Shown here: positions 1 to 42,480 of the stretch, piece by piece
How positions within the stretch are numbered: position 1 is the stretch's first letter
Layout: every line of letters starts with the position of its first letter
IMG/VR virus record: IMGVR_UViG_3300034272_002144
Location: 1 to 42,480 of that record
Strand: one strand, 5' to 3'
Length of the DNA stretch: 42,480 nucleotides
Source of the DNA: a virus
The notes under the pieces: generated by a model
The model's input: the letters and a program-made list of their open reading frames with translations, nothing else
The model's database searches: none
What the model was told of the DNA's origin: nothing
Program-made: the position numbers and the translations under genes

Positions 1-1043
1 AATCCACGTTTCTGGTACAGGGTGTGGAGGCCCATTGTACCGAGCCCTAACGCCCGCGACTTTTCAGCGAATTTGACAGACCGTCCCATGCCGACCCGAT
101 GTTGAGCCTTTCGAATGAACTCGCTAACGACTGCATCGAGGAGGTGAATCGCGAGTTGGGGGACTGTACGTCCGCTAACAGGAGATTTCCAAGCACTAAA
201 CTCGTCATAGCGGCTAAGGTTGAGGCTGCTAAGGACGCAGACGAACGTATGATTTTCATCAGTGTGCAGGAAGATTTCTGAGCAGAGGTTTGAGGTTTTA
301 ACGGTCAGTCCACGATCAGTATAGCACTGCGGATTTTGGCGATTGGCGTTGTCAATGTAAGCGAGGTATGGTGAGCCACTCAGGAGACGAGTCTTGATGA
401 TCTCACCAAACAACTCTTGCTTCGCTGTGTCGCCAGCGATCATGGACTCAATCCATTCGTCAGTGACAGTCAACGCAACGTTCGAGTCAACAAACTTGCG
501 AGGATCACCCTTGGAATGGTCCTTAGCGCGTAGCAACTCTGGGACATCGGGGTGATCAATCGGGAGATAGATTGCGAAGGATCCTCGACGTACTCCACCT
601 TGCGAGACGACCCTCGCCGCCAAGTCGTACTGCTGCGCCCAGGGTACAATGCCGGTCGACTTGCCGCCACCGCTAATCGGAGCACCAGCAGGGCGAACAT
701 CGCCAAAGTAAACGCCAACACCGCCTCCATTCTTACTTAGCTGAGCGACTTCTTTGAGGTGACTGTAGATAGAAGAAACGCTGTCACTGAGGTGTACTGA
801 ATAACAACTAATTGGTAAGGCTCGACTCGTCCCGAAATTAGCAGCCACGGGAGAAGCGAGGCCAAGCCAACCGTTCCATAGACACGTAAACAGATCGTCA
901 AACAGCGTCTCATCTTCGTTGATTGCAGCGGCTGCACGAGCAACCCGTTCGAACATTGCTCGAGGGGTTTCACCGGGTAGTAAATATCCAGCAGACAATG
1001 TCTGCATGCCCTCTTCAGAGAGCCATTCGGGTGCGATTGACAT
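1..1043 (-). CDS. nrdA: Ribonucleoside-diphosphate reductase alpha subunit, C-terminal part missing
   Basis: Large catalytic subunit of class I ribonucleotide reductase, which makes deoxynucleotides from ribonucleotides for phage DNA synthesis. The reading frame starts at the ATG at 1043 and runs open off the left edge (about 347 codons visible). Visible family landmarks are ISCYSVHLSDS with the active-site cysteine, LSKNGGGVGVYFGDVRPAGA, SKSTGIVPWAQ-like glycine-rich text (here GGKSTGIVPWAQ), SNLCSEI and the finger-loop region RALGLGTMGLHTLYQ. The ATG shares one base with the nrdB stop (TGATG), so the two subunits are probably translationally coupled. No ATP-cone is visible at the N-terminus: the protein begins directly with the catalytic fold, as in other cyanophage NrdA proteins. 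Identification is firm. Confidence 0.95.
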   Translation of the reverse strand, partial: MSIAPEWLSEEGMQTLSAGYLLPGETPRAMFERVARAAAAINEDETLFDDLFTCLWNGWLGLASPVAANFGTSRALPISCYSVHLSDSVSSIYSHLKEVAQLSKNGGGVGVYFGDVRPAGAPISGGGKSTGIVPWAQQYDLAARVVSQGGVRRGSFAIYLPIDHPDVPELLRAKDHSKGDPRKFVDSNVALTVTDEWIESMIAGDTAKQELFGEIIKTRLLSGSPYLAYIDNANRQNPQCYTDRGLTVKTSNLCSEIFLHTDENHTFVCVLSSLNLSRYDEFSAWKSPVSGRTVPQLAIHLLDAVVSEFIRKAQHRVGMGRSVKFAEKSRALGLGTMGLHTLYQKRG

Positions 1044-2023
1044 CAGGAAAGGACGAGATCAAGATTGCGGAGGTTAACGGTGGAGAAGTCCTGAGTGGGC
1101 TTCGAGATGTAGTTGCTTCCGTCCTTCGACTGAGCAAAGAAGTCGGTGCTAGTGGAACCAGCCATCAGAGGGTGGAACCAGTCCTTTATTCTTGTCGCTC
1201 CTTCACTGTCGAAGAGAAAAGTGCGATCAATGCCCAGAGCACGAAGGCGATCATTGGCACGAAAAAGGATGTACTGCTTGAGGTCATACGCTGTGATGTT
1301 CACGAGGGAGCGATTCTCAAAGATTTTATCGATAAACGCATACTCGTTCTGAATGACCTGTTGGAACCCTTCGTGGATCTCATTGATCTCCTCTTCGGTC
1401 AGGGGTTCCTCAGCGACAAGATCCTTGAAGAGGGCAATACCGCCGTCGCTGTGTTGTTGTTCATCCAGGGCCGACCAGGAGATGATCTGGGAGATTCCTT
1501 TGTACTTCCCGCTGAGATTCAACGAGAGGAGAGCCGCAAATGAACTAAAAAGGCTAACACCCTCTCCAGCACCCGAGAAAATAGCCAAAGCAACCTTATC
1601 TCCTCTTTCAGACAGGAAATAATCGATCTTCTGTCGGGCGACGGGGTCCCCGAGGAAGGCTTCGAACTCATCAATGCCAAGAGTGTCGGAGAGGAGGTTG
1701 TACGATTCTGCATGGACGACCTCGGAGAAAGAGAACGCACGGGCCATAGCAGCGATTTCGTGCTTGGGGAACATCTGGGGGATGCTCGCCCAGTGGTCTC
1801 CTACGTAGCATTCCAACTGGGTGAAACCACGGAGGATGCCCCCGATAATCTCACGTTCGTCGTCACTAGCATTTTGCCAGTCGCGGATATCTGATTCAAA
1901 AGAGACCTCCTGAGGGCGCCACACTGATGCGACTGCCTTCTGGTAGATCTCGAAGTATTTAGGGAACTCAAACTTCCCGTTCACTTTGTAGGGCTGACGG
2001 TACTGACGGAGGCTGGGGGTCAT
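1043..2023 (-). CDS. nrdB: Ribonucleoside-diphosphate reductase beta subunit
   Basis: Radical-generating R2 subunit of class I ribonucleotide reductase (326 residues, usual length). The di-iron ligands and radical tyrosine can be followed along the protein: E in FTQLECYVGD, E..H in SEVVHAESY (whose Y fits the radical tyrosine), E in GAGEGVSLFSSFA and E..H in SALDEQQHSD. All ligands are present, so this is not the metal-free class Ie type. The start ATG lies inside the 3' end of the upstream gene (56-base overlap) and the stop overlaps the nrdA ATG. The operon probably starts at the promoter before the upstream unknown gene. Confidence 0.95.
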   Translation of the reverse strand: MTPSLRQYRQPYKVNGKFEFPKYFEIYQKAVASVWRPQEVSFESDIRDWQNASDDEREIIGGILRGFTQLECYVGDHWASIPQMFPKHEIAAMARAFSFSEVVHAESYNLLSDTLGIDEFEAFLGDPVARQKIDYFLSERGDKVALAIFSGAGEGVSLFSSFAALLSLNLSGKYKGISQIISWSALDEQQHSDGGIALFKDLVAEEPLTEEEINEIHEGFQQVIQNEYAFIDKIFENRSLVNITAYDLKQYILFRANDRLRALGIDRTFLFDSEGATRIKDWFHPLMAGSTSTDFFAQSKDGSNYISKPTQDFSTVNLRNLDLVLS

Positions 2024-2606
2024 CCTTGGCTTTCAATTGCTTTTTTAGTTCACGTTGTTTTAGGTACTCGTCTCGACAGGGTTTGTGAAGCTCCTCGCTC
2101 CACCAGGACGGCTTCTCGCTGAAGTTCCAGACTGCGTAACCCTTCTCGCAGTTGATGTACTTGCGGTAGGCAGCTACCGCATCACCTTCCACTTTGTGTT
2201 CGTCGGGCATCGCCTGTGGAAAAGGCGTGTGATGTTTGAACATCTTGGATGGCAGGCCATGTTTCTCTTCGAACAGCTGTGCTAGCTGGAAGAGGGCAGG
2301 CAGGGCACCGTGGTTCTTTCCGTATCGCTCAGTGTAGGCAGCGCAGAGCCCGAATGCGTGAAGCAGAAGCCACGCGACGTTTGCTGGGTCTTCGTACTGC
2401 CAGAGAGTGCAAGGATGGTGAGCGAAACCTTTGGTACCGTAAGTGTCTCCCTCAGCCTCCTCAGGCTTCGTAATCAAAACGCCATGCGTCTTGAAAGCCC
2501 AGGGGCAGAGCATTTGGATGCTCTCGGTAGGCATCTTGACGACGAGTTTATCAGGCAGCATGCGAGCTGCGACAATGGGGTCTTCGTCAACCGCAAAGAT
2601 GTTCAT
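1968..2606 (-). CDS. Conserved phage protein of unknown function, nrd-linked
   Basis: 212 residues. The N-terminus MNIFAVDEDPIVAARML followed by DKLVVKMPTESIQMLC belongs to a family common in cyanophages and other large phages (typical form MNIFxxDxDPxxAAxxxxDKHVxKM). The usual DKHVVKM is DKLVVKM here. The middle is rich in aromatic residues and histidine (HPCTLWQYEDP, FKHHTPFPQAMPDEHK). The C-terminal ~35 residues are charged and low in complexity, and they overlap the start of nrdB, so that tail is probably under little selection. It is the first gene after a promoter and precedes nrdB/nrdA. A role in nucleotide or DNA-base metabolism is only guessed from the neighbours. Confidence 0.8.
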   Translation of the reverse strand: MNIFAVDEDPIVAARMLPDKLVVKMPTESIQMLCPWAFKTHGVLITKPEEAEGDTYGTKGFAHHPCTLWQYEDPANVAWLLLHAFGLCAAYTERYGKNHGALPALFQLAQLFEEKHGLPSKMFKHHTPFPQAMPDEHKVEGDAVAAYRKYINCEKGYAVWNFSEKPSWWSEELHKPCRDEYLKQRELKKQLKAKDDPQPPSVPSALQSEREV

Positions 2607-2627
2607 GGGTGTGGTTTGAGCTCAAGT

Positions 2628-2655
2628 AGTATAGCGGTGCGTGTTGCGGTAAACC
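2628..2655 (-). promoter_or_regulatory. Early/middle-type promoter for the nrd operon
   Basis: On the minus strand GGTTTACC is followed 14 bases later by TATACT, 22 bases upstream of the ATG at 2606. The GGTTTACC box sits inside a 12-base inverted repeat (GCGGTTTACCGC). It matches the promoter class seen upstream of other metabolism genes in this window. Confidence 0.65.
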
Positions 2656-2658
2656 GCC

Positions 2659-2850
2659 TCACCCCTCAAGCTTAGCGTACTCAGCCATCCGTTGACGCTC
2701 CTTGAGTAGAGCACCATTGTACTCTTCCAGGGCTTCCTTGACCATACGTGCTTTCTTGGCTTCGGCTCGTTGAGCGAAAGCACCCAAGATGTACAGGGCG
2801 ATCATTTGGCCGACAACGCTGCCGGCCACGACTGTTAGAAATAGTGTCAT
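2659..2850 (-). CDS. Small membrane protein with coiled-coil tail
   Basis: 63 residues. One N-terminal hydrophobic segment (about residues 2-25, FLTVVAGSVVGQMIALYILGA) is followed by a charged, probably helical tail rich in Ala, Glu, Lys and Arg (EAKKARMVKEALEEYN). The predicted topology is a single-pass inner-membrane protein with a cytoplasmic or periplasmic helix. This architecture also fits small spanins or holin accessory proteins, but nothing specific identifies it. It follows a lysine-rich late gene with a 39-base gap that can form a small hairpin. Confidence 0.65.
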   Translation of the reverse strand: MTLFLTVVAGSVVGQMIALYILGAFAQRAEAKKARMVKEALEEYNGALLKERQRMAEYAKLEG

Positions 2851-2872
2851 TGGTTTCTTAGATTGATTGAGT

Positions 2873-2893
2873 ATGAGGACGAGTCCTCCTCAT
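2873..2893 (-). other. Small hairpin at gene junction
   Basis: The RNA of the minus strand can fold as AUGAGGA/UCCUCAU with a 7-base loop, or as GAGGA-CUCG-UCCUC. It overlaps the stop codon of the upstream gene. No U-tract follows, so it is not a standard terminator; it may be an RNA stability or processing element. Confidence 0.35.
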
Positions 2894-3858
2894 CCGTACT
2901 TCTTGAGGTTCTTGCGCCAATCTCGCTCTTCTTTCTTTTGCTCAGGGGTCATCTTAGCGTAGCTCTCACGCTTGCGAGCGGCTTCATAGCGGCTTGATGC
3001 CTTGTAAGCGGCACGCTCAGCCTTGTCCAGCTCACGGCCAGCTTCCAGGCGACGCTGACGAGCCTCAACGCTCTGGTCACCTTTGGTCTCGCGGGCGGCG
3101 TCCTGAAACTTCTTTTTAGCGTCCACAACGGCACGCTCAGCTTCCTGCCAGGCAGGTTTGGTCTCAGCGGTTGTGGCCCGAGGCTTACGAGGCTTCTTGG
3201 CCATAAACTCTTTATCAGCCTTCTCTTGAGCAGCAACTCGACGATTCAGCTCTTCAGGGCTAGGGCGGCCAGCCTGTGGCTTCTTCGGCTCGGCATCCAA
3301 CTTGGCCTTGGCCTTAGCGGCTGCTTTTTGGCCACCCACAACTTGCTTGTCAAGCTCTACATCACGTCCCTCCTGACGAGCCTTGGCGGCGGCGATTTTC
3401 TTGCGGCTGGCCTTCGGAGCGGTCTCCCCTGCTTTCGAACGGCTGTCAGCTGCGGCGGATGCTTCCTTCAGGAGACGGTTCTGTGTCTCGCTGTCGGCAC
3501 CACGCATCTTGTCCTTGACCTTGTCCAGCTCCTCCTTCAGAAGACGTGCCCGGCCAGCTGTTGCGGACCGCTTGGCTCCGCCAGCAGCCTTACGAGCAGC
3601 TGCGTCCGCAGCCTTGCCTTCGGCCGTTGCACGACGCTTGCGTCCGCCCGCAGTCTTCGGTGCTTCCTTCTCTTTGGCACCGGCGGCACTTCCTTTTTTA
3701 CAGGTGCCGCTGGTTCCGTAAAAGCTTCCGTCGGGACGCATACAACGAGTGAAGTCATATACTTCGTCACCCTCAGAAAACTCGTAGCTTTGTTCAGAAG
3801 CGGCGAGTTGGAAAAGCTGGAGAGCTTCCTCAGAGAAACCACCTAACATAGTGAGCAT
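2890..3858 (-). CDS. Lysine/alanine/arginine-rich protein with CMRPDGSFYGT motif
   Basis: 322 residues. The first ~60 residues look folded (MLTMLGGFSEEALQLF) and carry the motif CMRPDGSFYGTSGTC, a two-cysteine element that I associate with several cyanophage proteins of unknown role. The remaining ~260 residues are low-complexity and strongly basic (KKGSAAGAKEKEA, GGRKRRATAEGKAADAAARK), probably helical or disordered, and end in WRKNLKKYG. A nucleic-acid-binding or virion-internal packaging role is possible from the composition only. A second in-frame ATG lies nine bases downstream of the chosen start. A GGGTAAAAC late-type motif lies 16 bases upstream, which suggests late expression. Confidence 0.75.
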   Translation of the reverse strand: MLTMLGGFSEEALQLFQLAASEQSYEFSEGDEVYDFTRCMRPDGSFYGTSGTCKKGSAAGAKEKEAPKTAGGRKRRATAEGKAADAAARKAAGGAKRSATAGRARLLKEELDKVKDKMRGADSETQNRLLKEASAAADSRSKAGETAPKASRKKIAAAKARQEGRDVELDKQVVGGQKAAAKAKAKLDAEPKKPQAGRPSPEELNRRVAAQEKADKEFMAKKPRKPRATTAETKPAWQEAERAVVDAKKKFQDAARETKGDQSVEARQRRLEAGRELDKAERAAYKASSRYEAARKRESYAKMTPEQKKEERDWRKNLKKYG

Positions 3859-3874
3859 CAGATTCCGTAAGTCT

Positions 3875-3883
3875 GTTTTACCC
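3875..3883 (-). promoter_or_regulatory. Late-type motif GGGTAAAAC
   Basis: Minus-strand GGGTAAAAC ends 16 bases before the ATG at 3858. Its TAA is the stop codon of the upstream gene. It is one of seven copies in similar positions. Confidence 0.55.
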
Positions 3884-4474
3884 TTGAGCTTTTACAACTC
3901 TCCACGCAGTAAGCCCTGCACTGACTGCTACAGAGACAATGTTGATTGACGCTTTTAGGATTTCGTGGAACTTCTCGTCGAAGGGAAGTCTCGTCCTATC
4001 AAATGTAAATCTTTGGTTGTAGATCCACTTCCAAAGTGGTACACGGACATCCTGTGGAACAACGGGGTTGAACCACCCGCTGAATTTTTGCTGAATGTCG
4101 ACGGCTAAAATACCGTTATCATACAGTCTAACACGGGAGAAGTTCATTTCCCCCGTGTAGTTAACTGGTCTGCCGTTAATGTTATCAGCTACCCATACGC
4201 TCACGTCCGCTTGGACTGTCTCATGCTTACCTCGTTGAAACATCAAGTCAAGCTCGGTGTCCCCGTTGAGGAAATTGAAGCGTTGGCTAACTCCGTTGAT
4301 GCAGACCTTTACATCACCATTTGGGAATCGTGGATCCTTCGTCGGAAAGGTCTGACATGTTAGAGGTTTGGGCAGCAGCAGGCTGGTTTTGTCTTTGATG
4401 ACGTAGAATGCACCGATGCCGAGAGTGATAGATCCGCCAACCGCGAGAGTCGCGATTTGGCGTCTATTCAGCAT
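3878..4474 (-). CDS. Unknown protein with N-terminal membrane anchor
   Basis: 198 residues, no family recognised. A short basic N-terminus (MLNRRQ) is followed by a hydrophobic segment of about 20 residues (IATLAVGGSITLGIGAFYVI), then a ~140-residue soluble part rich in beta-type sequence (QRFNFLNGDTELDLMF, VQADVSVWVADNING) and a second hydrophobic or amphipathic helix near the C-terminus (ILKASINIVSVAVSAGLTAW). Two cysteines (C40, C58 region) could pair outside the cytoplasm. A late-type motif lies 20 bases upstream. Roles such as virion or envelope-associated or lysis-related are open. Confidence 0.7.
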   Translation of the reverse strand: MLNRRQIATLAVGGSITLGIGAFYVIKDKTSLLLPKPLTCQTFPTKDPRFPNGDVKVCINGVSQRFNFLNGDTELDLMFQRGKHETVQADVSVWVADNINGRPVNYTGEMNFSRVRLYDNGILAVDIQQKFSGWFNPVVPQDVRVPLWKWIYNQRFTFDRTRLPFDEKFHEILKASINIVSVAVSAGLTAWRVVKAQG

Positions 4475-4494
4475 GGCTGTTTCCTATTTTGAGG

Positions 4495-4503
4495 CTTTTA
4501 CCC
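4495..4503 (-). promoter_or_regulatory. Late-type motif GGGTAAAAG
   Basis: Minus-strand GGGTAAAAG directly follows the TGA stop of the 48-residue gene and ends 20 bases before the ATG at 4474. Confidence 0.55.
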
Positions 4504-4650
4504 TCAGAGACCTTGCCCGCGATAACGCTTTTTGCGTCCGTTGCGTGAGGTGGCTGCGAGGTTGGTGTTCTTAGACCGTCCCTGGCTGGTCTTCTTGACC
4601 ACCGGAGTGATCTCGAGCTTGTTCGTCAGGGATCCCTTGGGTTTTGCCAT
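4504..4650 (-). CDS. 48-residue basic protein ending KKRYRGQGL
   Basis: A small gene below the usual length cut-off: MAKPKGSLTNKLEITP at the N-terminus, then KKTSQGRSKNT, and RKKRYRGQGL at the C-terminus. The K/R-rich body with the terminal KRYRGQG element is a recurring type of tiny cyanophage protein of unknown function; a nucleic-acid or RNA-polymerase-binding role would fit its charge. It overlaps the 3' end of the preceding gene by 80 bases in another frame, and its stop abuts a late-type motif. Recognition of the C-terminal motif makes it more convincing than a chance frame. Confidence 0.7.
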   Translation of the reverse strand: MAKPKGSLTNKLEITPVVKKTSQGRSKNTNLAATSRNGRKKRYRGQGL

Positions 4651-4882
4651 TTTCTAGCATCGTGATTTGATCTTGGATAGACTGAAGGAAGGCTCGTTCG
4701 AAAGTAGCCTTCCGCTCGTCAGTCTCGTTGAAGTAGCTCAGCCATTCCGCACACTCGCTGCCGTCGGGGGCTTCGAGATGGATGGTGGATGACCCGTCCT
4801 CATGGTCAGTGAACGACACTGAGAGGTCGTCCAGAGCTGAGGGGTGAGGCCACCAGATCTCTGTGGGATTGGCGTAGTCCAT
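4571..4882 (-). CDS. Conserved-looking hypothetical protein, Hli operon
   Basis: 103 residues from the ATG at 4882 (MDYANPTEIWWPHP). An upstream in-frame ATG exists at 4930, but the 4882 start lies one base after the stop of the 28-codon gene (TGAAATG), which argues for coupled translation. The sequence has a beta-rich first half (LSVSFTDHEDGSSTIHLE) and a helical, acidic second half (ERKATFERAFLQSIQDQITML). The final ~25 residues overlap the next gene and look unconstrained. The function is unknown. Confidence 0.65.
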   Translation of the reverse strand: MDYANPTEIWWPHPSALDDLSVSFTDHEDGSSTIHLEAPDGSECAEWLSYFNETDERKATFERAFLQSIQDQITMLENGKTQGIPDEQARDHSGGQEDQPGTV

Positions 4883-4883
4883 T

Positions 4884-4970
4884 TCAGTAGGTCTCGGACA
4901 GTTGGTTGATAGAGTGTGCAAGAAGCACAAAGAAGGCGACCGACGTCACAAGAAAGACCGGTGCTGCCAT
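4884..4970 (-). CDS. 28-residue single-span membrane peptide next to hli
   Basis: The frame encodes MAAPVFLVTSVAFFVLL followed by AHSINQLSETY. It is a hydrophobic span of about 17 residues with a short polar C-terminus, the size and shape of the very small subunits of photosynthetic complexes (PsbM/PetN/PsaM class), though I cannot match it to any of them. Its ATG shares a base with the hli stop (TGATG), and its stop is one base from the next ATG, so it is framed on both sides by coupling signals. Hence I regard it as a real gene despite its length. Function unknown. Confidence 0.6.
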   Translation of the reverse strand: MAAPVFLVTSVAFFVLLAHSINQLSETY

Positions 4971-5188
4971 CAGAAAATGCCGGGAATGATTTGCCCGGTT
5001 ACAGCATAGGCTCCAACGGCTGCAAGGAAACCGAGCATTGCCAGGCGTCCGTTGAGCTTCTCAGCACGCTCGTTATGAGTCTCGTAGATGCCGTCTTTCA
5101 TTTGTTGTTCCGCTTGGGGGTCGATGTACATTGTCGGTTCCTTGGCCCACGCATTCAGCTGGCCGAACTCGTTCTTAGTAACTGCCAC
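4970..5188 (-). CDS. hli: High-light-inducible chlorophyll-binding-like protein (Hli)
   Basis: Single-helix member of the chlorophyll a/b-binding family, inserted in host thylakoids to protect photosystems during infection. The C-terminal signature HNERAEKLNGRLAMLGF then AAVGAYAVTGQIIPGIF contains the ExxNGRxAM pigment-binding core and the TGQIIPG ending typical of cyanophage Hli. The N-terminal KNEFGQLNAWAKEP is also seen in such proteins. I chose the GTG at 5188 (72 residues): an earlier in-frame GTG at 5209 lies only four bases after the -10 element, and the ATG at 5131 would remove the conserved EFGQLN part. It has its own promoter, placed inside the 3' end of the upstream gene. Confidence 0.9.
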   Translation of the reverse strand: MAVTKNEFGQLNAWAKEPTMYIDPQAEQQMKDGIYETHNERAEKLNGRLAMLGFLAAVGAYAVTGQIIPGIF

Positions 5189-5213
5189 TGAACTGTGGGC
5201 GAAGTACACCTTT

Positions 5214-5243
5214 ATTGTAATGAAACTAAACGTTTGGTAAACC
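5214..5243 (-). promoter_or_regulatory. Promoter for hli
   Basis: Minus-strand GGTTTACC is followed 16 bases later (counted from TTTACC) by TACAAT. It lies across the last codons and stop of the upstream 53-residue gene, giving hli an independent transcript start around 5207. Confidence 0.65.
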
Positions 5244-5387
5244 TTCGTCCGGTTCTTGCTGGGACTTTAGGCGAGCCTTCTGCTCCTTACGGTTACGCAG
5301 CCACAGTTGGAAGTAAGCCAACTCGGCGGGCGAAAAAAGCTCCGGATGCTTCAGAGCGTTCTTAGCAAGCTTCTTTTTCTTTGTCAT
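5226..5387 (-). CDS. 53-residue conserved cyanophage protein
   Basis: The frame reads MTKKKKLAKNALKHPELFSP, then AELAYFQLWLRNRKEQK. The KHPELFSPAELAYFQLWL pattern is one I recognise as a recurrent tiny cyanophage protein of unknown function: a basic N-terminus, then an amphipathic helix ending in a lysine/arginine-rich stretch. It overlaps the speD stop by four bases (ATGA), so it is the coupled second gene after speD. Its 3' end carries the hli promoter. Confidence 0.75.
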   Translation of the reverse strand: MTKKKKLAKNALKHPELFSPAELAYFQLWLRNRKEQKARLKSQQEPDEGLPNV

Positions 5388-5734
5388 CGTTCCACCACGG
5401 TAATGTCAACATGCGAGTTGGATACGGCGGTGCAGAAGAACTCAGCGATCTGTCGTGAGTCTCTTCCGCCACATGTGAATACATCCACTGCTGCCTCGCC
5501 CCGCTCAGGCCAGGTGTGGATACTAATGTGTGATTCGGCCAGGAGGACAATGCCTGTCACCCCCTGGGGCTGGAACTTATGAATCTGGGGCTCATACAAT
5601 GCTTCCAGACTAAAGTACCGCACCGTTCGTTTGAACGCTGAGAGGATACGGTCCTCATCATTCAAATGGTCGAAGTCCGCCCCGTGAATGTGGGCCAAGG
5701 CATGTTTGCCTAAGGGTCCAGCTTTACGTTCCAA
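5384..5734 (-). CDS. speD: S-adenosylmethionine decarboxylase proenzyme
   Basis: Pyruvoyl enzyme making decarboxylated S-adenosylmethionine, the aminopropyl donor for spermidine. The self-cleavage site is plain: LLAESHISIHTWPE (about residues 64-77), with cleavage expected between E67 and S68, H69 and the downstream catalytic cysteine in VFTCGG (about C88). The 116-residue length is that of the short prokaryotic form (SpeH-like). Translation appears to start at a TTG, since no in-frame ATG or GTG precedes the conserved GKHALAHI; an AGGAGG lies about ten bases upstream. speD is a frequent cyanophage auxiliary gene, thought to support polyamine supply for DNA charge balance or photosystem stability. 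Confidence 0.93.
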   Translation of the reverse strand: MERKAGPLGKHALAHIHGADFDHLNDEDRILSAFKRTVRYFSLEALYEPQIHKFQPQGVTGIVLLAESHISIHTWPERGEAAVDVFTCGGRDSRQIAEFFCTAVSNSHVDITVVER

Positions 5735-5735
5735 C

Positions 5736-5936
5736 TCACAAATCCTCCTTTGGTAAATGTATCAGGTAACCGCCACCTGTTTCAACGTGGGTAGCTTTGT
5801 TGAAGAAGAGGACCAGGAGTTGATCCTGAGCGACTAGCACTTCATACTCATCTTCGGTTTCAGCGTAGACGAAGCCTTCAAGCTCCTCCCCATCACTGGT
5901 TCGCAGCAGCCTCGCTCTTTTTATTCTGTGCGACAC
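5736..5936 (-). CDS. Small hypothetical protein with Sm-like pattern
   Basis: 66 residues starting at a GTG inside the end of the preceding gene (44-base overlap). The text TSDGEELEGFVYAETEDEYEVLV then LLVLFFNKATHVE has the alternating beta pattern of a small barrel, loosely like Sm/Hfq proteins, but no diagnostic motif is present, so this is a weak guess. No other start codon is available downstream without losing the beta pattern. It lies one base upstream of the speD start codon. Confidence 0.55.
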   Translation of the reverse strand: MSHRIKRARLLRTSDGEELEGFVYAETEDEYEVLVAQDQLLVLFFNKATHVETGGGYLIHLPKEDL

Positions 5937-6252
5937 TGACGATCTCCGCTAGCTTGGTTCTCAACTCAGTGGCAGTTAGTTCCCCAACTGCATGGCCAAG
6001 ATAAGTTGTACCCTCGGTAACCATGTACACAGGCAGGTCAATGGTGTAATCAGGATTGACAGCGTACCGCTCAGCCAGTTGGGCCAGGTGTTGCTCCCAC
6101 AGGTTTTCGTTCGCGGGGTCGAGTAAGCGACCCAGCTCTGCCACCTTGAAGTCCGGCTTGGCCTCCAGATTGAAGATGACGTTACCTTCGAACGTAGCCA
6201 TGTGCTCGCAGATGGGGCAACCGTAGTCGTAGATTTTAGTAATGCGAATCAT
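5893..6252 (-). CDS. Thioredoxin-like protein
   Basis: 119 residues with a redox CPIC motif (C12-P-I-C15) right after the first beta strand (MIRITKIYDYG), followed by a helix, and a cis-proline-type segment (IDLPVYMVTEG) near residue 80, the layout of a minimal thioredoxin fold. The C-terminal ~20 residues (VAQNKKSEAAANQ) are not part of the fold and overlap the next gene. Cyanophages often carry such proteins; plausible roles are reduction of ribonucleotide reductase or redirection of host redox control. The natural partner is unknown. Confidence 0.8.
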   Translation of the reverse strand: MIRITKIYDYGCPICEHMATFEGNVIFNLEAKPDFKVAELGRLLDPANENLWEQHLAQLAERYAVNPDYTIDLPVYMVTEGTTYLGHAVGELTATELRTKLAEIVSVAQNKKSEAAANQ

Positions 6253-6495
6253 TTAGGCACCCTCCAGCTCGGCGGCGATGTTGAGCAAGTTTGCTATCGC
6301 CTCTTCACGCCCATCGTATTGCGCAATGTCGTATTCGGAAGGGGTTTGAGGCAGCGGAACTACCATCTGATCCGCAGCAGCGCGGAGGGCGGCGGCGAGG
6401 CACTTACGGTCGGTGTCGAATGAGGGCTCGTTGTACAGCCCGATGCGATTGAAGGCGTCGTAGATTGCTCGCGCCGAGGGGGAGAGGTCAGCCAT
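6253..6495 (-). CDS. Small picocyanobacterial-type hypothetical protein
   Basis: 80 residues from the ATG at 6495, which overlaps the upstream stop as TGATG; a GTG one codon earlier is less likely. The pattern ADLSPSARAIYDAFN, CLAAALRAAADQMVVP and LLNIAAELEGA matches a family I associate with freshwater Synechococcus/Cyanobium genomes and their phages. It is entirely helical in character and has no catalytic motif. The function is unknown, but its presence points to gene traffic with this host group. Confidence 0.75.
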   Translation of the reverse strand: MADLSPSARAIYDAFNRIGLYNEPSFDTDRKCLAAALRAAADQMVVPLPQTPSEYDIAQYDGREEAIANLLNIAAELEGA

Positions 6496-6821
6496 CACTC
6501 AGCCTCCAGCTGCGGCCCCGGCAGGCGCTCAGCGACGGGCACCGGCTCGATGGCGGGGCGGCCCCAGCGGGAGAGGACGGCACGAGCGTAGTCCTTGTCG
6601 GTGCTGAAAGGGTCTTCAAACACAGCAACGGCCAAGGCCATTAGCTCCTCATCCGTCGGCCCCTGCGGCTCGGGCTGGGCCAGGGCGGCGCGGGCTTCAG
6701 CCGCCAACGCATGAGTCTCGCTGCGATCATCCATCAGGAGCTGGCGGTAATGATCCAGCTCATCAGCCATGCGGGCGCACAGCGCTCGCCAGTTGGTGGG
6801 AGTGGGGTGGTTTTCAGTCAT
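6495..6821 (-). CDS. DUF551-like picocyanobacterial/phage protein, C-terminally short
   Basis: 108 residues from the ATG at 6821 (MTENHPTPTNWRALCARMA), which overlaps the previous gene by 8 bases; two upstream in-frame starts would extend into that gene. The body EARAALAQPEPQGPTDEELM and YARAVLSRWGRPAIEPVPVAERLPGP is typical of a cyanobacterial family in which VPVAERLPGP leads into a DUF551-type domain of 40-60 residues. Here the protein stops at QLEAE directly after that motif, so the domain is absent. Function unknown. Confidence 0.75.
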   Translation of the reverse strand: MTENHPTPTNWRALCARMADELDHYRQLLMDDRSETHALAAEARAALAQPEPQGPTDEELMALAVAVFEDPFSTDKDYARAVLSRWGRPAIEPVPVAERLPGPQLEAE

Positions 6822-6990
6822 TGGTTTCAAACTCGAAGTACTCGTCAATGTGCAGCCAGATGGCGTCCCACATGGACTCCCTCAGGCCACTCTCTGTGGG
6901 CTGGTCAACGTGCTTGTGAGCACGACGCCAACCGTCACGGAGCCCTTCCTCGATGCAACGCTCAAGGAGGGCACGCTCGTTGACTCGCAT
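6814..6990 (-). CDS. 58-residue hypothetical protein
   Basis: The frame reads MRVNERALLERCIEEGLRDG then WRRAHKHVDQPTESGL and ends HIDEYFEFETND. Its ATG shares a base with the sigma-factor stop (TGATG) and its stop overlaps the next ATG by eight bases, so it is clearly embedded in a translationally coupled run. The sequence is helical and charged, with no known motif. Cotranscription with the sigma factor might hint at a regulatory partner, but that is only position. Confidence 0.7.
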   Translation of the reverse strand: MRVNERALLERCIEEGLRDGWRRAHKHVDQPTESGLRESMWDAIWLHIDEYFEFETND

Positions 6991-7598
6991 CAGGCGAACG
7001 CCGCCAGCTCAGGGTACAGCTTGCGAGCACGAGCTGAGAACTTGACAACGTAGGAGTGGACAGCCTGCTTGGACAGACCGTACTTTTCTGCAATCTCGCA
7101 GTTGCGAAGCTCCTCGCGACCGAACAGGCCGAACTTATCACAGAGCACCTGGGCTCGCTTACTCGTCAGGTCGCCACAGATCTCGAGCATCATCTCCTTC
7201 ACTTTGCCTTCGGGAATATCCATCGACACCTCCATGGAGATTGAGGGGTCCTCCAGCTTTCCACTGCGTTTGAGTGATTCGTAGCTGGTAGTGAACTTCG
7301 GGTGCTTTTTCTCCTTGCGAGCGAGCCCTTGGACTGCACCCCGGACGCACGGGAAGGCCAGGGTCATAAACTTGTATCCACGCTCGGGTTGGAACTTCTG
7401 GATGGCCTTGAAGACCCCCAGGCGACCCTCTTGGATGAGGTCGTCATAGCTGTGCTTGGAAGCCATCCAACCGTACTTGCGAGCGGTTTTGTGAACGAGT
7501 GGCTCGTACTGTTTAATGACGCGAGCCAGGGCACGTTGGTCCCCCGACTTGGCCTTTTGAATCAGCTCCAGCTCAGACATTTTCTTGGTGTTAAGCAT
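6990..7598 (-). CDS. RNA polymerase sigma factor, gp55-like
   Basis: 202 residues with a sigma-70-type layout: region 2 at about residues 10-95 (LIQKAKSGDQRALARVIKQY, DLIQEGRLGVFKAIQKF, then FMTLAFPCVRGAVQ in the -10-binding helix), a linker, and region 4 at about residues 140-195 with a helix-turn-helix (RNCEIAEKYGLSKQAVHSY). No region 1 is present. This is the size and plan of the late-transcription sigma factors of T4-type cyanophages. It should redirect host RNA polymerase to phage late promoters; the GGGTAAAAY motif seen seven times here is a candidate target. A second ATG (7580) may be the true start because the promoter lies very close to the first ATG. Confidence 0.88.
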   Translation of the reverse strand: MLNTKKMSELELIQKAKSGDQRALARVIKQYEPLVHKTARKYGWMASKHSYDDLIQEGRLGVFKAIQKFQPERGYKFMTLAFPCVRGAVQGLARKEKKHPKFTTSYESLKRSGKLEDPSISMEVSMDIPEGKVKEMMLEICGDLTSKRAQVLCDKFGLFGREELRNCEIAEKYGLSKQAVHSYVVKFSARARKLYPELAAFA

Positions 7599-7604
7599 GT
7601 ATGA

Positions 7605-7633
7605 ATCTTACCGCGGTTTGGGTGAGTTGTAAA
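7605..7633 (-). promoter_or_regulatory. Sigma-70-like promoter before the sigma-factor gene
   Basis: Minus-strand TTTACA, a 17-base spacer and TAAGAT. The -10 ends seven bases before the ATG at 7598, so the transcript would be leaderless or would use the internal ATG at 7580. A GGTTAACC palindrome lies four bases upstream of the -35. Confidence 0.6.
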
Positions 7634-7737
7634 GGGCGGTTAACCGTCTGCATGAGAAGCACCGCCTGAACACCTTATAACTATAAGCCCTTCCAAACCG
7701 ACCTGAGCCGCGTTCTGTGTCAGTTCCTCAACTGACC
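7634..7737. other. Intergenic stretch with inverted repeats
   Basis: About 100 bases without a gene. It contains the palindromic CTTATAACTATAAG (7675-7688), a GGTTAACC palindrome and the complementary arms GGCGGT and ACCGCC on the two sides of a 15-20 base loop. No T-tract follows any stem in the transcribed direction. It may be a regulatory or RNA-structure region ahead of the sigma gene. Confidence 0.4.
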
Positions 7738-7956
7738 TCACAGACCGTCCATGCTCAAGCCTGCCTCTTTATAACGTGACTCCCACGTCTGCCCACCTTC
7801 CTCCCCCCGAAGCGGGTTGATACACGGTTTTGCAGAATCTAAACGATTGCACACCAATCCTGCAAGGTCCAACTCGCGGGCTTCTTTCCCTGTGGACCAG
7901 TACAACTGATCATTAACCCAGCGGGCTCCGCACGTCCCGCACTCCTTGATTTCCAA
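7738..7956 (-). CDS. Small conserved cyanophage protein with Cys pairs
   Basis: 72 residues, probable start TTG at 7956 preceded by GGAGG with a six-base spacer (a longer open frame extends upstream but only as a shadow of the deaminase gene). Visible pattern: KECGTCGARWVND, LYWSTGKEARELDLAGLVCN, then CINPLRGEEGGQTWESR. The CGxCGxRWVN...LAGLVCN...CINP pattern is one I recognise from cyanophage genomes; the four cysteines suggest a zinc site. It overlaps the deaminase 3' end by 44 bases. Function unknown. Confidence 0.72.
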   Translation of the reverse strand: MEIKECGTCGARWVNDQLYWSTGKEARELDLAGLVCNRLDSAKPCINPLRGEEGGQTWESRYKEAGLSMDGL

Positions 7957-8467
7957 GGTCAACCTCCGAATAGTAAAGGATTTGCACTCCAGACTCAACC
8001 AAGATATCACTGGCGATTTGGAAGTTCGCCCTCCACCTTTCCGGAGACAACGCCGGATTTGGACAAACGACCACCTCCACACCTGCCTGAATCAGGGCGG
8101 CAGCGCACTGACTGCAGGGTGGGAAGGTTACATACGCGGTGCAGGATTCTGTGTTAGCACCATTTTTTGCTGCGTTGAACAGAGCGTTCTTCTCAGCATG
8201 TACGACGATAGCCAACTTGTACTCTCTATTTTCGTACAAGTCAAGTGAGTCGGACAGTGTGGCTGGAAAGCCATTGTAACCCGTTGCCAGGATACGACGG
8301 TCTTTCACCAACACACAACCAACTGTCGTCCCAGGGTCCTTGGACCAAGACCGGACTTCCTCAGCGATGCGAAGGAAGCGACGGTCCCAGTGATCAAGAA
8401 AGACATTCGGCGACACCGATGAGGTCGTAGAAGTCGACGAGGGATGATCCGAAGTTGTTTGCGACAT
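7913..8467 (-). CDS. Deoxycytidylate (dCMP) deaminase
   Basis: Zinc-dependent deaminase converting dCMP to dUMP, feeding thymidylate synthesis by ThyX. Landmarks are WDRRFLRIAEEVRSWSKDP, VKDRRILATGYNGFP, the zinc/catalytic HAEKNAL (H90, E92 counted from the ATG at 8467) and PPCSQC (C118, C121). The N-terminal ~20 residues are only Ser/Thr-rich and lie over the preceding gene, so the true start may instead be the GTG at 8416, just before PNVFLDHWD. No good ribosome-binding site decides between them. The last ~15 residues after YYSEVDLG overlap the next gene and look unconserved. Confidence 0.88.
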   Translation of the reverse strand: MSQTTSDHPSSTSTTSSVSPNVFLDHWDRRFLRIAEEVRSWSKDPGTTVGCVLVKDRRILATGYNGFPATLSDSLDLYENREYKLAIVVHAEKNALFNAAKNGANTESCTAYVTFPPCSQCAAALIQAGVEVVVCPNPALSPERWRANFQIASDILVESGVQILYYSEVDLGNQGVRDVRSPLG

Positions 8468-8645
8468 CTCGCTTGCTTTTGAAGTTCTGCCCGTAGTGAT
8501 CAGTGGAGTCAACGAAGCCATCCCAGTTTGCTTGGAGCTCAGCTAGACCGAACTCCACCTGGATGAAGGAGAGGACCAAGGCTAGGTCCTCATCTTTCGC
8601 AGCGATGGCAAACACATGGTCAAGGGAGCACTGAGAGGCTTTCAT
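8394..8645 (-). CDS. Hypothetical protein
   Basis: 83 residues, acidic, with a helical N-terminal half (DHVFAIAAKDEDLALVLSFIQVEFGL) and WDGFVDSTDHYGQNFKSK in the middle. No family recognised. It is the first gene after a promoter and overlaps the dCMP deaminase start by 74 bases if the ATG of that gene is used. Confidence 0.6.
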   Translation of the reverse strand: MKASQCSLDHVFAIAAKDEDLALVLSFIQVEFGLAELQANWDGFVDSTDHYGQNFKSKRDVANNFGSSLVDFYDLIGVAECLS

Positions 8646-8666
8646 CGTGGTTTACCAGTCAAGGTG

Positions 8667-8694
8667 AGTATAGGGGTGGGGCGAGGGGGTAAAC
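8667..8694 (-). promoter_or_regulatory. Early/middle-type promoter before the deaminase genes
   Basis: Minus-strand GTTTACC directly follows the mazG stop (TGA), then 15 bases and TATACT. Between the -10 and the ATG at 8645 there is a reversed copy of the box (GGTAAACC), so the promoter is framed by an inverted repeat that could bind a regulator or fold in RNA. Confidence 0.65.
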
Positions 8695-9024
8695 TCAGCG
8701 GTTATCGCCGGAGCCGCTCAGAACACCACGTTCTTGACGAGAGCGGAGCTTATCCAGGTTCATCTGCAGGATTTCCTCCAGGTTGTAGTCCAGCTCGTAA
8801 GCCAGAACAGCCACGTACCAGCAGACATCCGAGAGCTCCTTGGCAATCTTCTCTCGGTCAGGGTCTGTAAGGATTCCATCGCCATCGCGGATAATCTTTT
8901 TGACCTTCTCAGCAACCTCGCCAGCCTCTCCCACGAGGCCAAGGGCGGGGTAGATGAAGTTGGAACCCATGTTAGGGTAGATGGCGGTCCGGAGAGCGCC
9001 GGTCTGATACTCGTTGGCTTGCAT
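8695..9024 (-). CDS. mazG: MazG-like nucleotide pyrophosphohydrolase
   Basis: 109 residues, a single all-helical NTP-PPase domain. The Mg-binding signature is GEAGEVAEKVKK (E33, E36) followed by KELSDVCWYVA (E63, D66), the EExxE...ExxD arrangement of the family. Cyanophage MazG proteins have been linked to control of dNTP pools or alarmone levels in the infected cell. The ATG at 9024 is nine bases from the stop of the upstream gene. The C-terminal tail RSRQERGVLSGSGDNR is typical of phage MazG. Confidence 0.92.
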   Translation of the reverse strand: MQANEYQTGALRTAIYPNMGSNFIYPALGLVGEAGEVAEKVKKIIRDGDGILTDPDREKIAKELSDVCWYVAVLAYELDYNLEEILQMNLDKLRSRQERGVLSGSGDNR

Positions 9025-9032
9025 GTCGTTAC

Positions 9033-9551
9033 TTAGTTAGATTCGTATTCAGTGTAAAGGAGGTTACCCTCCTCCATGTCCTCCCAACGGAGGTAAGCGT
9101 AGTTGATAAACACCCGGACCTCATCCAGGTCTTTCCGGGCGAGTTTGGCCCAGTGAAGGGCGATGTGGCTCAGGATCTCCACGTCCACATGGAACCGACG
9201 TATGTCAGCCATTGGGAAGCAGAATGTAATAGAGAATCCTTCCTCCCTGTCGTTTCGAATATAGGCGAAGACTCCGGTTAGCCCGAAGTACTCAGGGAAG
9301 TTAAAAGTCTCTTCTACACGATCCGTGTGAGTCAAGCAGGCAATGACCTTCCTGTACTCTTCCGAGCTCTCAGCGATACGCCGGAGATAACTCAAAGAGT
9401 CTTGGTAGGTGTCTGAGTGAGAGTGCTCGTGAGGGCAGAACAGAACGTTGGCTCCGTGGAACACGGTGGCGTAACGCTGTGATTGACCACGGCGGGCAAC
9501 AAGGTCTTTGAGAAACGCTGCCGGGTCCTTTACCGGTTGTGACTTCGCCAT
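9033..9551 (-). CDS. Hypothetical protein upstream of mazG
   Basis: 172 residues, not recognised. It has a helical start (PAAFLKDLVARRGQSQR), a His/Cys element (VLFCPHEHSHSDTY), beta-rich central text (FSITFCFPMADIRRFHVDVE) and a helix-strand ending (LSHIALHWAKLARKDLDEVRVFINYAYL). The HxALHWAKL...VRVFINYAYLRWED segment is faintly like the nucleotide-binding end of thymidylate synthase folds, but no catalytic cysteine context supports this and ThyX is already present. Placed between two small genes with gaps of 3 and 8 bases. Confidence 0.7.
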   Translation of the reverse strand: MAKSQPVKDPAAFLKDLVARRGQSQRYATVFHGANVLFCPHEHSHSDTYQDSLSYLRRIAESSEEYRKVIACLTHTDRVEETFNFPEYFGLTGVFAYIRNDREEGFSITFCFPMADIRRFHVDVEILSHIALHWAKLARKDLDEVRVFINYAYLRWEDMEEGNLLYTEYESN

Positions 9552-9554
9552 GGT

Positions 9555-9773
9555 TTACGATGCGGAAGGGAAGAAGGCGTCCCCACTGGTGTGAGGATTC
9601 TTCTGCTGCTTAGTTCGAGGTGTCAACTCATCACCTTTCCTCGGGTACTTGGCGATGTTGTGAATAACCTCGTTGACTTTGTTCTTGCTCTCGAAAGAGA
9701 AGTCGCCGAAGTAACGGCGGACGGAGTCTCCCCCGTCCTGATCCGCCGGTACGCCCGAGGAGAGATTGCTCAT
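9555..9773 (-). CDS. Small hypothetical protein
   Basis: 72 residues, polar, rich in Ser, Lys and Asp; one likely helix around residues 28-42 (ESKNKVNEVIHNIAKY). Its ATG shares a base with the upstream stop (TAATG). No family recognised. Confidence 0.6.
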   Translation of the reverse strand: MSNLSSGVPADQDGGDSVRRYFGDFSFESKNKVNEVIHNIAKYPRKGDELTPRTKQQKNPHTSGDAFFPSAS

Positions 9774-10159
9774 TAGCCCAGAGGCAAACGAAGTGAAGGA
9801 ACGTAGCCGTTTTCGCTCACACGGCGAACGCCGATGATGAAACGACCAGTGAAGTGCTCACCCTCTTTCGGCAGGATGTAAAGCCACTTCACGAGTTGCC
9901 AAAAGGGAACTAGGAAGAAGGAGTGCTCCAGGTCTTCGCAACCCTTGGCGTAAAGCTTGCACAGCAGGCGAGGAGTGAACATGGAACAGAAGACTTCCAC
10001 GTCCTGCACGGTGCCGATCTTATCAGCGAGACCAGCGGGGTCATCGATGCAGGTGAAGCCTTCGGACTCAAGCTGCTGTTTTAGACGCAGTTGCTTCTGC
10101 GACTCGTATGTGTAGGCATCCACAGTTTCTTGGGGAACGGTGATAGTTGACATTGTCAT
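9773..10159 (-). CDS. Hypothetical protein coupled to the helicase gene
   Basis: 128 residues from the ATG at 10159, which has a strong GGAGG eight bases upstream and overlaps the helicase stop by four bases (ATGA); a longer frame starting at 10249 is unlikely. Sequence landmarks are QKQLRLKQQLESEGF, CIDDPAGLADKIGTVQDVEVFC, and FFLVPFWQLVKWLYILPKEGEHF, then a basic strand GRFIIGVRRV. The tight coupling suggests a replication accessory protein, for example a helicase loader or clamp-associated protein, but no motif shows this. Confidence 0.7.
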   Translation of the reverse strand: MTMSTITVPQETVDAYTYESQKQLRLKQQLESEGFTCIDDPAGLADKIGTVQDVEVFCSMFTPRLLCKLYAKGCEDLEHSFFLVPFWQLVKWLYILPKEGEHFTGRFIIGVRRVSENGYVPSLRLPLG

Positions 10160-12144
10160 TTTACCCCCTCCACCGAGTAGATCTTTTCGCGGGCTGCCTT
10201 GCGGAACTTCTCCGCACGGTCTGGTGAGTAATTCTTGTTTGAAAGCCATTCGTCATAACATTTGACAGAGGAAGAGAGTATCCTCTCATGGTCCTGCTGA
10301 TTAACAGTGTCCAACAGGAAGCTGACCTCCTCAGTGATCTCACCTGTGGCGTGACGCATATTCTCCCAGTTCTCGACAACGTAGGTCATGCCGCCGCCGA
10401 TCTTGAAGCCGTCTCGCATGATGATCATCTCCATCATGCTCTTGATAGTCTCGGGAGCGGTCTTGCCTCCGCTGTAGGAGTTGACATTCTCGCCATACCA
10501 GTCGATGGACTTCTTGACGGACTCCCACCGAAGCTCACGGAATCCTTGGTAGTAATGAGTGGACGGACGTCCTGCCTCCTCCCACCGACGCTTCATCTTG
10601 TTCATCAACTCGTAACAAGACGGGTCAACGCCAACGAAGTAAAGCGAGTTCAGGTGTTCCGCAAGGACCTCCGGCGTAAGCTCGGGAGTTTCATAGTCCT
10701 CAGCTCCTGTGCGGAGGGCGTGTGCGAAAGCCATCGCGTTGACGAGAGCCTGCGTGACGTCCGCCTTGAACCGAATCCTCTGCCGAGTCGTCCAGTACCG
10801 CACTTCGACCTGGAGCCGGTTAATTGCCGGATCTTCAGTGTCCGTAATGACCTCCCAGAAGCGATCAGTCGCGAGCCGTAAACACCAGAGGTAAAGAGCC
10901 TCCGGAGCGACGCCGAGTTTGTTGGCCAGGAACGGAATATGAGCACGCGGCCGCAGGTCTGGAGAACCCTCCGACGCAGTGCCCTGTAGGTGCTTCTGAT
11001 TCTTGAATACCTCGTACTCCCGATAAGTTGACAGGATCTTGATGCGATCGATAATCCCGGGGTCAAGCTCATAGGCAAAGTTCGCATTCCAGTCGTTCGA
11101 GTTGACGATAATCGTGCAGCGGGGCCAGATCTGCTCAGCGTTCTGAAACTTCTCTTCCGCTTGAAACAGACCGTTGGTGATGAGGATCTTGGTCTCTTCG
11201 GCGGACAAGAACGCTCGCAGAGACTTCATGGCGGTGTCGTCTTTGTAAGCGACGTCAGCCAAGGCAGCCGCCTTGAGACCGAAGCGATCCTCGGTGGACT
11301 TGAAAGTGTGAGTGTTGAATCCGCACTTCGAGAAGGCGGCAGTCATGCCGTTGAACACGGTGGACTTGCCAAGGCCAGCGTCCTTACCGACAACCACAGC
11401 AGCCATACGAGCGGTGTGATCTACGGGAGAACTGAATCCAGGTGGCAGATGATTCGCTCGCCCAACGCCAACTCGCCCGAGGATGAGTTTGAGCAGTTCA
11501 CGCTCCGCGTGAGGGAAGATGGTGAAGACATCCTCAAGACCAACATCGTGAAGGACAGGGTCAAACCACTTCCGAGCAGGAACCCAAAGACGAGGATTCC
11601 GAACCGGATGGTTCCCGGTGAGGGTGCCGTCTGGATCAAACGTTTGACCATAGTCGAGAACGTCATGGATGTTTTGGTTGGACTGAATCCGCTTCATCTT
11701 GAGCAGACGGTCCGTGAAGCAAAACAAGTCGTTCTCTCCACCCTTCGGTCGAAACAGCGGTTGCCAGAAGTCACGGACTTCGCTCTCGGCAGAGTCGAAG
11801 ACGCCTTCAATTCGTTTGAAGTCCTCCAGTGTTGAAATATCTTGGAGCGGTTGGAAGCTCGACGGATAGGTAATCCCCTTGACTGCCGGAGGTGGAGCTG
11901 GTCGGAGAATCCTGTGATTGATGTGCTCTGCACCTTCGCAGAGTTCGATTGTGTAGAAGTGCGACTTCAGCAGGTCCACGCCTTTCGTGTAGAGCTCAGA
12001 AAGGTTCGTGGCTGCTGGACGCTCTTCAGGGTCTTTTTTGTTCTTCTTGAATCGCTCACCTCGTGGTTTGCGTTCTTTGACCTCGGTAAGGATACTCATT
12101 GACTGCGGGTCAGAGAGCGGTCCACCTGAGAAACGGTCTGTCAT
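10156..12144 (-). CDS. SF3-like P-loop ATPase, probable replicative helicase
   Basis: 662 residues. A central ATPase core carries Walker A GKDAGLGKS (residues 253-261), a Walker B-like LADVAYKDD (295-303), the sensor/motif C strand CTIIVNSN (343-350) and an Arg-containing DPGIIDRIKIL (361-371) that could supply the arginine finger. The spacing of A, B and C within about 100 residues is the superfamily 3 pattern, the helicase type of small DNA viruses, D5-like primase-helicases and some phages, not of DnaB. The N-terminal ~200 residues lack an obvious primase motif; the C-terminal ~250 are helical. It sits after the ssb-like gene with its own promoter. Helicase activity is inferred. Confidence 0.75.
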   Translation of the reverse strand: MTDRFSGGPLSDPQSMSILTEVKERKPRGERFKKNKKDPEERPAATNLSELYTKGVDLLKSHFYTIELCEGAEHINHRILRPAPPPAVKGITYPSSFQPLQDISTLEDFKRIEGVFDSAESEVRDFWQPLFRPKGGENDLFCFTDRLLKMKRIQSNQNIHDVLDYGQTFDPDGTLTGNHPVRNPRLWVPARKWFDPVLHDVGLEDVFTIFPHAERELLKLILGRVGVGRANHLPPGFSSPVDHTARMAAVVVGKDAGLGKSTVFNGMTAAFSKCGFNTHTFKSTEDRFGLKAAALADVAYKDDTAMKSLRAFLSAEETKILITNGLFQAEEKFQNAEQIWPRCTIIVNSNDWNANFAYELDPGIIDRIKILSTYREYEVFKNQKHLQGTASEGSPDLRPRAHIPFLANKLGVAPEALYLWCLRLATDRFWEVITDTEDPAINRLQVEVRYWTTRQRIRFKADVTQALVNAMAFAHALRTGAEDYETPELTPEVLAEHLNSLYFVGVDPSCYELMNKMKRRWEEAGRPSTHYYQGFRELRWESVKKSIDWYGENVNSYSGGKTAPETIKSMMEMIIMRDGFKIGGGMTYVVENWENMRHATGEITEEVSFLLDTVNQQDHERILSSSVKCYDEWLSNKNYSPDRAEKFRKAAREKIYSVEGVK

Positions 12145-12167
12145 AAGTGGTTTCAGACGGCGTAGGC

Positions 12168-12196
12168 ATTATAGCAGAAAAGGGAGCCCGGAAACC
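12168..12196 (-). promoter_or_regulatory. Promoter for the SF3-like ATPase gene
   Basis: Minus-strand TATAAT, 23 bases before the ATG at 12144, with GGTTTCC as the -35-like box 16 bases upstream. The box lies in the loop of the terminator hairpin that ends the ssb-like gene. Confidence 0.6.
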
Positions 12197-12204
12197 GGAC
12201 CCCC
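12178..12204 (-). terminator. Intrinsic terminator after the ssb-like gene
   Basis: The minus-strand RNA folds as GGGGGUCCGG-UUU-CCGGGCUCCC, a ten-pair stem with two G-U pairs and a three-base loop, followed at once by UUUU. It lies 27 bases after the stop codon at 12231. It is the only hairpin with a U-tract that I found in the window. Confidence 0.8.
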
Positions 12205-12230
12205 TCGGTGTGTCAACTATCAGGTGTGGA

Positions 12231-13190
12231 TCAGAAATCCAGGTCGAAGCTCTCAGCGTCGTGAACGAAGCTGGTGCACTTCAGTGTGCATTTCGCGGTG
12301 GCGAATCCGTTCCATTCCCCGTGTTCGCGAACTGCCAGGAAGGCAGGCTTGTCAGGGGTAACTTCCGGATCAGCTGCCAAGATTTTCTTCAGGGCAGCGT
12401 TAGGCTTCACCACACAGAAGTCGCTGATCTCGATCTCCACATCCGTCCACTCACCGTCGACTTGTTGACGAACGGGGGCAGTAAAGGGCTCGGTGATTAC
12501 GGCTTGCATGAAGTAATCCATGCCGTATTGACCGTCCTTGGAGCGGATCTGAGTGATGGTATATTCACCGATCGGTAGGTAGGCAACCTTGACGAAGGGT
12601 CCTTGTAGGCGTTCGCCAGATGACTCACTACGCTTGGAGGGGTCACTTGCGACTTGGACTTGCTCAGCAATCGCATCCGGGTTCTCAGACAACAGAACGT
12701 CGAGGATGTCACCGGTGAGGCGATTCTCGAAGTCAGCACTGCGAACAGGCACGGGGAGGGAGAACAGAGTTCCTCCTTCACTGACTGCCACGTTGAGGAC
12801 GGGCTCGGTGTACTTACCGATTTGCTCTTCCTTGAACGCGAGCTTGAGTCCCTTTTGGCCAGTGGCCACAGAGAGTTTTCCATCACCGACGGTGAGGGGG
12901 ATATCTTCGTTGCCCCACCGCACAATCAGACCTTTATCCTCTGTGGAAAAGACTGTTGGGCTATACAGACGCTTGAAGGTTCCGTTTGCATCCGAACGCA
13001 CTGTGAAAGTAGTGCCTTCTTCAGGGAGTTCGTTGCCTGTAAGACCTTTGTAGATGGCGTTGAGTGCCACCTTGTAGGTTTCTGGAAGAGCACGATTCGG
13101 GATGTCAGTAAACGGCTTGGAGTACTGACGAGCCTCAAGGCGAGCCCTGTTCTTTTCGTCCAGGGTGGGCAGAATCTTTTGAGTTTTCAT
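12231..13190 (-). CDS. Candidate single-stranded DNA-binding protein with DLDF tail
   Basis: 319 residues from the ATG at 13190; a GTG 21 bases upstream is possible but less likely. Two beta-rich halves: the first includes TTFTVRSDANGTFKRLYS, the second reads GEYTITQIRSKDGQYGMDYF then AVITEPFTAPV and resembles an OB-type barrel. The C-terminus is acidic and aromatic, ...AESFDLDF, as in single-stranded DNA-binding proteins whose last residues recruit partners (bacterial SSB, T7 gp2.5). Its own promoter, terminator and position before the helicase fit an abundant replication protein. The family assignment is inference from these features, not from a recognised domain. Confidence 0.6.
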   Translation of the reverse strand: MKTQKILPTLDEKNRARLEARQYSKPFTDIPNRALPETYKVALNAIYKGLTGNELPEEGTTFTVRSDANGTFKRLYSPTVFSTEDKGLIVRWGNEDIPLTVGDGKLSVATGQKGLKLAFKEEQIGKYTEPVLNVAVSEGGTLFSLPVPVRSADFENRLTGDILDVLLSENPDAIAEQVQVASDPSKRSESSGERLQGPFVKVAYLPIGEYTITQIRSKDGQYGMDYFMQAVITEPFTAPVRQQVDGEWTDVEIEISDFCVVKPNAALKKILAADPEVTPDKPAFLAVREHGEWNGFATAKCTLKCTSFVHDAESFDLDF

Positions 13191-13251
13191 TGTTAGCTTT
13201 GAAGGGAGCACACGTTGACCCGAGCCCTATTGCCCGGCGTGAGCTGATTGT

Positions 13252-13280
13252 ATTATACCGGGGTGAGGGGGAGGTAAACC
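13252..13280 (-). promoter_or_regulatory. Promoter for the ssb-like gene
   Basis: Minus-strand GGTTTACC, 15 bases from its TTTACC to TATAAT, with the shared flanks GGTTTACCT and GGTATAAT. It lies over the last codons and stop of the homing-endonuclease gene, 62 bases before the ATG at 13190. Confidence 0.7.
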
Positions 13281-13801
13281 GCCGAGAACCCCCTAGTCTT
13301 GCCGCCGTCTCGAGCTGCTTTGGACAGGTTGCCTTGACTGAGGCTAAGGAACCTGGCGGCTGTGGATGCGGAGGGGAAGACGAAGCTGTCTCCGCTCTGA
13401 ATGTGAGTGACTACAATGGGCTTCGAGTTTCGTTTGCCCTGGTTGTAGCCGCTCTCTTGAAGTTTAAGTCGCCCCCGAGCTGAGGGGCGTGAGCGTGATC
13501 CACCTATCGAACCGTATAGGGTGCCGACCCGTCGTCCGTTCTTTCGGAGAATCTCGGTCGGCAGATGATCGAATCCACCGCAGTGCCTCCCTCGATTACC
13601 TTTATGCCAGCCAAGATAGTGGATGCTTGGCGAACACACATAGAGATGCTCAGGTATGTTTCGCCCACCTTGAGACCGTGGTGGTTCGTGGTGAACGTGC
13701 ATTCCGATCATTTGTTCATCAGTGAGTCCCCAGTGCTCTTGGGCTACCTTTCGGTAGTTAGGGGACTCCTGAGATAGCGTCAAGGACAGTTCAGGTTTCA
13801 C
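13253..13801 (-). CDS. HNH homing-type endonuclease
   Basis: 182 residues with a GTG start. An HNH-type core lies near the N-terminus: IGMHVHHEPPRSQGGRNIPEH (H35, H37, H38, then N48) and SIHYLGWHKGNRGRHCGG. A basic linker (RSRPSARGRLK) leads to a C-terminal DNA-recognition module (about residues 125-182: KPIVVTHIQSGDSFVFPSAS, AARFLSLSQGNLSKAARDG), the NUMOD1/IENR1-like repeat of free-standing phage homing enzymes. It is placed between tail and replication modules and is flanked by two near-identical promoters. It is a mobile gene that would cut uninfected relatives' DNA at this locus. Confidence 0.85.
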   Translation of the reverse strand: MKPELSLTLSQESPNYRKVAQEHWGLTDEQMIGMHVHHEPPRSQGGRNIPEHLYVCSPSIHYLGWHKGNRGRHCGGFDHLPTEILRKNGRRVGTLYGSIGGSRSRPSARGRLKLQESGYNQGKRNSKPIVVTHIQSGDSFVFPSASTAARFLSLSQGNLSKAARDGGKTRGFSAVYLPLTPV

Positions 13802-13807
13802 GCCCCG

Positions 13808-13836
13808 ATTATACCCCCCTGGAGCTCAGGTAAACC
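13808..13836 (-). promoter_or_regulatory. Promoter for the homing endonuclease gene
   Basis: Minus-strand GGTTTACC overlapping the hub-gene stop (TAG), then 15 bases and TATAAT, six bases before the GTG at 13801. The very short leader may make this mRNA leaderless, or the promoter may mainly serve the ssb-like gene beyond. Confidence 0.65.
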
Positions 13837-15161
13837 TACCCGCCCATTCGCTCCGTCCAGGCGTAGGCCGTCCAGTCTTCCACTGTCTTCAGAGAGTCGG
13901 CCTTCGTCTTAAACTTCTCACCCGCAGTTGTGTTCATCAGAGTGTTGAGGCCAGGAGTGCGAGTGGCCTGGATGCCCACGGTCACTAAAGCTCCGTCCTG
14001 AGTGTATGTCACGGACTTCACCTTGTAGTCTTCCATAATGGCGTCCCCAATTTTCAAACTAGGAATATAAATCACGTCTTGGGGCTTAATTCCTACTACA
14101 GCTGGGCACATGAAAACGGAGGTTTGAAACTCAACCCCCTGATCCTCCTTCTGCATGAATTGCTGCTTCTCCGGACCAACGTCGTTTTTAGAGAACTTGT
14201 TTCCTTTGACTGTACTCGGGGAGGAGGGATTCGTAACCGATTTTTTCTGAGCATCCTTCTGAGCCTGGTCCTGCTGTTTCTGAGCTATCAGCTTCTGTGA
14301 ACCGGGGACTTTGGGTTGCTTTTCTTTGTTCGGTGTGCTTCCAGGTTGAGTTACGGATGCGTCCAGGCCCTGAGTCTGAGGCGGATACTGCATCGTGCGA
14401 GTGAAGGACTGAATGATGGTAGGACCAAGGATGTATCCATACCTTTGCTCACCTTTAGGCGTGCCCCCTGGGCCCGGAGGAAACATGACCGAGTCCTTCT
14501 TCTCTTTACCTTCCCACGATAACGGGCCGAACTGGTTTGCCTGGCCGTTGCTGCTGATGTTCGTTAACGCCAGCTTATCCCCTGCTTGCTGAGCTATATT
14601 TTGACGAATGGCACCGTAGGTCTGATCCTTATATTGCCAGCTAAGGAGTGATATTTTCTGCAAATCCTCCTTGCTTTTGTCGGAGAGTTTCACAGGTATG
14701 GGTTTTCCATAGGCTGATTCAATGTCATTCATTGCCTTCAGAAGGTCAATTCCTTTGGCGTTGAATTTCCCCTTACTGTAATCCTCCATCGCCGTGGCTC
14801 TGACGCCATTGCTCTTGAATGAGTTTTTGCAGGCAAGAGTGGTCTTGATCTGCATATCATTTCCGTAAGTGATCTCCGACCCGTTAAACTGAAACTTAAA
14901 CAGAATATAGGGGCCGTTGACGTAGTAGAATCGGATTTGAATTTCTTCCTCGATTCCTTTCGTGACACACTCGTCATACACTTTGAATGCTGGTCCAGAC
15001 GGGTTCCACATGAACTCCGCTGTAGGCCACTGATCTCCACCTAAAGTCACCGTTGTGTTATAAACGATTGACTGAGGTCCATCTGAATTAGGCAGGTTGT
15101 ATGCCGACAGATTCCGGTCCCCCCACTTAACTTGAACCTGAGGTACGATTAAAGCTGCCAT
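13836..15161 (-). CDS. Tail/baseplate hub protein
   Basis: 441 residues, directly downstream of the tape measure (TAATG overlap), the classical place of the hub or distal tail protein. The first ~170 residues are beta-rich (KWGDRNLSAYNLPNS, EIQIRFYYVNGPYILFKFQF). A low-complexity Gln/Lys/Pro linker follows around residues 270-320 (KLIAQKQQDQAQKDAQKK), then a C-terminal beta domain (GIKPQDVIYIPSLKIGD, YKVKSVTYTQDGALVTVGI) of the kind seen in gp27/gpD-type hub proteins, where this part projects a membrane- or wall-penetrating tip. Assignment rests on position and architecture. Confidence 0.7.
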   Translation of the reverse strand: MAALIVPQVQVKWGDRNLSAYNLPNSDGPQSIVYNTTVTLGGDQWPTAEFMWNPSGPAFKVYDECVTKGIEEEIQIRFYYVNGPYILFKFQFNGSEITYGNDMQIKTTLACKNSFKSNGVRATAMEDYSKGKFNAKGIDLLKAMNDIESAYGKPIPVKLSDKSKEDLQKISLLSWQYKDQTYGAIRQNIAQQAGDKLALTNISSNGQANQFGPLSWEGKEKKDSVMFPPGPGGTPKGEQRYGYILGPTIIQSFTRTMQYPPQTQGLDASVTQPGSTPNKEKQPKVPGSQKLIAQKQQDQAQKDAQKKSVTNPSSPSTVKGNKFSKNDVGPEKQQFMQKEDQGVEFQTSVFMCPAVVGIKPQDVIYIPSLKIGDAIMEDYKVKSVTYTQDGALVTVGIQATRTPGLNTLMNTTAGEKFKTKADSLKTVEDWTAYAWTERMGG

Positions 15162-18100
15162 TATGCGAACGAAGCGTTGTTGACTCGTTGTGCGGCCCGT
15201 GAGGCGTAGTCGAAGACAAGTTCGGCTAGACGCTGCGGGTCTTGAGCACCGTTGATTGAGATGTTCTGATTGACTGTGGTGTGACCGCCCCCGCCGAACT
15301 CAGATGAGTTAGCAGTGACCGTAGCGATCTTGGCCCCAGCAGGAGCCATCATCCTCTCGTAGGCCATCGCCGCGTTGGCGTTGGAGAACATCGTAGGGTT
15401 CCCAGGCCCCTGGCCAAAGGCTACGTGGACGTGGTTGAAGTGGGCACCATACGCCAGAGGTGGAACCTTACGGCCATGCTTGATGCTGAAACCCAGAGGA
15501 GAGTAGATGAGCTCAGTCAGAGACGAGCCATACTTGGCAATCATCTGCTGAGCAAACGCCATCATCTGAGGCGTCGGACCGGTCGAGTTGGAGAAGTCCA
15601 TCGCTCGCCCAACCCCGTGGTAGCCCTTGTCGCCTGGGCGGAAACTAGAGGTCACCTGGAGTCCACTGGCTGAGGCCATCCGGGCGGCGTTACCAAGGCT
15701 GCCTTGAGCACCTCCGAGCGGTGGAGAGAAGCCCCCAGGCATCATACCCATCATACCAGATGACTTCACCGACGTGTTGATTTGAGCCAACAGGGTCAGT
15801 GCTTTGGCGGTGTTGCTTGCTACCTGAACCTGAGTTGGCTGCGTAGCAACTTTGGAACTGACGGCCATAACCGCCTGCTTTGTTCCGCTGGTGCTGATGA
15901 TGACGGAGTTGAGCAGCTTGGCTTGGTTGGCGGCACTAACTTTTGCCTCTGCCTTGGCCCCTGCTGCCAAGACCCGTGCGGCGTTGAAGCCGCTAACAAG
16001 GTAAGTACCGAGCGTTGTGATTCCAGCAGCGATTGGGGCAAGTGCCTGCTGCCAGGTTTGCCCTTGATTAACCTGAGCGGCCTTGACTCCGTTGGTGACG
16101 GCGGTTTGAATCGAGGTGACGGCAGCGGGCGACAGGTTCGCTGGTGGTGGGGGGCCAACGGGTTTGGGTGGAGCAGGGGGTGCAGGTGGTTTCGGTGCTG
16201 CGACGGGTTTCGGTGCTGCTAATCTGGGGGCAGGTGCTGCCGGCTTCGGAGCAGGGGCTACGGGACGGGCAGCCCTCGCGGGTTGAGCTGTGCTGAGCCG
16301 AGGTTTGGGGGCTGCTGCTGGCTTGGGTGCGGGTGCTGGTTTCTTAACCGGCATGCCCGTCTTCCAGTTGTACTCAATTCCGTTAACGACGTAATTAGTA
16401 GGTGCAGGGGCTTTTAGTGGCTTAGGTGCTGCTGCCGGCTTCGCGACCGGCATACCTGTTTTCCAGTTATATTCAATTCCGTTGACAACGTAATTCCCGG
16501 GCGATGGGGTTTTAGGTGGCTTCGGAGCCTGGGGAGGAATAGGTGGCTTGGGTGGCTTGGGAGCAGAGGGTGTAACCCTGGAACCCCTTCCACCTCCTTG
16601 GCCCCCTCCCCCAATCGTGTCGGCCTTGGTGCGAGGCTTGGCGGCTTGGGCTGGCTTGGCGGCTGTTTTGAGAGCTTGCTGAGTTCCTTTGACAGCGGCG
16701 GTTGTTCCGTTGAATGCGTTTCGGAGTTTTGCCGCATCTTCCTGAGTACGCTTCCAGGAGTCGGCTGTGTTCTGACCGATCTTGGCGGCATTTGCCGCCA
16801 TCGCTTTTTCGCGATCCAAACGGTGCTGCTGCTGCTTTAGACGCTCCTGCTCAAAGTGATCGGCCGCACCCTTGAAGAACTTACCAACACCAGGGAGACC
16901 AGACAGGAACTTCATCAGCCCCGACATTAGCATGGCCTGGAACTCTTGGATTCCGTGGTACAACCACATGAAACCGTTACCGACCATCTTCATAGCTTCC
17001 CAGAGGGAGCTCAGGATGTAGTCACCATGACGGAGGATAGCTACCGTACCTAAGATAGCACCGACGATCGCAGCCAGAGGGAGGGCCATAGTGGTTGCGA
17101 ATGTGGCTACGCCCGCTGCGATTGCTTGAGCGGCTCCAACAATGACTGGGGCCCAACCTGCAATGGTGGCAGCAAGAGCGGAGAACTGAATGGCTCCGAG
17201 AGCCGCTGACGCCCCAAGGTAAATGCCTGTGAGTACCTGAACTGCTTTTCCAAGGGCCAACAGAGTGACAATCGTGCCCGTGACCGATGTGCCAAGACCC
17301 CCAAGTGGTCCTTTCTCATCCGCTGCTTTGCCCTGGAAAGCCGCAAGGAAGCCCTTGAAAAGTCCCTTGAAGAAGCTGTATACGAGCTTGTCAATCGTTT
17401 GGAAGAACCGCTCATAGTCAAGGTTCAGGAGCCAGTTGGAGAAGTTGGCAATCGCCATGCCAATAGATTCTCCGACGGTTTCAGCGAGGGTCCCAAGGTT
17501 AAGGTCCCCTGCTTTCTTCAAATCCTCCAGGTCCATCCGGAACATGTGAATCCAGACGAGAACTTCAAACAGAGCCTCGTTTAGGAGTTTCATCGGGTCA
17601 ATAAGGTTCATCCCCATGATGAGGGAGACGATCTCGTTGATCTGCCTCATCGCGTTCCCCAGGATATCCATCGTGGAGATCATCTCTTCCTGGTATCCGT
17701 ACGCGGACTGGAAGACCTTGATCTTCACCTTCCTCATCGGGGAGATCACTCCACTGAAGGCGTCGGTGAATGTAGTGATGAAGGATTGGTACTGGGAGTC
17801 GAAGTTATTCTTCAGAGCCTCGATCTGCTCTTTTGGAATGGCCTTCTGCATGGCGTTGTTCAGCGCCATAATGAAGTCACCACCGGACTTCTTCAGCTCC
17901 TCCATGTAGAACTTGGCGAGCGTCGGGTTGCGAGTCAGCAACTGAACGTTTCGAATGTTCTCAGGGCTTTGACGAAGCTGGTTGAGGTCCATCGCCGCAA
18001 TCTGCGGACGAAGGCCAGCAATCTGTGCGGACATGCCGAACAAAGCAGTGAAAGACTGCTCCATGCCGCCGGCTAGCTTCTTGCCGGTTTTAGGGTCAAA

Positions 18101-18865
18101 TCCTGCGAGGTTCTTTTGGACAGCCTCAACGCTACCGAACGCCTGAATCTGATCATCCAGTGTTTGCTCAAGGATGGTCAGGTAGTCCTCCGTAGAACCG
18201 GGCAGCTGAGCGGCCACCTTGCCCAGCTTCTCCATCATGTTTTCAGCCATGATCTGGGACTTGGCGTAGTCCCCTACTTTGCCCAGAGTCATCAAGGTGC
18301 CGGCCATGCTGGTAACCGACTGCTGGGCTCTCTTTCCGCTCTCAATGAACCCGCCAATGGACCCTGTGAACTTCTGAAACGCCATAGTGGCGCCTTGAAC
18401 CGCAAGGTTCGCAGTCGCCATAGCGGCGGTCATGCCCCAGAAGCCAACCCCTTTATCACCTGCTCTTTCTCCGGCCACCATGGCAGCAGCAGAGGGGAGA
18501 CCTCCTCCTCCTCCTCCTCGTGGCATCTGGGGTGTCCCAGGTTGGCGAGGCATATTCAGGGTTTTGGGAGTCCGTCGGTTCAGGGCGTCCTGTGCGGATG
18601 TCACCTGGCCGAGAGTCCGCTTGTACTCCTTGAGCACACGGACATTGCCCTCGAAAGCCGAACGAGAGTTTTTTTGAGTGGCGGCCAACCGCTCGGCAGC
18701 CATGGCCATCACACCAAGCTCTTTGGAGATCGGTCTCAGGGTGCCCGAGAACTTACTAAACGTCCGCGTGAGGGAGGTGATTTGTGTGTTTAGTTTACGC
18801 AGGGACGGAGTGATCCCGTCCTTAAATTGTCCAACTAGGACGAATGTTTGTTGATTCTCAGCCAT
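15161..18865 (-). CDS. Tail tape measure protein with M15-like peptidase domain
   Basis: 1234 residues, one of the two longest proteins here; it sets tail length and travels into the cell with DNA. An N-terminal helical part (ITSLTRTFSKFSG) is followed by long helices, a strongly hydrophobic block at about residues 510-610 (membrane-insertion segment), then a Pro/Ala/Lys linker at about 700-900 holding two copies of NYVVNGIEYNWKTGMPV. The C-terminal part contains SSFRPGDKGYHGVGRAMDFS and HFNHVHVAF: HxxGxAxD (H1083, D1090) plus HxNHVH (H1142, H1145, H1147), the zinc motifs of M15-type peptidases that cut peptidoglycan cross-links. It would locally open the cell wall at infection. Confidence 0.88.
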   Translation of the reverse strand: MAENQQTFVLVGQFKDGITPSLRKLNTQITSLTRTFSKFSGTLRPISKELGVMAMAAERLAATQKNSRSAFEGNVRVLKEYKRTLGQVTSAQDALNRRTPKTLNMPRQPGTPQMPRGGGGGGLPSAAAMVAGERAGDKGVGFWGMTAAMATANLAVQGATMAFQKFTGSIGGFIESGKRAQQSVTSMAGTLMTLGKVGDYAKSQIMAENMMEKLGKVAAQLPGSTEDYLTILEQTLDDQIQAFGSVEAVQKNLAGFDPKTGKKLAGGMEQSFTALFGMSAQIAGLRPQIAAMDLNQLRQSPENIRNVQLLTRNPTLAKFYMEELKKSGGDFIMALNNAMQKAIPKEQIEALKNNFDSQYQSFITTFTDAFSGVISPMRKVKIKVFQSAYGYQEEMISTMDILGNAMRQINEIVSLIMGMNLIDPMKLLNEALFEVLVWIHMFRMDLEDLKKAGDLNLGTLAETVGESIGMAIANFSNWLLNLDYERFFQTIDKLVYSFFKGLFKGFLAAFQGKAADEKGPLGGLGTSVTGTIVTLLALGKAVQVLTGIYLGASAALGAIQFSALAATIAGWAPVIVGAAQAIAAGVATFATTMALPLAAIVGAILGTVAILRHGDYILSSLWEAMKMVGNGFMWLYHGIQEFQAMLMSGLMKFLSGLPGVGKFFKGAADHFEQERLKQQQHRLDREKAMAANAAKIGQNTADSWKRTQEDAAKLRNAFNGTTAAVKGTQQALKTAAKPAQAAKPRTKADTIGGGGQGGGRGSRVTPSAPKPPKPPIPPQAPKPPKTPSPGNYVVNGIEYNWKTGMPVAKPAAAPKPLKAPAPTNYVVNGIEYNWKTGMPVKKPAPAPKPAAAPKPRLSTAQPARAARPVAPAPKPAAPAPRLAAPKPVAAPKPPAPPAPPKPVGPPPPANLSPAAVTSIQTAVTNGVKAAQVNQGQTWQQALAPIAAGITTLGTYLVSGFNAARVLAAGAKAEAKVSAANQAKLLNSVIISTSGTKQAVMAVSSKVATQPTQVQVASNTAKALTLLAQINTSVKSSGMMGMMPGGFSPPLGGAQGSLGNAARMASASGLQVTSSFRPGDKGYHGVGRAMDFSNSTGPTPQMMAFAQQMIAKYGSSLTELIYSPLGFSIKHGRKVPPLAYGAHFNHVHVAFGQGPGNPTMFSNANAAMAYERMMAPAGAKIATVTANSSEFGGGGHTTVNQNISINGAQDPQRLAELVFDYASRAAQRVNNASFA

Positions 18866-19767
18866 TATCGTGCAGCCCTCCTGCGAGCAGCTTCAGCTTG
18901 AGCTGCGGCGTTGATGTTAAATCGCGAGCTGCTACTGTTGGATCCACCTCCACCAGCACCGTCAGCACCGCCTCCACCTCCACCAGCACCACCAGATCCA
19001 CCTTTTCCGGCAGCCGTGTTGCCTTTGTTGCCAGCAACTTTGGCGTCTTGGCCAGATGCCTGATCAGTAAACCGAGCGGGGTCTAAAGCTGCACCCCCAG
19101 TGGAAGCTCCTGCTTGGTCGATGCCGGTGCCTACTTGATACTTGGGGACCTGCTTCAAGGAGACGCCAACCATGGCTCGTGTGGCGTTGCCCTTTAGGTC
19201 CCGCATTTGCTCCTCAATTTCCACCTGCTCAATCACGAAGTATCCGTAGTTCTTTCCACCGCCCGAAGGACCAGCAAAAACGTTATAAACCGGCACGTTA
19301 ACGAAGCCCTGGTCCGTGTTAATGCTGACGTCCATCAGCTGTTCGAGCTTGTCAATGTGGGGCTGAACAGAGCGACCAAGTGTGAAGCCCTCCATCAGAG
19401 CGTCTGACAGTGTCAGGTCACGCATGCCTTTGGCACCTACCACAACAGGAGGAGCGTTCGTGCCGAAGATGTCCAAGCGTGTTACTTCGGCCTGCTGACT
19501 GTAGCTAACCGTCCCGGGAGCGGTAATGAACACCCAGGCCTCCGAAGAGCCAGACCCTGCAGGAGTTGCAAGAACATCGCCACCGAAATCGGGAATGTTT
19601 GTGGATGTTGAAAACGGGGCGTTACCTAGGGCCGCCGCCGCAGGATCGAATCCGGCTTTGGCGGCTTCCGTAAGGCTGGTGTTACCTATGCCAGCCGCCT
19701 GGGCATAGTTACCGATGGAGGCGTAAGAAGCGTTAGCCGCTGAAGTGGTGCCGACTGAGAGTGCCAT
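18865..19767 (-). CDS. Tail protein, gpU-like core with glycine-rich tail
   Basis: 300 residues immediately upstream of the tape measure (TAATG overlap). The central part (about residues 75-215) looks like a tail completion or tube-associated protein: SEAWVFITAPGTVSYSQQAEVTRLD, LSDALMEGFTLGRSVQPHIDKLEQLM, and YFVIEQVEIEEQMRDLKGNATRAMVG then VSLKQVP, reminiscent of the P2 gpU-type ending in which a strand pattern closes with L-K-R/Q-V. The last ~80 residues are Gly/Ala/Ser-rich and disordered (GGAGGGGGGADGAGGGG). Likely a structural tail or baseplate protein. Confidence 0.6.
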   Translation of the reverse strand: MALSVGTTSAANASYASIGNYAQAAGIGNTSLTEAAKAGFDPAAAALGNAPFSTSTNIPDFGGDVLATPAGSGSSEAWVFITAPGTVSYSQQAEVTRLDIFGTNAPPVVVGAKGMRDLTLSDALMEGFTLGRSVQPHIDKLEQLMDVSINTDQGFVNVPVYNVFAGPSGGGKNYGYFVIEQVEIEEQMRDLKGNATRAMVGVSLKQVPKYQVGTGIDQAGASTGGAALDPARFTDQASGQDAKVAGNKGNTAAGKGGSGGAGGGGGGADGAGGGGSNSSSSRFNINAAAQAEAARRRAAR

Positions 19768-20495
19768 CAGAACTTCGCCTGTAGGGGCTTGACAGTGGAA
19801 GCGGACCCCAGGGAGTAGCTAGCCCCGAAGTTCTTACCTCCAACGTTGAGTCCTTGTGCCGGTGCTGCCAAAGCGGTTGCTCCTTTCAAGGCGTCCACTG
19901 CAGGAATGGAGGCAGCCGCAGCAGGGTCAAAACCAACATCGGTTGGAACCGAGGGTGAGGTCTGGGGCTGGGGTGCGGTCTGTGCCCCTGCGTTGGCTGG
20001 AACCAGAGTGAAGACAATGTCTTCGAGCGTGTAGGTCTGGCCCCCGTAGTCTGCCTGAGGCAGTTGCGAAGCCACGGAGTCAGGTATACTCTTGGAACTC
20101 CGGCTTGCTTGAGCACCGGCCCCGGCAGTGGTGACGGTGGACCCCAATCCACCCAGGAGACCGCCAACACTCTCACTTACAAAACTGGAGACCTGGCTTA
20201 TTCCTGCGGAAGCAACTTGAGTGATGACAGCGTTGGCAAGGGCATTATTCTCATTCGGGGGCAGTGCCGAACCCAACTGAGTGAGCAAATAGTTCTCCCC
20301 CGCATTGAGTGCGAACCCAGAGCTCGTCTCAATGGTGCTGCCAAGTAAAGAGTTTACAGAGACGCTGGCCCAACCGGCCGAAGACGGATTAGGGTTCCCC
20401 AGATTCTGAACAGATGTTGAGAGTGAGTTCCCTACGTTAGCGATGACGGAGTTTACCAGGCCGCCAGTTACTGAGTTGAAAGAATTTCCTGCCAT
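19767..20495 (-). CDS. Low-complexity structural protein of the tail module
   Basis: 242 residues, rich in Ala, Ser, Gly, Asn and Val with no recognised domain. The N-terminal half is amphipathic (NSVIANVGNSLSTSVQNL, SAGISQVSSFVSESVGGLL), the middle contains TYTLEDIVFTLVPANAG, and a Pro-rich linker (APQPQTSPSVPTDVG) follows. It shares the short string GFDPAAAA with the next protein downstream, which may be a common assembly peptide or chance in Ala-rich text. Stop and next ATG overlap (TGATG). A virion protein by position. Confidence 0.6.
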   Translation of the reverse strand: MAGNSFNSVTGGLVNSVIANVGNSLSTSVQNLGNPNPSSAGWASVSVNSLLGSTIETSSGFALNAGENYLLTQLGSALPPNENNALANAVITQVASAGISQVSSFVSESVGGLLGGLGSTVTTAGAGAQASRSSKSIPDSVASQLPQADYGGQTYTLEDIVFTLVPANAGAQTAPQPQTSPSVPTDVGFDPAAAASIPAVDALKGATALAAPAQGLNVGGKNFGASYSLGSASTVKPLQAKF

Positions 20496-20496
20496 A

Positions 20497-21135
20497 TCAC
20501 TTCTTCTTCTTAGTTTGAGCGGCAGGCTTGAAGAGCTTGTCCTTTGACGCCTTGTCTAGGCGATACGCAAGGTGCCAGTCACCTACTTCGTCCTTGCAGA
20601 GCTCAAACTCGAATTTCTTGCCATCGTGCTCAAACGTCCCCTTGTATCCATCTCCGTCCTTGCAGTACCCGCCAGACTTGCTCGGCGTTCTGCCAGAAGA
20701 ATCGCCAACGCTGCTCACTTCCTGCCCGAACACCGACTCGATGGCACTCTTAAACATGCGAGCGACCTTCTTGCCGTACTCCATGTCGGAGACTTCACCG
20801 AAGTCGTACTCGCTGTAGTCCAAAACGGGGTCCGGGTCACCGTGGTACACAGCGTCCAGGCTAATTGTCTCAATGTCGTCAAGCAGCGGCCAGTCCGCTG
20901 GATCAACCTTGGTCAGACTCTCAATCGCCTCACCGATCTGCCAGTCCTCCAAGTCCGGGGAGAAGGCGAAGGTGTCGATCTTGCTCAATAGGGAGATATC
21001 CCCGTCCGAGTAATCGTGAGAGAGGTGCTTAGTGTATGCTTCAGGGATACGCGAAAAGACTCCCCCGCTACCTTGCAGGAGAGTGTTTACCGCTCGAAGT
21101 GCTTGGACTTGGTATTGACTGTCAATCGAGTGCAC
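20497..21135 (-). CDS. Unknown protein heading the tail module
   Basis: 212 residues with a GTG start (MHSIDSQYQVQALRAVN). The first ~130 residues are acidic (DGDISLLSKIDTFAFSPDLEDW, DPVLDYSEYDFGE). The C-terminal part has the cysteine pair YCKDGDGYKGTFEHDGKKFE...LCKDEVGDWHLAYRLD, a beta hairpin-rich mini-domain, then a basic tail ending KKKK. The lysine tail could contact nucleic acid. A late-type motif lies 24 bases upstream, and the gene opens the run that leads to the tape measure, so it is probably late and structural. Confidence 0.65.
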   Translation of the reverse strand: MHSIDSQYQVQALRAVNTLLQGSGGVFSRIPEAYTKHLSHDYSDGDISLLSKIDTFAFSPDLEDWQIGEAIESLTKVDPADWPLLDDIETISLDAVYHGDPDPVLDYSEYDFGEVSDMEYGKKVARMFKSAIESVFGQEVSSVGDSSGRTPSKSGGYCKDGDGYKGTFEHDGKKFEFELCKDEVGDWHLAYRLDKASKDKLFKPAAQTKKKK

Positions 21136-21159
21136 AGGCCAGTCTTTCAGTCTGACTCT

Positions 21160-21168
21160 GTTTTACCC
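21160..21168 (-). promoter_or_regulatory. Late-type motif GGGTAAAAC
   Basis: Minus-strand GGGTAAAAC, 24 bases before the GTG at 21135. It is the only copy not touching an upstream stop codon (the stop is 46 bases away), which favours a role independent of translation termination. Confidence 0.6.
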
Positions 21169-21186
21169 TACTTATGATGACTGAGA

Positions 21187-21202
21187 GGAGACGTACGTCT
21201 CC
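21187..21202. repeat. 16-base perfect palindrome
   Basis: GGAGACGTACGTCTCC between the exonuclease stop and the late-type motif. It could form a short stem with a GTAC loop. No U-tract follows on the transcribed strand; AT-rich sequence follows on the plus strand. It may be a protein-binding dyad or an attenuating hairpin separating early and late units. Confidence 0.5.
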
Positions 21203-21214
21203 TTCAATTTTAAT

Positions 21215-22198
21215 TCAGATACGGACTGGTGCTTCGATACCAACCGTGGCAAACGCCCGAAGAGACTGCTCGTAATGGTCCGGGCGGTTGTTTGGATCCG
21301 GATCGTTAAGAGTCTCAAGGAGGGAAGGGTAATTCGGATAGACTGCCTCGATATTCCAATCAGAATTGGCGTCACAGAGGTCAAAAAGACACTTGGGACT
21401 GCCCGGCGGGAGGTTATCCCCCATGTCACCATGAAGAACCTTGTACTCAGCCAGATTCTTCGGGTGGTCGAGATCGTAACCCATCTTGTGCATAGTATGC
21501 TCTTTGACGCCGTACTCACCGACAAGACGCTCTTGGATTTTCTCAGACGGGAACGGGATTCGCGTGTTCGCAAAGTAAACACGATGGGACTCATCGACCA
21601 GCTGCGACCAATCGCGGTCGAGTGTGCTGAGAAGTATTTGTCTCTTGTGGACGAGATCTTCTTTATTGTCTCTTGATGCGCGATAGATAGCACCCGCGAA
21701 GTCATCTGCTTCATAGCCTTCGTGGGAGTGGATCCCGTAGTATTTAGAGCAGTAGTCCCATCCCTCGTTGAGGATGAACCAGAAGTTTTCGGTTTTAGCA
21801 CCACGATGACCCTTGTAGGTCGTGGGGATGTCTTCCAGGTTGACTCCCTTGGATTCAGCGTAGTCCTGCCAGGCCGACTGAACAACCTTCGACTCAGTCA
21901 TGTATTTATCACGCCAATAGTTGCCCGTATCCTTGTAACGAGAGTCGGCAACGATGACGTAGCGGTATGGGTGACGACCCAACATGTCCGGGCCACGTTG
22001 AATTTTGGCTGCCCATGCAGCCCGAACCAGCTTCTTAGCAACCTCCTCGCTCACGAGAGAGGACACCTTGTCCTCATACCATCGCAGCACATCGTGAGTA
22101 TACACGTGGAAGTCCACGACGACAATCGGTGCTGGGTCCTTTTCCAGCACGAAGATGTCCTCTAGTTTGGTCCGCGTAGGGAGTGCCCTGACTGTCAT
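21215..22198 (-). CDS. 5'-3' exonuclease / RNase H-type flap nuclease
   Basis: 327 residues of the FEN/PIN-like nuclease superfamily, which removes RNA primers and flaps at the lagging strand. The acidic metal ligands are visible in order: VVVDFHVYTHD near the N-terminus, VIVADSRYKDTGNYWRDKY, HEGYEADDFAGAIYRAS (ExADD), LLSTLDRDWSQLV (DxD) and LHGDMGDNLPPGSP (the GDxxDN motif of the helix-hairpin region). The layout resembles T4 RNase H. Its ATG overlaps the thyX stop by four bases. Confidence 0.87.
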   Translation of the reverse strand: MTVRALPTRTKLEDIFVLEKDPAPIVVVDFHVYTHDVLRWYEDKVSSLVSEEVAKKLVRAAWAAKIQRGPDMLGRHPYRYVIVADSRYKDTGNYWRDKYMTESKVVQSAWQDYAESKGVNLEDIPTTYKGHRGAKTENFWFILNEGWDYCSKYYGIHSHEGYEADDFAGAIYRASRDNKEDLVHKRQILLSTLDRDWSQLVDESHRVYFANTRIPFPSEKIQERLVGEYGVKEHTMHKMGYDLDHPKNLAEYKVLHGDMGDNLPPGSPKCLFDLCDANSDWNIEAVYPNYPSLLETLNDPDPNNRPDHYEQSLRAFATVGIEAPVRI

Positions 22199-22989
22199 TC
22201 TTTTTTAGCTTTAAGTACGGCAATCTCCGCTTGGAGCTCAATCAGCTCCTTCTTGAGACGATCAGTTTCATCCACAGGCTTAGTATAGCCCCAGTCTAGG
22301 GAGTTGTAAACTGTCGAGAAGGTGTTGGCAAAGACTTGCTTGGTTGCTCGGGCGAGCTCACAGTGCTCGTATTGAGCAACACCCTCGTCATCGCGAACCC
22401 CAATATAATGGATCCAACTCCGGCAACTACCTGTAATATACAGACGGCTATAAACGCCTTGCGGGAGAACGAATCGGGCGATCTCCTTAGCAATCCCTCG
22501 TTGAATGAGGTCCTGATAGCAGTGGAGGGATACAGTGTAAGAAGTTTGGAAGGTATTCCACATCGCATCGGTGAGGTCACCCATACCTGCTGATACACTG
22601 TTTTGTCGGTTCTTGGGGTCTTGGACACGGGCTTCCTCTGGAACATAGAACATATCGTGGAGGGCAGAGAGACCCTCAGTGTGCTCCTTCATCACCTCCT
22701 GATTCTCGTACCGTCCGCTAAACTGCTGAAAACAGAAGGAACGGTGACGGAGAAGTTGGACAGCGATAGCCAACGGGGTGACCACCTCCACTGTCATGGT
22801 GGCTTGCTCGAAGACGCTCCAGTGCCCGTGCTTGGCACAGTAATTGAGCAGGCGTTCAACCTTGGGGTTGGACTGGTCTTTCGATGTTACGCGAGCGATG
22901 TAACCCATCATCGCTTCAGGCTCAGGGGTGTGAGTCACAAGGCGAGCCTTGCTGGAGCCTTCGATGAACCAGGGGTTGGTGTTTTTCAT
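22195..22989 (-). CDS. thyX: Flavin-dependent thymidylate synthase
   Basis: 264 residues. ThyX makes dTMP from dUMP with FAD, NADPH and methylenetetrahydrofolate. The family signature RHRxxSxxxxSxRY is at residues 81-94, here RHRSFCFQQFSGRY, in which the first serine of the motif is replaced by Cys/Phe text but the second Ser, Arg and Tyr are kept. Further landmarks are AKHGHWSVFEQA near residue 55 and RFVLPQGVYSRLYITGSCRSW with the downstream substrate-binding arginine. The C-terminal ~20 residues form a Leu/Glu/Lys-rich helix (LKKELIELQAEIAVLKAKK). It completes a pathway with the phage dCMP deaminase and NrdAB. Confidence 0.93.
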   Translation of the reverse strand: MKNTNPWFIEGSSKARLVTHTPEPEAMMGYIARVTSKDQSNPKVERLLNYCAKHGHWSVFEQATMTVEVVTPLAIAVQLLRHRSFCFQQFSGRYENQEVMKEHTEGLSALHDMFYVPEEARVQDPKNRQNSVSAGMGDLTDAMWNTFQTSYTVSLHCYQDLIQRGIAKEIARFVLPQGVYSRLYITGSCRSWIHYIGVRDDEGVAQYEHCELARATKQVFANTFSTVYNSLDWGYTKPVDETDRLKKELIELQAEIAVLKAKKE

Positions 22990-23312
22990 CAGTCGAATTT
23001 AATAATGTCTTCTGCCATACCGCCACGGATACCGGACCCTATAACTACGGGGTTGTTGTCACCGAAGTCGTAGCAGAAGGGGGTGCCGTCGTCGTTGAAT
23101 GTAAGTATATCACCACCGCATCCGGGGTAATACGACTCCTCGGGCTCTTTCTTAACCGGCTTGATATGCTCACCCTCTTCGAAGATGTAACCGGCTGCGT
23201 GTAGAAATCGTTGGAAGTACTCACACATCTCGTCGAGGTCCCTCTCAGGGATGCTCATGGAAATCTCTACGTCGTTCGGGTCGATGTAAGTAAAAGTGAG
23301 GTTCATGCTCAT
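22989..23312 (-). CDS. Hypothetical protein between thyX and the oxygenase
   Basis: 107 residues. Beta strand start MNLTFTYIDPNDVEISMSIP, a helix DLDEMCEYFQRFLHAAGY, then EEPEESYYPGCGGDILTFNDDG. No recognised family; the two cysteines are not in a metal pattern. ATG overlaps the oxygenase stop (ATGA) and its stop overlaps the thyX ATG, so it is firmly within the coupled run. Confidence 0.7.
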   Translation of the reverse strand: MSMNLTFTYIDPNDVEISMSIPERDLDEMCEYFQRFLHAAGYIFEEGEHIKPVKKEPEESYYPGCGGDILTFNDDGTPFCYDFGDNNPVVIGSGIRGGMAEDIIKFD

Positions 23313-23914
23313 AAAAGATCACGTTGAAAGAAGAGAGGGGCGGAGGACATCCAGCCTGTGCAGATGTACTTTGACCCGGTTTTGGGTGCTAAACCTCTGT
23401 GAACATATGTCCACGTTGCTGGAAATAGCAGGAGTCTGCCTGCCACGGGTTTGATTTTTCTGTCAAGGAACTCGGTCTCACCACCTTCCTCGACCGTGTT
23501 CAAATACCAGAGGTAAGTGAACAGTCGAGCATAGGTGTCCTCATACAGGTACGCGTCGTTATGCCAAGTGTAGCCCCCGTCTGGCTCCGTCTTTTGTATC
23601 TGGTATCCCGAGTCACGGGGGTCAATCACTAATGTCTTGAACTCATCAAGTAGCTCAAAGTAGTCCTTGGCGGGTTCCTTCAAGGCTTCATGTAAGACTT
23701 TATCCACCTCCCTCCACTCTTGTTCTGGTAAAGTGGAGATTAGAAGATCTAGCGACTTCTTGACATCGGGGCGATAACCTTTTCCGGTCTGCCCTTGATA
23801 CTTACGGTTGTCTTCCTCGAACAAGTGGACGCAGCGTTGACAGAAGTCTTCCGAAAGGTTTCCGTCATAGATTTTAATGACGTCTAAGTCGGGGAAACCA
23901 GTGTGCTTGACCAT
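23309..23914 (-). CDS. 2-oxoglutarate/Fe(II)-dependent oxygenase
   Basis: 201 residues of the prolyl-4-hydroxylase-like family. The iron triad is H118 and D120 (YTWHNDAYL) and H172 (TWTYVHRGL), and the 2-oxoglutarate carboxylate would be held by K182 (KTGSKYICTGW). The connecting strands LFTYLWYLNTVEEGGETEFL and GRLLLFPATW are typical. Such enzymes are abundant in cyanophages; the substrate (protein side chain, nucleobase or other) is unknown. Its place between the DnaQ-like exonuclease and ThyX would fit DNA-base or protein modification in replication, which is only positional inference. Confidence 0.88.
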   Translation of the reverse strand: MVKHTGFPDLDVIKIYDGNLSEDFCQRCVHLFEEDNRKYQGQTGKGYRPDVKKSLDLLISTLPEQEWREVDKVLHEALKEPAKDYFELLDEFKTLVIDPRDSGYQIQKTEPDGGYTWHNDAYLYEDTYARLFTYLWYLNTVEEGGETEFLDRKIKPVAGRLLLFPATWTYVHRGLAPKTGSKYICTGWMSSAPLFFQRDLL

Positions 23915-24531
23915 TAGAAGTCAAGGTCGATCAGGTCAGCGTTCTCGGTAGCTTCGTCGAAGAGACCAGCCATCTTCTGCATCACCTTGAGTGTGCTGAG
24001 GCAGTCAGCTAGGGCGTCGTGGCTCTCCAGGCCGCTGAGTTTCGGGAGCTTCTGCCACTTGAACTCGCCAGGGTTCTTCTTACTTGCCTCACCCACCCAG
24101 GCAGAGTACTGATCCATCGCACAGGACGCACCAGCGAACTTGGGAACGGGCTCCTGATACTTCTGGAACAGATGGACGAGCAAAGCAATGTCGAAGTCAG
24201 CGTTGTAGGCCACGATGTGTTTGCCCTCCAGGTACTTGGAGATGATCTTCGCCACTTGAAGGAAGAACGGCTTGTCCTCTACCATCTCGTTGGTGATGCC
24301 ATGGACTGCCTGCACCTCGGCCGACATTGGCTGAGCGGGCTTGAGCATCATCGTCAGGATGGGGCGGCCTGCGTTGTTGATCAGGCTGAGCTGGACAATC
24401 TCAGTGTTCGGGTCCTGCCTCAGGATTCCCGTCGTCTCCACATCAAGGATCACCGTGTTCGGGTCACTCAGTCGTTGAGTCGCCCACTCCTTCGCTGCCG
24501 TTTTCGGGTTCGATTGAGTCGATGTAGTCAT
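23914..24531 (-). CDS. DnaQ-like 3'-5' exonuclease with DLDF tail
   Basis: 205 residues of the DEDDh exonuclease family. Motif I VILDVETTG (D and E), motif II IVAYNADFDIALL, motif III ESHDALADC are all present, with the HGITNEMVE segment typical of DnaQ/RNase T-like proteins. It can proofread or trim DNA or RNA ends. The C-terminus is ...ENADLIDLDF, an acidic tail shared with two other proteins of this window. The N-terminal ~20 residues overlap the preceding gene by 68 bases. It is a stand-alone proofreader type; no polymerase lies in the window. Confidence 0.9.
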   Translation of the reverse strand: MTTSTQSNPKTAAKEWATQRLSDPNTVILDVETTGILRQDPNTEIVQLSLINNAGRPILTMMLKPAQPMSAEVQAVHGITNEMVEDKPFFLQVAKIISKYLEGKHIVAYNADFDIALLVHLFQKYQEPVPKFAGASCAMDQYSAWVGEASKKNPGEFKWQKLPKLSGLESHDALADCLSTLKVMQKMAGLFDEATENADLIDLDF

Positions 24532-24688
24532 GAGAAATCCTGTGTCTCCAGTCGAGTATTTTGCAGAGTGCCTCCTCCAGGGAGGTTGCGTATCCGGTTA
24601 CCTTGTCGACGCCATCGGGGCCATCGTACAGGGTCCAGAAGAAGAGCTCTCGCCCGCTGGCGAAGTAGTTAACTATCTCAATCTTCAT
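24464..24688 (-). CDS. Small conserved-looking cyanophage protein
   Basis: 74 residues. MKIEIVNYFASGRELFFWTL, YDGPDGVDKVTGYATSLEEA and WRHRISHDYI resemble tiny cyanophage proteins with a WxLYDGPDGVDxxxGYAxSLxE pattern. The last ~22 residues overlap the exonuclease gene and are acidic filler. ATG overlaps the upstream stop (ATGA). Function unknown. Confidence 0.7.
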   Translation of the reverse strand: MKIEIVNYFASGRELFFWTLYDGPDGVDKVTGYATSLEEALCKILDWRHRISHDYIDSIEPENGSEGVGDSTTE

Positions 24689-25065
24689 GAACCAACGGGA
24701 AGGATACTGAAGTCGTGGGTGCCTTTCAGCCCACGAGTTTTACTTTTGCCGCCGAGTCTGTGATATGCGTACACTGTTCCGGTGAAGGTTATGCGTGTGT
24801 TCTGCTCGAGAGGGACGCCGAGGCGTTTCAAGTGTCGCGTCAAGCACCAGAGGTGAGTGAGCGGCACAGACTCTCCGAGCGGAAGAGGTGTCACGATAAG
24901 GTTAACAAGGAGCACTGTCTCAAGGTGCTTTTTGCGTGGGTGGGAGCGGAACTCCTTTATCCTGCCCGTGACTTCAACGACGTGGTCCTCCAGTGCTTCT
25001 AACTCTTGCCGATAGTTCGGGGAGTAGATCCGTTCCTCGGCGGGGACGGACGTGCTGTGACTCAC
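24685..25065 (-). CDS. OB-like small protein, unknown function
   Basis: 126 residues with a GTG start (no in-frame ATG). The pattern LEDHVVEVTGRIKEFRSH, VLLVNLIVTPLP, then NTRITFTGTVYAYHRLGGKSKTRG and THDFSIL alternates strands in the way of an OB barrel with a basic loop, which would suit nucleic-acid binding, but no family is recognised. It opens the DNA-metabolism run and has a promoter-like pair upstream, inside the divergent HNH gene. Confidence 0.6.
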   Translation of the reverse strand: MSHSTSVPAEERIYSPNYRQELEALEDHVVEVTGRIKEFRSHPRKKHLETVLLVNLIVTPLPLGESVPLTHLWCLTRHLKRLGVPLEQNTRITFTGTVYAYHRLGGKSKTRGLKGTHDFSILPVGS

Positions 25066-25091
25066 ATGATGGGTAAGTTGACTCCAAACAC

Positions 25092-25121
25092 AGTATACCT
25101 ATGAGCATCGGTAAGGAAACC
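25092..25121 (-). promoter_or_regulatory. Possible promoter for the DNA-metabolism run
   Basis: Minus-strand GGTTTCC, 17 bases from GTTTCC to TATACT, 27 bases before the GTG at 25065. The -35-like box lies in the first codons of the divergent gene. It matches the variant box seen at the SF3-like ATPase gene. Confidence 0.5.
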
Positions 25122-25853
25122 CTGCAGCTCACGAAGAAGGACTTCACGGAGAAGGTCGGTCGTATCATCGACAGTCACCGTGCGAACTCTAGAATTATTG
25201 GAGAACCAAGGGAGTTCATCCTCAGGTCATGCAGACTGAGTGACCGATGGATAAAAATGGCTCAGAAACCTGAGGTTACCTTGTACTGCCGTTATCAGGA
25301 TCTGGCCGGTGGCCGGCGAATCAAGATGCTGTCGTTAGAGGCTGAAGGCAGCAAGCAGCCCGTGCCGAAGGGCAAGCTGGTCGAGGCTCTGTACCCCACC
25401 AAGAAGACAGCCTCCACCGCGACGTTAGAGGAGAAGCATTTCAACGCTGTTAAGGCAGCGATGCGTCGTGGGGTGGATCAACAGTTGAAGGATTACAAGG
25501 CGAACGTGTCGTATCCAATCGAGTGCCTCGTCACTGGACGGCGTCTGATTCGTGGGACGCGAGTTGACGTTGATCACCATGGGAAACCGTTTGCTCAAAT
25601 CGCTGATGAGTGGGTCGCTCACAACATGCTTTCTTACTCGGATATCGTACTCTGTGGTCCTCCGACAGGAAAGAGGATGAAGGACGATGTTCTCTGGCTT
25701 TCATGGAAGGAGTGGCATCGCGAGCACGCACGCCTTGCTGTTGTCTGTGCGAAGGCCAATCGTTCAAAAGGCGCCGCAGGTTATGCGACGCCCATAGAAC
25801 TCATTGGCTCGTTCAAACCAATGGCAGAGGATGAAATTGACCTGGACTTTTAG
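25101..25853 (+). CDS. HNH-type nuclease with DLDF tail, lone plus-strand gene
   Basis: 250 residues. The N-terminal ~100 residues (DFTEKVGRIIDSHRANSRI, GGRRIKMLSLEAEG, PVPKGKLVEALYP) are faintly like the DCL/DUF3223 type. The C-terminal half looks like an HNH fold: ECLVTGRRL, DVDHHGKPFAQIADEWV (D158, H159, H160), WKEWHREHARLAVVCAKANRSKG (H206, N220), the usual order DH...H...N. It ends AEDEIDLDF. No ribosome-binding site precedes the ATG. It is the only gene on this strand, and its stop overlaps the convergent fibre-assembly gene by four bases. Nuclease activity is inferred from the motif. Confidence 0.78.
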   Translation: MSIGKETLQLTKKDFTEKVGRIIDSHRANSRIIGEPREFILRSCRLSDRWIKMAQKPEVTLYCRYQDLAGGRRIKMLSLEAEGSKQPVPKGKLVEALYPTKKTASTATLEEKHFNAVKAAMRRGVDQQLKDYKANVSYPIECLVTGRRLIRGTRVDVDHHGKPFAQIADEWVAHNMLSYSDIVLCGPPTGKRMKDDVLWLSWKEWHREHARLAVVCAKANRSKGAAGYATPIELIGSFKPMAEDEIDLDF

Positions 25854-26572
25854 GGGCCAGGAGCAATGTTGGGGTTGAAAATATAGAGTTCAGATTGAGT
25901 CGTTGCCGAATTGATTTGGCCGGTCATGGATACGACTTCCAAGTCCATAATGTCTTGGTAAGACCCCAGAGTTATGCCGCTGTAGTCAGCTGTGTCAAGG
26001 CTAGTGATATCACCTGCGGTCGCCAGTTGCACAACCGAGTAAATCCGGGCTTGAGTGTCAACGTTTTGAGCAGCACTTGTCTCAACCGCAGCGATTAAAA
26101 ACTGCTTGGCTTGCAAGAGAGACAGGTCAGGGTCAAACGAGGAGGTCACCCAGGCGTTGTTAAACCAGTACAGTTCCTGCCAGTCTTCGGGCGAAGGCGG
26201 TAGCACCGGAGTGCTGGCAACAGGGGGTATGGCACCCACTGTAGAGATTACGATCTCATCGCCCAAGGTGTAGAAAATTCCACCGTAAGTCTGTTCTTGG
26301 GCCGTGGAGTAAACAACAACAGGGTTGAGGTAGGCATCGATGATTGCCTGCCCCTGGTTTACGTACGACTGGTAGGGAGAGAAGTCGGTGATTCGCTCCG
26401 GTGGTGGAGCGTACCCAGTTTCGTAGTTTGCAACGTATTCAACGTCGCCATTGGACCCATACCACTGAACAGCATGGATAAGAGGATCAATACCTGTGTA
26501 GTCAATGCCGAAGGCGGAGTAACCATTGATTACTGCCGAGCCGTCAGTAGGAATGAGTGAGTATCTAGCCAT
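25850..26572 (-). CDS. Probable tail-fibre assembly/attachment protein
   Basis: 240 residues from the ATG at 26572 (MARYSLIPTDGSAVINGYSA); earlier starts would lie inside the previous gene. N-terminal ~120 residues are beta-rich with a YGGIFYTLGDEIV strand. Then comes a Pro linker (PPVASTPVLPPSPEDW) and a helical C-terminal part LLQAKQFLIAAVETSAAQN then GDITSLDTADYSGITLGSYQD, similar in flavour to the DUF4376-like ends of fibre-assembly chaperones. As last gene of the fibre locus this position is typical. It could also be a minor fibre component. Confidence 0.55.
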   Translation of the reverse strand: MARYSLIPTDGSAVINGYSAFGIDYTGIDPLIHAVQWYGSNGDVEYVANYETGYAPPPERITDFSPYQSYVNQGQAIIDAYLNPVVVYSTAQEQTYGGIFYTLGDEIVISTVGAIPPVASTPVLPPSPEDWQELYWFNNAWVTSSFDPDLSLLQAKQFLIAAVETSAAQNVDTQARIYSVVQLATAGDITSLDTADYSGITLGSYQDIMDLEVVSMTGQINSATTQSELYIFNPNIAPGP

Positions 26573-26894
26573 CAGAGGAAGGTAGTAGGTCAGTAACTTC
26601 GTTTTCAGAAGGGAGTTGAGAAATTCTAGCACCAACGATCATGTTGGCTAAGATCGTGTTTGTGACATTGGATTTGTCCACCATTTCGTTTCTCATGCTT
26701 TCTACGGCAGCACCGGTACTTCGTTGCTGAGCAGAGTTTTCAATCAGCAGGAAAGGCATCGCTCCAACAACACACATTTGCTGGTCGAGTTCTTTCCCGC
26801 TGTTGACATCGTACCCTCGAATGGTGGTCCACCAAGCACATTCATGCTCGATGCAGGGTTTCCGTAGTAGTGGGCAGGTGATTTTACGTGGCAT
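26565..26894 (-). CDS. Conserved phage protein with CPLLRKPCIEHECAWW motif
   Basis: 109 residues. The N-terminal pattern CPLLRKPCIEHECAWWTTIRG, then DQQMCVVGAMPFLLIEN and QQRSTGAAVESMRNEMV, is a widely distributed phage family; four cysteines (C7, C13, C18, C41 by count) may bind zinc or an Fe-S cluster. The middle helix LLIENSAQQRSTG is the best conserved part. Function unknown; it is often found near other accessory phage genes. Start and stop overlap neighbours (TAATG and 8 bases). Confidence 0.78.
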   Translation of the reverse strand: MPRKITCPLLRKPCIEHECAWWTTIRGYDVNSGKELDQQMCVVGAMPFLLIENSAQQRSTGAAVESMRNEMVDKSNVTNTILANMIVGARISQLPSENEVTDLLPSSDG

Positions 26895-27898
26895 TAGTTT
26901 TTGGACGCGATAATCATGTCGTAGTATTTGACCGCCAAGTTGATTGCGTTTCCGGAGAAGGAGGCAGAACCACCCACACCTCCGGTCACAACATGACTGT
27001 GAGTTAAAGGATTTCCGTCGAAAGACCCATTCCCAGTAACGCTATGGTTATGGCTAAGGGGGCTTCCGTTGAAAGTTCCACTTCCAGAAACGCTGTGGCT
27101 ATGGCTCAACGAGTTACCGTTGAAAGTTCCACTGTTTCCACTAATGGAGTGGGTGTGTTGACCGTTGCCACCAGAGGATTCCGTTTGCGATGAGGTCTGA
27201 TTATTGACCCCGCCGATTGTTCCCCCTTGGCTTCCACCTGCGGGCCTTTGTTGGTAGGTGTGTGTGTGACTGGCGATCTGAGTGACAGAGAGGGTCACAG
27301 GCCCAACAGTGGCACCAGAAAGAGAAACAGTACCCGACGGTGTTTGGTTAACCGTGTTAGTGTTAAGACCGGACAGGTTCACACTGCCGGAAGGTGTCTG
27401 GCTAACCGTGTTGGTGTTAAGACCCGACAGGTTGACACTTCCCTGAGGAGTTTGGCTAACAGTATCAGTAGAGGCTCCGGTCAATGCCAGCCCTGAAAGA
27501 CTGATATTCCCGGTTACGGGCTGAGAGGTAAAGGCAGTGGTGAAGTCAACTGCCCCACCAGTAAGTCCCCCCTGCCCACTGACGATCCTAAGTGCCGCGT
27601 TATTCGTAGTTGTAACTTTAGTCCAACCCGTTGGGGCAGCGGCGTTTCCGAAGGAAAGTATGGTTCCACCGGGAAACTCTGAGGAGGGGCCAGAGCCATT
27701 GGCAGCAGCGGTGATACGACCGTACTGATCTACCGTCAGGTTGGTGTTAGTGTAGCTTCCGGGAGTAAGGGTAGCCCCAATCGGCACCAGACTTACAGTT
27801 CCGTCAATTGAAATGGCAATCCCGGTCCCCTGTTTCACTGAGCCTGTGACTCCAGGACCCCCAGGGACCGCCATCAGCTGGGCCTGATTAAGCGGCAT
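26894..27898 (-). CDS. Tail fibre protein with collar-like domain and HxH repeats
   Basis: 334 residues. The N-terminal module AQLMAVPGGPGVTGSVKQGTG shares a family with two other fibre genes. Then follows a GTILSFGNAAAPTGWTK collar-like segment, repeats QTPSGSVNLSGLNTNTV (three copies), and a C-terminal array of histidine pairs: HTHTYQQRP, HTHSISGNS, LSHSHSVSG, LSHNHSVTG, LTHSHVVTGG, ending VKYYDMIIASKN. The (S/N)H(S/N)H spacing of about 20 residues is like the metal-binding needle of T4 gp37. It is a paralogue of the upstream gene. A probable receptor-binding tip. Confidence 0.8.
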   Translation of the reverse strand: MPLNQAQLMAVPGGPGVTGSVKQGTGIAISIDGTVSLVPIGATLTPGSYTNTNLTVDQYGRITAAANGSGPSSEFPGGTILSFGNAAAPTGWTKVTTTNNAALRIVSGQGGLTGGAVDFTTAFTSQPVTGNISLSGLALTGASTDTVSQTPQGSVNLSGLNTNTVSQTPSGSVNLSGLNTNTVNQTPSGTVSLSGATVGPVTLSVTQIASHTHTYQQRPAGGSQGGTIGGVNNQTSSQTESSGGNGQHTHSISGNSGTFNGNSLSHSHSVSGSGTFNGSPLSHNHSVTGNGSFDGNPLTHSHVVTGGVGGSASFSGNAINLAVKYYDMIIASKN

Positions 27899-27922
27899 GC
27901 TTTTTTACAGTCTCGATGACGG

Positions 27923-27931
27923 GTTTTACCC
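27923..27931 (-). promoter_or_regulatory. Late-type motif GGGTAAAAC
   Basis: Minus-strand GGGTAAAAC, 24 bases before the ATG at 27898; its first G is the last base of the upstream TAG stop. Confidence 0.55.
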
Positions 27932-28890
27932 TAGCTCTTGGTGCAGTGAATGACGTCCTTATACCTGACTGAGAACTGAGCAGTTGCCGTCCCGGTGAAA
28001 CTACCGCTGGCACTTCCGGAGACCGAGCCGGTAACCGTATGAGAGTGAGACATTGATTGACCGGTGAATGCCCCACTCGCAGAGCCCCCCACAGAACCTG
28101 ACACAGTGTGTGAGTGAGACAACTGTTGACCGGAAAACGTTCCAGTGTTTCCGCTGATGCTATGAGTATGCTGGCCGTTGCCACCGGTGGCTTCCGTTTG
28201 CGCTGAGGTCTGGTTGTTAACACCACCCGCTCCTCCACCTTGGCTTCCACCGCTCGGCCTTTGTTGGTAGGTGTGCGTGTGGCTCGCAATTTGGGTTGTG
28301 GTCAGTGTCATGGCACCGATGGTTGCACCGGACAGAGACACGGTACCTGCCGGAGTCTGGTTAACCGTGTTGGTGGTGGCACCGGACAGAGCTAGGCCAG
28401 AAAGACTTACGGAAACTGTTCCCTTGGGGGTCTGATCAACTTGGTTAGTTGCTCCACCGGAGAGAGAAAGACCCGAAAGACTCACGCTGACTGAACCTGC
28501 CGGCGTGTAACTTGCAAAGGCCGAGGAAAACGCAGTGTTGCCGCCAGACCCACCACCGGTGCCGGACACTAGACGCAGGGCGGCATCGTTTACATCTGTT
28601 GCTTTAGTCCAACCAGGAGGAGCGGAAGCTTGTGCAAAAATCAAAGAGGTCCCAGCGGGGAATCCGTCTCCTCCTCCACCCCCACCTGAGGCACTAATGG
28701 TGACAACACCTACGCCGCTTGTAGGGTTAATAGTAACGTTCGTCCCGGCTACTACCTTTGTAATGTTGCTGCCCGCGTCTACGGACACTGTCCCATCGGC
28801 TGAGATGGATATACCTGTCCCTGCTTTAACGGAACCAGTTACCCCAGGACCACCTGGGACCTCCATGAGTTGGGCTTTACTTAAAGGCAT
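27931..28890 (-). CDS. Tail fibre protein, paralogue with HxH repeats
   Basis: 319 residues with the same plan as the next gene: AQLMEVPGGPGVTGSVKAGTG at the N-terminus, FPAGTSLIFAQASAPPGWTK collar-like segment, repeats VDQTPKGTVSVSLSGLALSG (SLSGL units), HTHTYQQRPSGG, then LSHSHTVSG and MSHSHTVTG, ending VRYKDVIHCTKS. The two genes are about 50-60% alike by eye in the central part and diverge in the repeats, as expected for a duplicated adhesin under host-range selection. Confidence 0.8.
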   Translation of the reverse strand: MPLSKAQLMEVPGGPGVTGSVKAGTGISISADGTVSVDAGSNITKVVAGTNVTINPTSGVGVVTISASGGGGGGDGFPAGTSLIFAQASAPPGWTKATDVNDAALRLVSGTGGGSGGNTAFSSAFASYTPAGSVSVSLSGLSLSGGATNQVDQTPKGTVSVSLSGLALSGATTNTVNQTPAGTVSLSGATIGAMTLTTTQIASHTHTYQQRPSGGSQGGGAGGVNNQTSAQTEATGGNGQHTHSISGNTGTFSGQQLSHSHTVSGSVGGSASGAFTGQSMSHSHTVTGSVSGSASGSFTGTATAQFSVRYKDVIHCTKS

Positions 28891-28911
28891 TGCTATAGTG
28901 GTTCGTAGAAC

Positions 28912-28920
28912 GTTTTACCC
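28912..28920 (-). promoter_or_regulatory. Late-type motif GGGTAAAAC
   Basis: Minus-strand GGGTAAAAC directly after the stop of the 1146-residue fibre gene, 21 bases before the ATG at 28890. Confidence 0.55.
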
Positions 28921-31900
28921 TCAGGAAACCCCGAGGAAGACTCGACCGGAGAAGCTGGCTCCCGTGGGAGGAGGGGAGGTGAACGTCACAGTGGAGCTTG
29001 TGTCAGCGTAGTTAAACGATGTAAGCGGAGGTTGAGAAACACCACCAACATCGAGGAAAAGGCTGAGAGTTTTAGCAGACGCTCCTAGCTGGGTTCCAGA
29101 CACAGTTAGGACAAATTGAGTTTTGACCCCATTAAATTGGGACGAGATATCATCAATGAGTTTTATGGAAACCGTGACACTTGGTTCAGGTCCAGGTCCA
29201 GAGTTTACGCTTAGAGTTCCATCAGGCGTGATAGCCAGGCCGGAGCCAATTTTAACCCCACCGATAACTGTGGTTGTTGCCGGGGCCAAAGTAAGGGCAC
29301 CCGTGGACTCCACCAAATTCAACCCGAAGTTGGGGGCGACAAACACACCTCCGATGTCACTGGAAGTGGCAGGGTTCAGAGTGATCTTAGACTGAATGCC
29401 GAAACCTCCAAAGCCAAGCCCAGTGACTGGCAGGTTTTGGACCGAGATGCCGTTGACGGTGGACCCGATTTGAGTGAAGGTTTGGCCAAGGTCAGCTACA
29501 ATCTCTGTGAAAGCGGACTGGGAGTTGGTTGCCGCAAGCCCCGGGATGGTCGCGACGGAAACATTCTGGGCCGCAACTGCTGCCTGGTCGAAGTCAATCG
29601 TGATCCAAGCAGCAGGGACGTCCTGCTCTCGTTCAACAACGAACCAGTCGCCGGGTTGAACCCCTGTCGGAGGGATTTGTGCTCCAACGGGCCCGAAACC
29701 ACCACCGGTCACCACGATGACGTAGTAGTTGTCAGGAACGGCAGTGGCTAGAGGGGCTTGCTTTCCAACGAGGAAACCCCTGGCAGCACCAGCAGGCGTC
29801 GTCGTAACCATTGTACCAGTTGCCGAATTGTAAGTTCCGGCCAAAACATTGGAGCCAGTCAGGGCATCGACTTTCCCGTTCAGGGTGCTAATAGCTTTCT
29901 GAGTAGGAGCGATTGTTTCAGACTGACCCGTTATGTCATTGGTAAGTTGAACCAGTCCGCGTCCACCCGTGGTGGCTTGATCTACGTTGATTGTCAGGGT
30001 AGATCCGTCGTACACACCTGACGGAGGATCGGTTACTTTGACAGTGACACCGGAAGTGGAGGTTTCAGCGAACTCCACTCGGTCCTGTACTTGAAGCTCA
30101 ATGAGCTCAAGGGCACGTTGAACGTTAGTAGCCTGCTGGATTCCCAGAATTGGGCTGACCGAAATGTCGATAGCTTTGCTACCTCCGCCACCACCACCGG
30201 AAGAGTTTATGGTTCCGTCAGCATCGATTGTGATATTCCTGCCTGCCTTAACACCTCCGATTGTCAGTCCATCAGAGGTAGGAGGAGCGAGAGTCAGTCC
30301 TCCGTCAACTCCAAGATTAAGCCCTCGGTTCGGGACAACGTAGACACCACCCAAATTGACCGACGTTGCCGGCTGCATGTTGATGAGGCAGTTCCGGGAG
30401 CTGTTGTAGGTGACATCCAGTCCAACTGATGACGTGATTTGTTTCGTAAAGAAGGCGTCGGCAGCTTGCAGCTGTGCGATACCATCCTGAACATTCGTCG
30501 CCGTTAAACCGGGAATCGGGGCCAGACTAACAGAGGAGGCGTCAACCACGTAGGTCGGGAAGTCGATCAGGAACCAAGTGTTTGTGGCGGTGTCGGCCTC
30601 CACAATGTACCAGTCGTACGGACCCGCCGGACCTTGGCCACCTGGCGGCGTTTTGTTTCCGCCAACAGTCACGATAACGTAGTAGTTATCGATCGAAGGG
30701 GTTGCCGGTGGGCAGTTTTGACCCGGGGTGAACCCCTTGAGGGCACCGGCAGGGGTCACGTAAATCATTTCACCCTTGGCCGCGTCATAAGTTCCCGCAA
30801 GGGTGTTGACGCCAACCAGGGCTTGAATTTCGCCTTGCAGGTAAGCTCCCGCCTTCTGGGTGAGGGCCAGAGACTCTGAGTTCCCCGTGAGATCGTTAGT
30901 CAAGCTGACAACGCCCACTCGAGAAGTGTTGGCTCGAATAGGGGTGAGACGAAGCTGGGTGCCTTGATTTGAGTTAAGATCGGCCGCCGTAACCGTGACA
31001 GTAAGCCCTTCATCCAGAGCCACTGCTGTCTCGATTCGGTCTTGTGCTTCCAGCTGTAAGCCCTGAAGAGCTTGCTGAACATTACTGGCAGTGGAAAGAC
31101 CCTTGATAGGGCGAATCGTGATGTCATCTGCCGTGCCACCACCCCCACCACCTCCGGTGGCATTGAGGGTTCCGTCAGGGTCAATCGTAAGATTGGATCC
31201 TACCTTGATACCACCCAGAAGATCCTTGGTTGCAGGTGCCAGAGTCAGTTGGCCTGTCTTCAGCAAATCCAAGCCTCTGTTTTGAGGAATGAACACACCA
31301 CCAATGGTGTCAGTTTGAGCCGGGTCCAGGAAAATCGTGCCTTCCGTCGTAATCGGCCCACCAGTTAAGCCGACTCCCGTCCTAATTTCGTAAACGGTTC
31401 CACCGCTTGCGGCCAAGGATTCAGACCCCCCTCCGCCAATCTCAACCCACTGGGCCCCGTTTCCGTCGCGATAGTAGATATAGAAGTATCCGTCTTCATT
31501 GTCCCACCACAGCTGCCCTTGATAGGGGTTTGTGGGTTTGGTCTCCGAAATAGTAGCCCCACCAACTGGGGTCCTTAGGTATGAGCAAACCTGCTGAAGA
31601 GCCGACTGAACATTGTTGGCGGAGAAGCAGGAGCCTCGAGAGTCAAATGTTACATTTCGAGCTACAACCTCTGAGCCAGTGTTGACACGAGTCCATCTAA
31701 CGATATCCTGAAGAACCCAGTCACCGTTAAAACAGAAGTCGTTGGGTGCGTTAAAGTCTCCCCCGACGTAAGGGTTTCCAGGGACATTAACAATGAAAAA
31801 ATTACCAGCGTTGACTCGCTCCGGAAGGGGGAGCTCATCCCCTAGCTGATAACCTAGGAGGACACCTGCTGCACTCACAAAGCTTATGAAACCTTCCTGA

Positions 31901-32361
31901 GCGTTGTAGTATCCACACCAAGTCAGGTTTTCAACGTCAATTCGGTCGAGCTCGTTTTGCAAGTAGTTAAGTGCGTCAACTACGTTGTCCCTGCGAGGGA
32001 CCACACATATGGACAGATTTCCAATTTGGTCTTGAAGAAATTTGCCCGCCCGAGCAGTTAGAGCTTCGGTGATGTTTGGTGATGTGGTTGAGTCGTTAAG
32101 TCGAACAACACCCGGTATTCCTACTGCTGCTTGCCGTATGGGGACGTTAACGGCATTCTGAATTACACCTGTAACGTCAACAGTGATTTGAGGGACCGTC
32201 AGGTCATCGCCGTAAACCCCTGCAATCACCCCAGTGGCGACACCCACAATTCTCCAAATGCCTGACGCAGAGTCCCAGCGGTACTGAGTGACACCGGGAG
32301 GGCAGGGGGAGGGGAATACCTGGCCGTTGATGGGATTGTCAGGGAAGTTTAGAAGAGCCAT
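28921..32361 (-). CDS. Large tail fibre protein with three ~320-residue repeats
   Basis: 1146 residues. N-terminal anchor module LLNFPDNPINGQVFPSPCPPG (type A) and a WWDNEDGYFYIYYRDG segment (around residue 285). Three long related units follow, beginning near residues 82 (divergent), 482 and 801: VVSLTNDLTGNSESLALTQKA / VQLTNDITGQSETIAPTQKA, then LAGTYDAAKGEM / LAGTYNSATGTM and DNYYVIVTVGG / DNYYVIVVTGG. Each unit ends in IGGVKxGxxLTIDPDGTLN-like repeats with a glycine run. The C-terminal ~80 residues are a DDISSQFNGVKTQFVLTVSG domain. Probably the shaft of a long fibre. Confidence 0.82.
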   Translation of the reverse strand: MALLNFPDNPINGQVFPSPCPPGVTQYRWDSASGIWRIVGVATGVIAGVYGDDLTVPQITVDVTGVIQNAVNVPIRQAAVGIPGVVRLNDSTTSPNITEALTARAGKFLQDQIGNLSICVVPRRDNVVDALNYLQNELDRIDVENLTWCGYYNAQEGFISFVSAAGVLLGYQLGDELPLPERVNAGNFFIVNVPGNPYVGGDFNAPNDFCFNGDWVLQDIVRWTRVNTGSEVVARNVTFDSRGSCFSANNVQSALQQVCSYLRTPVGGATISETKPTNPYQGQLWWDNEDGYFYIYYRDGNGAQWVEIGGGGSESLAASGGTVYEIRTGVGLTGGPITTEGTIFLDPAQTDTIGGVFIPQNRGLDLLKTGQLTLAPATKDLLGGIKVGSNLTIDPDGTLNATGGGGGGGTADDITIRPIKGLSTASNVQQALQGLQLEAQDRIETAVALDEGLTVTVTAADLNSNQGTQLRLTPIRANTSRVGVVSLTNDLTGNSESLALTQKAGAYLQGEIQALVGVNTLAGTYDAAKGEMIYVTPAGALKGFTPGQNCPPATPSIDNYYVIVTVGGNKTPPGGQGPAGPYDWYIVEADTATNTWFLIDFPTYVVDASSVSLAPIPGLTATNVQDGIAQLQAADAFFTKQITSSVGLDVTYNSSRNCLINMQPATSVNLGGVYVVPNRGLNLGVDGGLTLAPPTSDGLTIGGVKAGRNITIDADGTINSSGGGGGGSKAIDISVSPILGIQQATNVQRALELIELQVQDRVEFAETSTSGVTVKVTDPPSGVYDGSTLTINVDQATTGGRGLVQLTNDITGQSETIAPTQKAISTLNGKVDALTGSNVLAGTYNSATGTMVTTTPAGAARGFLVGKQAPLATAVPDNYYVIVVTGGGFGPVGAQIPPTGVQPGDWFVVEREQDVPAAWITIDFDQAAVAAQNVSVATIPGLAATNSQSAFTEIVADLGQTFTQIGSTVNGISVQNLPVTGLGFGGFGIQSKITLNPATSSDIGGVFVAPNFGLNLVESTGALTLAPATTTVIGGVKIGSGLAITPDGTLSVNSGPGPEPSVTVSIKLIDDISSQFNGVKTQFVLTVSGTQLGASAKTLSLFLDVGGVSQPPLTSFNYADTSSTVTFTSPPPTGASFSGRVFLGVS

Positions 32362-32367
32362 CGGTTA

Positions 32368-34506
32368 TCAGAACGGAGTCAGGTCGATTTGGACACGACC
32401 CCAAGTATTCGGGGCGTAGCAGAAGTAAAGATATCCAGCACCCCAAGCGATTTCACCGGTGGTACCAGTGGAGGCGGAACTAGCTGGAACAAAACTGGTG
32501 GAAAGAACCACGTTGCCACCAGTCACCGTGAGTGCGTTAGACCCAGCAGCTCCCCCCGAGTTAATGGTTACTTGACCGGTGAGTGACGCAGAGTCAATCG
32601 GGGCGTAAGTGGTAGCTGCAAGGGAAGAGGTCAACAAGCCTGCCGCCGCCGCTGACCGCCAAACTGGCAGTCCGGCGTTAACACTTAAGATAGTACCGTT
32701 GGCCCCGATCGGAAGCGAAGCGGGAGTGTTGGGTGCGGAGGCGAAGACCATGTCACCGGTCACGTCAAGCAACGTGGAGGAAACAGTGCCAGGGAAAGTT
32801 TGACCGGCGGCGAACGTAATCGCCCCTGTCATCGTACCGCCTGCCTTTGACAGAGCCGCCAGGGCGGTGTCATTAGCCGCCTTGACTGCCGTGGAAGACG
32901 CCGCGGTCGTGGAGCTTGTGGTGTTGACAGAGTTGCTAATCGAGAAGACGGAGGAACCATCGTTGAAGATGACTCCATCACCGGCGTTCTGGAAAGTCAA
33001 GTCCCCTGTGAGAGTGCCGCCGGAAAGAGGCAGGGCGGTATTAGCCAGGTCGTAAGCAGACTTGACGGCAGTGCTTGAGGCAGCTGTTGAACTCGAGGTG
33101 GTGGAAACACTGTCGCTAATGGCTTCAATAGTTGAAGCGTCATCGAATATCACGCCGACACCACTGCCGAACATCGTGATGTCGCCGGTCATTGTACCGC
33201 CGGTCAGAGGCAGTGCACCAGAAGCGACTAAAGTCTGAAAAGACAGGGTCCCAGAGCCGTCTGTCGTTAGAACCTGCCCAGTTGTACCGTCGGCCACGGG
33301 ATAGGTAAGGCCACTTGCCGTCAGCTTACTTGCGATGGTCATCCCCGTGGAGTCGATCGATCCCCACACTTGACCAAGTGTGACGTTTGTGAATTCAATT
33401 CCTGCACCAGAGCGAATCCGAAGAGAAGCACCGGTGATAAGAGACCCAATCGAGGCGCTTTGACCACTCAAATCCACACTGAGGTCAAGCAGCTGACCGA
33501 TCAGGACTCGTGGGAAATTAGATGACCTGGCATCGATGTTGATTCTGACGTCGCCCCCGCCACCGGGGCCAAGCATCTCAATCTGTGCATTGTCAATGGT
33601 ATTACGGTAACCGCCGACGGTGGGGCCTGTGAATGCGAGGGCAAGGGAAGACGTAGCCCCAGCAGTCAGAACCTGCTGGATGGTCGGGGTTGACCCAGCG
33701 GTTGCAGACAGGGTGCCGTCAGGAGCAACCGATAGGCCAGTTCCAACTTTGACACCTCCGATGGCTCCGGTTGTAGCAGGAACCAGACTCAAGATGCCGT
33801 CGGAGTCAATGGCTACGCCTTGGTTCAGTCCGGCTCTGACACCCCCTATATTCCCAGCGGAAGGGGCTGCCAAGTTAAGGGTCACGTTTCCGGATGTCCC
33901 GCCCCCGGTTAAGCCGATTCCGGCCGTAACTTGAGTGATAGTTCCTGTGCCACCAGTGGTACGCAGAGTTCCATCACTGGTGATTGAAAGTCCGAATCCT
34001 ACTTTAACTCCACCTATGGTGGTGGTGGTTGCTGGAACGACAGCCAGGGAACCTGAGGAGCTCACACTTAAGCCAGCTAAGCCGGTTACGGTGTCAACCC
34101 AGACTCCACCTCGTGCTGAAACCGAGTTGCCAGCCGCCAGGACTGACACAGTGCTCCCGATTGGTGTCACATTGGTGACAGAAATGCCAGTCCCCGGTTG
34201 AATAGTATACTCAGCGGCTGAGCGAATAACACCCAGACTGTCAATGGCTATACCCGACCCCGCCACTGTGCGAACCCCCCCGATGGTTGAGGAGGTAGGA
34301 GGGTTGAGGGCAACTATGACGTCAGTTGTCCCTGCAGTGGAGATTCCGTTGGTTCCCGTGATGGTTTTAACGACACCGCCTCCGGCAGTGGTGCTGATTG
34401 TTCCGTCAGCTGAGATAGTGATTCCAGGACCAGCTTTGACTGCCCCGGTCACACCGGGACCGCCGGGTGGGTCCATGAACTGTACGGTTGTGAATGTCGA
34501 GGCCAT
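32368..34506 (-). CDS. Tail fibre protein with GGTMTGDI repeats
   Basis: 712 residues. N-terminal type-B module VQFMDPPGGPGVTGAVKAGPG, then many GxGLSIxxDGTLxxT repeats (GGVKVGFGLSITSDGTL, GGVKVGTGLSVAPDGTL). In the second half, three ~58-residue repeats begin LPLTGGTMTGDI / LPLSGGTLTGDL / LSKAGGTMTGAI, a typical phage fibre shaft motif. The C-terminus ends GEIAWGAGYLYFCYAPNTWGR, a short beta cap seen in many fibre proteins. It forms trimers with a beta-helical or spiral stem in known relatives. Confidence 0.82.
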   Translation of the reverse strand: MASTFTTVQFMDPPGGPGVTGAVKAGPGITISADGTISTTAGGGVVKTITGTNGISTAGTTDVIVALNPPTSSTIGGVRTVAGSGIAIDSLGVIRSAAEYTIQPGTGISVTNVTPIGSTVSVLAAGNSVSARGGVWVDTVTGLAGLSVSSSGSLAVVPATTTTIGGVKVGFGLSITSDGTLRTTGGTGTITQVTAGIGLTGGGTSGNVTLNLAAPSAGNIGGVRAGLNQGVAIDSDGILSLVPATTGAIGGVKVGTGLSVAPDGTLSATAGSTPTIQQVLTAGATSSLALAFTGPTVGGYRNTIDNAQIEMLGPGGGGDVRINIDARSSNFPRVLIGQLLDLSVDLSGQSASIGSLITGASLRIRSGAGIEFTNVTLGQVWGSIDSTGMTIASKLTASGLTYPVADGTTGQVLTTDGSGTLSFQTLVASGALPLTGGTMTGDITMFGSGVGVIFDDASTIEAISDSVSTTSSSTAASSTAVKSAYDLANTALPLSGGTLTGDLTFQNAGDGVIFNDGSSVFSISNSVNTTSSTTAASSTAVKAANDTALAALSKAGGTMTGAITFAAGQTFPGTVSSTLLDVTGDMVFASAPNTPASLPIGANGTILSVNAGLPVWRSAAAAGLLTSSLAATTYAPIDSASLTGQVTINSGGAAGSNALTVTGGNVVLSTSFVPASSASTGTTGEIAWGAGYLYFCYAPNTWGRVQIDLTPF

Positions 34507-34526
34507 GTCTTCGCTATTCTAGAAGG

Positions 34527-34535
34527 ATTTTACCC
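34527..34535 (-). promoter_or_regulatory. Late-type motif GGGTAAAAT
   Basis: Minus-strand GGGTAAAAT containing the TAA stop of the upstream gene, 20 bases before the ATG at 34506. Confidence 0.55.
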
Positions 34536-35018
34536 GAGAGCAATCTCAAGAATGGCGTTTAATTCCTCGCCAGAAGTTGCTGATTGAAGTTCAGACGCTA
34601 CCGCCTGTTTTTGAGCCGAGACCTCAGAGACAAACTCTAAAGCCGTTGTTTGAGCCTCCGTCCGGTCTCCAATGGGGAGACTTAAAGCCAGGTTGATGTC
34701 CACCTCAGTCATCCCAAGCTCCGCTAGCCCGTCGCTATACTGGGCGTTCCAGTAGGCTGAGTTTGAGCCGAGAGCTGTAGAGCGAGCCAGGTCAAGATCG
34801 TAATCATAGACAGGGTCGCTGCCTGAGAGATCCACTGTCAGGGCGTTAAACACCCAGCGGGCATTTTGAGGCAGAGAGTCACTCTCAACGATCTTGTAAG
34901 GAATTCCCTGGTCGGCTAGAACCTTTTCGGCAGCCTCTTCAATCTCATCCAAGCAAGGATACATGATGCAGAGGTATGGAGTCCCTGTGGAGAGGTCGGG
35001 GTAAACGGCTACTTGCAT
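34530..35018 (-). CDS. Probable fibre-assembly protein
   Basis: 162 residues, acidic and helical, no trimer-type repeats. Landmarks are VYPDLSTGTPYLCIMYP, EKVLADQGIPYKIVESDSLP, ARWVFNALTVDLSG, and a helical tail ALEFVSEVSAQKQAVASEL. Size, acidity and placement inside a fibre locus fit a tail-fibre chaperone, and the text DSLPQNARWVFNALTVD is similar to short proteins adjacent to fibre genes in other phages, but no named family is certain. Confidence 0.55.
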   Translation of the reverse strand: MQVAVYPDLSTGTPYLCIMYPCLDEIEEAAEKVLADQGIPYKIVESDSLPQNARWVFNALTVDLSGSDPVYDYDLDLARSTALGSNSAYWNAQYSDGLAELGMTEVDINLALSLPIGDRTEAQTTALEFVSEVSAQKQAVASELQSATSGEELNAILEIALG

Positions 35019-35024
35019 GGTTAG

Positions 35025-36065
35025 TTAGAAAACGCGAGTGTCAAGTGCTTGGAAGTCAAACTCCTGAAAACAGCCGGCACCGCCCGGACCGTTGGAGTTC
35101 CAAGTGTTCCAAATAATAGTGTTGGATGATCCTGTATTGTTAAGCGTGTAAATGCTTTGGGACTTCAGATCAATGGATGTGATTGTTTTTCCAGTGTAGT
35201 TCAGAACGGTGGAGAGCTGAACATTGTCCGGAGTGCCTGTCTCCCAGAATGTGTCAGCCGCTGTGGTTACGGCATAATTTGTGTCTGGGAGTGCCCCTAC
35301 GTAAGCAATTCTGGCCACTGGGCGTGGACCGCCCACGTAAGAGATCGAGCTAATGTTAAATCCTTCCTTCAAGGCGAAAGTCGGAACAGGGGCGGTGCGG
35401 TTGTTTGCGAAACAACCCCAAGCCACTACACCGTTCGAGTAGATGTTAGAGGCCAGTGAGAGCAAGCCGGCTCCGTCAACACTAAGTCCGCGACCGACAA
35501 TAACTCCACCTATGAGAAGAGTTGACGCAGGACGAAGAGCAATCGTTCCCGTCTCAGTGATAGGGTTAGGGGCCCCGATAATGCCGTCTACGCAGTTAAT
35601 AGATTTAACTGTTCCTGCGTTCCCGCTGATTGTGCCGTCAGGGGAGATTGTAATATTGGTTCCTTGCTTGACGCCACCGATTGCAGTTCCTGCGGGCGGA
35701 AGGAGCTGAATCGTTCCCGAAGAGGTAATAGGAACGTTGCTCGGCAAGTTGGTAGACAGTCCAGTACCAGCCGCAACGCTCAGAACCGTTCCTACGATAT
35801 TGGGAAGTCCGTCAATTTTGGTCTTATCAGCTGCTGACATGGAGCCAGGAGCACTAATCGTGGCGGGCAAAATGCTCACCACCGGATTATCGGTATTGTT
35901 GGTTACAACGATCGGAAGTGATCCGCTTACGGACTGAACACCCAGGGGAGAGTAAATAAGCCACGCATTTTGACCGGCAACCCAGATGTACTGAAGGGAG
36001 CCTGCGATAGCCGGACTAGGGTAAAGCTGCCCGTCAACAGGGTTTATAGGGAAGAGGTAAGCCAT
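35025..36065 (-). CDS. Tail fibre-like protein, type-A anchor
   Basis: 346 residues. N-terminal type-A module YLFPINPVDGQLYPSPAIAG, then QYIWVAGQNAWLIYSP, four GGV(K/I)xGxxLxIxxDGxL-type repeats (about residues 95-215: AIGGVKQGTNITISPDGTIS, LIGGVIVGRGLSVDGAG) and an unrelated C-terminal domain of ~130 residues (GCFANNRTAPVPTFALKEGF, DTNYAVTTAADTFWETGT, SIDLKSQSIYTL) that resembles a small beta-sandwich adhesive head seen in other phage fibres. Start ATG is 5-8 bases from its neighbour. A probable structural virion protein. Confidence 0.75.
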   Translation of the reverse strand: MAYLFPINPVDGQLYPSPAIAGSLQYIWVAGQNAWLIYSPLGVQSVSGSLPIVVTNNTDNPVVSILPATISAPGSMSAADKTKIDGLPNIVGTVLSVAAGTGLSTNLPSNVPITSSGTIQLLPPAGTAIGGVKQGTNITISPDGTISGNAGTVKSINCVDGIIGAPNPITETGTIALRPASTLLIGGVIVGRGLSVDGAGLLSLASNIYSNGVVAWGCFANNRTAPVPTFALKEGFNISSISYVGGPRPVARIAYVGALPDTNYAVTTAADTFWETGTPDNVQLSTVLNYTGKTITSIDLKSQSIYTLNNTGSSNTIIWNTWNSNGPGGAGCFQEFDFQALDTRVF

Positions 36066-36820
36066 TAGGTGATAGCAAGTCCGTAAAAGGTGTCTCCAGA
36101 CTTAGGAGCCTGAGTGAATACAATTTGGCTACCGCTTACGCCGTACCCGTTTCCTGGAATCAAAATTAACCCATTGATATAGATCATGAGTTGGTTCGCT
36201 GACACAGGGATGTATACGGTACCGTCAAGGCGTTGAAGAGTGAAGGCCGTTTGGGCTCCATTGAACCCGGGAGAGATGTCGCGGAGAGGAATCAGACCTC
36301 CGGTAGCGTTCAAGGTGCCGTCTACTGCGACGCTCAAACCTTGCCCGGGACGAACAATCCCTGGAAGGATTGCAGTAGCTACTTTGGCATTCAGGAGGCC
36401 ATCTTGAGCTACTTGCATCGTGGCTCCAGGTCGCACTCCGCCAATGACAATCGAAGTGGCAGGTAAGACATTCAAAATGCCCGACTCGGTAATAACATCC
36501 CCTGTATTAGGGGCACCGAGGCCGACTCCGGCTGTGATGGACCTCACTCCGCCGACTGCCTCATCTAGCTTCTTCTTGTCATCCGCACTCATATAACCCG
36601 CTGAGGTTTGAGTGGCTGCTGGAATCGTTACGATGGGGACTTGCCGGGTCCCTACCACCTGGATTGGAGACCCACCCTTCACCTGCTGAACAGCGGTGGA
36701 GATCGTCAACCATGTTCCCTTAGTATCGCTCCAGATGTACTGAACTACACCAGGGGGAACGGGGTCCTGAGGGTAGATCTGACCGTCCGTGGGGTTGCTT
36801 GGGAAGTTTAATGCGGCCAT
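36065..36820 (-). CDS. Tail fibre-like protein, type-A anchor with one FNG domain
   Basis: 251 residues. N-terminal ALNFPSNPTDGQIYPQDPVPPG, QYIWSDTKGTWLTIS, central repeats VIGGVRPGATMQVAQDGLLN and IVRPGQGLSVAVDGTLN, and a C-terminal domain RDISPGFNGAQTAFTLQRLD...YINGLILIPGNGYGVSG...FTQAPKSGDTF. The FNG...PP..G domain (about 75 residues) is shared with two other fibre genes here. The short protein may be a fibre connector or a minor branch. Confidence 0.75.
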   Translation of the reverse strand: MAALNFPSNPTDGQIYPQDPVPPGVVQYIWSDTKGTWLTISTAVQQVKGGSPIQVVGTRQVPIVTIPAATQTSAGYMSADDKKKLDEAVGGVRSITAGVGLGAPNTGDVITESGILNVLPATSIVIGGVRPGATMQVAQDGLLNAKVATAILPGIVRPGQGLSVAVDGTLNATGGLIPLRDISPGFNGAQTAFTLQRLDGTVYIPVSANQLMIYINGLILIPGNGYGVSGSQIVFTQAPKSGDTFYGLAIT

Positions 36821-36821
36821 C

Positions 36822-37916
36822 TTAGATACCTAGGACTTGCCCACTGAAAGTAGCCCCAGCCGGAGGTGGAGAACTGAAAGTGATTTGGTTAGTTGTGATG
36901 ACGTAGGCTTGGTTGGGGGTCTGAATGATACCGCCAACAGACACGAACAAGGAGGCTACGGAGGCAGGGTTGTAAGGTTGGCCTCCAACCGTGATTGGGA
37001 AGGTGACCCGGATGCCATTGAACTGAGTGGATATATCATCCAGAAGCTGGAACGACTGACCGTTTGGAACGAACAAACGCCCGCTGAATGAGGTTCCCGA
37101 GGGAGGGGGAGTTGTAAAGACGACCGTAGTGGTGTTTGCTACGAAGAACGACAGAGGCGTCGTTTGTAGAACTCCACCTAGAACAATAAACAGGTTAGCG
37201 GGTTGGGTGACGTTCTGAGTCGCTCCGTTGACCCTCAAGGAAAACTGAGTTGCTGTGCCATTGAACTGAGGAGAAATGTCATCCAGGATGACGAAAGCTC
37301 CGGTTCCTCCTCCTCCTCCATAGGCACTGATGACTCCGTTTGAATCAATGGTGACATTATTACCTGCTTTAACTCCCCCGATGTTACCACCTGCCGGGGG
37401 CCTAAGGAATACAGTTCCAGTGGTGGTAATGGGTCCGCCACCGATTCCGGTTCCAGTTTCGATGCGGGTCACACCGGAGAAAGCCTCCAGGGTTCCGTCG
37501 GGCAGAATTGTAACTCCAGCCCCAGCTTTAACACCCCCAATGGTGCCCCCGGTAGCCGGGAGAAGGGAAATGGTTCCGGACGTAGTAATAGGGCCGCCGC
37601 TGAGTCCTACGCCAGTGTTGATCCTGGAAACCGAGCCAATCTGAGACGGGAGGTTTCGAAGAATGATGTAGTCCTCTGAGGACATGGACCCGGGGCCCGT
37701 CTCACTAGCGGGTCGTATGTTGACAACGGGGACGGATACGGTTCCAGTAACAACGATCGGGTTGTTTCCAAGAACCTCTTGTACTGCTCCCGAAACGATG
37801 AGCCATGCTTTAATCTCAGCATTCCAGACATACTGGAAAACTCCAGCAACAGGGGTTGCCGGGAACAGCTGACCGTCAAAGGGAGCGGGTGGGAAATTAA
37901 GGGGCGTAAGAGCCAT
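36822..37916 (-). CDS. Tail fibre-like protein, type-A anchor with two FNG domains
   Basis: 364 residues. Type-A start LNFPPAPFDGQLFPATPVAG, QYVWNAEIKAWLIVSG, then GGPITTSGTISLLPATGGT and GGPITTTGTVFLRPPAGGN repeats with GGVKAGAGVTILPDGTL. Two tandem FNG domains at the end (DDISPQFNGTATQFSLRVNG and DDISTQFNGIRVTFPITVGG, each ending P..GTSFSGRL or P..GATFSGQV). The doubling of the end domain compared with the neighbour suggests growth by internal duplication. A late-type motif lies 32 bases upstream. Confidence 0.75.
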   Translation of the reverse strand: MALTPLNFPPAPFDGQLFPATPVAGVFQYVWNAEIKAWLIVSGAVQEVLGNNPIVVTGTVSVPVVNIRPASETGPGSMSSEDYIILRNLPSQIGSVSRINTGVGLSGGPITTSGTISLLPATGGTIGGVKAGAGVTILPDGTLEAFSGVTRIETGTGIGGGPITTTGTVFLRPPAGGNIGGVKAGNNVTIDSNGVISAYGGGGGTGAFVILDDISPQFNGTATQFSLRVNGATQNVTQPANLFIVLGGVLQTTPLSFFVANTTTVVFTTPPPSGTSFSGRLFVPNGQSFQLLDDISTQFNGIRVTFPITVGGQPYNPASVASLFVSVGGIIQTPNQAYVITTNQITFSSPPPAGATFSGQVLGI

Positions 37917-37948
37917 GTCGTGGAGGTCTGATGGCCTTCAATGAAAAT

Positions 37949-37957
37949 GTTTTACCC
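37949..37957 (-). promoter_or_regulatory. Late-type motif GGGTAAAAC
   Basis: Minus-strand GGGTAAAAC directly after the TGA of the upstream collar gene, 32 bases before the ATG at 37916 (the longest gap of the seven copies). Confidence 0.5.
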
Positions 37958-38830
37958 TCAGTACCTTATCACTGGCAAAAGGGCTATGTTCTTAGGGCGA
38001 GTCTCGTTAAATCCTGACAATTCCGTTCTCAGCAGGTTTGTTTCAGCGTTGTCTATAGTCACACCCGTGAAAACAGAGAGATCCACTATGCCGATGGTGT
38101 TGAACGCTACGCCAGCATTACTTAGGTTGGTTGCAACTATCATGTTGGCTGAGTTTTGATCCAGGTTATAGTTGAAATATGCGTAGAACGATCCAGTGTT
38201 TAGGATCTGGATCGCGCCATTATTGAGGATGTTGAAAGGAAAAGTCATTGCTCCATGCGACAAGAGTTGGGTTACATGGAAATGCCCTGGGTCAACCACT
38301 GGGTGAGTGTGTCCGGGGTCTAGGGTTGCGTGTGTGTGCCCTGGGTCCACAATCTCATGATCGTGTCCGGGGTCATCTAGAATGTGAGTGTGCTCTATCT
38401 GTGGGTACCCGTGACTGTGAAGATCAACCGTGTTAGCCTGATACGTTCCAAATAGACGCCCCGGATCCAGAGGACTCTCAGGACCCCACCCTCGACAAAA
38501 CCTGCCAACCAGATTCGGAAGGTTGAAGGTTGTTTGCCCATCCCCTGAGCCATAAATTGTACCTATCGCTCGGTAGAGTTGCTGATAACGAGACCGAGAC
38601 ACGGCGGACCCGTCGCAAAGTAAGTACCCAGGAGGCACCCTCTGGGTGCAGAACCACATAATACTCGCAAGAGGAATCACTCCTCCTTCAATCAAAGGAA
38701 TGAATGAGCCGATGCTCTCCTCCTCTGTCATCTGACTGACTGGCAGAATCTCATGCGTGTTATCGTCGTACAGAACGAACACGAGGGACTCGTCTTTGTC
38801 TGCGAATTGTGCGGCAGTGATAGAAGCCAT
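37958..38830 (-). CDS. Collar-domain tail fibre tip with HxH array
   Basis: 290 residues. After a divergent N-terminal module (ITAAQFADKDESLVFVLYDD), a phage tail collar domain: LASIMWFCTQRVPPGYLLCDGS, QLYRAIGTIYGSGDGQTTFNLP, NLVGRFCRGWGPE. Then a histidine array DPGHDHEIV, DPGHTHATL, DPGHTHPVV, DPGHFHVTQ (about ten residues per unit), and a C-terminal beta cap ending ETRPKNIALLPVIRY. HxH arrays coordinate metal ions along the axis of T4 gp37-type needles. Probably a receptor-binding tip. Confidence 0.85.
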   Translation of the reverse strand: MASITAAQFADKDESLVFVLYDDNTHEILPVSQMTEEESIGSFIPLIEGGVIPLASIMWFCTQRVPPGYLLCDGSAVSRSRYQQLYRAIGTIYGSGDGQTTFNLPNLVGRFCRGWGPESPLDPGRLFGTYQANTVDLHSHGYPQIEHTHILDDPGHDHEIVDPGHTHATLDPGHTHPVVDPGHFHVTQLLSHGAMTFPFNILNNGAIQILNTGSFYAYFNYNLDQNSANMIVATNLSNAGVAFNTIGIVDLSVFTGVTIDNAETNLLRTELSGFNETRPKNIALLPVIRY

Positions 38831-38831
38831 G

Positions 38832-39749
38832 TCAGTATTTGATGTACGGGAGGAGGCTCAGGTTGGGGGGTCTTGTCTCAATGCCCCCTTCCTCAAAGGA
38901 GGTGGTGATACCAGTCGTTGCTGGGTCCACTTCAATGCCAGTAAAGGAGTTCAAGTCTGAAAGTCCCGCATTGGCTACTTCTGCCCCGATGTTGGCACTC
39001 CTATCTTCAACTGCCAGACCGGCGTCCTTTGGATTCCATAGAACAGGGCAAGTTTGGTTGGAAGGTGTGTAACCAGGGGGAGTAAGGAACCAGTTATCAG
39101 CACCCTCTGAAATTGGGCCAAGATACCCGACCTCTGTTGTCTCTACAACGTGAAAATGTCCAGGGTCACTTACGGAGTGAGTGTGCCCCAAATCATTAGC
39201 CGTGTGAGTGTGACCAGGGTCTGTGACTGGGTGAGCATGACCGGGGTCTGTTACATCGTGGATGTGACCTGGGTCGGTGATTGAGTGCAAATGAGAGAAT
39301 AACCGGTCTTCTTGGGTGGACGCGAACGGCCTGTCTGGGTCCAAGTTGTTAACTGGCCCCCAACCCCGGATGAACCTGTTCGTCAGGTCCGGGAGATTAA
39401 AGGTTTTTGTTCCGTCCCCAATCCCGAAGGTCGTCCCGATGACGGAAAATAGGATGGGATATTGAAGTCGCTTAACCGCTGATCCATCGCATGGCAGCCA
39501 GCCGCTGGGAGTTCTGAGGGAGGCGTACCAGATCAGGGTGCCAACCGGCACAGTCCCTCCTGGGACTGGGGGAACATATGGCCCGATGTTTCCGCCGCCT
39601 TTCACCCATTGGTCAAGGACGTTTGCCTGACCTGACCCATTTCCCGGAGGGACCGTCCAAGTCTTTCCCGTGGTAAGTAGGACAGAGACCAGTGATCCCC
39701 TAGCGTTGGCGTAGACAGCCGATGTGATTTGAACGTTGTTGGCTGCCAT
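38832..39749 (-). CDS. Collar-domain tail fibre tip with HxH array
   Basis: 305 residues from the ATG at 39749; a longer open frame to 39809 overlaps the upstream gene and is unlikely because the next stop is one base away. N-terminal type-C module ITSAVYANARGSLVSVLL, QANVLDQWVKGGGNIGPYVPP; collar domain GTLIWYASLRTPSGWLPCDG, ILFSVIGTTFGIGDGTKTFN, LTNRFIRGWGPV. The array is HSITDPGHIHDVT, DPGHAHPVT, DPGHTHTAN, GHTHSVS, DPGHFHVVE, and the C-terminal cap ends ETRPPNLSLLPYIKY. A close relative of the neighbour at 37958. Confidence 0.85.
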   Translation of the reverse strand: MAANNVQITSAVYANARGSLVSVLLTTGKTWTVPPGNGSGQANVLDQWVKGGGNIGPYVPPVPGGTVPVGTLIWYASLRTPSGWLPCDGSAVKRLQYPILFSVIGTTFGIGDGTKTFNLPDLTNRFIRGWGPVNNLDPDRPFASTQEDRLFSHLHSITDPGHIHDVTDPGHAHPVTDPGHTHTANDLGHTHSVSDPGHFHVVETTEVGYLGPISEGADNWFLTPPGYTPSNQTCPVLWNPKDAGLAVEDRSANIGAEVANAGLSDLNSFTGIEVDPATTGITTSFEEGGIETRPPNLSLLPYIKY

Positions 39750-39750
39750 T

Positions 39751-40524
39751 TTAGGTTCGTATGATTGGTAGGAGGGCCAGATTGTAGGGGGCTGCACCAC
39801 CCACAGCACCTGTCTCCTCGATAACGATGTTTGTGGCAGCAGGGACGGCGCTAAGTCCGGTTTTAGCCGTATTCAACAGCACTCCTGTTTCAGAGGTGTT
39901 AAAGGTAACACCAGTAAAAGCCGAGTCAACTCCAGTGATCCCTGTCTTTCCGCTCCATCCGGGGGGAGGGAAGAGCTGTTGCTGCTGGGTGACCATAACG
40001 TCAGCTGGGTCTTGACCGCATTCTCTCCCCAGAGCCCCCGCAGGGTTGACGAAAGCCTCTCTATTACAGTTACGAAGATTAGGGAAGTACCCGTGAGTTG
40101 GCAGGGGTTGAGAGGTGTGATTATGAAGGGACGTACTTGCGTGTAAGTGGAAAGAAGTCACTACGTGACTGTGGTCACCCCCTTGCAAGTTATGAAAGTG
40201 GCCCGGATCCGTTACTGTATGATAGTGGGTCTCATTCGGGAACATCCCGTGGGAGTGAACCCCGTTCATACCGTCTTGATAGGTGAAAGCATCCCTTCCG
40301 GGCTCACCTGTGCTTCGAATGAACCGACCTACTAAGTCTGGCAGTGTGAAAGTGAACGGGTCTGTGCTTCCGAACTCTGTCCCAAGGAAGTCAAAAAGAA
40401 TAGGATAGTCAGTCCTAACGACATCCCTACCGTCGCAAAGAAGCCAACCCACTGGTACTTCCGGAGCTGCACTCCACATAATGGTCCCAGTGGGGACCCC
40501 GAGGTTTTGGGGAACGAGTGCCAT
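39751..40524 (-). CDS. Collar-domain tail fibre tip, short N-terminus
   Basis: 257 residues. Unlike its neighbours it has no anchor module and begins almost at once with the collar domain: VPTGTIMWSAAPEVPVGWLL, YPILFDFLGTEFGSTDPFTF, LPDLVGRFIRSTGE. The histidine region is more variable: HSHGMFPNETHYHTV, DPGHFHNLQGGDHSHVV, FHLHASTSLHNH. The C-terminal cap ends APYNLALLPIIRT. It probably assembles onto another fibre rather than directly onto the tail. Confidence 0.83.
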   Translation of the reverse strand: MALVPQNLGVPTGTIMWSAAPEVPVGWLLCDGRDVVRTDYPILFDFLGTEFGSTDPFTFTLPDLVGRFIRSTGEPGRDAFTYQDGMNGVHSHGMFPNETHYHTVTDPGHFHNLQGGDHSHVVTSFHLHASTSLHNHTSQPLPTHGYFPNLRNCNREAFVNPAGALGRECGQDPADVMVTQQQQLFPPPGWSGKTGITGVDSAFTGVTFNTSETGVLLNTAKTGLSAVPAATNIVIEETGAVGGAAPYNLALLPIIRT

Positions 40525-42263
40525 TACCAGAACGTCACCATGTATTGATAATTCGCCAAAGCTTGCGTAGTATTGTAGTAGTTGCCTGAGTAGGTAAACT
40601 GAACTACATACTGCCCAGCAGCAGGGAGGCCACTGTTTCCGCCAAGGGTTACCCCAGTCGTCGGATAGTTCATGTAGTTGATGACCCTGAAGTTAGCTTG
40701 ACTACCGTAGATGACTTGGTTGTAACCATTCGAGGAGTTTGTAACTTGGATCCCGGGGTACATAGTGCCGTACGATGACCCATCAGGGGACGTCCAGGAG
40801 AGGGAACCGAAGATGCTGAAACCGGTTGCCCCCGCTGGAAGAGTCGCAGTGTAGACCGTCACTGGAGTTCCGCCTGCTTGGCTAAGGTTGCCTGTCCACA
40901 TTCCGGAGATAACGTTAGCAACGGATCCCGGAGGGCCAGCAGGGCCAGCAGGACCGGCAGGACCAGTAAGCCCTTGAGGTCCAATCGGGCCGGTAGCACC
41001 TGGAGTGCCAGTTGCACCAGTGGCTCCCTGTGGGCCAGCGGGTCCGATAGGCCCCTGGGCTCCAGTGGCTCCAGTGGGGCCCGCAGGGCCATTCGCACCT
41101 GTGGCACCGACGGGACCAGCGGGTCCTTGGGCTCCCTGAGCACCAGTAGCTCCGGCGGGTCCTGCAGGGCCAGCGGCTCCCGTAGCTCCAGTGGCACCAG
41201 CAGGTCCTTCGGGACCCTGGGGGCCAGCGACGCCTTGAGGTCCCTGGATGGGCCCCGCATTGACCCAGGTCGTTCCGTTCCAGATGTAAAGGTCAGAGCT
41301 GGCAAGCACAAGGTAGGCATCACCCTGGTCATTGCCAGTTGGGGGTAGAGCACCGACGGTTGCTACATCACCCATGAACTGGAGCCCAACTCCCGGTGTT
41401 CCCTGGGGACCCTCGGGTCCGGCAGGTCCGGTGGGACCTTGAGCTCCGGAAGAACCCTGAGGCCCAGTAGGTCCAGCAGCACCTTGGGGCCCAGCAGGGC
41501 CAGTTGGGCCAGCAGGTCCGGTACCTCCAGTGGAGCCTTGGGGTCCAGTAGGGCCTGGGACGCCTTGGGGACCGGTAGGACCGGCGACGCCTTGGGGACC
41601 TCGGGGGCCAACTTTCTCAGCGTAGACGGTCCCGTCCACAAGCTCAGAGATGGTTAAAGTTGAAGCTCCTTCGACGACTGTCAGGGTCTCACCAGTGTTG
41701 CTCAGGCAACGCACGCTGACGGAAGTGGTGGCCAGAGGGGTGAAGAGGAAGGTGTTGGCAGGTGTACCAGAGGAACTGTCAGTTGCACTCGAAGGTGTGA
41801 CAACAACTGCACCAGCGTAGTCACTGTAGATAGGCTCACCGGTCGCGGTGTTAACCACGCCAAAGGTCTCAGCTCCAGTTCCAGTGTAATCTTCTGCGAC
41901 AATCGCGAGACTGATCTCGTAGTTGCGATAGGGGACCAACTCAACGGATGTCCCGTCAGTGTCTAGGTTGAACGATGTTAGAGCAACCCACTGATCGAGA
42001 GCATCATCGTACTCAACTCCCGTCTGGTTGGCACCCATGGCCAGCGAGATGAAAGCTGGGCCACCAGCGGAGGGGTTTGGAGGTGGAACGTAAGCAGAGA
42101 TCTGGCCACCACCGCGAACCCAGTCGTTCAGCTGCTGAGTGAGGGGGTTTTCAAATTGGTTCGGATAGACGATGGCCGTCGTTGCGTCAACGTAAGTGAC
42201 CTGAACCGCAGACTGGCTGGTACTGTAGGCGTAGGCGGCTGAGGAGATAGCGGGCAACGACAT
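40524..42263 (-). CDS. Collagen-like tail fibre protein
   Basis: 579 residues from the ATG at 42263 ([18 protein letters not shown]), one base after the upstream stop. The N-terminal type-C module (about residues 1-62) ends [16 protein letters not shown] beta domain (about 70-215) precedes two Gly-X-Y collagen-like blocks at about residues 219-293 and 341-446, separated by a 47-residue domain ([32 protein letters not shown]). A C-terminal beta head of ~130 residues carries [10 protein letters not shown]. Such proteins form long triple-helical rods bearing a terminal adhesive head. The DNA here is GC-rich and repetitive. Confidence 0.85.
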
Positions 42264-42264
42264 G

Positions 42265-42480
42265 TCAGACCTTGATGATGGGGAGCATTGCGACGTTCTT
42301 TGGGCGGGTCTCACTGCCGCCGGTTGCACTGGTTGTATTGTCCTGAGCTGCAGAGTTGCCTGTAAATGTTAGACCAAAGCCTGGGCCTAGGTTGTCCGTG
42401 TAGGTGTGAGTGTGGGACTTAAACTCGTCGTTCTGATACGAACCGAAAATACGTCCATCATCTATGCCACCCGTGGCTCG
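42265..42480 (-). CDS. Collar-type tail fibre, C-terminal end only
   Basis: Only the last 71 codons are inside the window; the start lies beyond the right edge. The visible text [24 protein letters not shown] and [11 protein letters not shown], then [17 protein letters not shown], is the C-terminal part of a collar-type fibre tip, with one HTHTY element and the ETRPKN(V/I)ALLP ending shared with the downstream genes. It shows that the fibre locus continues to the right. Confidence 0.8.

Follow-up and report, generated by a model that had tools for sequence, protein, structure and literature searches.

Late promoters of bacteriophage T4 consist of a single short -10-type element without a -35 element, depend on a phage-encoded sigma factor and precede structural genes (PMC2988020; PMC2984593). 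SigB promoters are organized as KTTTW-N12-17-GGGWAW (PMC9847131), and the SigF promoters of Synechocystis possess a -32 TAGGC and a -12 GGTAA element (PMC2758279). As for phages of cyanobacteria, the transcription programme of the Microcystis phage Ma-LMM01 has been mapped by RNA-seq, and all of its promoter classes are SigA-like (PMC5780444). The motif analysed here, GGGTAAAA, resembles the T4 late system in being a single element without a -35, located before structural genes and with a presumed phage sigma; however, it is unrelated to the T4 late consensus TATAAATA (NATAAATA in T4-like cyanophages). Its GGGTAA portion matches the SigB -10 element and contains the GGTAA of SigF, but GGGTAAAA lacks a -35 or -32 partner, is longer (8 bases) and is used genome-wide by a phage. 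Ma-LMM01 is a cyanophage too, but without a phage-specific motif or sigma factor. No earlier report of the GGGTAAAA motif was found in the open literature, the original S-CBWM1 paper lying outside the search, and its novelty is provisional.

The window, i.e., the whole stretch of DNA under analysis, is a viral contig of 42,480 bases harboring tail-fibre genes, a tape measure gene, thyX, nrdB and genes for an exonuclease, a primase, a dCMP deaminase and a sigma factor. It also encodes a 79-amino-acid protein whose weak chlorophyll-binding match fits a high-light-inducible protein (hli). No near relative was found by megablast among GenBank phages; among cultured phages, Synechococcus phage S-CBWM1 (Aokuangvirus, 139,069 bases) is the closest relative, sharing 55% protein identity with the window in the primase and 47% in the sigma factor, and its gene order is the same over this stretch. 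The window is therefore part of a cyanophage genome of greater length. S-CBWM1 is thus syntenic and also has the motif before structural genes, yet it is a different, cultured phage, the one cultured member of a lineage of viruses of photosynthetic bacteria with genomes of 46-57% GC. Since a scan of viral contigs with the window sigma gave no match, relatives were retrieved from them using the primase as a query.

Motif sites in the window

The - strand carries nearly all the genes of the window and contains eight copies of GGGTAAAA, with no antisense copy; 0.81 are expected by chance on both strands, none of 100 shuffles contained more than 3, and the reversed motif, used as a control, is absent from the window. 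The sites are as follows:

37950-37957, - strand: GGGTAAAA, proposed promoter of the tail-fibre-like gene 36822-37916
34528-34535, - strand: GGGTAAAA before the tail-fibre gene 32368-34506; its own TAA is the stop codon of 34530-35018
28913-28920, - strand: GGGTAAAA before 27931-28890 (weak tail-fibre match)
27924-27931, - strand: GGGTAAAA before 26894-27898
21161-21168, - strand: GGGTAAAA between the exonuclease gene (upstream) and 20497-21135 (gp2 family)
10159-10166, - strand: GGGTAAAA at the primase gene's 3' end and 13 nt ahead of the ATG at 10153
4496-4503, - strand: GGGTAAAA before 3878-4474 (unknown); it adjoins the stop codon of a 49-codon open frame, 4504-4653
3876-3883, - strand: GGGTAAAA before 2890-3858 (unknown); its own TAA is the stop codon of 3878-4474
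25071-25078, + strand: GGGTAAGT, a flipped variant 30 nt upstream of the sole + strand gene, 25101-25853

Seven of the exact sites had been reported in the preliminary description, and all seven were recovered on the - strand at the same positions, followed by C, T or G as it had claimed. The distance of 16-32 bases between motif end and start codon agrees with the open reading frames, and six of the seven sites do touch or overlap the upstream stop codon. That list was incomplete, since the eighth exact site at the primase end and the variant GGGTAAGT had been overlooked. The products of 26894-27898 and 27931-28890 have similar N-termini. Some of the sites recur in relatives: the gp2-family gene is preceded by the motif in S-CBWM1, 6 of 11 orthologues having it, and behind the primase gene both site and spacing (10-14 nt before the ATG) are kept in S-CBWM1, G008, G012/G013 and G011. 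Because other 8-mers of the window also reach 8-11 copies, its eight sites alone are unable to settle the nature of the motif, and it is the relatives that decide.

Distribution, orientation and gene class in related phages

The genome of S-CBWM1 contains 33 sense copies of GGGTAAAA and a single antisense one (2.3 expected), and a 112-kb contig of the lineage (G010) contains 31 and none, respectively (1.6 expected); in both, the motif is the top over-represented 8-mer. In S-CBWM1, it precedes portal, peptidase, capsid, sheath, tape measure, baseplate and fibre genes. In most genomes of the lineage, no word is more enriched ahead of start codons than GGGTAAAA or its core and, when the lineage is pooled, GGGTAAAA is the commonest 8-mer 20-50 nt before them. 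This zone makes up 3.7% of the sequence and holds 124 of the 189 pooled copies, with a peak at 30-34 nt. Permuting its letters yields 279 other words, which have on average 1.2 in-zone copies, versus 109 for GGGTAAAA, and most of the permutations and one-base variants are not enriched. The scan of related phages that had been proposed as a check finds the motif enriched and concentrated before starts. About one third of the pooled sites are located beyond the limits of 20-50 nt, which counts against the promoter reading; a minority, including the site behind the primase gene in several relatives, lie 10-19 nt from the start codon.

The motif is also shared between orthologues more often than expected (82 orthologous pairs versus 21, at 40-60% protein identity), and the peptidase gene has it in all five orthologues, including those of the distant relatives G005 and G015. 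It precedes 27 of 74 structural orthologues versus none of 116 replication, nucleotide, photosystem and sigma orthologues, counts that are descriptive, because related rows are not independent. According to S-CBWM1's own annotation, the proportions are 9/19 structural genes versus 2/22 (p = 0.012), the two being phoH and a nucleotidyltransferase gene. The absence of the motif within about 120 nt of the terminase orthologues, and of the major capsid orthologues except that of S-CBWM1, counts against this association. Late timing of the genes behind the motif would follow from their content. The relatives strongly support the preliminary description in considering the motif a promoter element of structural genes, unlike T4 TATAAATA and distinct from a stop-codon context; its term "late" would follow from gene content only.

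The orientation of the motif follows that of the genes. Outside G015, eight antisense copies occur in the lineage, four of which have an antisense gene closely following them (p ~1e-7). Among the genes so preceded is a phoH gene, which lies on the strand opposite to the rest of its genome; the phoH gene of S-CBWM1 has the motif as well, but on the main strand. Likewise, most orthologues of the + strand gene 25101-25853 bear a variant in the flipped orientation. The fact that the motif turns with inverted genes makes a strong case for a directional signal belonging to the gene that follows.

Motif anatomy and a contrasting promoter class

The alignment of 172 non-redundant sites revealed no conserved signal from -60 to -2 upstream of the motif, and hence no -35 element. 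A KTTTW at N12-17 was found at only 13 of the 172 sites, a weak excess that is a hint only. T is rare at the base preceding the motif, pyrimidines predominate at the two bases following it, and a T-A-A bias is observed at +13 to +15 counted from the motif start, which fits a transcription start site. The core of the motif is GGGTAA, its final two bases being looser in G014 and G005. We infer from this arrangement that TAAAAY may act as a -10 hexamer, with RNA starting at position 14 or 15. A host sigma70 promoter (TTGACA-N17-TATAAT) was rejected, as neither a -35 nor a TATAAT is present at the motif. The motif was likewise rejected as a replacement for the Shine-Dalgarno sequence, whose frequency is unchanged (9/22 genes with the motif versus 48/142). 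Terminator-like hairpins lie directly before some copies; they are striking at gp177 and weak in pooled counts.

A second class of sites, TTTAC-N16-18-TAYANT, occurs in 123 copies on coding strands versus 1 on the other, and at spacings outside about 15-18 its counts drop to background. In S-CBWM1, it precedes the DNA polymerase, psbA and SNF2 genes and, in some relatives, the sigma gene. The window contains the following sites:

2628-2653, - strand: TTTAC-N15-TATACT before 1968-2606 and nrdB
5214-5241, - strand: TTTAC-N17-TACAAT before the hli gene 4970-5209
8667-8693, - strand: TTTAC-N16-TATACT before 8394-8645 and the dCMP deaminase genes
13252-13278, - strand: TTTAC-N16-TATAAT before 12231-13211
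13808-13834, - strand: TTTAC-N16-TATAAT before 13253-13801

In its sequence, this class has the features of a bipartite promoter, early or middle in type. It represents an internal contrast, because the same genomes display a -35 element where one is used.

Candidate readers and competing explanations

There seems to be little doubt that GGGTAAAA is a phage promoter element, and it very probably directs a sigma factor made by the virus to the place where transcription starts. According to the mechanism proposed, GGGTAAAA would be the -10-type element of phage-specific, single-element promoters of structural and other presumably late genes; it would be bound by the RNA polymerase of the host in association with a phage sigma, with the -35 contact unused, and RNA would start about 6-8 nt past the motif, leaving leaders of about 15-20 nt. 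Some mRNAs, such as the one behind the primase gene, would be nearly leaderless. What the sequence offers is the motif, its orientation, position, gene-class bias and conservation, and the missing -35; from these we infer promoter activity, start, timing and reader. Taken as a whole, a single-element, late-type promoter class whose likeliest reader is a sigma of the gp152 type appears to be a likely explanation.

Two phage sigma factors are encoded by the lineage, the gp142 type, which is the one in the window, and the gp152 type:

6990-7598, - strand: phage sigma factor of the gp142 type (sigma2 + sigma4, RpoD/RpoS-like); a possible reader of the motif, not the favoured one

The gene of the gp152 type is located behind nrdA in relatives and would lie just beyond the end of the window contig. 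Profile matching, which covered generic sigma families, gave SigB/F/G and FliA family matches for the gp152 type in all members, and its best counterparts among solved sigma structures are SigB, FliA and SigF; the top structure match overall is a repeat protein, aligned over a short helix-turn-helix stretch only. The curated SigB/F/G family TIGR02980 is matched in 9 of 9 members at about 45-53 bits, versus a cut-off of 234, so that the gp152 type is best described as a homologue of SigB/F/G and not as a member of the curated family. All the phage sigma matches are far below the curated subfamily cut-offs, which counts against the reader assignment. Regions 2.3-3.0 of the gp152 type are nearly invariant; no region-4.2 helix-turn-helix is apparent in its sequence, and C-terminal helices are present in the structure model. 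It thus appears to be devoid of a working region 4, the part binding the -35. This would suit a promoter that lacks a -35, so that the gp152 type becomes the likelier reader; it is favoured also because the GGGWAW of SigB and the GGTAA of SigF are the elements of the very family that it resembles. On balance, we regard it as the probable reader, with considerable reservation.

The same promoter element might instead be read by the window sigma, as the preliminary description had proposed. This protein is a genuine sigma factor (Pfam region 2, 57.9 bits), found in all relatives of sufficient length to reveal it. Moreover, in G015, a distant relative that has both sigmas and in which the motif is nearly gone, the gp142 orthologue is at its most diverged, more so than the gp152 type, a hint in favor of the window sigma. 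On the other side, the gp142 type is nearest to RpoD/RpoS and comprises region 2 and, connected to it by a linker of low confidence, a region-4 helix-turn-helix. Such a sigma should call for a -35, yet the motif sites show none, and the SigB/SigF-like sigma is the other one. The assignment to the window sigma is accordingly disfavoured and looks rather unlikely; less likely still is that the motif is read by other factors altogether. Among the latter, the host SigF, or the host polymerase assisted by a phage activator with no phage sigma involved, might be suggested by the -12 GGTAA of cyanobacterial SigF (PMC2758279), but we consider it improbable: the -32 TAGGC is missing at every spacing upstream of the motif (0 cases), and no GGGTAAAA excess beyond controls exists in the outgroup cyanophages A-HIS1, S-TIM5, Mic1 and S-N03, whereas the lineage has a SigF-like sigma of its own.

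Two further explanations dispense with the promoter. The tight spacing between motif and start codon (mode 30-34 nt) would suit a leader element working at the RNA level, either a translation enhancer or an RNA processing site. Some copies in S-CBWM1, though, precede tRNA genes, which is evidence against a translation signal, and the equal Shine-Dalgarno frequency, the restriction by gene class, the T-A-A bias at the fixed distance of a start site and the copies right after terminator-like hairpins, albeit with weak pooled counts, render such an element highly improbable. Scarcely credible is a mere by-product without a transcriptional role, that is, an effect of stop-codon context or a Chi- or KOPS-like repeat with strand bias. 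Many sites do touch a stop codon and the copies follow the coding strand, but the strong concentration beside starts, the mostly unenriched variants and permutations and the turning of the motif with inverted genes all speak against it, as does the reading frame of the motif at the primase end, which varies among orthologues.

If GGGTAAAA is indeed a phage promoter element, the comparison with T4 can tentatively be carried further. S-CBWM1 contains no copy of TATAAATA, and gp45-type clamps (PF09116, PF02916) are absent from S-CBWM1 and four large relatives, the T4-like control S-N03 being positive. A clamp-independent late switch analogous to that of T4 might have arisen by the acquisition of a SigF/SigB-type sigma that dropped -35 reading and placed the structural regulon on GGGTAAAA, in a two-sigma cascade with the TTTAC class; we hold this to be possible rather than probable. 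Were it true, earlier genes, including in some relatives that of the first phage sigma, would use TTTAC-N16-18-TATAMT, whose reader might be the host or the first phage sigma. For this little-known cyanophage lineage, which has a cultured member, the motif yields a predicted map of promoters, and it lets unknown genes of metagenomic phage contigs be grouped by expression class from sequence. Late control beyond the T4-like cyanophages can thus rest, if the promoter reading is right, on a different single-element promoter, and the system would be suited to testing how a sigma factor that makes no -35 contacts can operate when the T4 clamp is missing.

A predicted second promoter class

The arrangement TTTAC-N16-18-TAYANT was counted across the lineage in 123 sense vs. 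1 antisense copies, and is also present in the Synechococcus phage S-CBWM1 (sequences L028-L030) and in other relatives. The genes located downstream belong to replication, photosystem and nucleotide functions; in the relative G012, the phage sigma factor gene is itself preceded by it. The arrangement is predicted to be a second promoter class of the lineage, with these class sites in the window:

13834-13808, - strand
13278-13252, - strand
8693-8667, - strand
5241-5214, - strand
2653-2628, - strand

Surroundings of the GGGTAA-core motif

In S-CBWM1 (L028, L029, L030), a repeated element of ~30 bp, gatgtgaaagattattcactgtcccatggg-like and containing a short inverted repeat, lies directly 5' of several motif copies (sites 26662, 65887, 126638 and 135703), and the 8-mer CTGTCCCA ranks among the top over-represented 8-mers. 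In the IMG/VR relatives G001 (near 38574, sequence TTTTACCCGTGGGTAAAA) and G002 (near 43106), two motif copies placed back-to-back between genes of opposite orientation might represent a divergent promoter pair. The window harbors a lone gene on the opposite strand (25101-25853, +), whose 250-aa product has no Pfam match and whose orthologues are kept, likewise inverted, in many relatives.

At some motif sites of the lineage, one of them at 10159-10166 in the window, the start codon is only 10-19 nt away. After the primase gene this very short spacing is conserved, suggesting that mRNA starting there would be nearly leaderless.

Fibre-like genes

Several fibre-like genes (window 26894-27898, 27931-28890 and 32368-34506) have a similar, PGGPGVTGSVKAGTGI-like N-terminal stretch, which suggests repeated virion-attachment domains.
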